From: Macrolepiota albuminosa
Lineage: Eukaryota; Basidiomycota; Agaricomycetes; Agaricales; Agaricaceae
DNA: 64,000 nucleotides
Reading direction: 5' to 3'
NCBI GenBank assembly: GCA_027475525.1
Contig: JAMWFC010000055.1
Span: 1-64,000 of the forward strand
Part shown: positions 1 to 64,000 of the stretch, in pieces
Layout: each line of letters starts with the position of its first letter
Numbering within the stretch: position 1 is the stretch's first letter
Translations under genes and position numbers: made by a program
Notes under the pieces: model-generated
Database searches by the model: none
Seen by the model: the letters and a program-made list of their open reading frames with translations, nothing else
What the model was told of the DNA's origin: nothing

Positions 1-446
1 TAGTACTAGAATCGAATACCGATCTGGTTCTGCTGGTGTGACCGTAAGGCTACCTCTATACTTGACACTGTTTCAACCGGCCTGTTGCTCATACACCAGG
101 CATGGGCTGGCAAATCCCAAGGCCTCTACAGGGCCTCCCCAAAAAGCTCCTGCAAAATGCCCGCCCACACAACGCGCTGGTTCTCTGGGACCTCTGAAAC
201 GGTCCCCACCACCATCTCGGAGCAACAGAAACGGGGGGTGGTCAGTCTAGGGCAAGGAGGAAGATGTGGATGGGAGAGCAGACAGTCATTTGCGCGAAGG
301 TAGGCGCAGGACAGCTAGGGCCACTGGGGGCAGGCTCTGGGAGACAGCTGGGGCCCACCTTTAGAATGGGAGTATGACATTGTTCTGAAAGGGAAAGTCA
401 ATCACAGTAAGCAGAATGGCGCAGATACACTTATGTTGAATTAGCG
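1..446. other. Unassigned flank, no gene seen
   Basis: Moderate GC, no long reading frame, no recognisable domain and no clear repeat boundary. Two short overlapping frames in the first 300 bases have no recognisable content. It ends at the target-site duplication of the solo LTR that starts at 451. Confidence 0.4.
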
Positions 447-450
447 CCGC

Positions 451-1589
451 TGATGAGCCTGCATCGTGGCTGGCTACAGATAGCACCAATACCCACACCT
501 CACATTGGCCCACTAGTACCACCAGAAGCGCCACGCTCTAGCGCTTCCAGCGCTATTTTTCTCATATTTTTACACTAATAACTCGCAGCTACAGACTCCA
601 ATTACTCTCAGACCACTTTTTATGGCACCACTTATTCTTCGCACCACTATTGACACCTCACCGCACCTTGCCACTTGCACTCCAAGGCTACACATTTACA
701 CAGACACTTGGCATCAGTCAATCCAGCATAATGCTCTTAGCCAGTGGCAGCGCTTACAAGGGGAAATGATGAAGTATTTCCGTGACAGCATTATTATGGA
801 CCTTTTTACTATACAATTCAATTCACCGCATTTACTTACATTTTTATCAGTTCACCACCCTCTAGCGGCGCTTAACCTCTTAGCGTCGGCTAACTTTCTT
901 TACTATAAATACCTACTTTTTGTTAGTAGTACAGGGAATCAATTTGGCAGTAGCTCTTAGCGTCGGCTAACTTTCTTTACTATAAATACCTACTTTTTGT
1001 TAGTAGTACAGGGAATCAATTTGGCAGTAGGAATTGTATCCCAACATTTTGGTCTCCATACGCAACAGACTACCTCTTGTTGACCGTGTCAAGCAAGGGG
1101 ACTCTGCTCTAGTTTTCTATATCTCTCTCTCTCTAGCGCCTTGCAACTACGGCTTGGCTTTCGTGCTTAGATCCGCTAAGCAATCTCATCCTTTTATTAT
1201 TACGTTCTAGGTGCTAACACTTAGCGCCTCTTAGCGACCCTTTTTAGATCCGCTAAGCAATCTCATCCTTTTATTATTACGTTCTAGGTGCTAACACTTA
1301 GCGCCTCTTAGCGACCCTTTTCCGCACCTCTTAGCGCCTTTCTTAGCGACTTTCCCACGCTCTTAGCGCTCCCCCTTAGCAACTTTTAGCGCCCTGTAGC
1401 CACGTTTTGGAGCCATACGCAAGTGCCTCCAATTACCCACTTTCCTTGCCACCAACCTCTTGCCTACCGTGTGTTCTCTGGGACCTGTCCAGGACTCTCT
1501 CACACACTTAGCACGCCCAAAGCTATATCGGCTAAGTAGCTGCACTAGTGATAGTCCATGCAGCGTCTAGCTCGATTTGGGCGTCATCA
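451..1589 (+). mobile_element. Solo LTR related to the Element 2/3 family
   Basis: The block starts TGAT and ends GGGCGTCATCA, the terminus seen in reverse complement at the LTRs of Elements 2 and 3. It is flanked by the perfect 4-bp duplication CCGC (447-450 and 1590-1593). Subtracting two 77-bp duplications (877, 1167) leaves about 985 bp, close to the 939-953 bp of the related LTRs. It is rich in TTAGCG, as they are, and shares the GGGACCTGTCC-type motif near its end. There are no coding remnants inside, so it is most simply a solo LTR left by LTR-LTR recombination. The strand given is the family sense. Confidence 0.72.
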
Positions 1590-1839
1590 CCGCTACACAC
1601 TCCCAGTCAAGCTGGCGCCAGTATCTTGTGTCCCAGGCCTTCCACACGATCAGAGGTGCGACTTTATTGGTAGCAGGAGGCATCAGAGAATGTGTTGGTG
1701 TGCATGACATGGTTGAGTTTGATAATAAAAAATTTTTTCAATACATGTCAAGTCATGTGCCAGATCCCATGCTTGGACCTCAGTCCAGTCCACTGGCTAC
1801 ACATGCCTTGGAGGGTCTTGGCGCTGAAGGGGAGGGTGA

Positions 1840-2611
1840 TGTCACGACCCCCCCTTTTTGGGTCCATCTGGGACACCCCTCAAACTCCATCTGGGACTCT
1901 CTCTCCGACCCCACAAACGTGCCTTGCCATTACAACTACCAACACCGCCATCACACACATCAAAGGCCACCATCACCCAGCACCCTGGCAATCTGCATCA
2001 TGGACCCCGGGATCAACTGCCATCAAACTACGACCAACAATCGGATCATGCTACCTGCTTCCAGGCCATCACACATCACGACTCCCTCTGTGCCAATTGA
2101 TTGTGCACCCCACATGCGTGATCCTGCTATACAGTCCCCCTTCCGCTACTCAATGCCTCCTGGACCTTATCCCAGACACCCCAGAACCCCAGAGATTCAG
2201 ATCTGGCCCTGTAGTACTTATAGCATAGTTTCCCATTGTATTTGCTAGTCTTGATATTAACTTGAATTGTTGCATGCCCTTTACTTGACTGGTACGTGCT
2301 GACTGGCATGCTTTGACTGGCATGCTTGAATAATCGTGTGCTCTGAGTTTGGTACACACTTTGCAACTTACACTTTATTAACCCGGTCTCGTCTTAGAAC
2401 CCCCGGTTCTTGACTCGACCCCTACCCAGCTCTCAGCCTCTAACCCTAAAACCCCCGGATCCAGTCCCCTTCCCCGGGAGAACCCCCTGTCCACGTCTTG
2501 AATCCCAGAGTCCTAGCCCTGGAGTTCCAGACACTCGAGTATCCGTAGATCAAGTCTGCCTCATAAGGGCATTGCTTTCCCAGAAAGCCCCCAACTCAGC
2601 GGAACCTGACA
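1840..2611 (+). repeat. Putative solo LTR, TGTCA...TGACA
   Basis: The block opens TGTCACGACCC and closes CCTGACA, giving 5-bp inverted termini over 772 bp, a normal gypsy LTR size. No matching target-site duplication is visible (GGTGA against CCATG), so this may be one LTR of a decayed element or a chance pairing of ends. Open frames across it look like LTR sequence read through and carry no domain. Confidence 0.4.
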
Positions 2612-2655
2612 CCATGATACTTGAAACTTTGTAAGCCACATTGCTTTTTAAAGCA

Positions 2656-3078
2656 TCACTCACTGCAGTCAATCCTTTCATCAGCTGGCACTCCTACAAG
2701 ATCTGCAAAGCAATTCCACTTCTCTTTGATAATATTTCTACAAAGTTCAATTTCATCTGATATAGCCTTATAAATCCATAGTTCAAGCATTTTGTTGACC
2801 TTAGGGTGTTTCATTTGCTTTTCTTGCTTTGCATTTCCTGTTTGTTCTCTTTCCAATGCCTCAGTATATTGCATTCAATACCTATCCTCATTTTTCAGCC
2901 AGTCTGAAATCAATGATTGCTTGAAGCAAAGATTAGGATATATTTTGTTCCAATATACTGCTGTTTGGCTTTGACTCAACTTGTTTTGGTGATGCCAATT
3001 AAGAATTTTAATCCTCTGGTTAAGAGTTGCATTTTTAAAGATGAGTTCTTTCTTCTTCTGTTCTTCATATGGTTTCAC
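2656..3078 (-). pseudogene. pogo/CENP-B-type transposase, N-terminal remnant
   Basis: The reading frame on the minus strand is continuous except for one TGA at 2875-2877. The first half resembles a CENP-B N-terminal helix-turn-helix (LNQRIKILNWHHQNKLSQSQ, then YPNLCFKQSLISDWLKNE). The second half resembles the CENPB-type/Tc5 helix-turn-helix (HPKVNKMLELWIYKAI, then WNCFADLVGVPADER). This order is typical of fungal pogo-like DDE transposases, which cut and paste TA-flanked elements. The DDE catalytic domain that should follow is not recognisable downstream, so only about 140 codons survive. The surrounding DNA is AT-rich and CpG-depleted, which fits an old copy. Confidence 0.7.
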
Positions 3079-6000
3079 ATTGCAATTCTCAGGTCCTGTC
3101 TATACTCAGGTGAAAACTTGATCATTAAAATGACAACAGACTCTTACAATGCATTTTTTTCATGCCAACAGCTGTTTACTCCACTCTTATTATTAACACT
3201 GGTGCTAATGAAGACATTCAGATGAAAAATATAGAGAGTTTCAAGACCAACAAAGAATTTTTCAACCTCAATCTCAAGCTCAAGCTCAATCATTAAAGAA
3301 TACCTGACATGGCTAATATGTTGAGCATCAATGTTAACTCAACTTTTAATAGGCCATTTTGAAGCTACTGTTACATGCTCATTATCTTCAAGATCTTATC
3401 CTATCTTGATTAATCTTTTAGTTATTTTGTTAAGTTTTAATTGAGCTTTCAATTTTATATCTGATCACACTCTTTGATATTTTCACCTTTAATAGAGCCA
3501 AGCTAGAACCACCTGTTCAGCTAGAGGGCATATGTAACAGTTTGTAATTATGTAACCTTATTTGATACTTTTTTCTCATGTCATTCTGTTAATTAATCAC
3601 TTTCCTTAACTACTGCTTAGCTTTTGTTATATACTAAAACCTACATTATAATTGGTTAGCTTTCTTGCAATCAGGGATTTAATCTAGTTCACTACAGAAA
3701 ACTCTGAATTGTGTGCTGTGACTCTACTCATATCCAGTCATATCCAGTAGCTTTATATCACAATCATGTTATATAACTAAATAAAATAAAGGCTTATCTC
3801 TTCTTTTATTTTTTGAAATATTGATACAAACAACTTGAGAAGTTGCTTATTTCAGACATCTTTTTAATTTGAGGCCTTCTTGCATTTTCTTTTCATATAG
3901 CTTTTCACAGCCAGCTATTAGCAGCAAGATTTACAAATTCACAGGATATCTTGCCAGCCAAAAAGAGACTTTCACTATCAACATTGCTGCAAGTGACCTT
4001 ATTAATAATCTGAAAAAGCTAGTTAAAGCAGAGAGCAACATCTCATATGCTGCAAAATTGTTGCATATCTACAAGATTGATGAAATAAAAGGACAAATGC
4101 TAATACAATTATCTATATGCAAAACTCTATTACAATTGATGAGCTACAAACAAGCTATGTAGTAGAGGAAATAGATGTTTTAAGCATTAGAATAGAAGTA
4201 AAGATGAGAAAAACAAAAAAAAAACTTTGATTTTAATATTGCCATTGCACTTCCAGACAAACAACACTCCTGGTACTCATGACTATCATGCTCTTCTGAA
4301 GAGGTATGAGTCTATATCACAGTGCTTAACCCAGCAACCAGTAACAGCAATGAGGATGCATTTTATAATTGTGGTGCCAGAGAGAGCAAGTAAAGAACAA
4401 AGTTAATGTATTTTTACAATCTAAAACTCATGCTATCATCTTCACATCAGACCTTCTCTCAACTCTGCAAGGTAGAGACATATATAACATGTCAGCAAGT
4501 TCAATGTTGATCAGTCAAATGACAGCTATTCTGACACAACTGCATATATGCACAATAGATTCTGTAAATGTAGATGACATATAGACTCTCTTTGAAAGTC
4601 TTTTCTAGTTTTCTACTCTTTTGTACCAATGCATAGCAGAAGAAGCAACTCTTCTTTGTAGAGCATTTAAATTAAAAAAAAACAGATGTTATGCAGCATA
4701 TTATTTTGACTTAAAGCACTAATTGTAAAGTTGCAATACTAGATCTAAAACAGCTTTGCCAGTGAGATAAAAAAGTATTTCAAATTATTATGAATTTTTT
4801 TACCAATGAACAAATGTCTGCATTTCTCAAACTTTTAGTAGTGTTTTCTACTTAGCAAATCCTTACTATCAACTCTTTTCAAGAAGGTCTTTGACAAGAA
4901 GTTGCTACTACCAATCAGGGCTTTTGTCTTATCCTAGATGAGTTTAATTCACTCAACATCTTGGCAAAATGCCAAGAATCAGTGCTTTTGCAAACTATTC
5001 AAGATTTTATTTTAGCCAATGTTAACCTAGGTATTAATTGGACTATCCAGTACATTGTTGCCATCAGTTTTTTATTAGTTGGCATTGAGTCACCAGCAGA
5101 ACTTTCCTTTTTTAAATTCTATAGAAATGTCTGAAGATTTGATCCAATCAGCTTTATCTTTTTGATAAAATCTTGCTGGCTAGCAGCAGCCCTTTTAATA
5201 AGGCCAAGTGCATTGTTACAATGCTTTCTAGCTTTCTGATTATTCATGAGTATATAACTTGCTATTTTCAAGGTGAGATTATTTTTCTTGTATTTTGCAA
5301 GAATCAATCCAGTTAATATTATTTTCTCAAGAAAAAATGCAAATCTTCATTGATATGAATGTATGCTCTGCTATCTTTGATCTAGCTGGTCAATATTTTG
5401 GAACACTCAACTTCCTTTTTTTTTAGTAATCAATTCCAATAAAAGGATCTATACACACCAGCAGTGCAGTATAGCAGATTGAGTATGTCTTGCTGGTCAA
5501 GAACAAATATAAAATCTACTTGAAAAATCAATTGGTGTTTGTTCCATCATTGAGAGGCTCAAGCCACTGCTCAGAGAGGGACCTAGATTTAGCTGCAAAA
5601 TCTATCACATTCTTAGCACTTTATGCCTCAAAGGAGAGTTTCATGTTTCTATACCAGATCTGGACAATCTTGCTGTAGCATGCATTTTTCTGCAAGCACA
5701 CAATGTAGTGGCTTTATTCCATACTGGTTCTATAGCATATTGCTTTTTGTCTCCTGTCATGTATGATATCATTGCCAATCACATGTTTCCTATACTTAAA
5801 AATTGACTTTTCATTCCTGGTTTGAAATTTTAGCAGACTAGGTTCTTCTCCAAGCTTTGGCTGAGAGAACTTGTTCTATGCTGTGCATATTACATGGATT
5901 TTGCAAATGTTTTTTATCTATTAGCACAAACAATAGCATTGCTAAATGCAACATACAGGTTAACTGGTGGATACTTATAAAACACTGGCTCTTTGGTCAT

Positions 6001-8573
6001 GCAACTGTATTGATAGAGGCTTATGTCACTTCAAGACAACATAGATGTAATTTCTGGCTAAAAGCAGAGCAGTCAATTGGCATCAAAATGAAGATGTAGC
6101 AGTCAAGGCTTGAACAAGCTAATTTTGATCAAATGCAACTTTATGCCTCTAAACTAAAACATGTAAAGATATTGCTAGTCAATGTGATCTCAAGTGGTAG
6201 ATTTGACTTGCCTTTTAATGTGCCTTTAAAAACTGACACAACAGAATTCAATGCAATTGTAATCAAAATTTAGGAAACAGATCATGATAATCCAACTTTG
6301 CAATTACTTCAATATGCATGCACAGGTGATGACATCTGAATAACCATGGACAAGTATAGAAATTCAGAAAAAATAAGTAAAAATAGTATGAAACCTCACA
6401 CTTTAATCATTATTTCCTATCAAATTCTGTGTAGAAAAAGTGTACTTGCAATGTGAAAAGCTTACTATCAATTTTGAATTTCTTTCAATTAAATCAATTG
6501 TTACAGACCTTATAGGGCATCATGGTAGCCAGCATGATTGTTGTATACTTATGTATTTCACCATGGCATTCTATTTTTATGCTATCTTATATGAAAATTA
6601 TGACAACAACTTGAGAGATAGGTAGGTAGTATAGATAAAACATCTTTGGCAGAATGATATATGCTTCTTGATAGCATATTAAGGGGTTATCTGTGCCAAT
6701 AGGAAGTACTTTAAGCACACCAAATGCACCTTTTCTCAAAGCTAACATTGCAATTAGGCCTAGAAAGTTTATTTTTGCAATGCAGAAGTTGGCTAGTTAT
6801 AAGCTTTGCTAGTTGGTTGAGAGATTCTTGACACATGTTTTTGTATATTTTTCACATACTTATATATCTTTTTCTCTTTCTGGAATTATCAGGTTATGTT
6901 AAGAACAAATAACAGTCATAGCACTATTAACAGTCATAGCACTATTAACAGTCATAGCACTATTAAAAACATAGATATGGTGCATTGGATCAAGAAACTA
7001 CAAAATGTCAACTTTAACTGAGCATATTTGAACTACATTATCATCTTCTTATCCATACTAATCTGACAAACCCCAAAACTGTTCTTTGTCACCATATATT
7101 GAATAGAAGGCCTGATTGCAGGACAGCTCCATGTTAGATAAAGTTGAACATCAAGGATCAGAGTTAGATGCATAGTGCATTGAGCAGATAAAAATAAGCT
7201 CCTTGAAAAGGTCAGGCACTGCTTAAGCTTTGGCATGGATATAGACAGGCTACATACCTTGTATGACCTCTAGGAGATTTGCTTGAATAATAAGGAGAAA
7301 GCAACTGGTATGCTAATCCTAGTTTATTGCACATGTCAAAGCTAGCATATGGTGGTTCCATGAGATGGCTATTGTCACCATATATTTGTATGTCATAAGA
7401 ATAGTTGTTGAGGAAAATAATGTCTGACTCTGGGATATGACCTCAAAATCTGATCATATATGATAATTTTATGACATATGCCACATTCTACTATTTAATT
7501 TTTTCTTCTCTTGATATCATAATACTTTCTATAATGTTCAAAATGTTTCATCTATATAAAATGTGCACCTTTGCATAAAGTTTAAATCATCTCCAATTTC
7601 AAACTTCAGATGTGTTATTAATAAAAAATCACTATACATATATTTATCTAGGTCTCTGATTTCAAACTTCAGAATATATTTGTATTATATTCACAAATAA
7701 CATCATTCTGCAATATGCTGTGTCAGATTATAAGCATCATTGTAAGCAAATCTACCTCTAAAACTCTACAGTTTGCAAAGTTGAACAGCAATAACTGTCA
7801 GAGGACTTCTCATTTCTTCCTTTTTTTCACTCCTTATCTTTTCACTCTTCTTTTATTTATTCTCTTATTTCTTCTGTTATTCTCTCATTTTATTATTTCT
7901 ATTCTTTCAACACTATCTGTTAGTACTATTCTTAGCTCTTGAGGTGCTCTGATTCTTTAGCTACTATTCAGACAAGTGTGGGCCCTTCAGCACTGCTTTT
8001 AAACTGCTTAGATAAGCCAGAGTTTGCCTTTCTAACTTTCAAAGTCTGAAGTTTTCCTGCTTTATTTATACAATTGTTTATTTAGACAATTTTCAAGCTT
8101 TTAAGGTTTTGTTGTATTGTACAGTTGTTTTCCATGCTTCAGAGGCCCCAGAAATATCCAACCTAGCATAGGAAATACCTAGACTTGTTTTTTTTGGATT
8201 TTCCTCTATCAGGTAAATAATTATCATGATATTGTTAGTATATATTCTAATATGCTTTGAATCTCCTTTTGTCAGCTATGTGACTAAGCCATAGCCTCCA
8301 GAGATTTTTCTTACAATAACTATCACGTTTGGTTCAACAATATGAAATCTGCATTGCAATCAAAATCATTGTGAGATGTTACTTGTAGACAAAACAAATA
8401 TTTACTAAAACCTCCCAATGAATTCTCAGAAGCTATAACTACTCCGTATATTAGCAGTGGTGATTCTGCATTGACTGTTAAGAAGAAAAATCAAGAGTCC
8501 TGAAACATAATCTAGTCCAAACCCTACTTCATATGAAAACAAGCTCATGAAAAATATGAGTGCAGAGTAGGAC
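3079..8573. other. AT-rich, CpG-depleted decayed DNA without genes
   Basis: No frame longer than about 100 codons and no domain I recognise. CG dinucleotides are nearly absent: in reading I noticed them only near 8326 and 8444. TG and CA are abundant. This pattern is expected of old repeats that have lost methylated CpG by C-to-T change. Short open stretches (for example 3869-4162, 5857-6099 and 6440-6625, plus strand) may be dead transposase fragments, but I cannot assign them. Confidence 0.6.
6911..6964. repeat. Perfect 18-bp tandem repeat, three units
   Basis: Three identical copies of AACAGTCATAGCACTATT sit in direct tandem at 6911, 6929 and 6947. This is a small minisatellite in non-coding DNA. 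Its period differs from the 77-bp duplications, so it is probably genuine. Confidence 0.9.
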
Positions 8574-9350
8574 ATCACAATGGTATGTGTCATACATTGT
8601 ATAGGAGCTTGCTTTGTGCCATATCATATATGTTCAGCAGAGTCTGCTACACTGGAGCAGAGCAGTGCCCACAGTGCCATAGAATACAGAGCCATGAATG
8701 TGTCACAATGTGCTATATGATATGATCCAGTAGATCAATAAAAGGCAGGCACACACATGTGCATGCAGGCCTGGCAGATGCCAGCAAATACTAGTGAATG
8801 TCAATGTGCATTAGCAGCTGCTAGCAGGCATCAGCCCATAAGTGAAAACCTCCTCCATTGATGGTCGTCATAGCATAAATAAACCTTTCTTAAGGGTTTC
8901 CACTTCCCTTCCCACTTCCTTCCTCTCCACAATAACTCAAGGCTGCACATCTCTCCTTCCCTCCTTTTCCCATCTTCAACATCAGTGTATGTCCATGAAA
9001 GGGCCCTGCAGACCTATACAGGCCTATGCAAGCCATCAGCAGACATCCACGCAGACCTATGTCGACTAACTCAAACCTATGTGAGCCCACACAAGCCTGT
9101 GCAGAGCATCAGCAGACATCTACAAAGGCCTACACAGGTCTACAGAAGCTGGTTGGATCAAAAAAAAAAGGTAATTCTTCATGCCCACTGTATGTCTGTA
9201 GAGGGGAATCGAATCCCCAGCCTTGAGGAAGCCTCTGGCAACAGAATACACTGACAATTTAACCGTTGCACCACAGGTCTGTTACTAATAAATAAAATTA
9301 AAGATTGAATAACACAATGAACAGCCACCCACCTACGTCCCTGCAGGTCC
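8574..9350 (-). repeat. Dispersed repeat R, copy 1, with tRNA-like head
   Basis: The reverse complement matches 46591-47345 along almost its whole length, with substitutions and small indels. Read on the minus strand, it has near its head a tRNA-like block (about 9285 to 9195). That block has an A-box-like TGGTGCAACGG and a perfect T-arm-like stem GGGGA/TTCGATT/CCCC as a B-box. A body rich in CAGCAGAC and AGGCCT motifs follows. It resembles a tRNA-derived SINE or a non-autonomous element with internal Pol III promoters. The solo LTR X1 begins directly after its head end. Confidence 0.6.
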
Positions 9351-9354
9351 CTGT

Positions 9355-10219
9355 TGATAGGCTTCTACTTGGACTGAGCACATCAAGGAGCATACTACAG
9401 GCCTATGGACACAGGCCATATTTGAGACTCTAGCGATCCTCTTGGACACAGGACACCATGGGCCTTAACACTCAATTATAGGTGTTGTTTATCAGTCTAA
9501 ACCACCACTATTAAACCTTATACACACAGACCTGATATTTAAATCTATCAGAAGATAGTACAATGTTTAGCGCTAGAATTAGCGCTCATGGCGTCTATTG
9601 AGGATTTTCTGACCATACCCTGGAATGACCTGATCAATTAAATTACATCAAAAAGTGAGCAGACTCGTACAATGTCTAAGTAGTTTTAAAGTCGCCGTTG
9701 GTCACCATTATCCATGTGCTACAGGTCATCATTGACAGGTGGCTGTTAGCTACAACCATGAGGAGAGGCACTAATTGGTAGCACCACAAATAGACTTGTT
9801 GTTAGAAATACAGTAGCGCATAGTATAAAAACTAGCTACTTTACATGTACATAAAAAAACGAATTGTAAGCTCTTAAGCACCCAGTTATATTTAGTGTTC
9901 AAATTGTGCTAGCTCTGCCTGACTTTGTCACTAAGTTAGGCACTAGCTTTGTCTATCTTGTCTTTATTGTTTACAGTGCCACCTATAGGCACATTGTGCT
10001 GCGCTACTTGTTTTTTTCTCTTTATCTTTGCTTAAGCTACGGTGCTTACCATTTGCTAGGTAGCATTTGAGGCACTATCATCTAGCGCATTGTTCTATCA
10101 CATCTGCTCAAGCACACCAAGACTCTGTCAAGACTCCTCACAACTATATATGCCAGGCGCTAGAGACAGCGTTGTACTGCGTATATGTCCAGCACACCCA
10201 ACCACAGTTGGCATCATCA
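9355..10219 (+). mobile_element. Solo LTR X1
   Basis: Starts TGATAGGCTTCTAC and ends GGCATCATCA. Near-identical ends recur at X2, X3 and X4 further right. Flanks are CTGT (9351-9354) and GTGT (10220-10223), a 4-bp duplication with one change. It is shorter than the roughly 1.07 kb of X2, consistent with an internal deletion. It interrupts an unidentified minus-strand gene remnant that continues at 10225. No internal coding region of an X element occurs in this window. Confidence 0.72.
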
Positions 10220-10224
10220 GTGTC

Positions 10225-11110
10225 TTACCTGCAAGAGAAACATTGGTTTGCAGAGTTTCTATACAGCCACTGAGCATGTTGACTTGAGTCTGGTAGCGAC
10301 AGAAGAAGTCCTTAATACATGGTAACCAGCTCTCTTTAGCCATGACAAACCCATCCCACACCTGCATCCCAACATTCTACAATGCTTTCTGAAATCTATT
10401 CTTCATCCTATCTAAACAGCTCTCTACTCCTGTCATTATACCAGCTACAATGTCCTTACTGTGACTAAACTTCATTGCTTACTCCTTGCCCTTTCTCTTG
10501 ACCAGAAGAGGATTCACTAGGCAGTTGGAGGTCGACAATTGGAATGGATGGACAAATGGTTTTGATGGTCCTATGATTGGACTAGCTAGTTTATCTGCTA
10601 ACTATTGGTTAGCTATTTGAGCAGAAAAAATTTTTTATACTGTCATCACTCTCAATAATTATTACTAACTTCTTTCTTAGTAGTTTTTTCCTCTTTCTCT
10701 TGTTACTGGGCTTGATGGTTTTCTTGACAATTGTCACGCTGCATGTTTGTTTGCAAATGAGCCAGCAGAGATTGTATGCAGTGCTGTTCTTTGTCCTGAC
10801 ACACTATAGCTGCTTACTCATGCAATATTGGCAAGAGAAGTTGATGTGCTGTCCTCAGATACCTGCTCAACAGCATTCCTCTGGTAATTTCTCTCTTTAA
10901 TATCCTGCCTTCTTGTTCTTCCTCTTCCTCTTCATCCTCATCCTTGTACTTCTGCTCCTCCAGTATTGGATGGCTACTAGGAAGTGGATGGTTACCAATA
11001 TAACTCACCTGTTTTTGCTTCTTGGAGATTGATGACAGACTAAATGAAACTCCTGCTGCCAGAGGACTCAGTCGTTTTTTCTTCTTTGAAATTGATAATG
11101 GACCAGACAA
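10225..11110 (-). pseudogene. Unidentified degenerate gene, truncated by X1
   Basis: Minus-strand coding-like stretches with stops between them. The upstream part (11110-10814) has lysine-rich segments, including ISKKKKR, and an acidic run KDEDEEEEEEQEG. The downstream part (about 10480-10228) reads through VWDGFVMAKESWLP and ends at a GT splice-donor-like site right at the X1 border. I do not recognise the family. It could be the gag-like or accessory protein of a decayed element. Open patches in the same order on one strand support a former gene; function is unknown. Confidence 0.3.
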
Positions 11111-11689
11111 ATCTTCTGCTGCCAGTCTATGACTTATCTAGTCTTCTCATGCCGGTGCCATTGACAAACCGGCCTTGGTTGACAGATCAGGTTATTCTTT
11201 GCCCCTACTTTATTCTTCTCTCCTTCTGCTCTTCTGGGACCATTTCTTTGCAGCGTCCTTTAACTGCCTGGTTATATTCTCGTTAGAACTTGCTCTGGAG
11301 TAGCGGAATAACTTTGTTGATGAAACTTCTCCTGGTATCAAGGAGGAGTTTCTTGTCACTCTGAACCTGGCTGATTGTCAGCCACATGTCAGTCTACGAG
11401 ACAACTGTTAGTGCATGTCTATTAGGCAGGAGTGCTTGCATCTTACTAGGTCCTTCAGCTGTCCTTTGAGTTGATGCAGGTCTCCTCTACAAGCAAGGTA
11501 TAATACTTAAACATTCATGTTAACAACTTGTTGGTGAAGTTCTTGATTAAACATGGCAGATGGAGGATTAAAAAAACAGATGAGAACTTTATACAAAGCA
11601 AGTTCTGAAAATAAATATTACATGACCCTGTTTAAATTACAAAAGAGATTTGATTTATTGCTTGACAACCCTTACTTTGTTTATCTTAC
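11111..11689. other. Unassigned AT-rich spacer
   Basis: One short plus-strand frame at 11044-11286 overlaps the degenerate gene antisense and has no domain. Otherwise nothing is recognisable before the SINE-like units that begin near 11690. Confidence 0.4.
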
Positions 11690-12165
11690 AGTTTAGTAAA
11701 TAACAATTAGCTAAGCAGATCAAAATTGCAGAAGTCTTAATGTTTATTGCACTAAGTTTATCTTACAGTTTAGTAAATAACAATTAGCTAAGCAGATCAA
11801 AATTGCAGAAGTCTTAATGTTTATTGCACTAAGCAGGAATTAAACCTAGTACAAGCTACAAGGAATACCAGTTTAGATTATTCCACTACACAACATGTTC
11901 TTAATAGATACTACTAAGGTGTAAATAAATATCAAAAATAGATATCATGTTATCCTGTTTAAATTACAATCTTACTTTGTTTATTATACTATGTAGTAAA
12001 TAACAATTAGCTAAGCAGGTCAAAAATTCTAGATAGTTTGATATCAATGCACTAGTGAGAGTCAAACCTGTCTACTGCAAGACACAATAAATACTATTGA
12101 TAATATTTTACTACACTATAGATACTTACTGAATACTGCTATGATGTAAATAAATATCAGTCTAA
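11690..12165. repeat. SINE-like units left of the Helitron
   Basis: Two related units begin near 11690 and 12001 with the shared core TAACAATTAGCTAAGCAG. A third resumes at 44525-44700, beyond the Helitrons. After subtracting the 77-bp duplication at 11679, spacing is about 180-220 bp. Each unit contains, on the minus strand, a B-box-like GGTTTGACTC or GAGTTCAACTCC and an A-box-like TGTAGTGTAGTAG, suggesting a tRNA-derived SINE. The sequence AAATATCAGTCTAA just before 12166 recurs intact at 44680 followed by TATTCC, which gives the empty Helitron target site. Confidence 0.5.
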
Positions 12166-12555
12166 TCTATATAGAATGCGACGACTTTTGTGGGAATTTG
12201 ATGTGATGACTAAAAATTTGTCAGCTGAGTCATCCATGACTAAGGCTGACAAATAGTTGTCTTTTTCATCTCTTTTTCGGTCAGTTAGAAAAAAAAATTG
12301 TATATTAAATGTGTATATTAAATATTTTACTGTATGCTATCTCTCGGACACATGTGGAAGGTGTCCGGAGTTTGTGGATGTGGCTGAGGCCAAAACAAAT
12401 ATTTTACTGTATGCTATCTCTCGGACACATGTGGAAGGTGTCCGGAGTTTGTGGATGTGGCTGAGGCCAAAACACGATTTAGTGGACACCAGTTTTCACG
12501 TCTCGCGTATTTTTAAACCAAACAGCATCAATTTTTCCATGGTTTCAACGTTGTA

Positions 12556-13250
12556 GTGAGTAAACTACACTACAAAGTAAGTGTTGATTGATTGATTGAT
12601 TTACAAATATTAATAACCATTCTTATAGCAACGCTTCGAAACTCGATTACAAAGTAAGTATTGACTGATTGATTGATTGATGACTATTAATAAATGATCA
12701 ATTTAGCTACAACTTCGAAACTTGATTACAAAGTAAGTATTGACTGATTGATTGATTGATGACCATTAACAAACATTCTTATAGCGAAATTTTCAAACTC
12801 AACTACAAAGTAAGTAATGATTGATTGATTGATCAATGATCCTTAACAAACATTCAATAGCTGAAATTTTCAAACTCAACTACAAAGTAAGTAATGATTG
12901 ATTGATTGATCAATGATCCTTAACAAACATTCAATAGCTTGACAACTTTCAGCTATTGATTGATCATTGTAAGTGATTTTTAATGTATTTGAGCTTGGAA
13001 ATTGCTTAAAAAATTCGAAAAAATCACAGAAAAATCAGGAAAAATTCAATTCAGCTTATAGTGAAAGTTTGGGCTATTGTAGTAAGTGACTTTCATTGTT
13101 TTTGAGCTTTATAAATGCTTAAAAAATTAAATAAAATCAAGAAAAATTCAATTCAGCTTATAGTAACACTTGGACAACTTTGGGCTATTGATATATTCAT
13201 CATGTAAGTGTCTTTCAATAGTTTTAAGCTATGAAAATGCTTAAAAAACT
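12556..13250 (+). repeat. Helitron 5' subterminal tandem arrays
   Basis: From about 12556 to 12945, imperfect units of about 80 bp repeat ACTACAAAGTAAGT, then (TGAT)n, then CATTNTTATAGC. One unit is doubled by the 77-bp assembly duplication at 12786. From about 12946 to 13250 follow three longer units around GTAAGTG, TTTGAGCTT and AAATGCTTAAAAAA. Every unit carries a GTAAGT splice-donor-like motif. The AAATGCTTA/AAATTCAATTYAGCTTA elements recur in H2, linking the two Helitrons. A likely 3' splice site (TTTTTTCAG) at about 13260 ends the array and opens the coding region. Confidence 0.65.
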
Positions 13251-13261
13251 ATTTTTTCAGG

Positions 13262-14484
13262 CAATCTTCAACTACTCATTCTAATAATGAACCCAGTACT
13301 CCTGAAGGTCAAAGACAGCAGGCTAGGATTCAAAGCAGGCTACAACAGTTACAAATGACTGATCCTGATGAGCGTCGTTCAAATAGAAGTAGAAGATCTA
13401 CTTCAGTGGTTATACCACTTCATTATTACAAATGACTGATCCTGATGAGCGTCGTTCAAATAGAAGTAGAAGATCTACTTCAGTGGTTATACCACTTCAT
13501 TATGGAACTGGGGATATGGGAACTGAGGATATGGGAACTGGGGATATGGGAACTGGGGATATGAGACCTGGAGATATGAGACCTGGGGATATGAGAATTG
13601 GAAGAAATGATCAGATTGCCTCTAGCTCTTTGGGAAGGCCTATTGGACCAACTGTTGCTATGAACTTATTTGCATCTGAGGATGTACAACTTGGAACTAT
13701 AGGATTGGAGGATATGAGAACTGGGGGAAATAATCAGATTGGTTCAAGCTCTGGAGGAAATACTTCTAGCTCTTTGAGGAGGCCTGTTAGACCACCAACT
13801 GTTGCTGAGGATCTATTTGCTAGGGCTATTCCTGAAACTCATTTACCTGAAGGATGGAATGCCCCTTTGCAAAATCCTATTCCTAGAATGATACCACCTC
13901 TACCTCTTCCTGCACATAGAGCTCCTTATGTGCCTTCAATAGTAGCACCTCTACCAGCTGCTGTGCATGGAAGAGATAATAGGGTGGGATTAGTCAATCA
14001 GCCTGTAGTTGGTGGGACTGCTATGAGTATACCTGAAACTCATTTGCCTGAAGGTTGGGATGCTCCTTTACAGAATTCTATACCTAGAATGCCTGCTTTG
14101 CCAAACTTCACAATGCCATTACCATTGCCACCTGCACTTGGGAATAGAGGAAGACAAATTAATCAGCAGGTTGCTCCACAAACATTAGCAGCATTGCAAG
14201 ACCAACAAAGGTTGAGGCACATTGCTGCAGCTGAGGAGCAGGATAGACAACAGCAGGCACTAGCAGTATTGCAAGAGCAGCAACGGCTCAGACATATTGC
14301 TTTGGCTGAAGAAGAGGAGAGGCAAAGGCAACAACAGGCATTAGCAGTATTGCATGAGCAACAACAGCTCAGAAATATTGCTATAGCTGAAGAGCAGGCA
14401 TTAGCTGAAGTACAAAGGATAAGGGCTGAAGAGCAGAGAACACAACAGCAAGGATTGGCTGCTTTACAACAACCAGTGCCAGAG
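13262..14484 (+). CDS. Helitron protein, N-terminal exon
   Basis: Opens after a polypyrimidine-CAG acceptor with residues QSSTTHSNNEPSTPEG and runs into MTDPDERRSNRSRRS. The junction is obscured by the 77-bp duplication at 13349, so the ATG at 13432 is not necessarily the true start. Residues GTGDM/RPGDM are encoded by six 15-bp repeats (about 13504-13593). The segment PETHLPEGW occurs twice. The C-terminal third is a glutamine-rich coiled coil of three units of about 33 residues (QQRLRHIA...EEQ). It ends GAG/GTGAGA, with an intron at 14485-14540 (56 bp) keeping frame into the next exon. No catalytic motif. Such disordered N-terminal regions precede Rep in some fungal Helitrons. Confidence 0.6.
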
Positions 14485-14540
14485 GTGAGATAAACACACC
14501 TTTTATTTTATAAGCTGCTTTGACTAACAAAAGTCAACAG

Positions 14541-16537
14541 CATATAGATCTCAACCCTGAACATAGGCCTTTGAATGAGGCTAGAGCTGAAAGGATCTTG
14601 CAAGACTGGGAACAGCAACATTTAGCTGATCTTGAAGAGGATTTCAATGATTTAGATCCTCATGGGTTAGAAAATATCCATGCAGCTTTTGATGAGATGC
14701 TTCAGAATCCTTTGGAGTATTTGGAGCATCCCATAGACAATGAGATTGAGCCAAATCCACTAGATGATCCTAGGAATAATCCTGCTGAGAATATAGAGGA
14801 GGAATTGGAGTATGTGGATCCACCTGGAGATAACAGGCAGCAAAATCTACCAGCACCTCCTATTCTACAAAGGGTTGATCATATTCAAGGCAGAAATGCT
14901 CTTCCAAGAGGAAGACAGCCTTATATAGATGAACCTTCAGCACATTATCTTGGTCCTATGGATGTTGCATGTCCACACTGTCATGCTCTACATTTTGATG
15001 ATGAAAAGCTGTCTAGATCTACCCTATATAATCCCAAGTTTGGCATGTGCTGTTTACAAGGGCAGATTGATTTGCCCAGACTTGCAGATCTAGATCTACC
15101 CTATATAATCCCAAGTTTGGCATGTGCTGTTTACAAGGGCAGATTGATTTGCCCAGACTTGCAGACACTCCACCAGAACTGCTTGGCTTACTCCAAGGCC
15201 ATCATGCTCTTTCTGATGCTTTCAAAGCATCTATTTGCCAATACAATGCAGCCTTTGCATTTACATCTCTGGGAGTCAAAATTGACCATGTGATTACGAA
15301 TGCTCCAGGACCATACAGCTTTAGGATCAATGGAGAGCTTCATCATCTGACAGGTGCTTTGCTTCCAACTGAAGGTGATCATCCTATATATGCACAACTC
15401 TACTTCTACGATCACAATCAACAATTGGCTTTTCGTCAGAGAAGCAATTCTAGATTGGATCCTCAGATAATGGCCTCTTTGCAAGATATGCTTCATAGAG
15501 TCAATCCCTTTATTGGCTTATACAAGCTTGCAAAGCAGATTATGACAGAAGTACCTGAAGGCCAACCACAAAGGCTTTCTGTTCAACTGAGGGCTGACTT
15601 TGGAGACCATCGACGCTATAACAACCCTAATGAACAGGAAGGAGTTGCTGCAATTATACCAGGAGATGGTTCTGAAGAACGATCAGATCACCGTGACATA
15701 GTCCTGCATCTGCATGGAGGTCAATTGAAGCGAATCAGCTATTTGCATCCCTATTATACTCCCTTGCACTATACTGTCATATTTCCAACTGGAGAACCTG
15801 GATTTCACACCGATATTCAATCTCAATTTGGACCAGCAGGAGAACAAAGAGCCAAAAAGGTTAGCCAAACTGCATATTATGCATATAGGCTGCAGCAGAG
15901 GGCTTTGGAAGCCAATGCTGCATTGCTTTGGAGTAGCAGACTGTTCCAGCAATATGTTGTGGATGCATGGGCATCAATAGAACAATCAAAGCTCAACTGG
16001 GTCAGGCAGAATCAAAAGAAGATTAGGGCTGAAGTCTATCAAGGAGTGGTCGATGTGGCTACTGGAGATGAAGATTTACGCAGGCAAAGCCGACGTGTGG
16101 TCCTCCCCTCTTCTCATGTTGGAAGTGAATGACATATGCAGCAACTATTCCAGGACTCTATGGCTATTTGCAGACATTTCCATAAACCAGATCTCTTCAT
16201 CACCATGACTGCCAATCCAAAGTGGCCTGAAATAGAAGAGGCTCTGCTAAAAGAACCTATGGTTAATGGAAAGAGGCAAACAGCTTCTGACCGTCCAGAT
16301 ATTGTTGCCAGAGTATTTGAACTCAAGAAGAATGCTCTTTTGAAGGACATAAAAGATGGTCTATTTGAAAAATGTGTGGCATCTGTCCATACCATTGAAT
16401 TTCAAAAGAGGGGACTTCCACATATACATATCTTGATCTTTTTCCATCATCATGACAAGATCAAAGATGCAGCTCATGTGGACACTATTGTTTCTGCTCA
16501 AATTCCTGATCCAGTGACTCAGCCTCAATTGTATCAG
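14541..16537 (+). CDS. Helitron Rep, Helitron-like N domain and HUH nuclease exon
   Basis: Begins in frame after the intron (HIDLNPEHRPLNEARAERI). It contains the Helitron-like N-terminal domain: CPHCHALHFDDEKL zinc-binding start, then SQTAYYAYRLQQR, RLFQQYVVDAWASIE and VVLPSSHVGS. The Rep nuclease follows with KPDLFITMTANPKWPEI and the HUH motif PHIHIL (His codons 16421-16423 and 16427-16429), which binds the metal for single-strand nicking at the element end. Two interruptions: the 77-bp duplication at 15012, whose removal restores one frame, and a real-looking TGA at 16130-16132 in GSE*HMQQLF where relatives have arginine, so probably CGA to TGA. The exon ends TATCAG before an intron at 16538-16587 (50 bp). 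Confidence 0.8.
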
Positions 16538-16587
16538 GTATTGGCTTTGCTTGAATTATCAATGCAGTAGCTGACCTTTGTTATTAG

Positions 16588-17835
16588 GTTGTTACTACCA
16601 ATATGGTTCATGGTCCATGTGGAGCAGATTTTCCCAATGCCAAGTGCATGGTAGATGGCAAATGTTCCAAGAGATATCCCAAGGAATTTCAGGAAGCTAC
16701 ACAGTATGGTGATGATGGCTATCCCCAATATGCCAGACCTAACAATGGCCGCTTTTTTGAAAAGCATGGTCGTCGTTATGACAATCGTAATGTTGTCCCA
16801 TACAATCCATATCTCTCAGCCAAATTCCAATGTCATATCAATGTGGAAGTCTGTGCTTCAGTGGATGCAATCAAATACATTCACAAGTACATCTACAAGG
16901 GCCATGATAGGACAACTTTGGAGATTGCTAGGGAGGAGAGGGATGAAATCAAGGAACACTTGGATGCCAGATACATTTCTGCTCCTGAGGCTTGCTGGCA
17001 CATCTTTGAATTCAACATGCATGCTGAATATCCTTCAGTGTACAGATTGCCTGTGCACTTGGAAAACCAGCATGAAGTCTATTTCCCAGATGATGAACCA
17101 ATACAGGTGGTGGCTGCTAGACCTAATGCAGACAAGACTGCACTCACAGCTTGGTTTGAAGCCAATACCAGGTTTCCCAATAATAACACCACTTATCAGA
17201 ACTTTCCAACCAAGTTTGTTTATGAAGCATCTAAACGGAGTTGGAAGGAGAGGCAGAGAGGGACAGCAATTGGAAGGATGTATTTTGCTTCACCAAGACA
17301 GGGAGAAAGGTTCTATCTCAGGATGCTCTTGACTGTTGTAACCAATGCAACTTCATGGGCTGATCTCAGGACAGTCAATGGCCATATCTATCCCACTTAT
17401 CAAGAAGCATGCAAGGCTCTAGGTCTTTTGGAGGATGATGCAGAATGGAGGCAGTGTCTCACTGAAGCTGCTCCAATCCAACTAGGATCAGCTCTCAGGC
17501 AGCTGTTTTGCACTATTCTATTCCACTGTGCTCCTGCCACTCCTGAGGCTCTATGGGATGAATTCAAACATTCTATCTGTGATGATCTTTGACACAGATT
17601 GGAACATACTAGGCAATACAGAGACCGAGTCTTTACCAATGAGGATGTCTATGACTATGGCCTTTATCACACAGATTGGAACATACTAGGCAATACAGAG
17701 ACCGAGTCTTTACCAATGAGGATGTCTATGACTATGGCCTTTATCTCATCAATGACACTTTGATGAATTTTGGAAAAACTCTGAAAGACTTTCCCAACAT
17801 GCCAGAGGCTCAACAGAATTGGAACATAGTTCCAG
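16588..17835 (+). CDS. Helitron Rep, catalytic tyrosine exon
   Basis: Starts VVTTNMVHGPCGADFPNAKC, the conserved block after the HUH motif. The Rep tyrosine motif YIHKYIYKGHDR (Tyr codons 16876, 16888, 16894) supplies the nucleophile that becomes covalently joined to DNA in rolling-circle transposition. Further conserved Helitron text follows: ACWHIFEF, PTKFVYE, RMYFASPRQGERFYLRMLL and ATPEALWDEFK. A TGA at 17590-17592 (DDL*HRLEHTRQY) interrupts a frame that reads on normally and fits a CGA-to-TGA change. The 77-bp duplication at 17592 then shifts the frame artificially. The exon ends TTCCAG at a GTAATT donor; intron 17836-17886 (51 bp). Confidence 0.78.
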
Positions 17836-17886
17836 GTAATTGGCATTTGCATAAAAGATTGACTTGAACACTGATCATTCTTCTAG

Positions 17887-19361
17887 GCAACAGGCTTTTA
17901 GAAGATGAAACCAATTATGATGTTGAAGAGCTCAAGCAAAGAGTGGAGGGTAACAAGGCCAAGTTCAATGTGGAACAACTGGAGACTTTCAATGCTGTCA
18001 TAAACTCAGTGAACAACAATTTGGGCAGGATGCTATTCATTCACAGTGCTGGAGGATGTGGCAAAACCTTTGTCTGCAATACTCTGGCTGCTGCAGTTCG
18101 TTCCAATGGAGATGTGGCATTATGTGTAGCATCATCTGGCATTGCTGCCTTATTGTTGGAAGGGGGTAGGACAGCTCATTCAAGATTCAAAATTCCCATT
18201 CCTGCTTTTGACACATCCATTGCCAATATCAAGAGAGGAACCCAGTTATCACAGCTCATACTTCGCATCAAAGTTGTTATTTGGGATGAAGTTCCAATGC
18301 AACACAAAAATGCCATTGAATCTGTAGATCGTGGCTTCAGGGACATCTTCAATAACGACATTTTATTTGGTGGAGTTACTGTGGTTTTTGGAGGGGACTT
18401 TAGACAAACTCTTCCAGTGGTTCCACATGGACTCAGGCAGCAGATGATTGCTGCTTCACTCAAAAGGGGCCGACTTTGGGATCATATCCAAGTCCACTAC
18501 TTGGTCCAAAATATGAGATTGGATCAGACTGCAGAGAATATTGCTCATGCAGCTTGGTTGTTGGATGTTGGTGCAGGGAAAAATCTAGGACCTGGAGAAA
18601 CAGTCAAATTGCCTGAAAGGATGATTTGTGATGACAATTCTATCACTGGATTGATTTCTTCCACATATCCTGATATTGGTCATCCTCAAAATGATCAGTA
18701 TTACCTGGACCGGACTATTCTCTCTGGCAAGAACTCAGATATAGAGGAGATCAATGCAGAAGTTCTAGAGAGGTATCCAGGGGAAGAAAGGATCTTACAG
18801 AGTGCAGATTCTGTTCTCTCTGATAACAGGAATCCTGATGGCCTTGCATTATATCCTGTGGAATATCTCAACTCTTTGAAAGCCAGTAGTTTGCCTTTGG
18901 CTAAACTGGCTTTGAAGATTGGAGTTCCTGTCATGCTTCTCAGGAATCTGGACACAACCAAAGGACTTTGCAATGGAACAAGAATGATTGTCACTCACAT
19001 CAGCACTAGAGTCCTCAGATGTCGTATTATCAGTGGAGATGCCAAGTTTGCAGGTTCAACTGTTTTGATTCCAAGGATCAATCTAGATGCCTCTGAAGAG
19101 GATTTGCCCATACCATTACGCAGGAGACAGTTTCCAATTCGATTGGCCTTTGCTATGACTATCAACAAGTCTCAAGGGCAATCAGTCAAGCATGTTGGAT
19201 TGGACCTTCGATCACCGGTTTTTACACATGGCCAACTCTATGTTGCACTTTCTCGATGCACATCAGGAGATCGTATCAAGGTGATTTTGTCAGAAGAAAA
19301 TACATCAAGAGCGACTGCAAATATTGTGTATCAAGAAGTTCTTAATGGTTTACAAATGTAA
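17887..19361 (+). CDS. Helitron Pif1-type helicase exon
   Basis: Continues the Rep protein without a start codon of its own (GNRLLEDETNYDVEELKQ). It is a superfamily 1B DNA helicase of the Pif1 type that unwinds the donor strand during rolling-circle transposition. Motifs in order: Walker A AGGCGKTF (about 18045-18070), ASSGIAALLLEGGRTAHSRF, Walker B IWDEVPM (Asp-Glu codons 18285-18290), GGDFRQTLPV, PVMLLRNL (about 18930) and the C-terminal FAMTINKSQGQS and GQLYVALSR motifs. The frame is uninterrupted for about 490 codons. A GTAAGT at the end, with TTACTAAC and TTTTAG downstream, suggests a last intron that changes only the final residues. Confidence 0.85.
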
Positions 19362-19585
19362 GTGTGATTGTTAATTATATACTTATTACTAACTTTATAT
19401 TTTAGCATCTAACTTGATACTGTACATATAACTTGGAATTGTAGCATTATTTTTTGGGTTTACAAATGTGAGTATGATTGTTAATTACCTACTTATTACT
19501 AACTTTTATATTTTAGCATCTAACTTGATATTTGTTGATACTGTACTAATAGAATATATATAACTTGGAATTGTAACATCATTTC
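19352..19585 (+). repeat. Imperfect ~106-bp duplication after the Helitron gene
   Basis: GGTTTACAAATGTAAGT...CTTGGAATTGTAGCAT is followed by a diverged second copy, GGTTTACAAATGTGAGT...CTTGGAATTGTAACAT. Both contain a GT donor, a TTACTAAC branch-like site and TTTTAG. The two copies differ at several sites and the period is not 77, so this is an old genuine duplication, unlike the exact 77-bp repeats. Confidence 0.7.
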
Positions 19586-19643
19586 TTGATAAATGTGAAC
19601 TTTCTATTCTTTAACAACATATGCTTGAACCAGTAAGACATAA

Positions 19644-19808
19644 TGAAAGTAAGTCATGATAGAAGTTGAGTTATGAATATACATATTTGGAACCCCTAAC
19701 CGAACGAAGTGAGGTTGGGGTGAAAGTAAGTCATGATAGAAGTTGAGTTATGAATATACATATTTGGAACCCCTAACCGAACGAAGTGAGGTTGGGGTGA
19801 AGGCTGAG
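19644..19808 (+). repeat. Helitron 3' subterminal hairpin repeats, left part
   Basis: Contains the short palindromic unit CCCTAACCGAACGAAGTGAGGTTGGGG, present twice because of the 77-bp duplication at 19644. The same unit resumes after Element 1 at 43620-43720 and occurs five times in H2. Element 1 is inserted here; its CTGAG duplication occupies 19804-19808. Confidence 0.7.
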
Positions 19809-20044
19809 TGTAGCGTAGTCCGCTATGTGGCGTTGTCCACATAGCTTTACTTACCTTACAGTAGATACTATTATATTATATTTATTATAATATAATATTA
19901 ATTTACATTATTATATAAATTAGTTTACCAGCTGCTTACAAAGCAGCTTATTTTTGTGTTGATACTACATAGTCAATAGACCGGACTGGTCTGATTCTGT
20001 GCAGTGTGAACCTAAGCTCTCACAATCTCTGTAACTTCGTTACA
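19809..20044 (+). repeat. Element 1 5' LTR
   Basis: TG...CA bounded, 236 bp. It contains an AT-only stretch of about 60 bp and the hairpin CAGCTGCTTACAAAGCAGCT, which could act as promoter and terminator. It matches 43291-43526 except for about one base near its end (CGTTACA against CATTACA). Immediately downstream, TGAATCCGCC could be a primer-binding site, but it lacks a clean TGG start. Confidence 0.9.
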
Positions 20045-20175
20045 TTTTTTTGAATCCGCCAGCTAGGATCTATTGCCTAGCATCCGACGTCAGTCGTTGA
20101 GTTCGTTGACAGAACTCTATCAGCTTCTCGAGCTTCTTGCACAGCCACACCGTGCAAATTTCAAACAGGGGATCG

Positions 20176-23100
20176 ATGAGTAATCCCATACCTGCAGCGC
20201 CCACTAACGGCGGGCGAAATGCCCACGACCTACGGGGAGACCCAGCAGACACCCAGGATGCGTCAGCGTCCAATGCGGGTCAGGTAAGACCCAAGGCTCG
20301 AGACCGAGGTCAGAGTACCGACCTAGCCGGGAATGAGAGCGAGGCCCGGAGAGCTGAAAGCTCACAGCAGGACGGTCCGCAACGCCTCCAAGACAAGATG
20401 CCCGGGGGATTAACGCCCCCAGTTACGCAGTTGCCAGGAGGACCGCAACGGTCTAGCCGATTGGCTTCCAAAGGACCCCCGCAGGACGGCCGACAGTCAA
20501 CCGGCGCCTATGGCGCCCCAGGAGACGCCGAGTCGTCAGTACGGACTGGGAGAACCCTCCCTGCGAGCCGGAGCAGTGGGACCAGGCGGTCCACAGCGGG
20601 CCCAATGCCCTCTAAAGTAGCGGAAGCCCGCTTAGAAGAGGTACCGGAGGAGGCTGCAAGGCCTGAAGGATACCGCGCGGAAGATCGATTTCCGCGCACA
20701 CCAGCAGTGGAGGAAGCTCCGGAGGTTGTAGAGCTTCCAGAGGAGGTGATGGAGTCGTCAAGTGACGACGACGTCGGAGCAGAGGAACAGCGGCTGAAAA
20801 CCGCGTACACCGTGCGCTTGCGGGTGTTCTGGGACTTGCACCCAGAGGTGATGAAATACACCACCCAAGCGCGACTCGAGCGCTACGCGTCAGCCCATAT
20901 AGTAGCACTTAGGCGACAAGGGCACGAAGTGCCCAATGTATTCAGTACGAAATATACTGATTTGATGGTGAGAGTGCTCACTATGGAGCTGCAAATGTAT
21001 GTGCAGCGTAAGGCCACACGGCAATCGGGGGTCTCGACCCCCTGGAGCCACACGTCCGAGGAATGCTCGGCACGACGCAATCAAGACGTCGGAATCGAGC
21101 TAGTGGAGGCACTAGCACGGGCGCAAGAAGTGCCCGAAGTAAGACCGGTGAGTACTTTTTATACTCCAGCAGGACAAGGGTGGCGTGAGGAGCCCCCGCA
21201 CATGCGTAACCATGACCATAGGACAGATATGTCAGGTCCGGATGGGCATGATAGCACTGTGCTCAAAGTGGAAAGCGAGGCATCCGTGATGCCGCGCGTG
21301 CCCATGGCCGAAACATTGAGCGACAGAGTCGCGTACCAACGTATGCGCAATGGCGACCTCAGGACTAAGGGACAGTCCTTTATAGACGATCAGGGCATCG
21401 TATTCGAGGGCACTAAGCCCATTGACGAGATGCGTCGTCAATTCGTCACGCAGGGTCAGGAGAATCAAGCTTCTCCAGGTCCAGGGCGGCGCAACGATCA
21501 TGATCGAGGAGACTTCCTCAATCGAGATGGCGCCACGAGACGTGATGTCCCTGGTAACGGCCAGGATGACGGCCCTAGGTCGATTCCTCGAGACGAGGGC
21601 AATTATGCCCACAGTCGAGGAGGCTCGGGACGTCCCCCGCAAGGTGGACAGGGAAAGTCACTTCCCCATGCCGCTGATTTGGCGACTAGATCCCCGGGTC
21701 AGCAGGAAGCCATCCGAATGCATCGTGAAGCCATGCACGATCGCCTGCATCGAGTAGTCAATGATGCCCTGGGCGTAACCTTATGGTTACCAGACGGAGT
21801 GAAGCTGCGTAAAGCAGACAGTAGGCACATTCACGCCTATACAGGCGCGTCCAAGTTCAGCGACCTGGAAGATTGGGCGATGGATGTATGCACCCATCTT
21901 GCCATGTGCTTATACGGAGGTGACCGTATGGAACGAGAACGAATTTTCGTTCTGCCTGAGTTCTTGGCCGGAGAGGCCATGGGTTGGTTTCGACGGGCAG
22001 TACTGCACGTCAATCGTGTCCAATATGACTGGACGTTTAAAGGAGTCCTTACAGGACTGTACGATCGATTCGTACACCCCTCAACGCTCCAGGATGCAAG
22101 GCGGGACTTCCAGTCCGCCAAGTACACCGAGAAGTTGGGAGTACAAGGGTTCTATGATACCCTTAATGACCATGCCCAGAACATGGCAGTATACCCGGAC
22201 GGGTATACAATGCTCGAAACGTTCTTGGATGGCATTCCAGCGGATATGCACCGCTATTTGATACGTGAGGACAGATTGTCCCCAGAAGTCAACGATGTGG
22301 AAGAATTTGTGGCATATGCCATCCGGTATGAGCAGTCTCTGAAGACTGCTAACCACTACGAACATCGGAGTGGGCACAAAGGGGGACCCAGGCGACTACC
22401 GCCTGGTGGGACACCTTCACGGGGTCAGCATGTGGGGACCTTCCTGGCCAAAAAGACCGATTTGGACCGTGACCGCAACACGCGGTTTGTTGTATGCAGA
22501 ACCCCTGCTGCGAACCGAGGGCTGAGCCGCCCACACCCAGAGCGGGCGCCGGACGGCAAACGTCCTAAACCAAGGCCGGACTTCAAGCCGGCCAACCCAC
22601 CGGGGCAGTCGGGGACTTGTTTCACGTGTGGCCAACCAGGCCACTACGCTACCAACTGCCCTGCAAAGCCAGGACCCCCGAGGAAGGGGTATACACCCCG
22701 CGCCCACCTTCAAGCTGCACATACTGCAGCCGCGAGTGGGAGTGATGGAGACGTATCTGCCGAGTCTGAGGCGGAGCACCCCACAAACGACCAGGAGCCC
22801 CCAGAGGAGGCATCGGGCGCCGAGCCCGAGAGTGTGGTCATGGAGAGGGAGGAGTATGTCACAGTCAACATATATGACGACGTCTACGACAATGAGTATT
22901 ATAGTCGCGACAGCGACTCTGAGTGCCTAGCGGCGATGACGGATTGGCCGCCCACAAATGATCCCGAACGGAATAACATAGTTCGGATGAAGAAGGTGAC
23001 CCTTCGTCGTGCAGAGGGCACTTTGCAGCGCCCAACATTGAAACGAGCAGACAAGGAGTGCCTGGTCTCGTATGTGGACGTAGACGGCCACAAGGCATGG

Positions 23101-23487
23101 ACCCTATGGGACTCTGGGAGTACCATATCGGGCATAACACCCCAGTTTGCCCATGTGTACGGAATATCCGTGCAGGAGTTGGATACGCCATTGGCGTTAC
23201 AGCTGGGCACCGTAGAGAGCCGAGCCATGGTGCAGTATGGGACAAATGTGAATGTCCAAACGCCGGGCTCACGTAGCCGGGAATACATGGATGTAGCGAA
23301 CTTCGATCGCTATGATATGATACTGGGAACGCCATTCATGCGGCGTAACAAAGTCATACTAGACTTTGACCAATGTCAGGTACTAGTGAATGGGAAAGTG
23401 ATCCCAGCCGAACGAGCAACAGCAGACGACACTGATAATCGTCTGCGACGTCATCGCACTACGGAGAAACGCAAGGACTCTCCATGA
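20176..23487 (+). CDS. gag: Element 1 gag-protease polyprotein
   Basis: The ATG at 20176 is the first plausible start in a long frame of about 1,100 codons. Residues 1-500 are hydrophilic and probably disordered. A retrotransposon gag capsid domain follows (about 570-740): FSDLEDWAMDVCTHLA, FLAGEAMGWFRRAV, RDFQSAKYTEKLGVQGFYDTL (discontinuous). A CCHC zinc knuckle, CFTCGQPGHYATNC, lies near 22618-22659 for RNA binding. An aspartic protease has its active site in LWDSGSTISGI (about 23106-23138) and the second conserved motif MILGTPFM (about 23317-23340). The frame ends with TGA at 23485, in the same phase as pol. The gene is saturated with short hairpins. Confidence 0.85.
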   Translation: MSNPIPAAPTNGGRNAHDLRGDPADTQDASASNAGQVRPKARDRGQSTDLAGNESEARRAESSQQDGPQRLQDKMPGGLTPPVTQLPGGPQRSSRLASKGPPQDGRQSTGAYGAPGDAESSVRTGRTLPASRSSGTRRSTAGPMPSKVAEARLEEVPEEAARPEGYRAEDRFPRTPAVEEAPEVVELPEEVMESSSDDDVGAEEQRLKTAYTVRLRVFWDLHPEVMKYTTQARLERYASAHIVALRRQGHEVPNVFSTKYTDLMVRVLTMELQMYVQRKATRQSGVSTPWSHTSEECSARRNQDVGIELVEALARAQEVPEVRPVSTFYTPAGQGWREEPPHMRNHDHRTDMSGPDGHDSTVLKVESEASVMPRVPMAETLSDRVAYQRMRNGDLRTKGQSFIDDQGIVFEGTKPIDEMRRQFVTQGQENQASPGPGRRNDHDRGDFLNRDGATRRDVPGNGQDDGPRSIPRDEGNYAHSRGGSGRPPQGGQGKSLPHAADLATRSPGQQEAIRMHREAMHDRLHRVVNDALGVTLWLPDGVKLRKADSRHIHAYTGASKFSDLEDWAMDVCTHLAMCLYGGDRMERERIFVLPEFLAGEAMGWFRRAVLHVNRVQYDWTFKGVLTGLYDRFVHPSTLQDARRDFQSAKYTEKLGVQGFYDTLNDHAQNMAVYPDGYTMLETFLDGIPADMHRYLIREDRLSPEVNDVEEFVAYAIRYEQSLKTANHYEHRSGHKGGPRRLPPGGTPSRGQHVGTFLAKKTDLDRDRNTRFVVCRTPAANRGLSRPHPERAPDGKRPKPRPDFKPANPPGQSGTCFTCGQPGHYATNCPAKPGPPRKGYTPRAHLQAAHTAAASGSDGDVSAESEAEHPTNDQEPPEEASGAEPESVVMEREEYVTVNIYDDVYDNEYYSRDSDSECLAAMTDWPPTNDPERNNIVRMKKVTLRRAEGTLQRPTLKRADKECLVSYVDVDGHKAWTLWDSGSTISGITPQFAHVYGISVQELDTPLALQLGTVESRAMVQYGTNVNVQTPGSRSREYMDVANFDRYDMILGTPFMRRNKVILDFDQCQVLVNGKVIPAERATADDTDNRLRRHRTTEKRKDSP

Positions 23488-23865
23488 CTTGGCCGGCGCA
23501 GAGTGCCGGCCGTGGAGGATGTGGAGGAGGAAGTGCAGGCTATGCCTGGACTGAGAGCAGACCACAACGTGGTAATGATGAGCGAGGAGGAGTATCAAGC
23601 CTCCAAGAGGAGCGACAAGCGAATAATCGCTCCTGAGATTTGAGGCGCAAGGCCTCCGGACAAACGCCATCAAAAGGCGAGACGACGGGAGGACTCAGTG
23701 GATGTATGCCCACCTACGTCCTCACGAGTCAAGTTGGAAGACTTAAAAGACAGCATCCGAGAGGTGGAAGCCTCAGTAGAGGGGGACACACGGTCCCTAT
23801 AGGAGTGACCAGCTCCCCTACCAGAGTACGACTAGGCATACGACCCCCGAATGCCGCAAGAGTAG
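23488..23865 (+). other. Stop-rich linker between gag-protease and pol
   Basis: gag-protease and pol are in the same phase, but this linker holds five more in-frame stops: TGA 23641, TAG 23800, TGA 23806, TAG 23833 and TAG 23863. With the TGA at 23485 that makes six in 381 bp, against none in the rest of the gag-pol frame. All can be explained by C-to-T changes (CGA to TGA, CAG to TAG). Text between the stops is plausible protein (VPAVEDVEEEVQAMPGLRAD). It may be an unspliced intron, a bypass region or a damaged linker. Confidence 0.55.
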
Positions 23866-26800
23866 AACGAGCTGGTGGCAGCCACGTGTGCGCGATATGC
23901 GCACCAGAGACGGATGACCATCAAACCAGCGTATTGCCAGCCAGCCCCGGACGAGGTATCCATAGCGTACTCGCTTGTACGTGAAGGAAGAAGCCTCGTG
24001 GCTTATAAGACAGCGGCAGCGGGTGCTCCGCTGAGACTACATATACCTGATGACAGTGTCAATCGGGTGCTCGCAATGCGCGAGCAGTATGCACCGCCGC
24101 CTCGGCCACCCTCAGAGACGGTGGAATTACTTCCCCCGGTGCATATGAAGGGGAAGCAGAAGGCGACAAGCCTTCGTGAGGAAGATATTCCTTGGTTGCG
24201 TCAGCAATGGCAAGAAGAATTTGCCGACATGGTCAATGGGACCAAGGAGGAGCTCCTGCCGTGGCGGGAGGTGAACCATGAGATTAATCTCATAGACGAG
24301 AACAAGCAGTATAAGTACCACTTGCCGCGCTGCCCACGCGCCCTCCAGGAGCAACTACGCGATAAGACTAATCGCTATTTGAATGCTCAATGGTGGTCCC
24401 CATGCACCACCGCTCAAGCTGCACCGCTATTGTGCATCCCGAAGAAGGATGGAACCCTTCGAACAGCCCTTGATGCGCGTCAGCGCAATGACAATACCAT
24501 AAAGGATGTAACTCCTTTACCAGATCAAGAGGTGATCTGGGAAGACGTGGCTCGGGCGAAGTATCGCTTGAAGATTGACCTTACTGACGCCTACGAGCAG
24601 GTGCGCATTCGCACCGAGGACGTTCCAAAGACCGTATTTGCGTCGATCATGGGTACATTCACGAGCAATATAATGCAGATCGGAGACTGCAATGCTCCAG
24701 CAACTTTCCAGAGGCTAATGACCTCTATCTTCCGAGACGTAATAGGACGGTTCATGCACGTCTACTTAGATGACATATTCATCTACTCGGATACTATGGA
24801 GGAGCATGAACAGCACCTCAGAGTCGTATTCGAACGACTGCGCAAGTACAAGTTGTACTTGAAGTGGAAAAAATGTGAGCTCTACGCTCAGAGTATAGAC
24901 TGCCTAGGGCATGTCATAGACGAGCGGGGTATCCACCCTGATCAGGACAAGCTCGATCGTATTCGGGAGTGGTGCACGCCCCGAAATTACAATGACATCC
25001 AACGATTCGTTGGCCTTGTCAACTACATATCGAGCTTCTTGCCCGATGTCACAGCCTATACTGGGCCACTTATGGCCATGACGCAGAACGGATCACCGTT
25101 CAATTGGAGGCCGTTGCACCAGCGGTGCTTCGAGATGGTCAAACGGATCTGTACGAAGACTCCGGTGATTCGACCAATCGACCCTAGACGGGACGAGCCA
25201 ATATGGCTCATTTGCAATGCGTCCAAGACAGGCGTCGGAGCCATGTACGGCCAGGGAAGCAGCTGGCAGACGTGCCGCCCAGCAGGGTTCATGTCGAAGA
25301 AGTTTACGACGGCCCAGCAAAACTATGCAGTGCACGAGCTGGAGACTCTTGCCATACTCGAGGCCCTCCTCAAGTGGGAGGATAAGCTGATGGGATATCC
25401 CATCCACATCATAACGGACCACAAGGCCCTTGAGTTCTTTAAAACTCAGGTGAACTTGTCGCCGCGCCAGCGACGGTGGATAGACTACATGTCGAGATAC
25501 CAGTTCGACATCACCTATGTTAAAGGTGAACTCAACAAAGTGGCAGACTGCTTGTCGCGCTACTTTGAGAGTGATGTAGTCGGGGAGGCTCACGAGCCTC
25601 ATGAGTATGTGCAGGCAGACTGCCGCATAGACCCTGATGGAGAGGATTTACCTCTCCACCGATACCAGGAGCTCAGGGAGCATGTCCTGGAAGTACGCGC
25701 TATGCGTGATGATGAACGGAGGCGAAGCACTTGCCTCAGAGAGCAGCGTGAAGAACGGGACGTAGCCGCCCAGTTGCTCAAGGAGCATGAAGCCGTGGAT
25801 CCAGCGTCCACTAGGGAGCACGAGCACCACGATGTACCCGTTACGCTTGCGGAGATGCTCGAAGGCGAATTGCCTTCATCCCAGCCTCCTAGCCTGGTCA
25901 ATGACGACTTCCGGCAGGAGGTGGTGCAGGACTATGGTGATGATCCTCTCTTCGCCGAGATAATTGCCAATCCTGACGACCATCCTCGGTTCAGGCATGA
26001 GCCTGGTGGACTCATCACGACAGAGAACCGTCAAGGGGTGGCGGTGGTATGCCTCCCCCGTACGCGTACCCTTGTTACGCGGGTCTTGGATCAGGCCCAT
26101 GCCCTGGTGGGGCACTTTGGTGCCGCCCGGACGTTGGGCTACATCCGGAGATGGTATTGGTGGCCACGTATGGCCCAAGAAGTGACTAAGTTTTGCGCAT
26201 CATGCGCAGCGTGTCAGAGGGCAAAGTTGCCCCCTGGATCCCCTCCCAGGAAGCTACACCAGCTACCTGTGCTGGTGAAACCCTGGGACTCAATCGGAAT
26301 GGACTTCGTAGGCCCCTTTCCCAAGTCCAGAGGGTTCGATTACCTCTGGGTAGTCATATGCCGCATGACGAGCATGGTGCACCTCATACCGGTGCGAACT
26401 ACGCTGACGGCTAAGGAGCTGTCGTGGATCTACCTGAGGGAGATCGTTAGGCTGCATGGGCTGCCTAGCACCATTGTAAGCGATCGTGACTCGAAGTTCA
26501 CGTCTCAATGGTGGAAAGAACTCCACAAACTGCTAGGAGCGCGACTCCTCATGTCGACGTCCTTCCATCCTCAAACGGATGGGCAGACAGAGCGGGCTAA
26601 CCGCAGTATAGGTCAGATTTTGAGGGCGGTTGTTCGCCCTGACCAACGGGACTGGGTGGACTGGTGTCCACTCACCGAGTTCGCGATTAACGCCAGTGTC
26701 TCGGATACCACAGGGTTTGCGCCCTTTGAACTCAACGGAGGGTACTTGCCCTCCATGCTGCACGAAGTTCGTGCTGATACGGTGGCTCACCGTGGAGTGG

Positions 26801-27333
26801 TCGAGTTCGCCAGGCAGGCCCTGGAGAACATCGCGGCAGCGCATGACGCCATCATAGAGGCGCGAGTCTTCCAGGCAAAAAACGCCAATCACCGTAGGCG
26901 AGCGGACCCGCCAATAGCAGTAGGAGCGTTGGTCTACCTATCAACGCGTAATCTGAAACTCCCAAAGGGACGGGCGAGTAAACTCTGCCCGAAATGGGTA
27001 GGCCCATACCGCGTCCTAGACGCAGAGCCAAGTACCTCCAACTACGTGTTGGAGCTGCCTCTGGCATTACAGGAACGACGCATCGTTCCTAAGTTTCATG
27101 TGTCGCTGTTGCGACCTTACAGCGCGTCTGACGATGCGCTGTTCCCTAACAGGGCAACCCCGGGCCCCTATGATTTTGGGGCTCGAGACGATGACGAATG
27201 GTTCGTCGAGTGCATAATTGGGCACCGGTGGACTGAGCGTAACACGCTCAAGTTTGAAGTACGATGGTCCCTGGGGGACACAACATGGGAGCCACACTCC
27301 CATTGCTCCAAGCTAGCAGCACTTGACCGTTGA
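23866..27333 (+). CDS. pol: Element 1 pol: RT, RNase H, integrase, chromodomain
   Basis: Open from the codon after the last linker stop. RT: PLLCIPKKDGTLRTALDAR, KIDLTDAYEQVRI and the active site YLDD at 24763-24774. RNase H follows (ICNASKTGVGAMYG, ELETLAILEAL, ITDHKALEFF). Integrase has the HHCC zinc finger (HALVGHFGAARTLGYIRR..CASCAACQ) and a D,D,E core (GMDFVGPFP; IVSDRDSKF; DGQTERANR). A GPY/F-like segment (KWVGPYRVL) precedes a chromodomain (WFVECIIGHRWTE, FEVRWSLGDTTWEPHSHC) thought to steer integration to heterochromatin. The frame stops exactly where Element 2 inserts, because its LTR starts TGATGA; the original 19-codon tail survives at 39777-39836. Confidence 0.92.
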   Translation, partial: NELVAATCARYAHQRRMTIKPAYCQPAPDEVSIAYSLVREGRSLVAYKTAAAGAPLRLHIPDDSVNRVLAMREQYAPPPRPPSETVELLPPVHMKGKQKATSLREEDIPWLRQQWQEEFADMVNGTKEELLPWREVNHEINLIDENKQYKYHLPRCPRALQEQLRDKTNRYLNAQWWSPCTTAQAAPLLCIPKKDGTLRTALDARQRNDNTIKDVTPLPDQEVIWEDVARAKYRLKIDLTDAYEQVRIRTEDVPKTVFASIMGTFTSNIMQIGDCNAPATFQRLMTSIFRDVIGRFMHVYLDDIFIYSDTMEEHEQHLRVVFERLRKYKLYLKWKKCELYAQSIDCLGHVIDERGIHPDQDKLDRIREWCTPRNYNDIQRFVGLVNYISSFLPDVTAYTGPLMAMTQNGSPFNWRPLHQRCFEMVKRICTKTPVIRPIDPRRDEPIWLICNASKTGVGAMYGQGSSWQTCRPAGFMSKKFTTAQQNYAVHELETLAILEALLKWEDKLMGYPIHIITDHKALEFFKTQVNLSPRQRRWIDYMSRYQFDITYVKGELNKVADCLSRYFESDVVGEAHEPHEYVQADCRIDPDGEDLPLHRYQELREHVLEVRAMRDDERRRSTCLREQREERDVAAQLLKEHEAVDPASTREHEHHDVPVTLAEMLEGELPSSQPPSLVNDDFRQEVVQDYGDDPLFAEIIANPDDHPRFRHEPGGLITTENRQGVAVVCLPRTRTLVTRVLDQAHALVGHFGAARTLGYIRRWYWWPRMAQEVTKFCASCAACQRAKLPPGSPPRKLHQLPVLVKPWDSIGMDFVGPFPKSRGFDYLWVVICRMTSMVHLIPVRTTLTAKELSWIYLREIVRLHGLPSTIVSDRDSKFTSQWWKELHKLLGARLLMSTSFHPQTDGQTERANRSIGQILRAVVRPDQRDWVDWCPLTEFAINASVSDTTGFAPFELNGGYLPSMLHEVRADTVAHRGVVEFARQALENIAAAHDAIIEARVFQAKNANHRRRADPPIAVGALVYLSTRNLKLPKGRASKLCPKWVGPYRVLDAEPSTSNYVLELPLALQERRIVPKFHVSLLRPYSASDDALFPNRATPGPYDFGARDDDEWFVECIIGHRWTERNTLKFEVRWSLGDTTWEPHSHCSKLAALDR

Positions 27334-28283
27334 TGACGCCCAAAGTTTTGGTCAGTAACAAATGTAACAATTGTGTTACCGTACCAAGAGTGTGCGTTGG
27401 GCGCGCTATAAGTGTGTTGAGGAGTCCCGGGCAGGTCCCAGAGAACGCGTCTGTGAAAAAGGGTAAAAGTCGGTAACGGAGTCGGCAAGTGTCAAGCGCT
27501 AAGGTAAAGCGCTTAAGAAAATGCGGTAAGTGAACACGGCAACGGGAAGCGGCAAGAGCACGGTAAGCTTAGCGAAGTTCTAAGCGTCGATAATGCCTGC
27601 CGTAGTTGCAAGGCGCGAGTATGTCGAGTGTTGGCGAACGTCTGTAACTGCCGATGAGTTCGACGTTGCCGACCGTAGCGTAAATGAGCTCTTGAGCGTA
27701 AGGGAGACTGAAGTAAGTGGGGGAAACTGTGGTCTATTCGTCTGCTGATCGTATGTACAAGTCGGTAAGTAATATATATACTACAAGGAGTTCACCGTCG
27801 CCAGTGACCAACCATCGCCAAAGTGCGGTAAACTGGAAAATTTCATAGGGGTAGCTCCAACAGTTTCAGATTCCTACCGTCCATTCAAGACCCTTGGCGC
27901 CACCAGGCGGCAGATCGCGGTGCTAAATCATCAATCCATCACCCTTCTGTCTGTCAGAAGACCTAAGCGACGTTGGGCGCCAAATCGAGACGGTAAGCGG
28001 TGTCAGACGCCAAGGTCAAACGCCAAGCTGTCCGTCAGTTTTTGATAGATCATCAAGCTTCTCGCTAAGCGCTGTCATCAGTGACTGATGCCATCTGTCA
28101 GTTGTCATTCCTGCTGCCGTCGGCGCTATCATTGATTGGATCTGCTTCTTGCCGTGTCCGGCCGTCAGAAATGGCTTAAAATAGGTAGAACGCGTGCGCT
28201 AAGTTCGGAACGAGTGCGGCAAGGTTTCCGGAGCCGGTGCCGAGCCTGCCGTTGATGCGCCTAACCTATATGGGGTCCTATCA
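27331..28283 (-). repeat. Element 2 3' LTR
   Basis: 953 bp, TGATGACGCCC...GTCCTATCA on the plus strand, matching 38820-39772 at every position I compared. It has many copies of CGGTAA, CGGCAA, CGCTAA, CGCCAA and their complements, more than 20 where about two are expected. Its first bases supply two in-frame TGA stops to Element 1 pol. Confidence 0.93.
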
Positions 28284-28296
28284 TCTCCCCCCAACT
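28284..28296 (-). other. Element 2 polypurine tract
   Basis: Read on the minus strand this is AGTTGGGGGGAGA, directly abutting the start of the 3' LTR. It is the expected primer for plus-strand DNA synthesis and fixes the element orientation as minus. Element 3 has the same tract at 51783-51795. Confidence 0.8.
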
Positions 28297-28452
28297 GAAA
28301 AATTGACTGTCCTCAGTCACCAAATAAGGCTACCGTTACCGCTTTTGTGACAGGTGGTCCGTGCGTTCTTGAGATTTTGTTTATAGTCCTGGCGCGTGAG
28401 TTTGGACTTCGTTTCTTCTCCCCATCTTTTCCTGGCGCTCAATAATAAAAAT

Positions 28453-30741
28453 ATGTCCTTCCGTATTCCAACTCCGCCCCCCGTCCCATCTCGCGAGGCT
28501 CAAGACGCTGCCTCCGCCTACATTGACAAGGCAAACAACTTTATCAGGCGCATCGAGGGTGTAGGCGCGGAGGCGCCTCCAAACTTGGTTGTTGCCGTGA
28601 TGAAGTTGTTAGAGCGCTGGTACGAAGTTCGCGTCCTTGGCGTCGGCTGGGACAGGGAAATTGAGGTGCGGGAGTGGTGCCGGGCGCGTTATATCGATAA
28701 TCGTGGCGCCGACTGGTTAGCGCCTTTTTCTCGCTTTGTAAGTATTTTTAGTCTTTTCCGTGTCGCTAGCTGATTGGGTCCCTAGGCGCCTCCTCCCGTC
28801 CCGACCATTGAGGACGAACTGGAGGACATCCTCTCTGGCGCCTTGCCAATGACGGTAAGCGCGCCAGCGCCTGAGTGAGTATCTCTAACTGTTATTTCTA
28901 ACTTAGCTGTGGTCTGATTTATCTCCTCACAGCAAGCAAGAGGTATTGGCGCCTCTCGCCAACCTGCAGGTCGATGCAGAGATGGCGGCAATTCGTGAGG
29001 AGGCGCTTGCCGAGGCGTCGCGGGACGCCAAGGAAAGAATCCAGGCGCAGGAGGGACGCGAAACTACTGGTGAGGAGGAGGTCGTCGGCAAGGAGCAGGC
29101 GCCTGTTACGAAAAGGCAGGAATCCACCGCCGCCGGGTCTAGCAAAGGTTCGCTTGCCGGTAGTGCCCCGAACCCAGCACTACCGGCAAGCAAAGTGGGT
29201 TCCCCAATCAAGCCAGGCAAGACTTTGAAAAAGAAGGTAAGCCTCATCCTTTCTTGCCGCTGTCGGGCGTCGCTAATCAATTCTTTTAGTCTCGCAAAGG
29301 AAAGGCCCCTCAGTATGCGGTAAGTGGTCTCCAACTGTACTTGAGCCTCTGCTAACCATGAGACAGCTTCCCACCCAGTCCTCTTTCGATGACAAGGAAC
29401 TGAAGGCGTTGCTCTTGCCGCGACGGGAGGAGGTAACTTTGGATGAGGGGATCGAAGCGGGAGTGGAACTCCCAGAAATGAAGAATAAGCGCACAGTGGA
29501 CAAGGCGACCCGCCAAGAGTTCAAAGATTCGCGGGGAGCGGTAAGCAACTATTCTTTTTATGACCTTTCTTCCACTTAACTGATCTTAGTGCGACAAATG
29601 TTGGGCTGACAACGATCCCGAAAGTTGTTGGTTCCCCACTGGCGCCCAACCTTGCTACCGGTGCGGCACTCTCAAGCGTGCCTGTACCATCGATGGCGCC
29701 AAGAGTCGCGAGCGGGGAGGGGCGCCAGACTCCGTTGTTGAGAAGACTTTCTCCCGAGCAGTTTTGGTCAAGCGCGCGAGGGAGTTTGTAGAGAAGCAGA
29801 GGCAGGAGGCTGCCGCCGGAAGAGCAGCCAGTATTAGCAAGTCCTCCTTGGCGCTACCGACACGTCAAGGAGAGGATTCCGAATCTGTCGGCAAGTATGG
29901 CGCTGGCGAGCGCCTAGAAAAACGCAAGGTCTCTTCTCCCGGCAAGGGTAAAGCAAAGGCCAAACGCGTCCGTATCGAGTCGCCATCCCCCTCTCCAAGT
30001 GCTGAGGACAGGGAGATGAAAGAGTTGGAACAGGCCCTTGCCGCGAGTCGCCTGCCCCCTCCTAGCGGAGAGGCCGGTCCCAGTAAATTGCTGTCCCCAA
30101 TTGACTTGGCGGATGGCGCATCTGCTGGCCCGTCCAACGTTGGCGCTCAAACGGGGTCGGCAGCGGAGGACGTTGAGATGGGGGCGCCTGAGGATGTTGA
30201 GAAGTCGGAAGGGACAGGCCAGGGGTCGCCAGGGAAGGAACAGGGGGACGAGGATGCCGAGGGCGACGTGGACGAAACATTGCGGGAGATACCTGGCGAG
30301 TCCCAGGAGTTGCCGCCGGTAGAGCCTGCCGCCCCCTGGGTAAGTGAGGGTGACTTAGCCATGCAGCACTGGACCAGCTCGAGTGGCCCCTCGTCTTGGA
30401 CTCCCCAGCCTCAGCCAAGGGTTGCTGGCGACTCCTATGAGTGGCTGGGGGAAGACCTCGTCTATCCTGTGGTCGCCTTATACCCGCCCCAGGTTATAGA
30501 GCGGATGGCGGTACGTGCGGCAAGCATGCGTGCAGTATTGGGTCGCGAGCGCGAACGAGTCCGGCAACAAATCATGGCTTCGCGACTTCGATACTCCAAT
30601 TTGACCCGTAGTATGGATGCGCTGCAAGAGTACCAAGCCGACTGTAATGAGGCGCTAGAGTGGCAGGCCCTCAACCATGTTCAGGTTGGCGATCTCCTGC
30701 CTTTCGACGATTCCTTGCCGCTCTCTGATGGCGAAGACTGA
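28453..30741 (+). CDS. Element 2 antisense six-exon gene with paired-cysteine motif
   Basis: Lies between pol and the 3' LTR on the strand opposite gag-pol. Exons I infer: 28453-28737, 28786-28874, 28933-29236, 29290-29319, 29367-29540 and 29590-30741. Introns are 47-58 bp with GTAAG or GTGAG donors and AG acceptors. Joined, they give 677 codons without interruption. The start ATG (MSFRIPTPPPVPSR) is conserved in Element 3. The last exon opens with CDKCWADNDPESCW..CYRCGTLKRAC, a C-x2-C-x8-C...C-x2-C-x6-C arrangement reminiscent of fungal zinc-cluster domains. An acidic, Ser/Pro-rich stretch follows, then a conserved tail (SWTPQPQP, WLGEDLVYPVVAL, RLRYSNL). It could bind nucleic acid or regulate transcription; function is unknown. 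Confidence 0.75.
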
Positions 30742-31174
30742 TGGACCTTAGGGTAGATAGGCCCTCGGGTATATAAAATTTTGTTTCTTCCCGTACACGC
30801 ACATATATATATATCTTGCCGCCTTCTTGCTGAGTGGAAGGATAAGTCCCGTAAGCTGAGTTAGCGCAGCGGCAGAGAGCAGAGAAGGTAAGGCAAAGAG
30901 AAAGCAAGCGGTAAATATTCTAAAGTAGGTTTTAGCAAGAAGAGTAGTAGGTGAGGGACTTAGACAAATTTTGAGAACAAGGGAAACGCTCAGTAAATCA
31001 TCATGGCGAAAACCCTTGGCGAGAGTTGCGCAATGCGCTAAGCGTTGGCGACACGCTAGCGCTGCGACTTGACTACGTAAGGAATCGTCTGTTGAATATA
31101 GTATAGTAAGTCACGGCAAGAAAGATAAGTAAGGCAAGTAATAGAAAAATAAGAGCTTATCAGTACTGTCTTTT
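30742..31174. other. Intergenic spacer between convergent genes of Element 2
   Basis: No coding sequence. It contains ATATATATATAT near 30802 and probably holds the 3' ends of two converging transcripts, the antisense gene from the left and pol from the right. The corresponding Element 3 spacer is 54425-54848. Confidence 0.5.
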
Positions 31175-34100
31175 CTAATCATTTTCTTCTTCTTCAACTA
31201 GAGTCGGTAAGTCATCATCGTCCAATAGTTCGGTTTCCTCAAGTTCTCTTAACTTGGCGGTGTCGATATCTAGCGCTTCCAGCGGCAAGTCGATTTGTTC
31301 CCTGGCGAGATACGGTAATAGGCGAAAGGCGGCAACAGGTCGATGCAGTACTGAACCATCTAATTCACAGAGCACGTAAGCGCCTCCACGGTTACGAGAG
31401 ATAACTACCAAAGGTCCAAGATAGCGCGGGCGCATTTTCTTATTGTAGGATGTCTCGATTTTGGAGTTGCGCATGAGCACTAGCGCTCCTCTCGGGAAGT
31501 TGTAATCTTTGATGGTAGCGCTATGCTCGGTTTCGAATCGTAATGCTGCTTGGCGACGTGCGCTAAAGACTACCTCGTGGAGTCGCTCTAAATCTTCCTT
31601 CCTTCGTTGGAGATCAATGGCTCGTCTGGCGATAAGATCGGTAGTCGCTAAGATGCTGTTGGGAGCTGGCTGAAGGTAGGTCGCTTCTATGATGTCGGCA
31701 GGGAGTAAAGGATGGGTGCCAGTAGCCGCGTAATAGGGAGAGCAACCCATGCGCTTACGAATAGTAACTCTTTCCGACCAGAACACTGAATAGGTCGCTT
31801 CGCTCCAACGAGACTCGTCGCCATCGACTGCCTTGAAGAGTGCTTGCCGAACGTCAAAGTGGGGTCTCTCTACCAGGCCATTGGCGCGCTTGTTGTAGCC
31901 AGATACTCGAATGTGGTGAATGTTGTATTTCTTGGCGAGGTAGGTTAGCGCTTTGATGATGCGCGCTTGTTGTAGCCAGATACTCGAATGTGGTGAATGT
32001 TGTATTTCTTGGCGAGGTAGGTTAGCGCTTTGATGATAGGCGCACCGTTATCCGTGACGATTTCTCTTAGCGCTCCCCAACGGCAAATGACGTCCTCAAA
32101 TAGCCACTTGGTGACCGCCTCGGTATTTTCTCTTTGAAGCATTCGAAATTCAGGCCAGTGGATTAGCGAGCAACGACCTTGAATGATGTACTTGTAGCGA
32201 CCAGACTTGGGCATATGCATGGTGTCGACGTAGATTTTGCTAAAGAGTGGAGCTGGCGTTGCAACGGTTGGCGGAATGAGCACTTGGCGCGTTTGTTGGA
32301 TTTGGCAGAGGTGGCAAGTGCTGATGTACCAGGCGATGTCGGCGCTAGCGTGTGGCCACCAAAATCGTTCTAGCAGAGAAGCTCGAGTAGCGTACAGACC
32401 TCTATGTCCTAGCTCGTCATGCATAGCGCGCAAGACTCGTAAGCGACCTTCTGGCTTGATGATCAGCTTGTGAGCGCCATCTCGATTTCGTCGCCAAAGT
32501 CTGTTGTCGGTAAAGAAGAAATGTGTAGCATAGCGTATAAAGGTCGCGTATTGTTCGTCGGTAAGGCTCGCGGGTCGCTTAAGGTCTTGTAGCCATTGTT
32601 CAACGATTAACAAGCGACTGTCTTCTGCCTTTGCTTTGGCGGATCGGGGGACGGCATCGTAGGTCAGGTTTCTACTGTCTTCTCTTAGCGGATGGGGCTC
32701 TTGTACGACTTTTACTGGAGGCGAATTTTGACTGAAAATGCTTGCCGTGTAGAATGTGAGGGGTGCGCTAAAGGTCTCGGGGCGGTAAGGGACAATGGGA
32801 TGTAGAAGGATGCTGGCAGGCTGTTGCCGTCGTAGTAAGGGAATTGGCTGTTGTATGAGGTGCACGAAACCATGTAAGCGGTCGATCCAGTCCTCGAAAT
32901 CGCTATCAGCCTGAGGGTCCACTACCGGGTCGCCAGGCTGCCGTGGTCGCCTAGAAAGTCCATCCGGTCCGTGGAAGGAGCTCTTGACGTGTACCAACTC
33001 AAAGTGAAACATGAGGATGGCGACTACCCACCGGTTCATGCTAGCGGACGGCTGGATATCAGGATTCTGCAGCATGCCCTTGATGTACCTAGCGTCGACT
33101 TCAACAATCAGTTCATGCTAGCGGACGGCTGGATATCAGGATTCTGCAGCATGCCCTTGATGTACCTAGCGTCGACTTCAACAATCAGATTCCGCACGCC
33201 AATCAAGTACATCTTTAGCGACTGGAAGGCTTTGAAGAGTCCATAGAGCTCTAGCTTAGGCTGACTGTAGCGAGACTCTCTGTCGTTTAGCGTGATAGAC
33301 CCAAAGCGGTTGTAGCGTCGCTGTTTTCGATTGTCGCTAAGGCACTGGCACAGGAAATAGCCAACGGCAATGTACGAGGTATCCACCGCCAAGATAACAG
33401 GGTCGGCAGAGGTATAGTCGATGGGAACTAGGGGCTTGGCGTCCTGTAGAGCTTTTACTAAGTCCCGTTGTGCGGTAACCTGGTCTGGCCCAAATTCGAA
33501 GGGCTCGTTGGCGCGGGTGAGTCGGTTAAGGGCATGTGCGCGATGGGCAAAGTTCTTGACGAAGATCCTGAGAACGCCAACGGTACCAAGAAAGGCGCGA
33601 ACTTCAGATAAGTCGCGGCAAGGGCCCCAGCGCTCTAGGAGTGCTAAGCGAGACTCGTCGGGAACGCGACCGTCGGGAGTGCAGATGTGACCAAGTATTT
33701 TGAACCTTGGCGCGCAAAGGAGAAGTTTGTGACCGCTAAAGGTACCACCGCTATACTTCATACGTTGGAGAACTCGGTTGAGCAACTGGAAAAAGTCCCA
33801 TAACGCTAAGCGAATATTGGGGTTCTCGGGATGGGTCGCCGGTAAGCCGTTAACGAGTCGCCAGTCTTTGGGGCCTTTGACGCCAACGTCATCAATGAAG
33901 CTAAGGACATTATGCGGTATTTCGGGTTGGAGGATGAAGGTGATGTCGTCATGGAATATGGGGACTGAGTTTGTCCAGCCCATCGGTTATGCGGTATTTC
34001 GGGTTGGAGGATGAAGGTGATGTCGTCATGGAATATGGGGACTGAGTTTGTCCAGCCCATCGGCAAGGTAACTAGGCGCAAGGCGCCAAACGGAGTTTGA

Positions 34101-35384
34101 AAGGTAGTGAGATCCCGGGAAGAGGGGTGTATCAGGCGTTCGTCGTAGCCAACGTAGAGGCGCCAAACGGAGTTTGAAAGGTAGTGAGATCCCGGGAAGA
34201 GGGTGTATCAGGCGTTCGTCGTAGCCAACGTAGAGATCAAGGGTGGCGCCACAGATGCGCCCGGCAAAGGACTCGGCAAAGTGGTCAGGGAAAGGCGGTA
34301 CGCCAGAGTGTCGTATAGTAACTCTATTCAGCGGCTCCCGGCAAAGGACTCGGCAAAGTGGTCAGGGAAAGGCGGTACGCCAGAGTGTCGTATAGTAACT
34401 CTATTCAGCGGCTCAAGACTGTGAACTATGCGTAGATTGCCGTTCTTTTTGAAGACACAAAACCAACGAGAGCGGTAAGAACTATTGGAGGGTTCGTAAA
34501 CGCCAGCCTGTATTTTGGTCCTAATGATCTGGCAGACCTCGGCTTCGATCCCAGGCGGTAACGGTCGGTTGTGCTCAGTCCACGGTACGTGAGGAATGGT
34601 CGGGATGACGACAGGCGGGAAGAAATCTGTACGTAGACTGCCGCGTTCTGAGTCCTCCCAAGCGAAGGCTTTGTCTTGCTTAGCGACGAGATCGGTAAGG
34701 ACGTTCAACTCATCTTTGGTCAAAAATCCTGTGTCGTGCTCCTTGGCGAACTGCTGCTGGCGTTCTGCGGTAAAACGTCCTGTGGGCTGAAAGGGTGGCG
34801 GATTCGGTGATAAGGCCGGCATGTCGGCAAGAGGGTCGCCAATGATCTGGCGCTCGATTCTGAAAGTCTCGGGAGAGTGCGTAGCGATGGGTTTTGTTTT
34901 AAGCGCAACTGGCTTATATTTCTTTTTAACTTGAACCCCTTTCCTTTTGGGAGCGTTAGCTTGGTTATACACAGATGTGGAAAGGGGAACTGTAGCCTGA
35001 GGAGCGGCAAGTCCAAGAACGGCAGGAGAGCGTTAGCTTGGTTATACACAGATGTGGAAAGGGGAACTGTAGCCTGAGGAGCGGCAAGTCCAAGAACGGC
35101 AGGAGGCGAGGCTCCGGGAGAGTGGTGAGATAAGTATCGGTAGACGCTATATTTTGAAACGATTCAGAGGCGGTAAGATATAAGTACGCTAGAGCTGAGT
35201 CGGTAATATCTGGGTTTTTCTGAGAAAGCTCAGCGTCGGTAACGGTCGAGGAAAGTAAAACTTCTTTGTCAAGATATGCGGTAGACAAAATATTTACAAG
35301 ACCAGTTGAATGGTCATATTCCAGCGTTAGCGCCACATCTCCGTGATCGTCGCCAATCACCTCCTCGATGGTCTGTGAAAACAC
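31175..35384 (-). CDS. pol: Element 2 pol: RT, RNase H, integrase (frames broken by 77-bp duplications)
   Basis: Starts in the -1 frame relative to gag-protease, overlapping it at 35357-35384 (FSQTIEEVIGDDHGDVALTL). RT: FCVFKKNGNLRIVHSLEPL, the TFQTPFGALRLV block present in the sister copy, and active site FIDD in LSFIDDVGVKG, a variant of YLDD. RNase H: PVILAVDTSYIAVGYFLCQ. Integrase zinc finger: HDELGHRGLYATRASLLERF...CHLCQ. The core has IYVDTMHM and IVTDNGAP; the Glu region (ANGLVERPHFD) is visible in Element 3. The tail (KMRPRYLGPLVVISRNRGG) is GPY/F-like and no chromodomain is visible. Duplications at 31884, 33034, 33910, 34081, 34260 and 34951 each shift the frame by two; with one copy discounted the frame appears continuous. 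Confidence 0.82.
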
Positions 35385-38362
35385 CGGTGTGGAGGCTCGT
35401 TGGCGTGTTGGTCGGTAAACTCTGGGGGCTTAGCGCGGGCGCCTTTTCGTTGTCCCCTAGGGAACGTTGGCACCGTTCGTCGGATTCCGGAATTTGGGTC
35501 GCTAATTGTCAGTGTTGTTTCTTCGTCGGTAACAGTCTTGACGACTGATCGCGCCAAGACGTCAAAAGGTCTGCCGAGTAATAAGTCGTATGCTGGGGAG
35601 CGTAAAATGTGTATCTGGAGGTAAAAGGTAATGTCGCCAAGGGTGCACGGCACATTCTTGGCGAGGCCGAGGGATCTGTCTACCGTACCGTTAGCGCTCT
35701 GCATGTTTAGTATCACCGTAGGGTCGGCACATTCTTGGCGAGGCCGAGGGATCTGTCTACCGTACCGTTAGCGCTCTGCATGTTTAGTATCACCGTAGGG
35801 TCGTATATGAGGCCTAGATCGTTAGCGACTTCCGCTGCCATAGAAATAATCTGAGACCCGCTATCCACGATTGCCTCTACTTCGTGCTTGTTGTCTACGG
35901 TTAGCGCTACCGAGCGGATAGCGTGCGATTCTTGGGCGACGGTAAGGATTGCTGGGTCTTCGCCGTGGTCGACTGACCTAAGGTAGGTCTCCACTGGGTC
36001 CACAGAGGTGGCGTTAGCGATGGGGTCGGCAAGAGTGTCTTCAGTGTCGGGAGGGTCGACGGTAACAGAGAAACCAGGAAGCGCGTCGTCGAGTTCATCA
36101 ACCTCGGCAACGGCTGTCGCCAAGGGTCGTCGGGGAGTGACTGCCGTTTTCACCTGATTGCGAACGTCGGGAGCAATACTGCAAAGTTCTTCTACTGACA
36201 AGGTGACGGCGGTTTTCATGATACGGTTAAAAACGTGGTTAGATTTCTCTATGTCGAAAATTGGCGCGGTAGGTCGGTAGCCACCCTCAGGACGTTTCTC
36301 GGGAGCGGCAAAGTTTCGTTGTGCTGGTGCGTGATAACGGTCGGGAATGGTCGGTAGCCACCCTCAGGACGTTTCTCGGGAGCGGCAAAGTTTCGTTGTG
36401 CTGGAGCGTGATAACGGTCGGGAATCCCGGAGTAGGGATGGAGAGGCGGCAAAGGCGGGTCGGGAGCGGTAGCGGACGACGATGGTTCTGAGGCAGGAGC
36501 AGGGGCAGTGGCAGGAGGTGCGGCAGGAGCAGGTGTCGGTAACTTGCTAGCGGGAGGCATTGGCTTATATCCTTTAAGAGGTTGTTTGGGCTGCTTAACT
36601 TCAACCCCATCAAAGACCTGGTTCTTTAGCGAATCTAATTCCTGCTGCAGCTTAGAGGTTGTTTGGGCTGCTTAACTTCAACCCCATCAAAGACCTGGTT
36701 CTTTAGCGAATCTAATTCCTGCTGCAGCTTGGCGATACGTTCTTCTCGCGAGAATGTGGGATGGTCGCCAACGCTGTCGAAGTGTAGGACCTCGTGAATC
36801 ATCTGCTGTTGGGTCGCCTGTTCAGGGTCGGGGTTGGCGTTGCCAGATAGCGTGCCGGTAACGATTTGTCCTGGATTGCGCCTATGCCATTCATCAACTC
36901 GCTCCTGGAAGGACTTCTTGTCTGGGTAGTGCCGGTAACGATTTGTCCTGGATTGCGCCTATGCCATTCATCAACTCGCTCCTGGAAGGACTTCTTGTCT
37001 GGGTAGTTGGGGATGGTGGCGCCAGTGGTAAGAACTATCTTGCCGTCGATAGCCCTTCGAATTCTACCTTGGCGAACGTAATTCTCGAGGGTAGCGCAGC
37101 GTCCTCTAGTCATGGTGTGGCCAATTTCCCCACAGAAGTGGCAAGGGCCAGGTGGTAATTCTCGAGGGTAGCGCAGCGTCCTCTAGTCATGGTGTGGCCA
37201 ATTTCCCCACAGAAGTGGCAAGGGCCAGGCGCGGGTACGTTAGCGGGTCGGTTAGTCCTCTAGTCATGGTGTGGCCAATTTCCCCACAGAAGTGGCAAGG
37301 GCCAGGCGCGGGTACGTTAGCGGGTCGGTTAGCCGTGAGGTTGGTGGTGATCATGGTTTCAATACGCGTCATAGCGGAAGCGACGCGGGTACGTTAGCGG
37401 GTCGGTTAGCCGTGAGGTTGGTGGTGATCATGGTTTCAATACGCGTCATAGCGGAAGCGACAGCAGCGGTAATAGCAGCATTGAGCTCCTCCTTCTTAAC
37501 GAAGTCGGCAGCGGGAGGCGGGATGGGAATGATACCGTTAGTTCGCTCAGGTGGTGGGCTCGTTCTAGCGCGCTGCAGTCCAACGCCAGTGTCCGTTCCC
37601 TTGAGAACCCATTTACCGGCTTCAAAGACGTCGGCAACGTTATAGGGCTCGTCTGGGTGATGAGCCTGATGAACTATCTCTAGGCGACGAGCCCGGCTTC
37701 AAAGACGTCGGCAACGTTATAGGGCTCGTCTGGGTGATGAGCCTGATGAACTATCTCTAGGCGACGAGCTATACGAGTCCAAAGCGAAGTGGGGATGCCT
37801 TGCTGGAACAGGCGACGCTCCTCGTTAATATAGAGCTTGCCGTTCTGCAGAAGCCACCTAGCGACTTTCTGGAACTCGCGGTAATATGTAGAGAATGCGC
37901 CAAGCGACGATGTGCCACTGTCGAAAGATTCCTGTACTAGTTTCTGTAACTCGTTTACCGTGTATCGGGTAGCCTCCTCAGCGCCAGGGTACAGCTGGAT
38001 TACTGCCGTCTTCCAGTCCTCATACGAAGCGCCTTGGGCGGGAGCTGTCGGCGTGGCGGGAACGAGCGCTGCAAACTCGGAAAGACCAGTCCAAGTCTCT
38101 GCCGTGTCATACGATACGTATCTTGCCGCATACTCCTTCATCTGCGTGTGGTCGGTAATGTTACAGTCTCTGAATAAATACTCCAATTCCTTAAAATACT
38201 GGGAGAGCTCCCGTGGCTTGGTCTCGTCCCATTTCGGTGCCGAGAAGTGGTTGCGTGGCGGCATGCGCTGGACTTGTTGTTCCATGGCGACGGCTTGGTC
38301 TCGTCCCATTTCGGTGCCGAGAAGTGGTTGCGTGGCGGCATGCGCTGGACTTGTTGTTCCAT
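35357..38362 (-). CDS. gag: Element 2 gag-protease (frames broken by 77-bp duplications)
   Basis: The first ATG in frame is at 38362 (MEQQVQRMPPRNHF), present twice because of the duplication at 38215. An open stretch without ATG extends upstream to near the primer-binding site. Capsid-like region: WDETKPRELSQYFKELEYLF, YAARYVSYDTAETWTGL, LGAFSTYYREFQKVARW. The zinc knuckle CHFCGEIGHTMTRGRC lies near 37100-37290 and is duplicated by artefact. A proline-rich linker follows, then an aspartic protease (VEAIVDSGSQIISM near 35880 and LLLGRPFDVLARSV near 35580). Ten 77-bp duplications (35648 to 38215) fragment the frame; it ends HRCFHRPSRR at 35357, inside a 28-bp overlap with pol. Confidence 0.78.
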
Positions 38363-38798
38363 GGCGACGGCGGTAACGAGTTCGGTTAGCGGTAGTGGGG
38401 AAGGAGTTCTAGAAATTGGCGACGGGGTAAGAGAAACGAGTTGTGAAAGAGGCGTTAGCGGAGTGATGGGAGTAACTGATTGCGGCAAAGTAAAGGGCGA
38501 CGCTAAGGGGTCGTCGGCACTATAATCAAGGGAATGCGGGAAGAGATCAGGAAAAGCGTCTACAGTGGCGTTCTGTAGTTCCTGGGCTAGAGAGAGACCC
38601 GGTAAGGCACCAGGTGGTTGTGGAGTTGATGGGTGGGAAGGAGCAATGCCTTCTGCCGACTGGTCTAGCAGGCGGCGCCTACGCTGGAGACGGGTTTCTG
38701 GCGGAATTCTGCCTTAGAGATCATGCCTTCTGCCGACTGGTCTAGCAGGCGGCGCCTACGCTGGAGACGGGTTTCTGGCGGAATTCTGCCTTAGAGAT

Positions 38799-38816
38799 CC
38801 CTCGCGGTGGGCTCCA
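38799..38816 (-). other. Element 2 primer-binding site
   Basis: On the minus strand, three bases (AAT) after the end of the 5' LTR, the sequence TGGAGCCCACCGCGAGGG begins with the TGG expected to pair with a tRNA CCA end. Element 3 carries the identical 18-mer at 61321-61338. The tRNA species is not assigned. Confidence 0.7.
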
Positions 38817-38819
38817 ATT

Positions 38820-39772
38820 TGATGACGCCCAAAGTTTTGGTCAGTAACAAATGTAACAATTGTGTTACCGTACCAAGAGTGTGCGTTGGGCGCGCTATAA
38901 GTGTGTTGAGGAGTCCCGGGCAGGTCCCAGAGAACGCGTCTGTGAAAAAGGGTAAAAGTCGGTAACGGAGTCGGCAAGTGTCAAGCGCTAAGGTAAAGCG
39001 CTTAAGAAAATGCGGTAAGTGAACACGGCAACGGGAAGCGGCAAGAGCACGGTAAGCTTAGCGAAGTTCTAAGCGTCGATAATGCCTGCCGTAGTTGCAA
39101 GGCGCGAGTATGTCGAGTGTTGGCGAACGTCTGTAACTGCCGATGAGTTCGACGTTGCCGACCGTAGCGTAAATGAGCTCTTGAGCGTAAGGGAGACTGA
39201 AGTAAGTGGGGGAAACTGTGGTCTATTCGTCTGCTGATCGTATGTACAAGTCGGTAAGTAATATATATACTACAAGGAGTTCACCGTCGCCAGTGACCAA
39301 CCATCGCCAAAGTGCGGTAAACTGGAAAATTTCATAGGGGTAGCTCCAACAGTTTCAGATTCCTACCGTCCATTCAAGACCCTTGGCGCCACCAGGCGGC
39401 AGATCGCGGTGCTAAATCATCAATCCATCACCCTTCTGTCTGTCAGAAGACCTAAGCGACGTTGGGCGCCAAATCGAGACGGTAAGCGGTGTCAGACGCC
39501 AAGGTCAAACGCCAAGCTGTCCGTCAGTTTTTGATAGATCATCAAGCTTCTCGCTAAGCGCTGTCATCAGTGACTGATGCCATCTGTCAGTTGTCATTCC
39601 TGCTGCCGTCGGCGCTATCATTGATTGGATCTGCTTCTTGCCGTGTCCGGCCGTCAGAAATGGCTTAAAATAGGTAGAACGCGTGCGCTAAGTTCGGAAC
39701 GAGTGCGGCAAGGTTTCCGGAGCCGGTGCCGAGCCTGCCGTTGATGCGCCTAACCTATATGGGGTCCTATCA
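38820..39772 (-). repeat. Element 2 5' LTR
   Basis: 953 bp, apparently identical to 27331-28283. It is followed by CCGT, the second copy of the target duplication, and then by the displaced end of Element 1 pol. Confidence 0.93.
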
Positions 39773-39776
39773 CCGT

Positions 39777-39836
39777 TATTTGGAGTTGAAGGGCGTTAAG
39801 CGCCCACATCAATTAAGTAAGCGTGCCGGCGCTTAA
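39777..39836 (+). CDS. pol: Displaced C-terminal tail of Element 1 pol
   Basis: Reading across the empty site (GAC CGT, then TAT TTG) the Element 1 pol frame continues YLELKGVKRPHQLSKRAGA and stops at TAA 39834-39836. The YLE...G..RP pattern is typical of the end of fungal gypsy chromodomain proteins. This shows that Element 2 landed inside the coding region and removed only 19 residues. Confidence 0.85.
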   Translation, partial: YLELKGVKRPHQLSKRAGA

Positions 39837-39938
39837 TTTGATCGGCAGTGCCGATCGCGGCTTGGCTGAGTTAGTCAGCAGCTGTGGCTGAAACACGTCT
39901 TAAAAGGCGAAATTTCTTTTTCGCTTTTTTCCCCAACC

Positions 39939-40879
39939 ATGGACAGCATGCCCGTGGACTTGAGTGAGCAGCAGCAGCAGCAGCTACAGCAGCAGCAGTT
40001 TGAGAGTGCGCCGTCGGTCTTACCGTCAGCTGAAGGGGGGGGGCAGATGGCTCCCCCGCTGAACAGCAGCAGCAGTTTGAGAGTGCGCCGTCGGTCTTAC
40101 CGTCAGCTGAAGGGGGGGGGCAGATGGCTCCCCCGCTGACCCAAAATGCGCCCCAGTGGGGACAATCGCAACCAGCTGTGGGCTTCCCACAGCAGCAGCA
40201 ACCACCAGCGGCGGGCTACCTGCCGCAGCAGCCGGTGATCAGTGGCTATCCGCCACTTCAAACCATGCAGGGCAACTTCATGCCCCAGAACGCACCTGTG
40301 GGCGGCTATCAGCCCCAACAACCAGCACCGGGCGCTTATGCGCCACATCACACCGAGGGCCAATTCCAGCAACAGGCCTACGGGGGGCTAGTCAGCCCCC
40401 AAGCAGCGTCGGCATGGAGGCAGCTTGCCCCTGTACCGGCAACAGGGCAACTGGAGACACATCCTTTTCCCCAGTTTACTGCCCCGGCGCACTACCCTGG
40501 GATGGGTGGTGTGCCCGTAATGATGCCGTACCCCCCGGCTTGGATGGGGGCTTGGGGCGCAATGCCCCAGTACAGCGACTCGCATGAGTCGCAAGCCAAG
40601 GGAGGCCGGTCGATTTCTCTGTCGACCACAGCACCAATTGACAATCTAGAGGGATGCAAAGCATCCCTCATGCAGGCCACCGCAGCCAGTGAGAGTACAG
40701 AAACTCTCAATACAGAACGGAGCATCAGTTCATCGGCTGATGCGCCAACGGAGAGCTTGGCCAAGCTCTCCTTGCTACAGCGGCTGGAAATGCCGCACCC
40801 ATCTCGGAAGAAGAGTCGCGTCCTCGACGCGACAAAGGAAAAGCACGGGCTGTCGAGCCCACTCACAGCCAGGACTTAG
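39939..40879 (+). CDS. Element 1 ORF3, Gln/Pro-rich N-terminal part
   Basis: The ATG at 39939 (MDSMPVDLSEQQQQ) opens a frame split artificially by the 77-bp duplication at 39986. It continues as QNAPQWGQSQPAVGFPQQQQ and many PQQPxxGxY segments, a disordered Gln/Pro/Gly/Tyr-rich region. The frame ends at TAG 40877-40879 and overlaps the next frame (open from 40693). A small indel between about 40693 and 40879 therefore probably separates two parts of one protein. No domain recognised and no membrane segment, so it is not an envelope protein. Confidence 0.6.
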
Positions 40880-43245
40880 TCCTGGCTACCCTTCTCCAAC
40901 GTCTGGGAGATAACGGGTACGATGTACCCGCAGAGTCGTCATTCCTCCGCGATGCGGAGGCAGTCGTCCTCATCTGCCGGATGATGGACAACATGGATCA
41001 TATGCGCGCTCAGCGCAAAACTGATCTCCTTGCCATTTCGGCCACTCGTAAGCGGCAGATTACACCCCCGAGTCGGGACACCGACTCCAGCAAAAGGGCG
41101 CGTCGGCAAGGAGTGGAGGACGCGCCCTCCCGCTCGATTAAGTCGAGCGTTGCTGCCCCTGGCCAGGAGGCCGGTCTAGGACGGGACATCCTCCCTTATG
41201 AAGATGTTCCTGCTCCAGCCGCCCCCCGGCTTATCCAGCGCCTCGCCAGCGGTGCGTCTGAGGTCGCGTCTTCGCGACCAGTATCCGTGGTATCCACCAC
41301 GTACTCTGGGGAGCAGAGTTCCAGGGGCGTGAGCACACACCCCATTGAGGCCAAGGCCTCACAACCCCGAAAGGATCGTTGGGGTAAGCAACCGGAAGGG
41401 CGCGCCTACGTCAACGTGCACTTCCCCGAGGATGCCCCGAAAGGGGCCCCAGGGGCTAACATCCCCTTTTTACCCGCTATACTGGTAGAGGGCCTGCCAG
41501 CCCGACTCCCGCGGTGTGTGTGGGCAATGGACCCACGATCTGAGAAGTCGGAGCCGGAGAGGCTGCCTTCCCCTCCCTCTGACGACGATTGGTATGAGGA
41601 GCCTGAAGAGGCTCGTATGGAATCCCCAGTGCCACACGAGACAGCGGCACAGCGTATGGCGCGCGAACGGCGCAACAGCAATCAACGAGCCAAGATGGAG
41701 CGTCGGGCGCAGAACAGCGCCAAACGAGGGGCCGCCCTCCTTGAGGACGAAACCGGGCGCATCCCTGATGCGCTCGGTGTGGTGATCTACCGTGATCACA
41801 CTATTGAGCGCCAGAACTCATTCTTTGGCGTGGGGTTGGCTCCCCAATTCTATTGGTCGCCAATGACCAATACCATCTTCGTTGGGCAAGAAGCCCGCGC
41901 AGCCAGGTCCTTCGAGGACGATAAACAGGGCAACGCCGCCGCGACGCCCCACAACAGTAAGGTGTACCAAGTTGCACCTCGCGGGTTTCCCCGCAGTCCT
42001 CGAGAAGTCCGCAGACTTCACGCACTGGTTAACAACCAGTTTACGCCGCTTTGTCAGCGTCAGTTGGGCTACCTCTTGCTCAACGAATTCAAGCGGGTGG
42101 CGCTCAACTGCCACCCTACGGCCCGAGACAGAGCTATGTCTCATTTACTCGACGAGGTCGAGTATAGGACTATCGTGGTACCCTTCGCGAGTCCAGAGGA
42201 GCGGGAGAACGTCCCGCGAATGATTGTGCCATTGCGGCTCTATCACCGCAAAGAGGGAGGGAAAATCGCCTTTGTCGGCCTTAACCCCCCTGATCCAAAG
42301 CAACCATTTGCTTTGGACTACCTGGGCTCATATGCCCTCCTCTATGGACGCCCTGGGACGTCCAACGTGTGGACCGGTCTGGCCATGGACCGAGCCATGC
42401 GCATTCATTGGCGCAGCCTCTTTGGGTTTGTGCTTGTACGCGCCCTCAGCGCCAGCCGCCCCTCCAAGGCCACGGTATACAAGTACCTGGCCTACGTCTT
42501 CGCCAGGCCAGGCCTCTACAAAGAGGCCGTGGCTGAGTACGAGGCGGCCACGGGGCAAGCCTTCGAGCCTCTCCACGCCGACGACCCTACCTTCGAGGTT
42601 CGGGCTGTGGACATCCCGGAAGCGTCAGCTTCCGTATTCACCACTTCGGACGTGTTACGCGTCCTTCTTCACAATCAAATTCCGGTCAGCTGGGCTGACC
42701 ACGCGTACACTTATGGGGTCACCTACTTGGCCCATCTATTCTTCAGCGACAGCCGGCTCTACAACGAGGCGGCTGCTATTGACGACGAGAGGCTACAACG
42801 CCTCGACCACTACGGTACACCCCAGTCCATCCCGCAGTGGGATGGGTGGCACGAGGCCACCATTGGCGACCGCCAACGCCTGATGCTCCAGCAGCAGGAC
42901 AGCCGTCGTGCATATGACGATGCGCTTGCCAAGGGGATGTACCTCTCTATCGGGCAAGACATTCATGCCCGCGAAATCTGGACGCGCCAGTACCTGTCCG
43001 ATACCGGGGATCTGCCTGATCCCCAACCATCTGTCCCGGGGTCGACCGTTGACCCCAATCTCACACTGTCCCCCCTCCGGGACTATGACGATTCCCTGCC
43101 AGTAGCAGGGCCTTCGGGTACTTCTTACGCGCCCGCACCCGAGGATGAACTCCTCGACTACGACATGGACGACACGACTGCCGATCCATTCCGGGAGCCT
43201 GGGGGCTCTCCCATTGCCCCTGTCCCTGACTTACCGACGGCATGA
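40693..43245 (+). CDS. Element 1 ORF3, conserved C-terminal part
   Basis: Open from 40693; the first ATG in the body is 40981. The region from about 41740 is well ordered: GRIPDALGVVIYRDHTIERQ, FFGVGLAPQFYWSPMTNTIF, VGQEA, RRLHALVNNQFTPLCQRQLG, DVLRVLLHNQIPVSWADHAY, YGVTYLAHLFF, YGTPQSIPQWDGW. A diverged, broken homologue lies at 47507-48800 and keeps the same order of motifs, so this is a real protein family. It sits between pol and the 3' LTR in sense, where accessory genes of gypsy elements lie. I do not recognise it. It lacks a signal peptide, membrane span or zinc knuckle, is rich in Trp/Tyr and probably mainly helical. Function unknown. Confidence 0.75.
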
Positions 43246-43277
43246 CCGTCGTATTATCTCAAGACCGTAGCTCGGTC

Positions 43278-43290
43278 TGATTGGGGGGTG
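43278..43290 (+). other. Element 1 polypurine tract
   Basis: TGATTGGGGGGTG abuts the 3' LTR start at 43291, the expected position for plus-strand priming, and confirms plus orientation. The decayed Element 4 has GAAAGAGGGGG in the equivalent place near 49157-49168. Confidence 0.6.
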
Positions 43291-43603
43291 TGTAGCGTAG
43301 TCCGCTATGTGGCGTTGTCCACATAGCTTTACTTACCTTACAGTAGATACTATTATATTATATTTATTATAATATAATATTAATTTACATTATTATATAA
43401 ATTAGTTTACCAGCTGCTTACAAAGCAGCTTATTTTTGTGTTGATACTACATAGTCAATAGACCGGACTGGTCTGATTCTGTGCAGTGTGAACCTAAGCT
43501 CTCACAATCTCTGTAACTTCATTACACATAGTCAATAGACCGGACTGGTCTGATTCTGTGCAGTGTGAACCTAAGCTCTCACAATCTCTGTAACTTCATT
43601 ACA
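43291..43603 (+). repeat. Element 1 3' LTR
   Basis: The same 236-bp LTR as at 19809, lengthened by the exact 77-bp duplication beginning at 43449. It is followed by CTGAG (43604-43608), the second target duplication, and by the resumed Helitron tail. Confidence 0.88.
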
Positions 43604-43608
43604 CTGAG

Positions 43609-43796
43609 TTACTTATATACATACTTGAAGCCCTAACCGAACAAAGTGAGGTTGAGGTGGAGGCTAAGTTACTTATACATACTTGGAGCCCTAACCAAAC
43701 GAAGTGAGGTTAGGGTAGAGGCTTAGTTGGGGGGGTTTGGGGGCGAAGCCCCCAACGAGCTACGAAATTCGTGCCGAAGGCACGAATCATAGCTCG
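43609..43796 (+). repeat. Helitron H1 3' end with terminal hairpins
   Basis: Two units of TTACTTATAYATACTTG..GCCCTAACC..GAGGTT are followed by the hairpin GGGGGCGAAGCCCCC (about 43739-43753). A long imperfect hairpin then joins ACGAGCTA...ATTCGTGCC with GGCACGAAT...TAGCTCG (about 43754-43796, GAA loop). A hairpin just inside the 3' end is the expected Helitron terminator. The element ends CTCG at 43796. Confidence 0.65.
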
Positions 43797-44524
43797 TCTA
43801 TATAGAATGGGACAAGGCCTGGGAAAAAAATGTGATTACCAAGGCTGACCAAGAACCTTCCTTTTAGGGAAATAACATAAGAGTTGGCTCATTTCAGTAT
43901 TAGAAATGCTTAGAAAATTCAGATAAAATCACTGAAAAATCAGAAAAAATTTGAGGCCTACTGATACACTGACTTGAGTTTTTCTGATAGAAAATTCAGA
44001 TAAAATCACTGAAAAATCAGAAAAAATTTGAGGCCTACTGATACACTGACTTGAGTTTTTCTGAAATTTATAAATGCTTAAAGAAATCTGAAAAATTCAA
44101 TTTAGCTTACAATAATGCTCTGAGAGTTGAGGCAAACTGGGATTGAGCACTGAGTGGTGGAAGACCAAGGGCTTAACCAAACGAAGTGAGGTTGAGGCTG
44201 GGATTAAGCATTGAGTTGCGATTACCGAGGCCTTAACCAAACGAAGTGAGGTTGAGGCTGGGATTAAGCATTGAGTTGCAATTACCAAGGCCTTAACCAA
44301 ACAAAGTGAGGTTGAGGCTAGGATTAAGCATTGAGTTGCGATTACTGAGGCCTTAACCAAACGAAGTGAGGTTGAGGCTGGGATTGAGCACTGAGTTCTT
44401 TATACATACTTGGAGCCCTAACCAAACGAAGTGAGGTTAGGGTGGAGGCTTAGTTGTGGGGGGTTTGGGGGCGAAGCCCCCAACGAGCTACAAAATTTGT
44501 GCTGAAGGCACGAATCGTAGCTCA
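43797..44524 (+). mobile_element. Helitron H2, short non-autonomous derivative
   Basis: Starts TCTATATAGAATGGGAC, as H1 starts TCTATATAGAATGCGAC. It ends with the same GGGGGCGAAGCCCCC and GTGCTGAAGGCAC hairpins and CTCA, then host TATTCC. Real length is about 650 bp after removing the 77-bp duplication at 43911. It holds no coding region, but keeps the AAATGCTTA/AATTCAATTTAGCTTA motifs of the H1 5' region. It is probably mobilised in trans by the H1 Rep-helicase. The direct head-to-tail contact with H1, without any spacer, is notable. Confidence 0.65.
44130..44395 (+). repeat. 60-bp tandem repeat in Helitron H2
   Basis: Four units at an exact 60-bp period (CTTAACCAAACRAAGTGAGG at about 44171, 44231, 44291 and 44351), each with GGTTGAGGCTRGGATTAAGC. 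Each contains the TTAACC/GGTT short palindrome. A minus-strand open frame across them only translates the repeat and is not a gene. Confidence 0.85.
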
Positions 44525-44949
44525 TATTCCCCGTGTAGTAAATAACAATTAGCTAAGCAGGTCAAGAATTACTGACAGTTTGATGTAAATGCAGTAGTAG
44601 GAGTTGAACTCACCTACTACAAGATATAAGAAATATCAATTGGGAATATTCTACTACACTACAGATGCTTACTGTATCTGGCTAAATATCAGTCTAATAT
44701 TCCACTACACTCCATGGTTTTCCTCTTTTCTTTATACTTCTATGGTGTAAATAAATATTAATCTAATATTGTTAATCCAATACAGATGCATCAGTTGCAG
44801 TAAATTCTTTGATCCATCCATGTACAGGATACCACTCCAGCAGACCCCTTCCATCCTCTGTCAATTTACTACAAGTAAAAATTGATAACACTATCTGTTC
44901 AAATTCTGTATGGGTCTATTTGTGCACTACATGAACACTGTCCTGACTT
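44525..44949. repeat. SINE-like unit right of the Helitrons, then unassigned DNA
   Basis: 44525-44700 continues the array seen at 11690-12165 (GTAGTAAATAACAATTAGC, then GAGTTGAACTC). The uninterrupted target sequence AATATCAGTCTAATATTCC lies near 44684-44702. The rest, to 44949, shows nothing recognisable. Confidence 0.5.
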
Positions 44950-45805
44950 ATAGTAAGCGCTTATGGTACAATGGAATATTGATAGATTGATATTTCATAT
45001 TGTGCACAAGAGGCGGATTTGACTCCCACTAGTGCATATTATATAATAGCAGCAGGCTGCTGACATCTGCTAGCATCATGAATTTAATCTGTTCAAAACT
45101 CCAGAAATTTCTGCAGAGGGATAGACTGGATGCATTTGCACATATGTTTATTCCAGTGCATGTGACAAGTTGATGATGCACTGTGGCTGGCTACCTTTGT
45201 GCTGGTCTTTGTAAAAAAGATAGTTAGCTCTGATGCATTATTACTTGTCATGTGCACTGCAATAACTATATGTGCAAATTCCTCCATCCTATTTTTTTTC
45301 AGTAATTTCTAAAGTTTTGAACAGATCAACTTAATGATGCTAGCAAGTGATGAATAGATATTTTATTGGGGCTTATAGGCCCTATTAAAATATTTGTCAT
45401 TTTTATACAGAATCATCTACTAGCATCATTTAAGTTGATTCATTCAAAACTCTAGAAATTACTAAAAAGAGATAGAATAGAAAAACTTGTGCATGTGTTT
45501 ATTGCAGGGCACATGACAAGCAATGATACATCAGGGCTGGCTATCTTTGTAACAAAAACCAGCATAAAGAAAGCCAGCCTCAGTGTGTCATTAACTGATC
45601 ATATGTACTAGAATGAATACATGCACAAATACATCTAGTCTATCACTCTGCAGAAATCTCTGGAGTTTTGAACAGATCAAATTTATGACACTAGCAGATG
45701 TTAGCGGCCTGCTGCTATTATATAATATGCACTAGCAGGAGTCAAACCCACCTCTTATGCACAATATAAAATATCAATCTATCAATATTCCATTGTACTA
45801 CAGGT
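44950..45805. repeat. Long inverted repeat of two SINE-like arms
   Basis: The left arm (about 44950-45350) and right arm (about 45420-45805) are reverse complements with moderate divergence, separated by about 70 bp. Each arm starts at the outer edge with a tRNA-like block: GTACAATGGAATATTGATAG as A-box region and TTTGACTCC as B-box. Both then share ATAATAGCAGCAGG, GATCTGTTCAAAACTC-like and GCTGGCT motifs. The simplest reading is two copies of one tRNA-derived SINE of about 400 bp, tail to tail. It could also be a fold-back element. Short frames inside are not genes. Confidence 0.65.
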
Positions 45806-46590
45806 GCTTACTACAAGTCAGTACAGTGTACATGTAGAGCAAAAATGGACCTGTATAAAAACACACCATTAGACCCTATTAAGATGGAGTATGGGGAGTA
45901 GAACCTGCTGCTGTACACAATATTGAATATTAATACACAAATATTTCACTGAATCACTGGGACTGGTTGCAGTACTAACATTAGCTGGCTCACATGCTGA
46001 TGTCAGCTACCGTCTACTAGCATGCCGGTGGACAGCAAATACTTACACATCTTCTTCTGCCCATCCTCCTCTTTCTTCCCAGCGCCATTTTCTCCACTTT
46101 CTACACTACCTCACATACCACCTCCATTCACCACATGCACTCCGCTTCTCTTCTTCTCCCTGACCTGACGTCTGATGTCTGCTACGTCTACTAGCATACC
46201 AGTGAACACCCATGTTCCTCCTCTTCCCCCTTCCCTCTCTTTCTCCCCACTCCCATCCCTCTTCTGCCACTCCCCACACTCTCTAAGACACCACCCCATG
46301 CAGCAGATGCCTATGCACCCTCTTTTCTTCTCTCCTATCCTGATGCCAGACAATGCCAGGAGTTGCCAATAGATTCCCATGAATGCCAACAAATACTAGC
46401 AGATATCTGGCAGATGCCAATAGATGTATGATAGATGTCAGCAGGTCCTGACAGATGCTGATAAATGCCAGCAGGTTTCAACGGCTGCTAACAAACTCCG
46501 ACAGATGCCAGCTAATGGCAGATGATGCCAACACCCCTTTCAAGCCACAAAAACTCTTTTAGAAGGTATTCCACCCCCCTTCCACCTTAA
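45806..46590. other. Unassigned CpG-poor DNA with degenerate CAGATGCCAG repeats
   Basis: No gene. 46370-46530 holds loosely repeated CAGATGCCARYAGATG motifs. A further tRNA-like block may lie near 45880-45950 (minus strand, GGTTCTACTCCCC). A pyrimidine-rich stretch covers about 46060-46350. Confidence 0.4.
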
Positions 46591-47345
46591 AATATTCATA
46601 CAGGGACTTGCAGGAACATAGGTGGGTGGCTGTTTATTGTGTTATTCAATCTTTGATTCTATCCATTAGTAACAGACCTGTGGTGCAACGATTAAATTGT
46701 CAGTGCATTCCGTTGCTGGAGGCTTCCCCAAAGCTGGAGGTTCAATTTTCCCTCACAGACATACAGCAGGCATGAAAAATTACCTTTTTCTTTGGTCCAA
46801 CCAGCACCAATGGACCTGCATAGGCCTCTGCAGATGTCTGCTGGTGCCCTGCACAGGCATGTGTAGGTGTCTGCTGGTAGCTTACATAGGCCTGCATAGG
46901 TCTGCAGGGCCCTTTCATGGACATATGCTGGCTTTGGAGATGGAAAAAGGAGGGAAGGAGAGGCATGCAGCCTTGAGTTATTGTAGGAAGAAGGGAGAGA
47001 AGTGGGAAGTGGGGAACCTTGAGGAGGGTTTATTCATGTCATGACGTCTGCCAATGAAGGAGGTTTTCACTTGTAGGCTAATGCCCACTGGTGGCCACTG
47101 ATGCATATTGATGTCCACTAGTGTCTGCTGGCATCCACTGGGCCTGCATGTGCATGTGTATGCCTGCCTTTTATCAATCCACTGGACCATGTCATACAGC
47201 ACATTGTGACATGTCCACAGCGCTGTTTTTTATGGCACTGTGGAGATTGCTCTACTACAGTGTAGCAGACTTTACTAGACATATATGGTATAGCACAAAG
47301 CAAGCTCCTGTACAATGTATGACATATACTGTTGTGATGTCTCTA
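46591..47345 (+). repeat. Dispersed repeat R, copy 2, with tRNA-like head
   Basis: Direct-orientation partner of 8574-9350. The tRNA-like block is at about 46675-46765 (TGGTGCAACGATTAAATTG as A-box region, GGAGGTTCAATTTTCC as T-arm). The match with copy 1 ends near GTTGTGATGTC at 47343. It lies immediately upstream of the decayed ORF3 copy. Confidence 0.6.
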
Positions 47346-47506
47346 TATGAAACTATATAAGCAACCTATGGGAGGAATGTGTACTATCCAGGCAAGCAGG
47401 CAGGAAGACATACCCTGCCATCAGGAGCAGAATAGAGGAGGACGAGACTCCTCAGCAATGCTGACTGCACTTGGCCTGCAATAAGAAGCATTAGGCAAAG
47501 TGTAAG

Positions 47507-48800
47507 GTGGTGGAGGAGCAGATGGTCAAGGCCATAGCTGACTTGGCAGAGCAGGCCACTGGGAGAATTCCTGATGGATTAGAAGTTGTGGTTTTCTCTC
47601 CACAAAATGTGGAGAGGTCCAATGCCTTCTTTGGTGGCAGCCTGGACCATCACTTTTACTACTTGCCCAGAGCCAACAAGGTGTGGGTAGGTGACCATGC
47701 AGTCTAGGCCTGGGACTATGCACTCCTACCAAGACCATTACAACAATGGAACCTACCATCTGAACAAGATTGTGTTTAAAGAGTTCCTGTGCAATTTCTA
47801 TAAACTGCAGCAACTGCACCAGTCCATACACAACAATCATTAGTCCAGATACATGTGCATTGATGCATACTACCTGCTCTGGGAGTTCAAGCAAGTGAGC
47901 TTCAACTGCTCTCCAGAGTTGCAGGACTGGACTATGTGTATGGTCTTGACAGATCCATGATACAAGGTGATCACACCTCTGTTTAGCCTCTCCTCTAAGA
48001 AGATGCTACTGACGGTGCTGCCAGTCCCATTGGACACAATCTGGTGGAAGGAATGGCAGGGCCATAAGAGGTTCATGATCTCCAGATTTACTTCTGAGAA
48101 TTTGGTCTGCACATTGGACCTCAAGAAGATTACCCAGCACTTACTTTATTTCTGCTGGCCAAGGATGTCTAATGCTGCTCTAGAAGTGGCATTTGATTTT
48201 GCAGACTGCATACACTGGTGCACAGTCCTGGTATATGTGCTAGTCCAGGCACTTGTGCCCCAAGGATAATGCTGGACAGCATTCTCATGCTACTTGGCCT
48301 TTGTGTTTGCACATCTGCACCTTTATCAAGAGGCTATTGAGGTGTACAACCAGGCCCATCTGCAGTCTCTGTTTGTGGGTCTTGATTGGATGGCATTGGC
48401 ACTGAGCGCTCCCCACTTTTCAGACATTCAGACTGCAAATGTGGGAGATGATGAAGTGCTGAGGACCTTGTTACATAATAGGATCCCCCCTGAGTGGGTA
48501 GACCATGCCTATACTTTTGGGGTGGTCTATCTGGAAAATCACTTTAACAACCCAAATATGTTGCTGGAGCAGTACTGGATGATCAACAATGCTTGCTACT
48601 GCCGATTGGACACTTACAGTACTCCACCTGCCATTCTCCAATGGGATGAGTGGAGGACCAGTGATGAAGACAATCACCACTGGCTAGCAGCACTGCAAGC
48701 TTGGGAGAGTGAGCAGGGCCACAACTACCAAAACAAGGGCCTATACTACTACATAAGTATGGACCCCAATTGTTGCAACCTGTGGCAATGGACACACTGA
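47507..48800 (+). pseudogene. Decayed Element 4: broken homologue of ORF3
   Basis: Plus-strand frames separated by stops and shifts follow the Element 1 ORF3 order. 47507-47707 has ATGRIPDGLEVVVFSPQNVE, SNAFFGGSLDHHFYYL and VWVGDHAV. About 47800-47950 matches LHALVNNQ..LLNEFKRVALNC as LHQSIHNN..LLWEFKQVSFNC. 48294-48800 has VLRTLLHNRIPPEWVDHAYT, FGVVYLENHF and YSTPPAILQWDEW. Overall identity is low but collinear. No gag or pol accompanies it; upstream is repeat R. It shows ORF3 is older than Element 1 itself and was under constraint before decay. Confidence 0.75.
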
Positions 48801-49181
48801 CATGGCCTGCTGCCCTCAGAGCCGGTGGCCCCCCCTTGCAGGGAGTAGTTGTTCCCCTACTGACAAGCCTGACTAAGGAACTTATGGATGTAGATGAGGC
48901 TGGCAACCTCACTGCTCTGTTACCAGCTAACTCTGGCAATCCAGTGCCAGCTAACACCAGTACTGGGGGATGCACAGACAATCCTCTTCTCCTCCCAGGA
49001 CCTTTCTTCAGCATAGTGTGTGCTTTGCATGGATTCTTGTTTTTTGTTTTAGACTTTACACATGAACTTTGCTATTTATGTATATAGGTATATATATTTC
49101 TATATTATGTATTTGCAGCATATTTGCAGTCGTAATTAGAGACCATTACCTGGTCTGAAAGAGGGGGTATAATGCCCCTGC
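48801..49181 (+). other. 3' end of decayed Element 4 with purine tract
   Basis: After the ORF3 remnant comes non-coding DNA ending TGGTCTGAAAGAGGGGGTATAA. This is comparable with the CGGTCTGATTGGGGGGTGTGTAG junction of Element 1. The LTR that should start here is cut after about 15 bases by solo LTR X4 (duplication CTGC at 49178-49181 and 63725-63728). Confidence 0.55.
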
Positions 49182-49644
49182 TGATGATGCCAACTGTGGT
49201 TGGGTGCGCTGGACATATACGCTGATAGGCTTCTACTCAGACTGAGTGCATCAAGGGGCACACTACAGGCCTATAGACACAGGCCATATCCGAGACCCTA
49301 GCGATCCTCTTAGACATAGGAAACTACAGACCTTAGCACTTAATTATAGGCGCTGTTTATCAGTCTAAACTACCACTACTAAGCCTTCAGCATATACCAC
49401 TTATTGACCTTGGAGGATTAGGAGACCAAGGACTCAGGGCACTAGCATGACGGCAGGGACACGACTCTGACCAAACCCCGATTAGTTCCATAAAGGGGTT
49501 AGTATTAGGTGCTGCTATGAGACAAGGCACTTCAATCAGAAGTCTAAAGAATTAGCAGCAACGGAACAGGATATACTCTAGCCCGACATTTTATCCATCA
49601 AGAATTGATACCAGGTTTAGCGCCAACAGCAGAACTCATGGCAT

Positions 49645-50715
49645 TGATGATGCCAACTGTAGTTGGGTACGCTGGACATATACACAGTACAACACTGTCT
49701 CCAGCACTTGGCGTGCATGGTTGTGAGGAGTCCTGACAGGGTCCCAGTGTGCTCAAGCAGGAGTAACAGAACAATGCGCTAGATTATAGCGCCTCGGGTG
49801 CTACCTGGCAGATGGTAAGTGTCGTAGTTTAAACAAAGATATAGAAGAAAAGATGAGTAGCGCAGCGTATTGTGCCCATAGGTGGCACTGTAAACAATGA
49901 AGATGAGATAGATGAGGCTAGCACCTGACTTAGTGATGAAGTCAGAGAAAGCTAGCATGATTTGAATGCTAAGTGTAACTGGGTGCTCAAGAGGTTACGA
50001 TTCGTTCTTATATATATGTCAAGTAGCTATTTTATATACTATGCACTACCATGTTTGCCAAGATAAAAGTCCATCTGCAGTGCTACCTCCTAACGCCTTT
50101 CCTCGTAGTTTCCTCTAATAGTGACCTGTCAATGGCAACCTTTTGCACATGGATGATGGAGACCAATGGCGTTATGACCCACAGCAACCAGCAGCGACTC
50201 TATATTGACTTAGACTTATACGAGTCTGCTCACTTTTACTATAACTCCGATTGGCCAGGCTGTTCCAGAGTATGGTCAGAAAATCCTTGACAAATACCGT
50301 GAGCGCTAATATCAGTGCTACTCATTGTACTAGTTCCTAACAGGTCCAAATGTTGGATTTAAGTATATTCTGTGCCGCTGTCATTGATCCTTTTAGACTT
50401 CTGATTGAAGTGCCTCGTCAACTGGCAGTGCCTGCTGCTGGCTTCTTCTAGAAGTGATTGGGGTTTAGTTAGAGTCCCCTCCTGCTATCGTGTTAGCGCT
50501 ATACATTCTGAGCCTCCTTCGTCCTTGGGATAGGTGAATGGAGTGCGCTGAAGGCCTGGTAGCTGGTGGTTAGGGTAAATGGATAAGTCCTGTAGTAGAG
50601 TGACAGAGCTAGGGCTGCTCTATATTCCAAACTAGTCGCTAGAGTCTTCAGTATGTCAAGTGTCAGTTGGCCTATAATGTCCCTTGATGTGCTCAGTCTG
50701 AGTAGAAGCCTATCA
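49645..50715 (-). mobile_element. Solo LTR X2
   Basis: An uninterrupted 1,071-bp X LTR on the minus strand, TGATGATGCC...GCCTATCA on the plus strand. It is flanked by GCAT (49641-49644) and GCGT (50716-50719), a 4-bp duplication with one transition. It is the best full-length reference for the X LTR in this window. Its right end pairs with the left end of X3 as a long inverted repeat only because the two LTRs lie in opposite orientation. Confidence 0.75.
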
Positions 50716-50843
50716 GCGTCTGTCAAGGATTTTCTGACCATACCCCGCAAAGGCCTGGCCAATCAGAATTACACTAAAAAGTGAGCAGATTCATACAAAG
50801 TTTAAGTCAGTTTAGAGTCACTGTGGCCAATGGGCTATAACGC

Positions 50844-51782
50844 TGATGACGCCCAAAGTTTGGTCAGTAACAAATGTAACTGTAGTGTTACCGTACCAAG
50901 AGTGTGCGTTGGGCGCGCTATAAGTGATTTGAGGAGTCCCGGGCAGGTCCCAGAGAACGCGCCTGTGAAAAAGGAGAAAAGTCGGTAACGGAGTCGGCAA
51001 GTGTAAAGCGCTAAGGTAAAGCGCCTAGGAAAGAGCGGTAAGCGAACACGGCAAAGGTAAGCGGCAAGAGCACAATAAGCTTAGCGAAGTCTAAGCGTCA
51101 ATAATGCCTGCCGTAGTTGCAAGGCGCGAGTATGTCGAGTATTGGCGAACGTCTGCAACTGCCGATAAGTTTGACGTTGCCGACCATAGCATAAATGAGC
51201 TCTTGAGCGTAAGGGAGACTGAAGAAAGGGGAGTAGTGAACTCTGGTCTATTGTTCTGTTGTGTATGTACAAATCGGTAAGTACTTTTATACTACAATGA
51301 GTTCGCCGTCGCCAGTGGCTAATGACGCCAGAGTGCGGTAAACTGGAAAATTTCATAGGGGTAGCTCCAACGGTTTCAGATCCCTACCGTCCATTCAAGA
51401 GCCTTAGCGATGCCAGGCGACAGATCGTGAAGCTAAACCATCACTCCATCACCCTTCTGTCCGTCAGAGCACCTAAGCAATGTCAGGCGCCAAATCGAGA
51501 CGCTAAGCGGTGTCAGACGCCAAGGTCAAACGCCAAGCTGTCCGTCAGTTCTTGATAGATCATCAGGCTTCTCGCTAAGCGCTGTCGTCAGTGACTGATG
51601 CCATCTGTCAGTTGTCATTCTTGCTGCCGTCGGCGCTATCACTGATCGGATCTGCTTCTTGCCGTACCCGGCCGTCAAATATTGCCAAAATTGGATAATT
51701 AGCGTGCGCTAAGGTATTTTGAGTTGGTGCCGCATTGCCGTCGCCTGCCGTTGATGCGCTGATCCTGTATGGGGTCCTATCA
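50844..51782 (-). repeat. Element 3 3' LTR
   Basis: 939 bp, TGATGACGCCC...GTCCTATCA. Roughly 90 per cent like the Element 2 LTR by eye. Dense in the same CG(G/C)(C/T)AA hexamers. Confidence 0.9.
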
Positions 51783-51951
51783 TCTCCCCCCAACTGAAAA
51801 ATTGACTGTCCTCAGTCACCAAATATGGTTACCGTTACCGCTTTTGTGACAGGTGGTCCGTGCGTTCTTGAGATTTTGTTTATAGTCCTGGCGCATAAGT
51901 TTGGACTTCACCTCTTCTCCCCATCTTTACCTGGCGCTCAAAAATCAAAAT

Positions 51952-54424
51952 ATGTCCTTCCGTATTCCAACTCCGCCCCCAGTGCCCTCTCAGGCTGCCC
52001 AGGAAGCTGCCTACGCCTATATCGCCAAGGCCAACAATTTTATCCGTCATATCGAGGGCGTTGGCGCCAAGGCGCCCCAAAAATTAGTGGTTAGCGTGAT
52101 GAAACTTCTGGAGTGATGGTACGAGATACACGTCCTTGGCGTTGGGTGGGATCGTGAGATCGAAGTGCGGGAGTGGTGTCGTGCTCGTTACGTTGACAAT
52201 CTTGGCACCGAGTGGTTAGCGCCCTTCTCTCGTTTCGTAAGTTGTCTCTGCTGCCTGCCGTGTTGCTAGCTGACTGAGTTGCCAGGCGCCTCCTCCCGTC
52301 CCAACGATAGAGGATGAGTTGGAGGATATTCTGTCCGGTGCCTTGCTGATGACGGTAAGTGCACCTGCGGCAGAGTGAGTATTTCTAACCCATTCTTTTA
52401 ACTTAGCTTTGGTCTGATCTATCACCCCACAGTAAACAAGAGGTGTTGGCGCGTATGCAGGTGGAGGAGGAGATCGCGGCAAGGCAGGAGGAGGTTTCTC
52501 AAGACGCCCGCGAGATTACCAGGGCGCTAGAGGAGCGGGAGAGAGTGGCAGCATTGGCGGCAGAGATGGAGGACGTTGCCGCTGGGAAGGCACCTGCCGC
52601 CGAGAGGCAGGGGACTGAAGAATCCGGCAAGGTAGGTCGTGCCGGCAGCACTTTGAGCCCAGTGTTGCCAGCTAGCAAGTCGGGCTCGCTGAGGAAGCCG
52701 GCAGGTGCTTCCAAACGCAAGGTAAGTGCTGATTTTCGCTTGCCGCTGCCGACGATCGCTAACGACATCTGCAGAGTCGCAAGGCGGCTCCTCAATACGC
52801 GGTGAGTGGTACTTTCTCTTTGAACTTGAATTACTAAGTTTCTGTAGGTGCCAACCCAAAGCTCCTTTGACGACAAGGAGCTGAAAGGTTTGCTTTTGCC
52901 GCGTCGGGAGGAGGCGGTCCTTGATGAGGGGCAGGAGGCCGGGGTCGTAATGGAAGAGATGAAGGGGAAAAAGACTGTTTCCCTGGCGACTCGGCAGGCG
53001 TTTAAGGAGGCGCGGGGAGCGGTAAGTGACTTTTTCTGCCTCCTTTAGTCTCTTGCTGACTCCTAGCGCTAGTGTGACAAGTGCTGGGCGGACAACAACC
53101 CAGAAGGCTGCTGGTTCCCGACTGGGGCCCAGCCGTGTTATCGTTGTGGCGCCCTCAAGCGCGCTTGTACTATCGACGGGGCAAAGAGTCGTGAGCATGG
53201 CGGCACACCAGACGCTCTTGTCGAGAAGACGTTTTCCTGCGCTGTGCTGGTAAGGAGGGCTAGAGAGTTTGTGGAGGGGCAGAAGAAGAAGGTCGCTGCC
53301 GGTGGCATGGCAGCTATTGGACGAGCGTAAGGAGGGCTAGAGAGTTTGTGGAGGGGCAGAAGAAGAAGGTCGCTGCCGGTGGCATGGCAGCTATTGGACG
53401 AGCTGCCTTGGCATTGCCGACATGCCAAGGGGATGGGACGGAATCTGTCGGCAATTGAGGCGCCGGCGAGCGCCAAGGGACTTCGGTCCCAGAAAAACGA
53501 CAAGCCCCTTCCCCAAGCAAGGGGAAGGGCAAAGCAAAACGTCCTCGCGTGGTCTCGTTGTCGCCTTCCCCCTCGCCAGCCCCAAAAGACACCGAGATGG
53601 AAGACCTGGAGAAGGCGTTGGTGGCTAGTCGCCTCCCGCCCCGTGACACAGAGGCTGGCCCCAGCGGTCTCTTGTCGCCTATTCACTTGGCGGCAAGATC
53701 TCTTGGTGGGGAGCAGGAGGAGGGAGAGCGGGCGACAATTGGCGACTCAGCGCCTCAAGAGGAGCGGAAAGACGCTCCCGCAGATGTCGAGATGGGTGAG
53801 AAGGAGAGGGCAGAGGGAGCGGCAACGGGAGGGGATGAGGACGCCGAGGGTGAAGATGAAACCCTGGCGACACAACGGAAAGGCGACGAGGTGGTGGCAG
53901 GCGAAGGGGAGGGAGCGGCAGGAGTAGCCAGGGAGGAGCCTGAGTGGCGCTGGCTGCCTCCCTACAGTAGCGTTGCCCCTTGGGAGGTTTCCGACCCCGA
54001 GGACGTTGCCAGACTGGAGCCTAGACGCCCAGTAGTCGCCAGGGTCAATCCCTCGTGGACCCCCCAGCCGCAGCCAACGGTCACAGGCGACGCTTTCAAC
54101 TGGCTGGGACAAGACCTCGTGTACCCGGTAGTGGCGCTTAACCCGCGGGAGATGCTGGAGAGGTTTTTGAGGAGGGCAGCAACGATGGAGGCGGCAATGG
54201 GGCGAGAACGGGAGTGAGTCCGAGGGCAGCTAATGGCGCTGAGGTTGCGCTATGCCAATCTTGGTTGTAGCCTTAGCGTCCTTCGCGACTACCAGGCAGA
54301 TTGCCAAGCCGCCATGGATTGGCAGACCGCCAACAACATCTTGCCGGGCGACCTGCTTCCTCTTCGCGACTCTTCGTTGCCGATTTCTGACGATTCTCTG
54401 CCCATGGACGATGACAGTGATTAA
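51952..54424 (+). pseudogene. Element 3 antisense spliced gene, broken
   Basis: Homologue of 28453-30741 with the same ATG (MSFRIPTPPPVPSQ), the same splice pattern and the same cysteine block (CDKCWADNNPEGCW..CYRCGALKRAC near 53074-53180). Breaks: TGA 52114-52116 in LLE*WYE and TGA 54215-54217 in RERE*VRG, both where Element 2 has an arginine CGN codon. The frame change at 53250 is only the 77-bp duplication. The N-terminal 95 residues and the tail (SWTPQPQP, WLGQDLVYPVVAL, RLRYANL) are conserved, while the middle is strongly diverged and rich in Glu/Gly. Divergence from the Element 2 protein is far greater than for pol. Confidence 0.72.
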
Positions 54425-54848
54425 ACGAACCTTAGCGTAGATAGGTCGTTTACTGTATAGCTTTTTGATACCGCCTCAATATATATATTGCCGTTTCCCT
54501 GCCGAGTGAAAGAATAAGTCCAATAATCTGAGTTAGCATAGCAGCAGAGAGCAGAGAAAGTAAAGCAAAGAGAAAGCTAGCGGCAAGTATTCTAAGGTAG
54601 GTTTTAGCAAGAACAGTAATATGTGAGGGACTTAGACAAATTTTGAGGAAAAGGGAAACGCTCAGTAAATCATCATAGCGAAAAACCCTTGGCGAGAGTT
54701 GCGCAGGGCGCTAAGCGTTGGCAACCCGCTAGCGCTGCGACTTGACTATGTAAAGGAATGTCTGTTGAATATAGTATAGTAAGTATCGGCAAGAAAGATA
54801 AGTAAGGTAAGTAATAGAAAAAGGGAGCTCATCAATATATAGTCTTTT
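54425..54848. other. Intergenic spacer between convergent genes of Element 3
   Basis: Non-coding, similar to 30742-31174, with TATATATAT near 54479. Probable 3' ends of the antisense gene and pol. Confidence 0.5.
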
Positions 54849-57800
54849 CTAATCATTTTCTTCTTCTTCCACTAGAGTCAGCAAATCATCATCGTCCAAT
54901 AATTCTGTTTCTTCAAGTTCTCTCAGCTTGGCGGTGTCGATATCTAGCGCTTCCAACGGCAAGTCAATCTGTTCTCTGGCAAGATATGGTAATAGGCAAA
55001 AGGCGGCAACAGGTCGATGCAGTACTGAACCATCTAATTCACAGAGCACGTAAGCGCCTCCACGGTTACGAGAGATAACTACCAAGGGTCCTAGGTAGCG
55101 CGGGCGCATTTTCTTGTTGTAAGAGGTCTTGATTTTGGAGTTGCGCATAAGCACTAGCGTGCCCCTCGGGAAGTTGTAATCTTTGATAGTAGTGCTATGC
55201 TCGGTTTTGAATCGTAGGGCTGCTTGGCAACGTGCGCTAAAGACTACCTCATGGAGTCGCTCTAAATCTTCTTTCCTTCGTTGGAGGTCAATGGCTCGTC
55301 TGGCGATAAGGTCGGTAGTTGCTAAGATACTGTTGGGTGCTGGCTGAAGATAGGTCGCTTCTATAATGTCGGCAGGGAGTAACGGATGGGTGCCAGTAGC
55401 CACGTAGTAGGGAGAACAACCCATGCGCTTACGAATGGTAACTCTTTCCGACCAAAACACTGAATACGTTGCCTCACTCCAACGAGACTCGTCGCCATCG
55501 ACCGCCTTGAAGAGCGCTTGCCGAACGTCAAAGTGTGGTCTCTCTACCAGGCCATTGGCGCGCTTGTTGTAGCCAGATACTCGAATGTGGTGAATGTTGT
55601 ATTTCTTGGCGAGGTATGTTAGCGCTTTGATGATGGGCGCACCGTTATCCGTGACGATTTCTCTTAGCGCTCCCCAATGGCAGATGACGTCTTCAAATAG
55701 CCACTTGGCAACCGCCTCGGTATTTTCTCTTTGAAGCATTCGAAATTCAGGCCAGTGGATTAGCGAGCAACGACCTTGAATAATGTACTTGTAGCGACCG
55801 GATTTGGGCATATGCATGGTATCGACGTAGATTTTGCTGAAGAGGGGAGCTGGCGTTGCAACGGTTGGCGGTATGAGCACTTGGCGTGTCTGTTGGATTT
55901 GGCAGAGGTGGCAAGTCCTAATGTACCAGGCGATGTCGGCACTAGCGTGTGGCCACCAGAAGCGTTCTAACAGAGAAGCTCAAGTAGCGTACAGACCTCT
56001 ATGTCCTAGCTTGTCATGCATGGCGCGCAAGACTCGTAAGCGACTTTCTGGCTTGATGATCAGCTTGTGAGCGCCATCTCGATTTCGTCGCCAAAGGCGG
56101 TTGTTGGTAAAGAAGAAGTGAGTGGCATATCGGATAAAGGTCGCGTATTGCTCGTCGGTAAGGCCTGGAGGTCGCTTAAGGTCTTGTATCCATTGTTCAA
56201 CTACTAGCAAGCGACTGTCTTCCGCCATTGCCTTGGCGGATCGGGGAACGGCATCGTAGGTAAGGTTTCTACTGTCTTCTCTTAGCGGATGGGGTTCTTG
56301 TACAACTTTGACTGGAGGTGAGTTTTGCCCAAGGATGCTTGCCATGTAGAATGTGAGGGGTGCGGTAAAGATTTTGGGGCGGTAAGGGACAATGGGATGT
56401 AGAAGAATGCTGGCAGGCTGTTGCCGTCGTAGTAGGGGGATTGGCTGTTGTATAAGGTGCACGAAACCATGTAGTCGGTCGATCCAGTCCTCGAAATCGC
56501 TATCAGCCTGTGGATCCACTGCCGGGTCGCCAGGCTGCCGTGGTCGCCTAGAGAGTCCATCTGGTCCGTGGAAAGAGCTCTTGACGTGTACCAACTCAAA
56601 GTGAAACATGAGGATAGCGACTACCCATTGGTTCATGCTAGCGGAAGGCTGGATGTCGGGATTCTGCAGCATGCCCTTGATGTACCTAGCGTCGACTTCA
56701 ACGATAAGGTTTTGTACGCCAATCAAATACATCTTTAGCGACCGGAAGGCTTTGAAGAGTCCATAGAGCTCTAGCTTAGGCTGACTGTAGCGAGACTCTT
56801 GGTCGTTTAGCGTGATGGATCCAAAGCGATTGTAGCGTCGCTGTTTCCGATTGTCGCTAAGGCACTGGCACAAGAAGTAACCAACAGCAATGTACGAGGT
56901 ATCCACTGCCAAGATAACAGGGTCGGCAGAGGTATAATCAATGGGGACTAGGGGCTTGGCGTCTTGTAGGGCTTTTACTAAGTCGCATTGTGCATTGACC
57001 TGGTCTGGCCCAAATTCGAAGGGCTCGTTAGCACGGGTAAGTCGGTTAAGGGCGTGTGCGCGATGGGCAAAATTCTTGACGAATATCCTGAGAACGCCAA
57101 CGGTACTGAGAAAGGCGTGAACTTCAGATAAGTCGCGGCAAGGACCCCATCGCTCTAGGAGTGCTAAGCGAGACTTGTCGGGAATGTGACCGTCGGGAGT
57201 GCAGATGTGACCAAGTATTTTGAACCTTGGCACGCACAGGAGGAGTTTGTGGCCGCTAAAGGTTCCACCGCTATACTTCATACGTTGGAGAACTCGATTG
57301 AGAAGCAAGAAAAACTCCCATAGCGCTAAGCAAATGTTGGGGTTCTCGGGATGGGTCGTCGGTAAACCGTTTACGAGTCGCCAGTCTTTGGGGCCTTTGA
57401 CGCCAATGTCATCAATGAAGCTAAGGACATGGTGCGGTATCTCGGGTTGGAGGATGAAAGTGATGTCGTCATGGAATATGGGGACTGAGTTTGTCCATCC
57501 CATCAGTAAGGTGACTAGGCGCAAGGCGCCAAACGGAGTTTGAAAAGTGGTGAGGTCACGGGAAGAAGGGTGTATCAGACGTTCGTCGTAGCCAACGTAG
57601 AGGTCAAGGGTGGCGCCACAAATGCGCCCGGCAAAGGACTCGGCAAAGTGGTCAGGGAAAGGCGGTACGCCAGAGTGTCGTATTGTAACTCTATTTAGCG
57701 GCTCGAGACTGTGAACTATGCGTAGATTGCCGTTCTTTTTGAGGACGCAGAACCAGCGGGAGCGGTAAGAACTATTGGAGGGTTCGTAGACGCCAGCCTT

Positions 57801-58613
57801 AATCTTGGTCCTAATGATTTGGCAGACCTCAGCTTCGATCCCAGGCGGTAACGGTCGGTTGTGCTCAGTCCACGGCACGTGAGGGATGGTCGGGATTACG
57901 ACAGGCAGGAAGAAGTCTGTGCGGAGGCTGCCGCATTCTGAGTCCTCCCAAGCAAAGGCTTTGTCTTGCTTAGCGACAAGATCGGTAAGGACGTTTAACT
58001 CATCTTTGGTCAAAAATCCTGTGTCGTGCTCCTTGGCGAACTGCTGCTGGCGTTCTGCGGTAAAACGTCCTGTGGGCTGAAAGGGTGGCGGATTCGGTGA
58101 TAAGGTTGGCATGTCGGCAAGAGGGTCGCCAATGATCTGGCGCTCGATTCTAAACGTCTCAGGAGAGTGCGTAGTGACGGGTTTTGTTTTAAGCGCAACT
58201 GGCTTATATTTCTTTTTAACCTGTACCCCTTTCCTTTTGGGAGCGTTAGCTTGGTTATATACAGAAGTGGAAAGGGGAACTGTAGCCTGAGGGGCGGCAA
58301 GTCCAAGAACGGCATGGGAGCGTTAGCTTGGTTATATACAGAAGTGGAAAGGGGAACTGTAGCCTGAGGGGCGGCAAGTCCAAGAACGGCAAGAGACGAT
58401 GCTCCAGGAAGGGTAGTGAGATACGTATCGGTAGACGCTATATTTTGAAAGGATCCAGAAGCGGTAAGGTACAAGTAAGCTAGAGCAGAGTCGGTAATGT
58501 TTTGATTTTTCTGGGAAGCTCTGCGTCGGTAGTGGGTAAAGTAGTTAAACATCTTGGTCAAGAAAAGCAGTAGACATAACAGTTACAAGACCAGTTGAAT
58601 GGTCATATTCCAG
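54849..58613 (-). pseudogene. pol: Element 3 pol: RT, RNase H, integrase
   Basis: The main open part is 58112-55980 (710 codons): LNRVTIRHSGVPPFPDHFAE, DLYVGYDERLIHP, TFQTPFGALRLVTL, active site FIDD in LSFIDDIGVKG (near 57410), RNase H PVILAVDTSYIAVGYF, and integrase HHCC start HDKLGHRGLYAT. A TGA (55980-55982) replaces the CGA arginine of Element 2. The frame then continues 55979-54849 with the D,D,E core (IYVDTMHM, IVTDNGAP, ANGLVERPHFD) and the acidic C-terminus ELLDDDDLLTLVEEEEND. The N-terminal pol segment (about 58480-58610) has small indels relative to Element 2, and the 77-bp duplication at 58238 adds an artificial shift. Similarity to Element 2 pol is very high. Confidence 0.85.
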
Positions 58614-58645
58614 CGTTAGCGCTACATCTCCGTGATCGTCGCCAA

Positions 58646-60958
58646 TCACCTCCTCAATGGTCTGTGAAAACACCGGTGGGGAGGCTCGTTGGCGTGTTGG
58701 TCGGTAAACTCTGGGGGCTTAGCGCGGGCGCCTTTTCGTTGTCCCCTAGGGAACGTTGGCACCGTTCGTCGGATTCCGGAATTGGGGTCACTAATAGTTA
58801 AAGTTGTCTCGTCGTCGGTAACTGTCTTGACGACTGATCGCGCCAAGACGTCGAAGGGTCTGCCAAGTAGCAGGTCGTATGCTGGTGAACGTAAGATGTG
58901 TATTTGAAGATAAAACGTGATGTCGCCAAGGGTGCACGGCACATTCTTGGCGAGGCCTAGGGATCTGTCCACCGTACCGTTAGCGCTCTGCATATTTAGT
59001 ATAACGGTAGGGTCATAAATTAGGCCTAAATCGTTAGCGACTTCAGCTGCCATAGAAATAATCTGAGACCCGCTATCAACAATTGCCTCTACCTCGTGCT
59101 TATTGTCTATGGTTAGCGCGACAGAGTGAATAGCATGTGATTCTTGAGCAACGGTAAGGATGGCGGGGTCTTCTCCATGGTCTACTGACCTAAGGTAGGT
59201 CTCCACAGGGTCCACAGAGGTGGCGTTAGCGATGGTGTCGGCAGGAGAGTCTTCAGTGTCTAAAGAGTCGACGGTAATGGAAAAACCAGGGAGCGCGTCA
59301 TCGAGATCCTCGACCTCGGCAACGGTTGTCGCCAAGGGACATCGAGGAGTGACTGCCGTCTTGACTTGGTTGCGGACGTCGGGAGCAATACTACAAAGTT
59401 CTTCAACTGACAGGGTAACGGCGGTTTTCATGATGCGGCTAAAGACGTGATTTGATTTTTCTGTATCAAAAATTGGTGCGGTAGGTCGGTAGCCACCCTC
59501 AGGACGTTTCTCGGGAGCGGCAAAGTTTCGTTGTGCTGGTGCGTGATAACGGTCGGGAATCCCTGAGTAGGGATGGAGAGGCGGCAAGGGCGGTTCAGGA
59601 GCGGTAGCGGACGACGATGGTTCTGGAGCAGTAGCAGGGGTAGTGGCAGGCGGTGCGGCAGGAGCAGGTGTTGGTAACTTGCTAGCGGGAGGCATTGGCT
59701 TGTATCCTTTAAGAGGTTGTTTAGGCTGCTTAACTTCAACCCCATCAAAGACCTGGTTCTTAAGCGAATCCAACTTCTGTTGGAGCTTGGCGATACGTTC
59801 TTCTTGCGAGAATGTGGGATGGTCGCCAACGCTGTCGAAGTGTAAGACCTCGTGAACCATTTGCTGTTGGGTCGCCTGTTCAGGGTCGGGGTTGGCGTTG
59901 CCAGAAAGCGTGCTGGTAACAATTTGTCCTGGGTTGCACCTATGCCATTCATCAACTCGTTCCTGGAAAGACTTCTTGTCTGGGTAGTTGGGAATGATGG
60001 CGCCAGTAGTGAGAACTATCTTGCCGTCGATAGCCCGTCGAATTCTTCCTTGCCGAATATAGTTTTCTAAAGTTACGCAGCGTCCTCTAGTCATAGTATG
60101 GCCAATTTCCCCACAGAAGTGGCAAGGGCCAGGTGCGGGTACGTTAGCGGGTCGGTTAGCCGTGAGGTTGGTAGTAATCATGGTTTCAATACAAGTCATA
60201 GCGGAAGCGACGACGGCGGTAATGGCAGCATTGAGTTCCTCTTTCTTAACGAAGTCGGTAGTAGGAGGCGGGATGGGAATAATACCGTTAGTTCACTCAG
60301 GGGGTGGGCTCGTCCTAGCGCGTGGTATACCAATGCCAGTGTCGGTCCCCTTGAGAACCCATTTACTAGCTTCAAAGACGTCGGCAACGTTATAGGGCTC
60401 GTCAGGGTGATGAGCCTGATGAACTATCTCTAGGCGACGAGCAATACGAGTCCAAAGCGAAGTTGGGATGCCTTGTTGGAACAGGCGACGTTCCTCGTTA
60501 ATATAGAGCTTGCCGTTCTGCAGAAGCCACCTAGCGATTTTCTGGAACTCGCGGTAATATGTAGAAAACGCACCAAGCGAAGATGTGCCGTTGTCAAAAG
60601 ATTCCTGTACTAATTTCTGCAACTCGTTTACCGTGTATTGGGTAGCCTCCTCTGCGCCAGGGTACAGCTGGATTACTGCCGTCTTCCAGTCCTCATATGA
60701 AGCGCCTTGGGCTGGAACTGGCGGGGCGGCAGGAACAAAGGCGGCAAACTCGGTCAAACCTGTCCACGTCTCTGCCGTGTCATACGATACGTATCTTGCC
60801 GCGTACTCCTTCATCTGCGTGTGGTCGGTAATGTTACAATCTCTGAATAAATACTCTAATTCCTTGAAATACTGGGAGAGCTCCCGTGGCTTGGACTCGT
60901 CCCATTTCGGTGCCAAGAAGTGGTTGCGTGGCGGCATGCGCTGGACTTGTTGTTCCAT
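58646..60958 (-). pseudogene. gag: Element 3 gag-protease, one nonsense codon
   Basis: The first in-frame ATG is 60958 (MEQQVQRMPPRNHFLAPKW). Capsid-like region: YFKELEYLFRDCNITDHTQM, SYDTAETWTGLTEF, FSTYYREFQKIARWLLQNGK. A TGA at 60293-60295 (PPE*TNG) replaces CGA in Element 2. Past it, a clean frame holds the zinc knuckle CHFCGEIGHTMTRGRC (about 60080-60130), a proline/alanine-rich linker (PAPAAPPATTPATAPEP), and the protease (VEAIVDSGSQIISM near 59070, LLLGRPFDVLARSV near 58850). It ends HRCFHRPLRR at 58646. No 77-bp duplication falls in this part, so it is the best reference for reading the fragmented Element 2 gag. Confidence 0.85.
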
Positions 60959-61320
60959 AGCAACTGTGTTGGCGAGTTCGGTTAGCGGTGGTGGGGTAGG
61001 AGTTCTAGAGGTTGGCGACGGGGTGAGCGAAATGACGAGTTGTGAAAGCGGTGTTAGAGGAGTGCTGGGGGTAACTGGTTGCGGTACGGCAAGCGGCGAC
61101 ACTAAGAGGTCGTCAGCGCTAAAGTCAAGAGAACGTGGGAAGAGATCAGGAAATGCGTCTACAGTGGCGTTCTGTAGTTCCTGTGCTAGAGAGAGACCCA
61201 GTAAGGCACCAGGTGGTTGTGGGGTTGATGGGTGGGAAGGAGCAATGCCTTCTGCCGACTGCTCTAGCAGGCGGCGCCTACGCTGGAGACGGGTTTCTGG
61301 CGGAATTCTGCCCTAGAGAT

Positions 61321-61338
61321 CCCTCGCGGTGGGCTCCA
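61321..61338 (-). other. Element 3 primer-binding site
   Basis: Same 18-mer as Element 2 (TGGAGCCCACCGCGAGGG on the minus strand), three bases inside the 5' LTR. Confidence 0.7.
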
Positions 61339-61341
61339 ATT

Positions 61342-62357
61342 TGATGATGCCCAAAGTTTGGTCAGTAACAAATGTAGCAATTGTGTTACCGTACCAAGAG
61401 TGTGCGTTGGGCGCGCTATAAGTGATTTGAGGAGTCCCGGGCAGGTCCCAGAGAACGCGCCTGTGAAAAAGGAGAAAAGTCGGTAACGGAGTCGGCAAGT
61501 GTAAAGCGCTAAGGTAAAGCGCCTAGGAAAGAGCGGTAAGCGAACACGGCAAAGGTAAGCGGCAAGAGCACGATAAGCTTAGCGAAGTCTAAGCGTCGCC
61601 TAGGAAAGAGCGGTAAGCGAACACGGCAAAGGTAAGCGGCAAGAGCACGATAAGCTTAGCGAAGTCTAAGCGTCAATAATGCCTGCCGTAGTTGCAAGGC
61701 GCGAGTATGTCGAGTATTGGCGAACGTCTGCAACTGCCGATAAGTTTGACGTTGCCGACCATAGCATAAATGAGCTCTTGAGCGTAAGGGAGACTGAAGA
61801 AAGGGGAGTAGTGAACTCTGGTCTATTGTTCTGTTGTGTATGTACAAATCGGTAAGTACTTTTATACTACAATGAGTTCGCCGTCGCCAGTGGCTAATGA
61901 CGCCAGAGTGCGGTAAACTGGAAAATTTCATAGGGGTAGCTCCAACGGTTTCAGATCCCTACCGTCCATTCAAGAGCCTTAGCGATGCCAGGCGACAGAT
62001 CGTGAAGCTAAACCATCACTCCATCACCCTTCTGTCCGTCAGAGCACCTAAGCAATGTCAGGCGCCAAATCGAGACGCTAAGCGGTGTCAGACGCCAAGG
62101 TCAAACGCCAAGCTGTCCGTCAGTTCTTGATAGATCATCAGGCTTCTCGCTAAGCGCTGTCGTCAGTGACTGATGCCATCTGTCAGTTGTCATTCTTGCT
62201 GCCGTCGGCGCTATCACTGATCGGATCTGCTTCTTGCCGTACCCGGCCGTCAAATATTGCCAAAATTGGATAATTAGCGCGCGCTAAGGTATTTTGAGTT
62301 GGTGCCGTGTTGCCGTCGCCTGCCGTTGATGCGCTGATCCTGTATGGGGTCCTATCA
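61342..62357 (-). repeat. Element 3 5' LTR
   Basis: Starts TGATGATGCCC and ends CCTATCA. It is 1,016 bp as given, or 939 bp without the exact 77-bp duplication at 61520-61673. Followed by ACGC and by the resumed X3. Confidence 0.9.
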
Positions 62358-63724
62358 ACGCCATTGGTTGCTGTTGCCCTATGTGTGCCGGTCGCCATTG
62401 ACAGGTCACCGTTACCTACAATCACAAGGAGAGGTGCTAATTGGTAGCACCACGAATGGACTTATTTTAAAAATATAGTAGCGCATAGTATAAAAGATAG
62501 CTACTTTGGATGTATATAACAACGAATCGTAACCGCTTGAGCACCCAGTTACACTTAGCGTTCAAATTGCGCTAGCTTTCTCTGACTTTGCCACCAAGTC
62601 AGGTGCTAGCCTCGTTTATCTTGTCTTCATCATTTACAGTGCCACCTATGGCACAATATGCTGCGCTACTCGCCTTTTCTTCTATATCTTTGTGTAAACT
62701 ACGACACTTACCATCTGCCAGGTAGCACCTGAGGTGCTATCATCTAGCGCATTGTTCTATCACCTCTGCTTGAGCACACTGGGACTCTGTCGGGACTCCT
62801 CATAACTACGCATGCCAAGCGCTGGAGACAGTGTTGTACTGCATATACATCCAGCGCACCCAACTACAGTTGGCATCATCAATGCAGTACAACGCCATCT
62901 CCAGCGCCTGGCATACATAGTTGTGAGGAGTCTTGACAGGGTCTCAGTGTGCTCGAGCAGAGGTGATAGAACAATGTGCTAGATGATAGCACCTTGGATG
63001 CTACCTAGCAGACGATAAGTGTCGTAGTTTAAGCAAAGATATAGAAGAAAAGATGAAGTAGCTATCTTATATACTATGCGCTACTGTGTTTTCCAAGATA
63101 AGTCCATCTGCAGCACTACCTCCTAGTGCCTCTTCTCATGGTTTCCTCTAATGGTGACCTGTCAACAGCAACCTTTTGCACATGAATGACGGCGACCAAT
63201 GGCAACTCTAAATTGACTTAGAATTATATGGGTCTGCTCACTTTTACTATAACTCCAATTGGCCAGGCTGTTCTGGGATATGGTCAGAAAATCCTTGACA
63301 GACGCCATGAGCCCTAATGTCAGCGCTACTCATTGTACCAGTTCCTGACTGGTCCAGATGTCAGGTTTAAGTATATCCTGTGCCACTGTCATTGATTCTT
63401 TTAGACTTCTGATTGAAGTGCCTCGTCAAATGGCAGTGCCTACTGCTGACCCCTTCTGGAAGTGATTGGGGTTTGGTTAAAGTCCCCCTCCTGCCGTTGT
63501 GTTGGTGCTATACATTCTGAGCCTCCTTGGTCCTTGAAATAAGTGAATGGAGTGTGCTGAAGAAATGGTAACTGGTGATTAGGGTAAATGGATAAGTCCT
63601 GTAGTAGAGTGACAGAGCTAGGGCTGCTCTATATCCCAAACTGGTCGCTAGAGTCTCCAGTACGTCAAGTGTTGGTTGGCCTATAATGTCCCTTGATGTG
63701 TTCAGTCCAAGTAGAAGCCTATCA

Positions 63725-64000
63725 CTGCAAACTACATATGATTGTAGTTATTTTTACAGCTGAAGCTTACATAAGCTTCAGCTCTTATTTTCATACAAAG
63801 TAGTACTGGACAATCCAATGTGGATTCTGTTTCTATCATGTGAATTGAGCTTATTCACCTTGTAAATACTTACAATATGCTGTGTCAATAGTGAGCCTTG
63901 AAGCCTTGGGCAAAATATGGATACTATCCATTGTCTCAATGTCAAATCATACATTCCACAGTCAACTAAAGTCCTCAAAATTTATCTATAATGCCATTAG
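63725..64000 (+). other. Resumed LTR of decayed Element 4 and flank
   Basis: After the second CTGC the sequence reads ACAGCTGAAGCTTACATAAGCTTCAGCT, CTTATTTTCATAC, GTAGTACTGGACAATCC, TGTGGATTCTGT. This parallels the Element 1 LTR order CAGCTGCTTACAAAGCAGCT, TTATTTTTGTGTTGATAC, ATAGTCAATAGACCGGACTGG, CTGATTCTGT. It is therefore probably the rest of the LTR that starts near 49168 and was split by X4. No gene is seen to the end of the window. Confidence 0.5.

What the first reader, a model, noticed from the sequence alone, without database searches (positions are those of the whole stretch)
20176..43245. Element 1 coding DNA is saturated with small perfect hairpins
Reading gag, pol and ORF3, a perfect inverted repeat (stem 5-9 bp, loop 2-9 nt) appears about every 25-70 bases. 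In 21000-22720 I noted at least 25. Examples: 21099-21116 (7 bp), 21775-21790 (6 bp, loop TTAT), 22044-22058, 22059-22075, 22189-22208 (8 bp), 22628-22644, 24278-24293 (perfect 16-bp palindrome), 24843-24861 (7 bp), 25861-25877, 42095-42116 (7 bp), 42125-42142, 42295-42316 (9 bp). They differ in sequence, so they are not one repeat. They sit inside conserved protein domains, so synonymous choices must make them. Elements 2/3 and the Helitron do not look like this on reading. Possible causes are selection for a folded genomic RNA (packaging, protection, translation control) or a template-switching process in reverse transcription that corrects near-palindromes. I know of no described gypsy element with such a pattern.
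Basis: seen in the sequence. Interest (0 to 1): 0.86.

Follow-up and report, generated by a model that had tools for sequence, protein, structure and literature searches.

The report
Retrotransposon written as perfect small hairpins
A fungal jumping element uses its codons so that a short, perfectly paired hairpin can form about every 40 bases, and its close relatives keep this density although the hairpins sit elsewhere, which suggests that folding itself is under selection.

Summary
In Element 1, a Ty3/gypsy LTR retrotransposon (probably of an agaricomycete), perfect hairpins exceed dinucleotide shuffles 4-fold (stem >=5 bp), 7-fold (>=6) and 12-fold (>=7); codon+dinucleotide-preserving shuffles do not explain it. 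Loops of 3-9 nt are enriched, loops of 0-2 hardly, loops >=13 not: folded single strands. It is present in 20 of 20 fetched gag-pol copies and in two further families of the clade (pol 71% identical, third codon positions about 40%), with hairpins mostly elsewhere. Thirty copies of another gypsy family, 11 other RT loci, nested Element 2/3 ORFs and Helitron ORFs are near chance. The commonest variants among copies break stems about half as often as matched random changes; stem-making is not in excess; derived changes fall on both arms. This favours selection for hairpin density over template-switch writing. It resembles genome-scale ordered RNA structure of RNA viruses; I found no report of it in LTR retrotransposons. 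Which strand folds, and the benefit (packaging or shielding), are inferred.

The parts
19809..20044 (+). 5' LTR of Element 1 (TG..CA, 236 bp; 3' LTR 43291-43526; target duplication CTGAG at 19804-19808 and 43604-43608)
   Evidence: 9 stems >=5 bp vs 2.2 expected, partly one overlapping AT-rich palindromic stretch
20045..20175 (+). leader with hairpins at 20062, 20099 and 20137
   Evidence: 3 stems >=5 bp vs 0.6, p 0.02 of 200 shuffles
20176..23487 (+). gag ORF (open from 20137; ATG 20176) with zinc knuckle and aspartyl protease, hairpin-dense
   Evidence: Pfam zf-CCHC, RVP_2; stems >=6 bp 34 vs 7.3
23488..23874 (+). stretch between gag and pol ORFs, hairpin-dense
   Evidence: 7 stems >=5 bp vs 1.8
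23875..27329 (+). pol ORF (RT, RNase H, integrase, SH3), cut by the nested Element 2, hairpin-dense
   Evidence: Pfam; stems >=6 bp 40 vs 7.5
27330..39772 (.). nested Element 2 (LTRs 27330-28283 and 38819-39772, 100% identical); not part of the finding, hairpins at or below chance in its ORFs
39778..40980 (+). Element 1 resumes; includes 251-aa ORF 40124-40879; holds one exact 77-nt duplication at 39986
   Evidence: 39778-40123 8 stems vs 2.3, 40880-40980 3 vs 0.6; 15 stems >=6 in 40001-41000 vs 2.0
40981..43245 (+). ORF3, 754 aa, no Pfam match, hairpin-dense
   Evidence: stems >=6 bp 30 vs 4.5
22189..22208 (+). example hairpin, 9-bp perfect stem
42294..42317 (+). example hairpin, 10-bp perfect stem, loop 4

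Best explanation
One clade of Ty3/gypsy retrotransposons in this genome is under selection, mostly through synonymous codons, for a high density of short perfect hairpins along its whole length. What is kept is the density of local folding, not particular hairpins: relatives carry mostly different hairpins over the same protein. It works like genome-scale ordered RNA structure of RNA viruses: a single strand of the element (most likely the genomic RNA, perhaps also its cDNA) is held as a chain of small stem-loops. The likely benefit is packaging or compaction by Gag, or shielding from silencing and decay before reverse transcription. Shown here: the excess, its folding geometry, clade restriction within this genome, turnover, and avoidance of stem-breaking in spread variants. 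Inferred: which strand folds, and the benefit.
For: Excess against shuffles keeping protein, codons and dinucleotides. Loop minimum of 3 and short range. 20 of 20 fetched copies against 0 of 30 copies of another gypsy family. Two more families of the clade: L135 76 stems >=6 vs 12.6, L136 45 vs about 12, codon shuffles 55 vs 10.4 and 34 vs 9.8, third codon positions only 39-43% identical, few shared pairs. Amino acids at stem codons as conserved as elsewhere, and third-on-third pairing least enriched. Common variants break stems 9 vs 19.4+-3.4 in pol and 9 vs 19.9+-3.5 in ORF3. Folding-energy excess 17.0, 18.2 and 10.5% in 350-nt windows against -4.1% in Element 2 and 0.9% in another gypsy family. 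Loop composition and weak G-U preference resemble four leviviruses.
Against: Folding excess is equal on both strands within error while leviviruses lean to sense, so an RNA role is not shown. Stem G+C is at chance in E1 and below chance in L136, unlike selection for stability. The variant test is moderate and uneven: ORF3 singletons also break less (ratio 0.73) and the 4-9 class hardly less (0.91). L117, L118 and L125 are weak in the RT piece at >=5 bp. No physical evidence of folding and no shared motif.
Confidence: 0.7

Rival explanations
1. Mutational writing: this clade's reverse transcriptase switches onto its own nascent strand at near-palindromes and copies one arm into the other, so perfect hairpins accumulate wherever the change is tolerated and are re-perfected in later cycles.
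For: Perfect pairing is strongly preferred: in L135 stems with one mismatch of any kind are near chance (1.04-1.29x) while perfect stems >=7 are 14x; strand symmetry; clade restriction; template switching is known to make and mend hairpins in RNA genes (PMC8794818, abstract and outline).
Against: Lineage-derived changes in stems lie on both arms as by chance: all in one arm 7 of 18 vs 6.9 expected (E1), 4 of 11 vs 4.4 (L135), 0 of 2 vs 0.4 (L136). Stem-making variants are at the null in every frequency class. Only 31 stems had two or more derived changes, so power is limited.
Confidence: 0.12
2. The selected molecule is single-stranded cDNA, or both strands, rather than the genomic RNA: hairpins help first-strand DNA, or keep sense and antisense strands from annealing.
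For: Equal folding excess on both strands in three families; G-U no better tolerated than A-C among spread variants (pol, variants in two or more copies: 13 vs 14); A and T both rich in loops.
Against: G-U against A-C separates poorly even in E. coli rRNA (1.82x vs 1.31x); all three families lean slightly to the sense strand (z differences -0.28, -0.04, -0.47, standard errors 0.24-0.29).
Confidence: 0.13
3. The hairpins are many separate conserved functional RNA elements.
For: Shared stem pairs exceed shifted controls: E1-L115 14 vs 1.0, L119-L115 30 vs 1.1.
Against: Most stems are not shared between families and none (E1) or one (L119) of the shared pairs covaries with L115/L116; no repeated stem or loop motif stands out.
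Confidence: 0.03
4. Composition, repeats or assembly error make the pattern.
For: The assembly does hold 28 exact 77-nt tandem duplications in this window, none at ten other periods tested.
Against: Codon- and dinucleotide-preserving shuffles fail by z 8.2-12.5 (>=5 bp) and 9.3-11.3 (>=6); direct and mirror repeats are at chance; a G+C-rich gypsy family of the same assembly lacks hairpins; duplications touch few hairpins (one doubled in L135).
Confidence: 0.01

Closest known systems
[quoted passage not shown]
   Same: Folding-energy excess along the whole genome, many short-range stem-loops in coding sequence, and pairings mostly not shared between relatives, read there as maintenance of pairing as such.
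   Different: Here an LTR retrotransposon; excess carried by perfect 5-9 bp hairpins; equal on both strands within error; no persistence in an animal host.
Leviviruses MS2, Qbeta, PP7, AP205 (four genomes computed here)
   Same: Enriched short hairpins with loops from 3 nt, A/T-rich loops, weak G-U preference.
   Different: Element 1 has denser perfect hairpins (>=7 bp 12.0x vs 5.2x) and more short-range excess (40.2 vs 32.3%), but less total folding excess (17.0 vs 27.7%) and no clear sense bias.
Ty3 and Ty1 genomic RNA of yeast (PMC11381356, passages seen)
   Same: LTR retrotransposon genomic RNA with structured regions spread over the genome.
   Different: The passages report structured regions of up to 30% by probing; I saw no claim there of a hairpin excess over shuffled sequence, and could not compute it for Ty3 here.
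Template switch mutations that create and maintain RNA hairpins (PMC8794818, abstract and outline seen)
   Same: Outcome is perfect short hairpins.
   Different: No one-arm clusters and no excess of stem-making variants here.
Dispersed packaging signals of ssRNA viruses (PMC6281560, search listing and start of abstract seen)
   Same: Many stem-loops spread through the genome could bind the coat or Gag protein.
   Different: No shared motif found here; binding untested.

Membership tests
GORS (genome-scale ordered RNA structure) | Folding energy beyond sequence-order shuffles (over 3% in PMC3950689) | tested here: met
   17.0, 18.2 and 10.5% in E1, L135, L136; controls -4.1 and 0.9%
GORS (genome-scale ordered RNA structure) | Spread through the genome, not only at known signals | tested here: met
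GORS (genome-scale ordered RNA structure) | Pairings poorly conserved between relatives | tested here: met
   E1 shares 14-15 of 135 stem pairs with L115/L116, above shift controls but few
GORS (genome-scale ordered RNA structure) | Genome of a positive-strand RNA virus | tested here: not met
   LTRs, gag and pol of an LTR retrotransposon
GORS (genome-scale ordered RNA structure) | Folding shown on the RNA itself | not testable with these tools
   needs chemical probing
Ty3/gypsy LTR retrotransposon | LTRs with target duplication; gag with protease; pol order RT, RNase H, integrase | tested here: met
Ty3/gypsy chromovirus | Chromodomain after integrase | tested here: not met
   No chromodomain hit in the pol piece of the window, which is cut short, nor in the 1314-aa pol of L136; some relatives list PF00385
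Template switch mutation | Several changes at once in one arm that make it the complement of the other | tested here: not met
   31 informative stems, limited power
Dispersed packaging signals | Common recognition motif in loops or stems | tested here: inconclusive
   Few repeated 6-mers or tetraloops; no formal motif search
Dispersed packaging signals | Binding by coat or Gag protein | not testable with these tools
   needs a binding assay

The most novel reading that the evidence does not exclude
A retrotransposon clade keeps a strand-symmetric density code: its whole genome is written, under an intact protein code, as a chain of perfect hairpins so that both RNA and first-strand cDNA fold on themselves, with hairpins turning over freely while their density is held. 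This would be a generic, sequence-independent packaging or anti-silencing device not known in retroelements.
Probability: 0.22. Interest if true: 0.9.

Novelty: new variant of a known kind. Interest (0 to 1): 0.78.

Why it matters
Pervasive folding of coding sequence is discussed mainly for RNA viruses. A clade of retrotransposons with denser short perfect hairpins than four leviviruses, next to gypsy families without it in one genome, is a natural experiment: same host and same silencing, with and without the trait. The many copies (at least 104) let selection on structure be measured directly.

Tried and rejected
Cruciform or palindrome origin: loops 0-2 are hardly enriched. Repeat or low-complexity origin: direct and mirror repeats at chance. 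One conserved structure: few shared and no covarying pairs between E1 and L115/L116; three covarying pairs between E1 and L121 may be independent CpG decay (my inference). An early result that singletons create stems came largely from locus L011 (26 of 42), whose first ~260 bases are unrelated DNA aligned by force; with masking the excess vanished, and the idea of a diverged hairpin patch is withdrawn. One search aligned minus-strand loci in the wrong orientation and was redone. G-U against A-C as a test for RNA is weak: known structured RNAs give small differences too. Relatives outside this genome: none confirmed in viral contigs; three contigs in prokaryotic MAGs at 30-32% identity with a mild excess at >=5 bp (39 vs 27.5, 61 vs 47.4, 49 vs 30.5). 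ORF3: none of the 7988 scored candidates in the protein collection passed E 1e-3. Literature searches listed no report of hairpin-saturated or GORS-like LTR retrotransposons; I saw listings (capped) and passages of four papers, and the library lacks most subscription papers.

Rows dropped: L010 was left out; one search masked stretches in all 20 copies (4 to 261 bases, L010 1488) and used columns with at least 14 copies. One search timed out after three of six sets; three control sets were rerun with 12 instead of 16 shuffles and at most 24 windows (44 for leviviruses).
Full report
What was checked. A 1-kb scan shows the excess to start and stop with Element 1 and to be absent from most of the nested Element 2. 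In 20045-27329 there are 173 stems of >=5 bp with loops 3-9 (one per 42 nt; hairpins cover 38% of bases), and in 39778-43289 there are 89 (one per 39 nt; 41%). Against shuffles that keep the protein, codon usage and dinucleotides, gag, pol and ORF3 exceed the mean by z 8.2-12.5 at stems >=5 and 9.3-11.3 at >=6; ten control ORFs of the window do not exceed |z| 2.2 at >=6.

Geometry. Over gag, pol, the 251-aa ORF and ORF3, loops of 3 to 9 are enriched 2.6-5.6 fold, loops 10-12 1.5-1.9 fold, loops 0-2 1.1-1.7 fold, and loops of 13 to 80 scatter around 1. A minimum loop of three is what folding of one strand requires. Direct repeats (180 vs 151.9+-15.8) and mirror repeats (144 vs 140.2+-14.3) at the same spacing are near chance. 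Restricting pairs to a span of 30 nt raises the folding-energy excess of Element 1 from 17.0 to 40.2%, so the structure is short-range. Stretches of >=50 nt without such hairpins still fold better than shuffles (z -0.8 to -1.2 in the three families), so the perfect hairpins are the peak of a broader tendency.

Family distribution. The genome (100 Mb, 129 contigs) gave 104 scored copies of the RT region, most at 95-99% protein identity; only the best candidates are scored, so this is a lower bound. All 20 fetched copies, the window's own among them, have 29-38 stems >=6 bp per 4.2 kb against about 5-7 expected; 30 fetched copies of another abundant gypsy family have 3-6 against about 4-7. Of 20 RT loci picked by motif type, 11 belong to the Element 1 clade and have 3-10 stems >=6 bp in 1.2 kb against 1.1-2.0; the other 9 have 0-3 against 1.4-2.3. 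Weakest in the clade are L117, L118 and L125 (z 0.8-1.7 at >=5 bp). Four more motif types gave two members of the L116 family (7 and 8 vs 2.0) and two unrelated loci (2 and 2 vs 1.6-2.0). By named pol relatives (Phanerochaete, Trametes, Mycena, Phlebia) the host is probably an agaricomycete.

Turnover. L135 (the L116 element) and L136 (the L117 element) match Element 1 at 71% in pol and 34% in ORF3; in gag L136 matches at 47%, L135 at 48, 55 and 32% in three pieces. Yet hairpins run through all three genes: L135 has 76 stems >=6 (12.6 expected) and 51 >=7 (3.5 expected); L136 has 45 >=6 (about 12 expected, sum of bins) and 31 >=7. Codon shuffles give 10.4+-3.2 against 55 and 9.8+-2.6 against 34 in the coding pieces. 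Third codon positions agree only 39-43%. In the RT piece E1 shares 14-15 of its 135 stem pairs with L115/L116, none by double change; L119 shares 25-30 of 150, one by double change. The peptide LSRYFES is TTGTCGCGCTACTTTGAGAG (no hairpin) in E1 and L117 and CTCTCGAGGTACTTCGAGAG (7-bp hairpin) in L115. Amino acids at stem codons are as conserved as elsewhere or slightly more.

Selection or mutation. In the 4.2-kb gag-pol piece of 20 copies, singletons break stems at the matched null (46 vs 45.3), variants in 2-3 copies 26 vs 31.1, in 4 or more 9 vs 19.4+-3.4; stem-making is near null in every class (15 vs 18.3, 13 vs 10.8, 7 vs 5.9). In 61 ORF3 sequences the break ratios are 0.73, 0.65, 0.91 and 0.45 for frequencies 1, 2-3, 4-9 and 10+; the 4-9 class is rich in recurrent CpG transitions, and among non-CpG variants the ratios are 0.74, 0.36, 0.75 and 0.42. 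The effect is consistent in direction and moderate in size. Derived changes inside stems fall on both arms. Together these favour selection over a process that writes hairpins.

Which strand. Folding excess is equal on both strands within error in all three families, with a small lean to sense, whereas four leviviruses have a sense bias. Stems with one G-U are enriched 1.8x and with one A-C 1.3x in Element 1, 1.16x and 1.29x in L135, and 1.82x and 1.31x in E. coli rRNA. This does not decide between RNA and DNA. Stem G+C is at chance in E1, slightly above in L135 and below in L136, while loops are rich in A and T.

Known counterparts. Coronavirus genomes are reported with a folding-energy excess near 15%, hundreds of stem-loops and pairings rarely shared between relatives, read there as maintenance of pairing as such (PMC7642675, passages). 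That is the closest match in kind. Element 1 differs in element type, in the dominance of perfect short stems and in strand symmetry. Against leviviruses its short perfect hairpins are denser but its total folding excess is lower (17.0 vs 27.7%). Searches named under Tried and rejected found no such report for LTR retrotransposons.

Commitment. I think the folded form is mainly the genomic RNA and that Gag packaging or shielding from silencing is the benefit, in about equal measure; hairpin-free gypsy families in the same genome make an element-borne factor a little likelier than a purely host one. These last steps are inference.

Noticed in passing
28 places in the window, e.g. 12320, 13349, 15012, 17592, 33034, 39986, 43449, 53250: Exact tandem duplications of exactly 77 nt, none at ten other periods tested: probably abutting contigs of a k=77 assembly with untrimmed overlap; they shift reading frames by two.
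   Followed up: partly
40981-43245: ORF3 (754 aa) has no Pfam match and no relative among scored candidates of the protein collection, yet is in all three hairpin-rich families of this genome at about 34% identity, placed after pol.
   Followed up: partly
30000-38700 and L023, L027: Element 2 and another gypsy family have slightly less short-range folding than shuffles (span up to 30 nt: -9.4 and -6.9%), the opposite of Element 1.
   Followed up: no
L055-L114 (ORF3 copies): Decay of copies is dominated by recurrent C to T and G to A changes at CpG, as expected from cytosine methylation.
   Followed up: partly
L138, L139, L140: Retrotransposon pol contigs sit in three prokaryotic MAG assemblies, probably eukaryotic contamination, with a mild hairpin excess at >=5 bp of 1.3-1.6x.
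   Followed up: no
43606-43743 and 44104-44470: Tandem and dispersed repeats just after Element 1, including a 60-nt period array.
   Followed up: no
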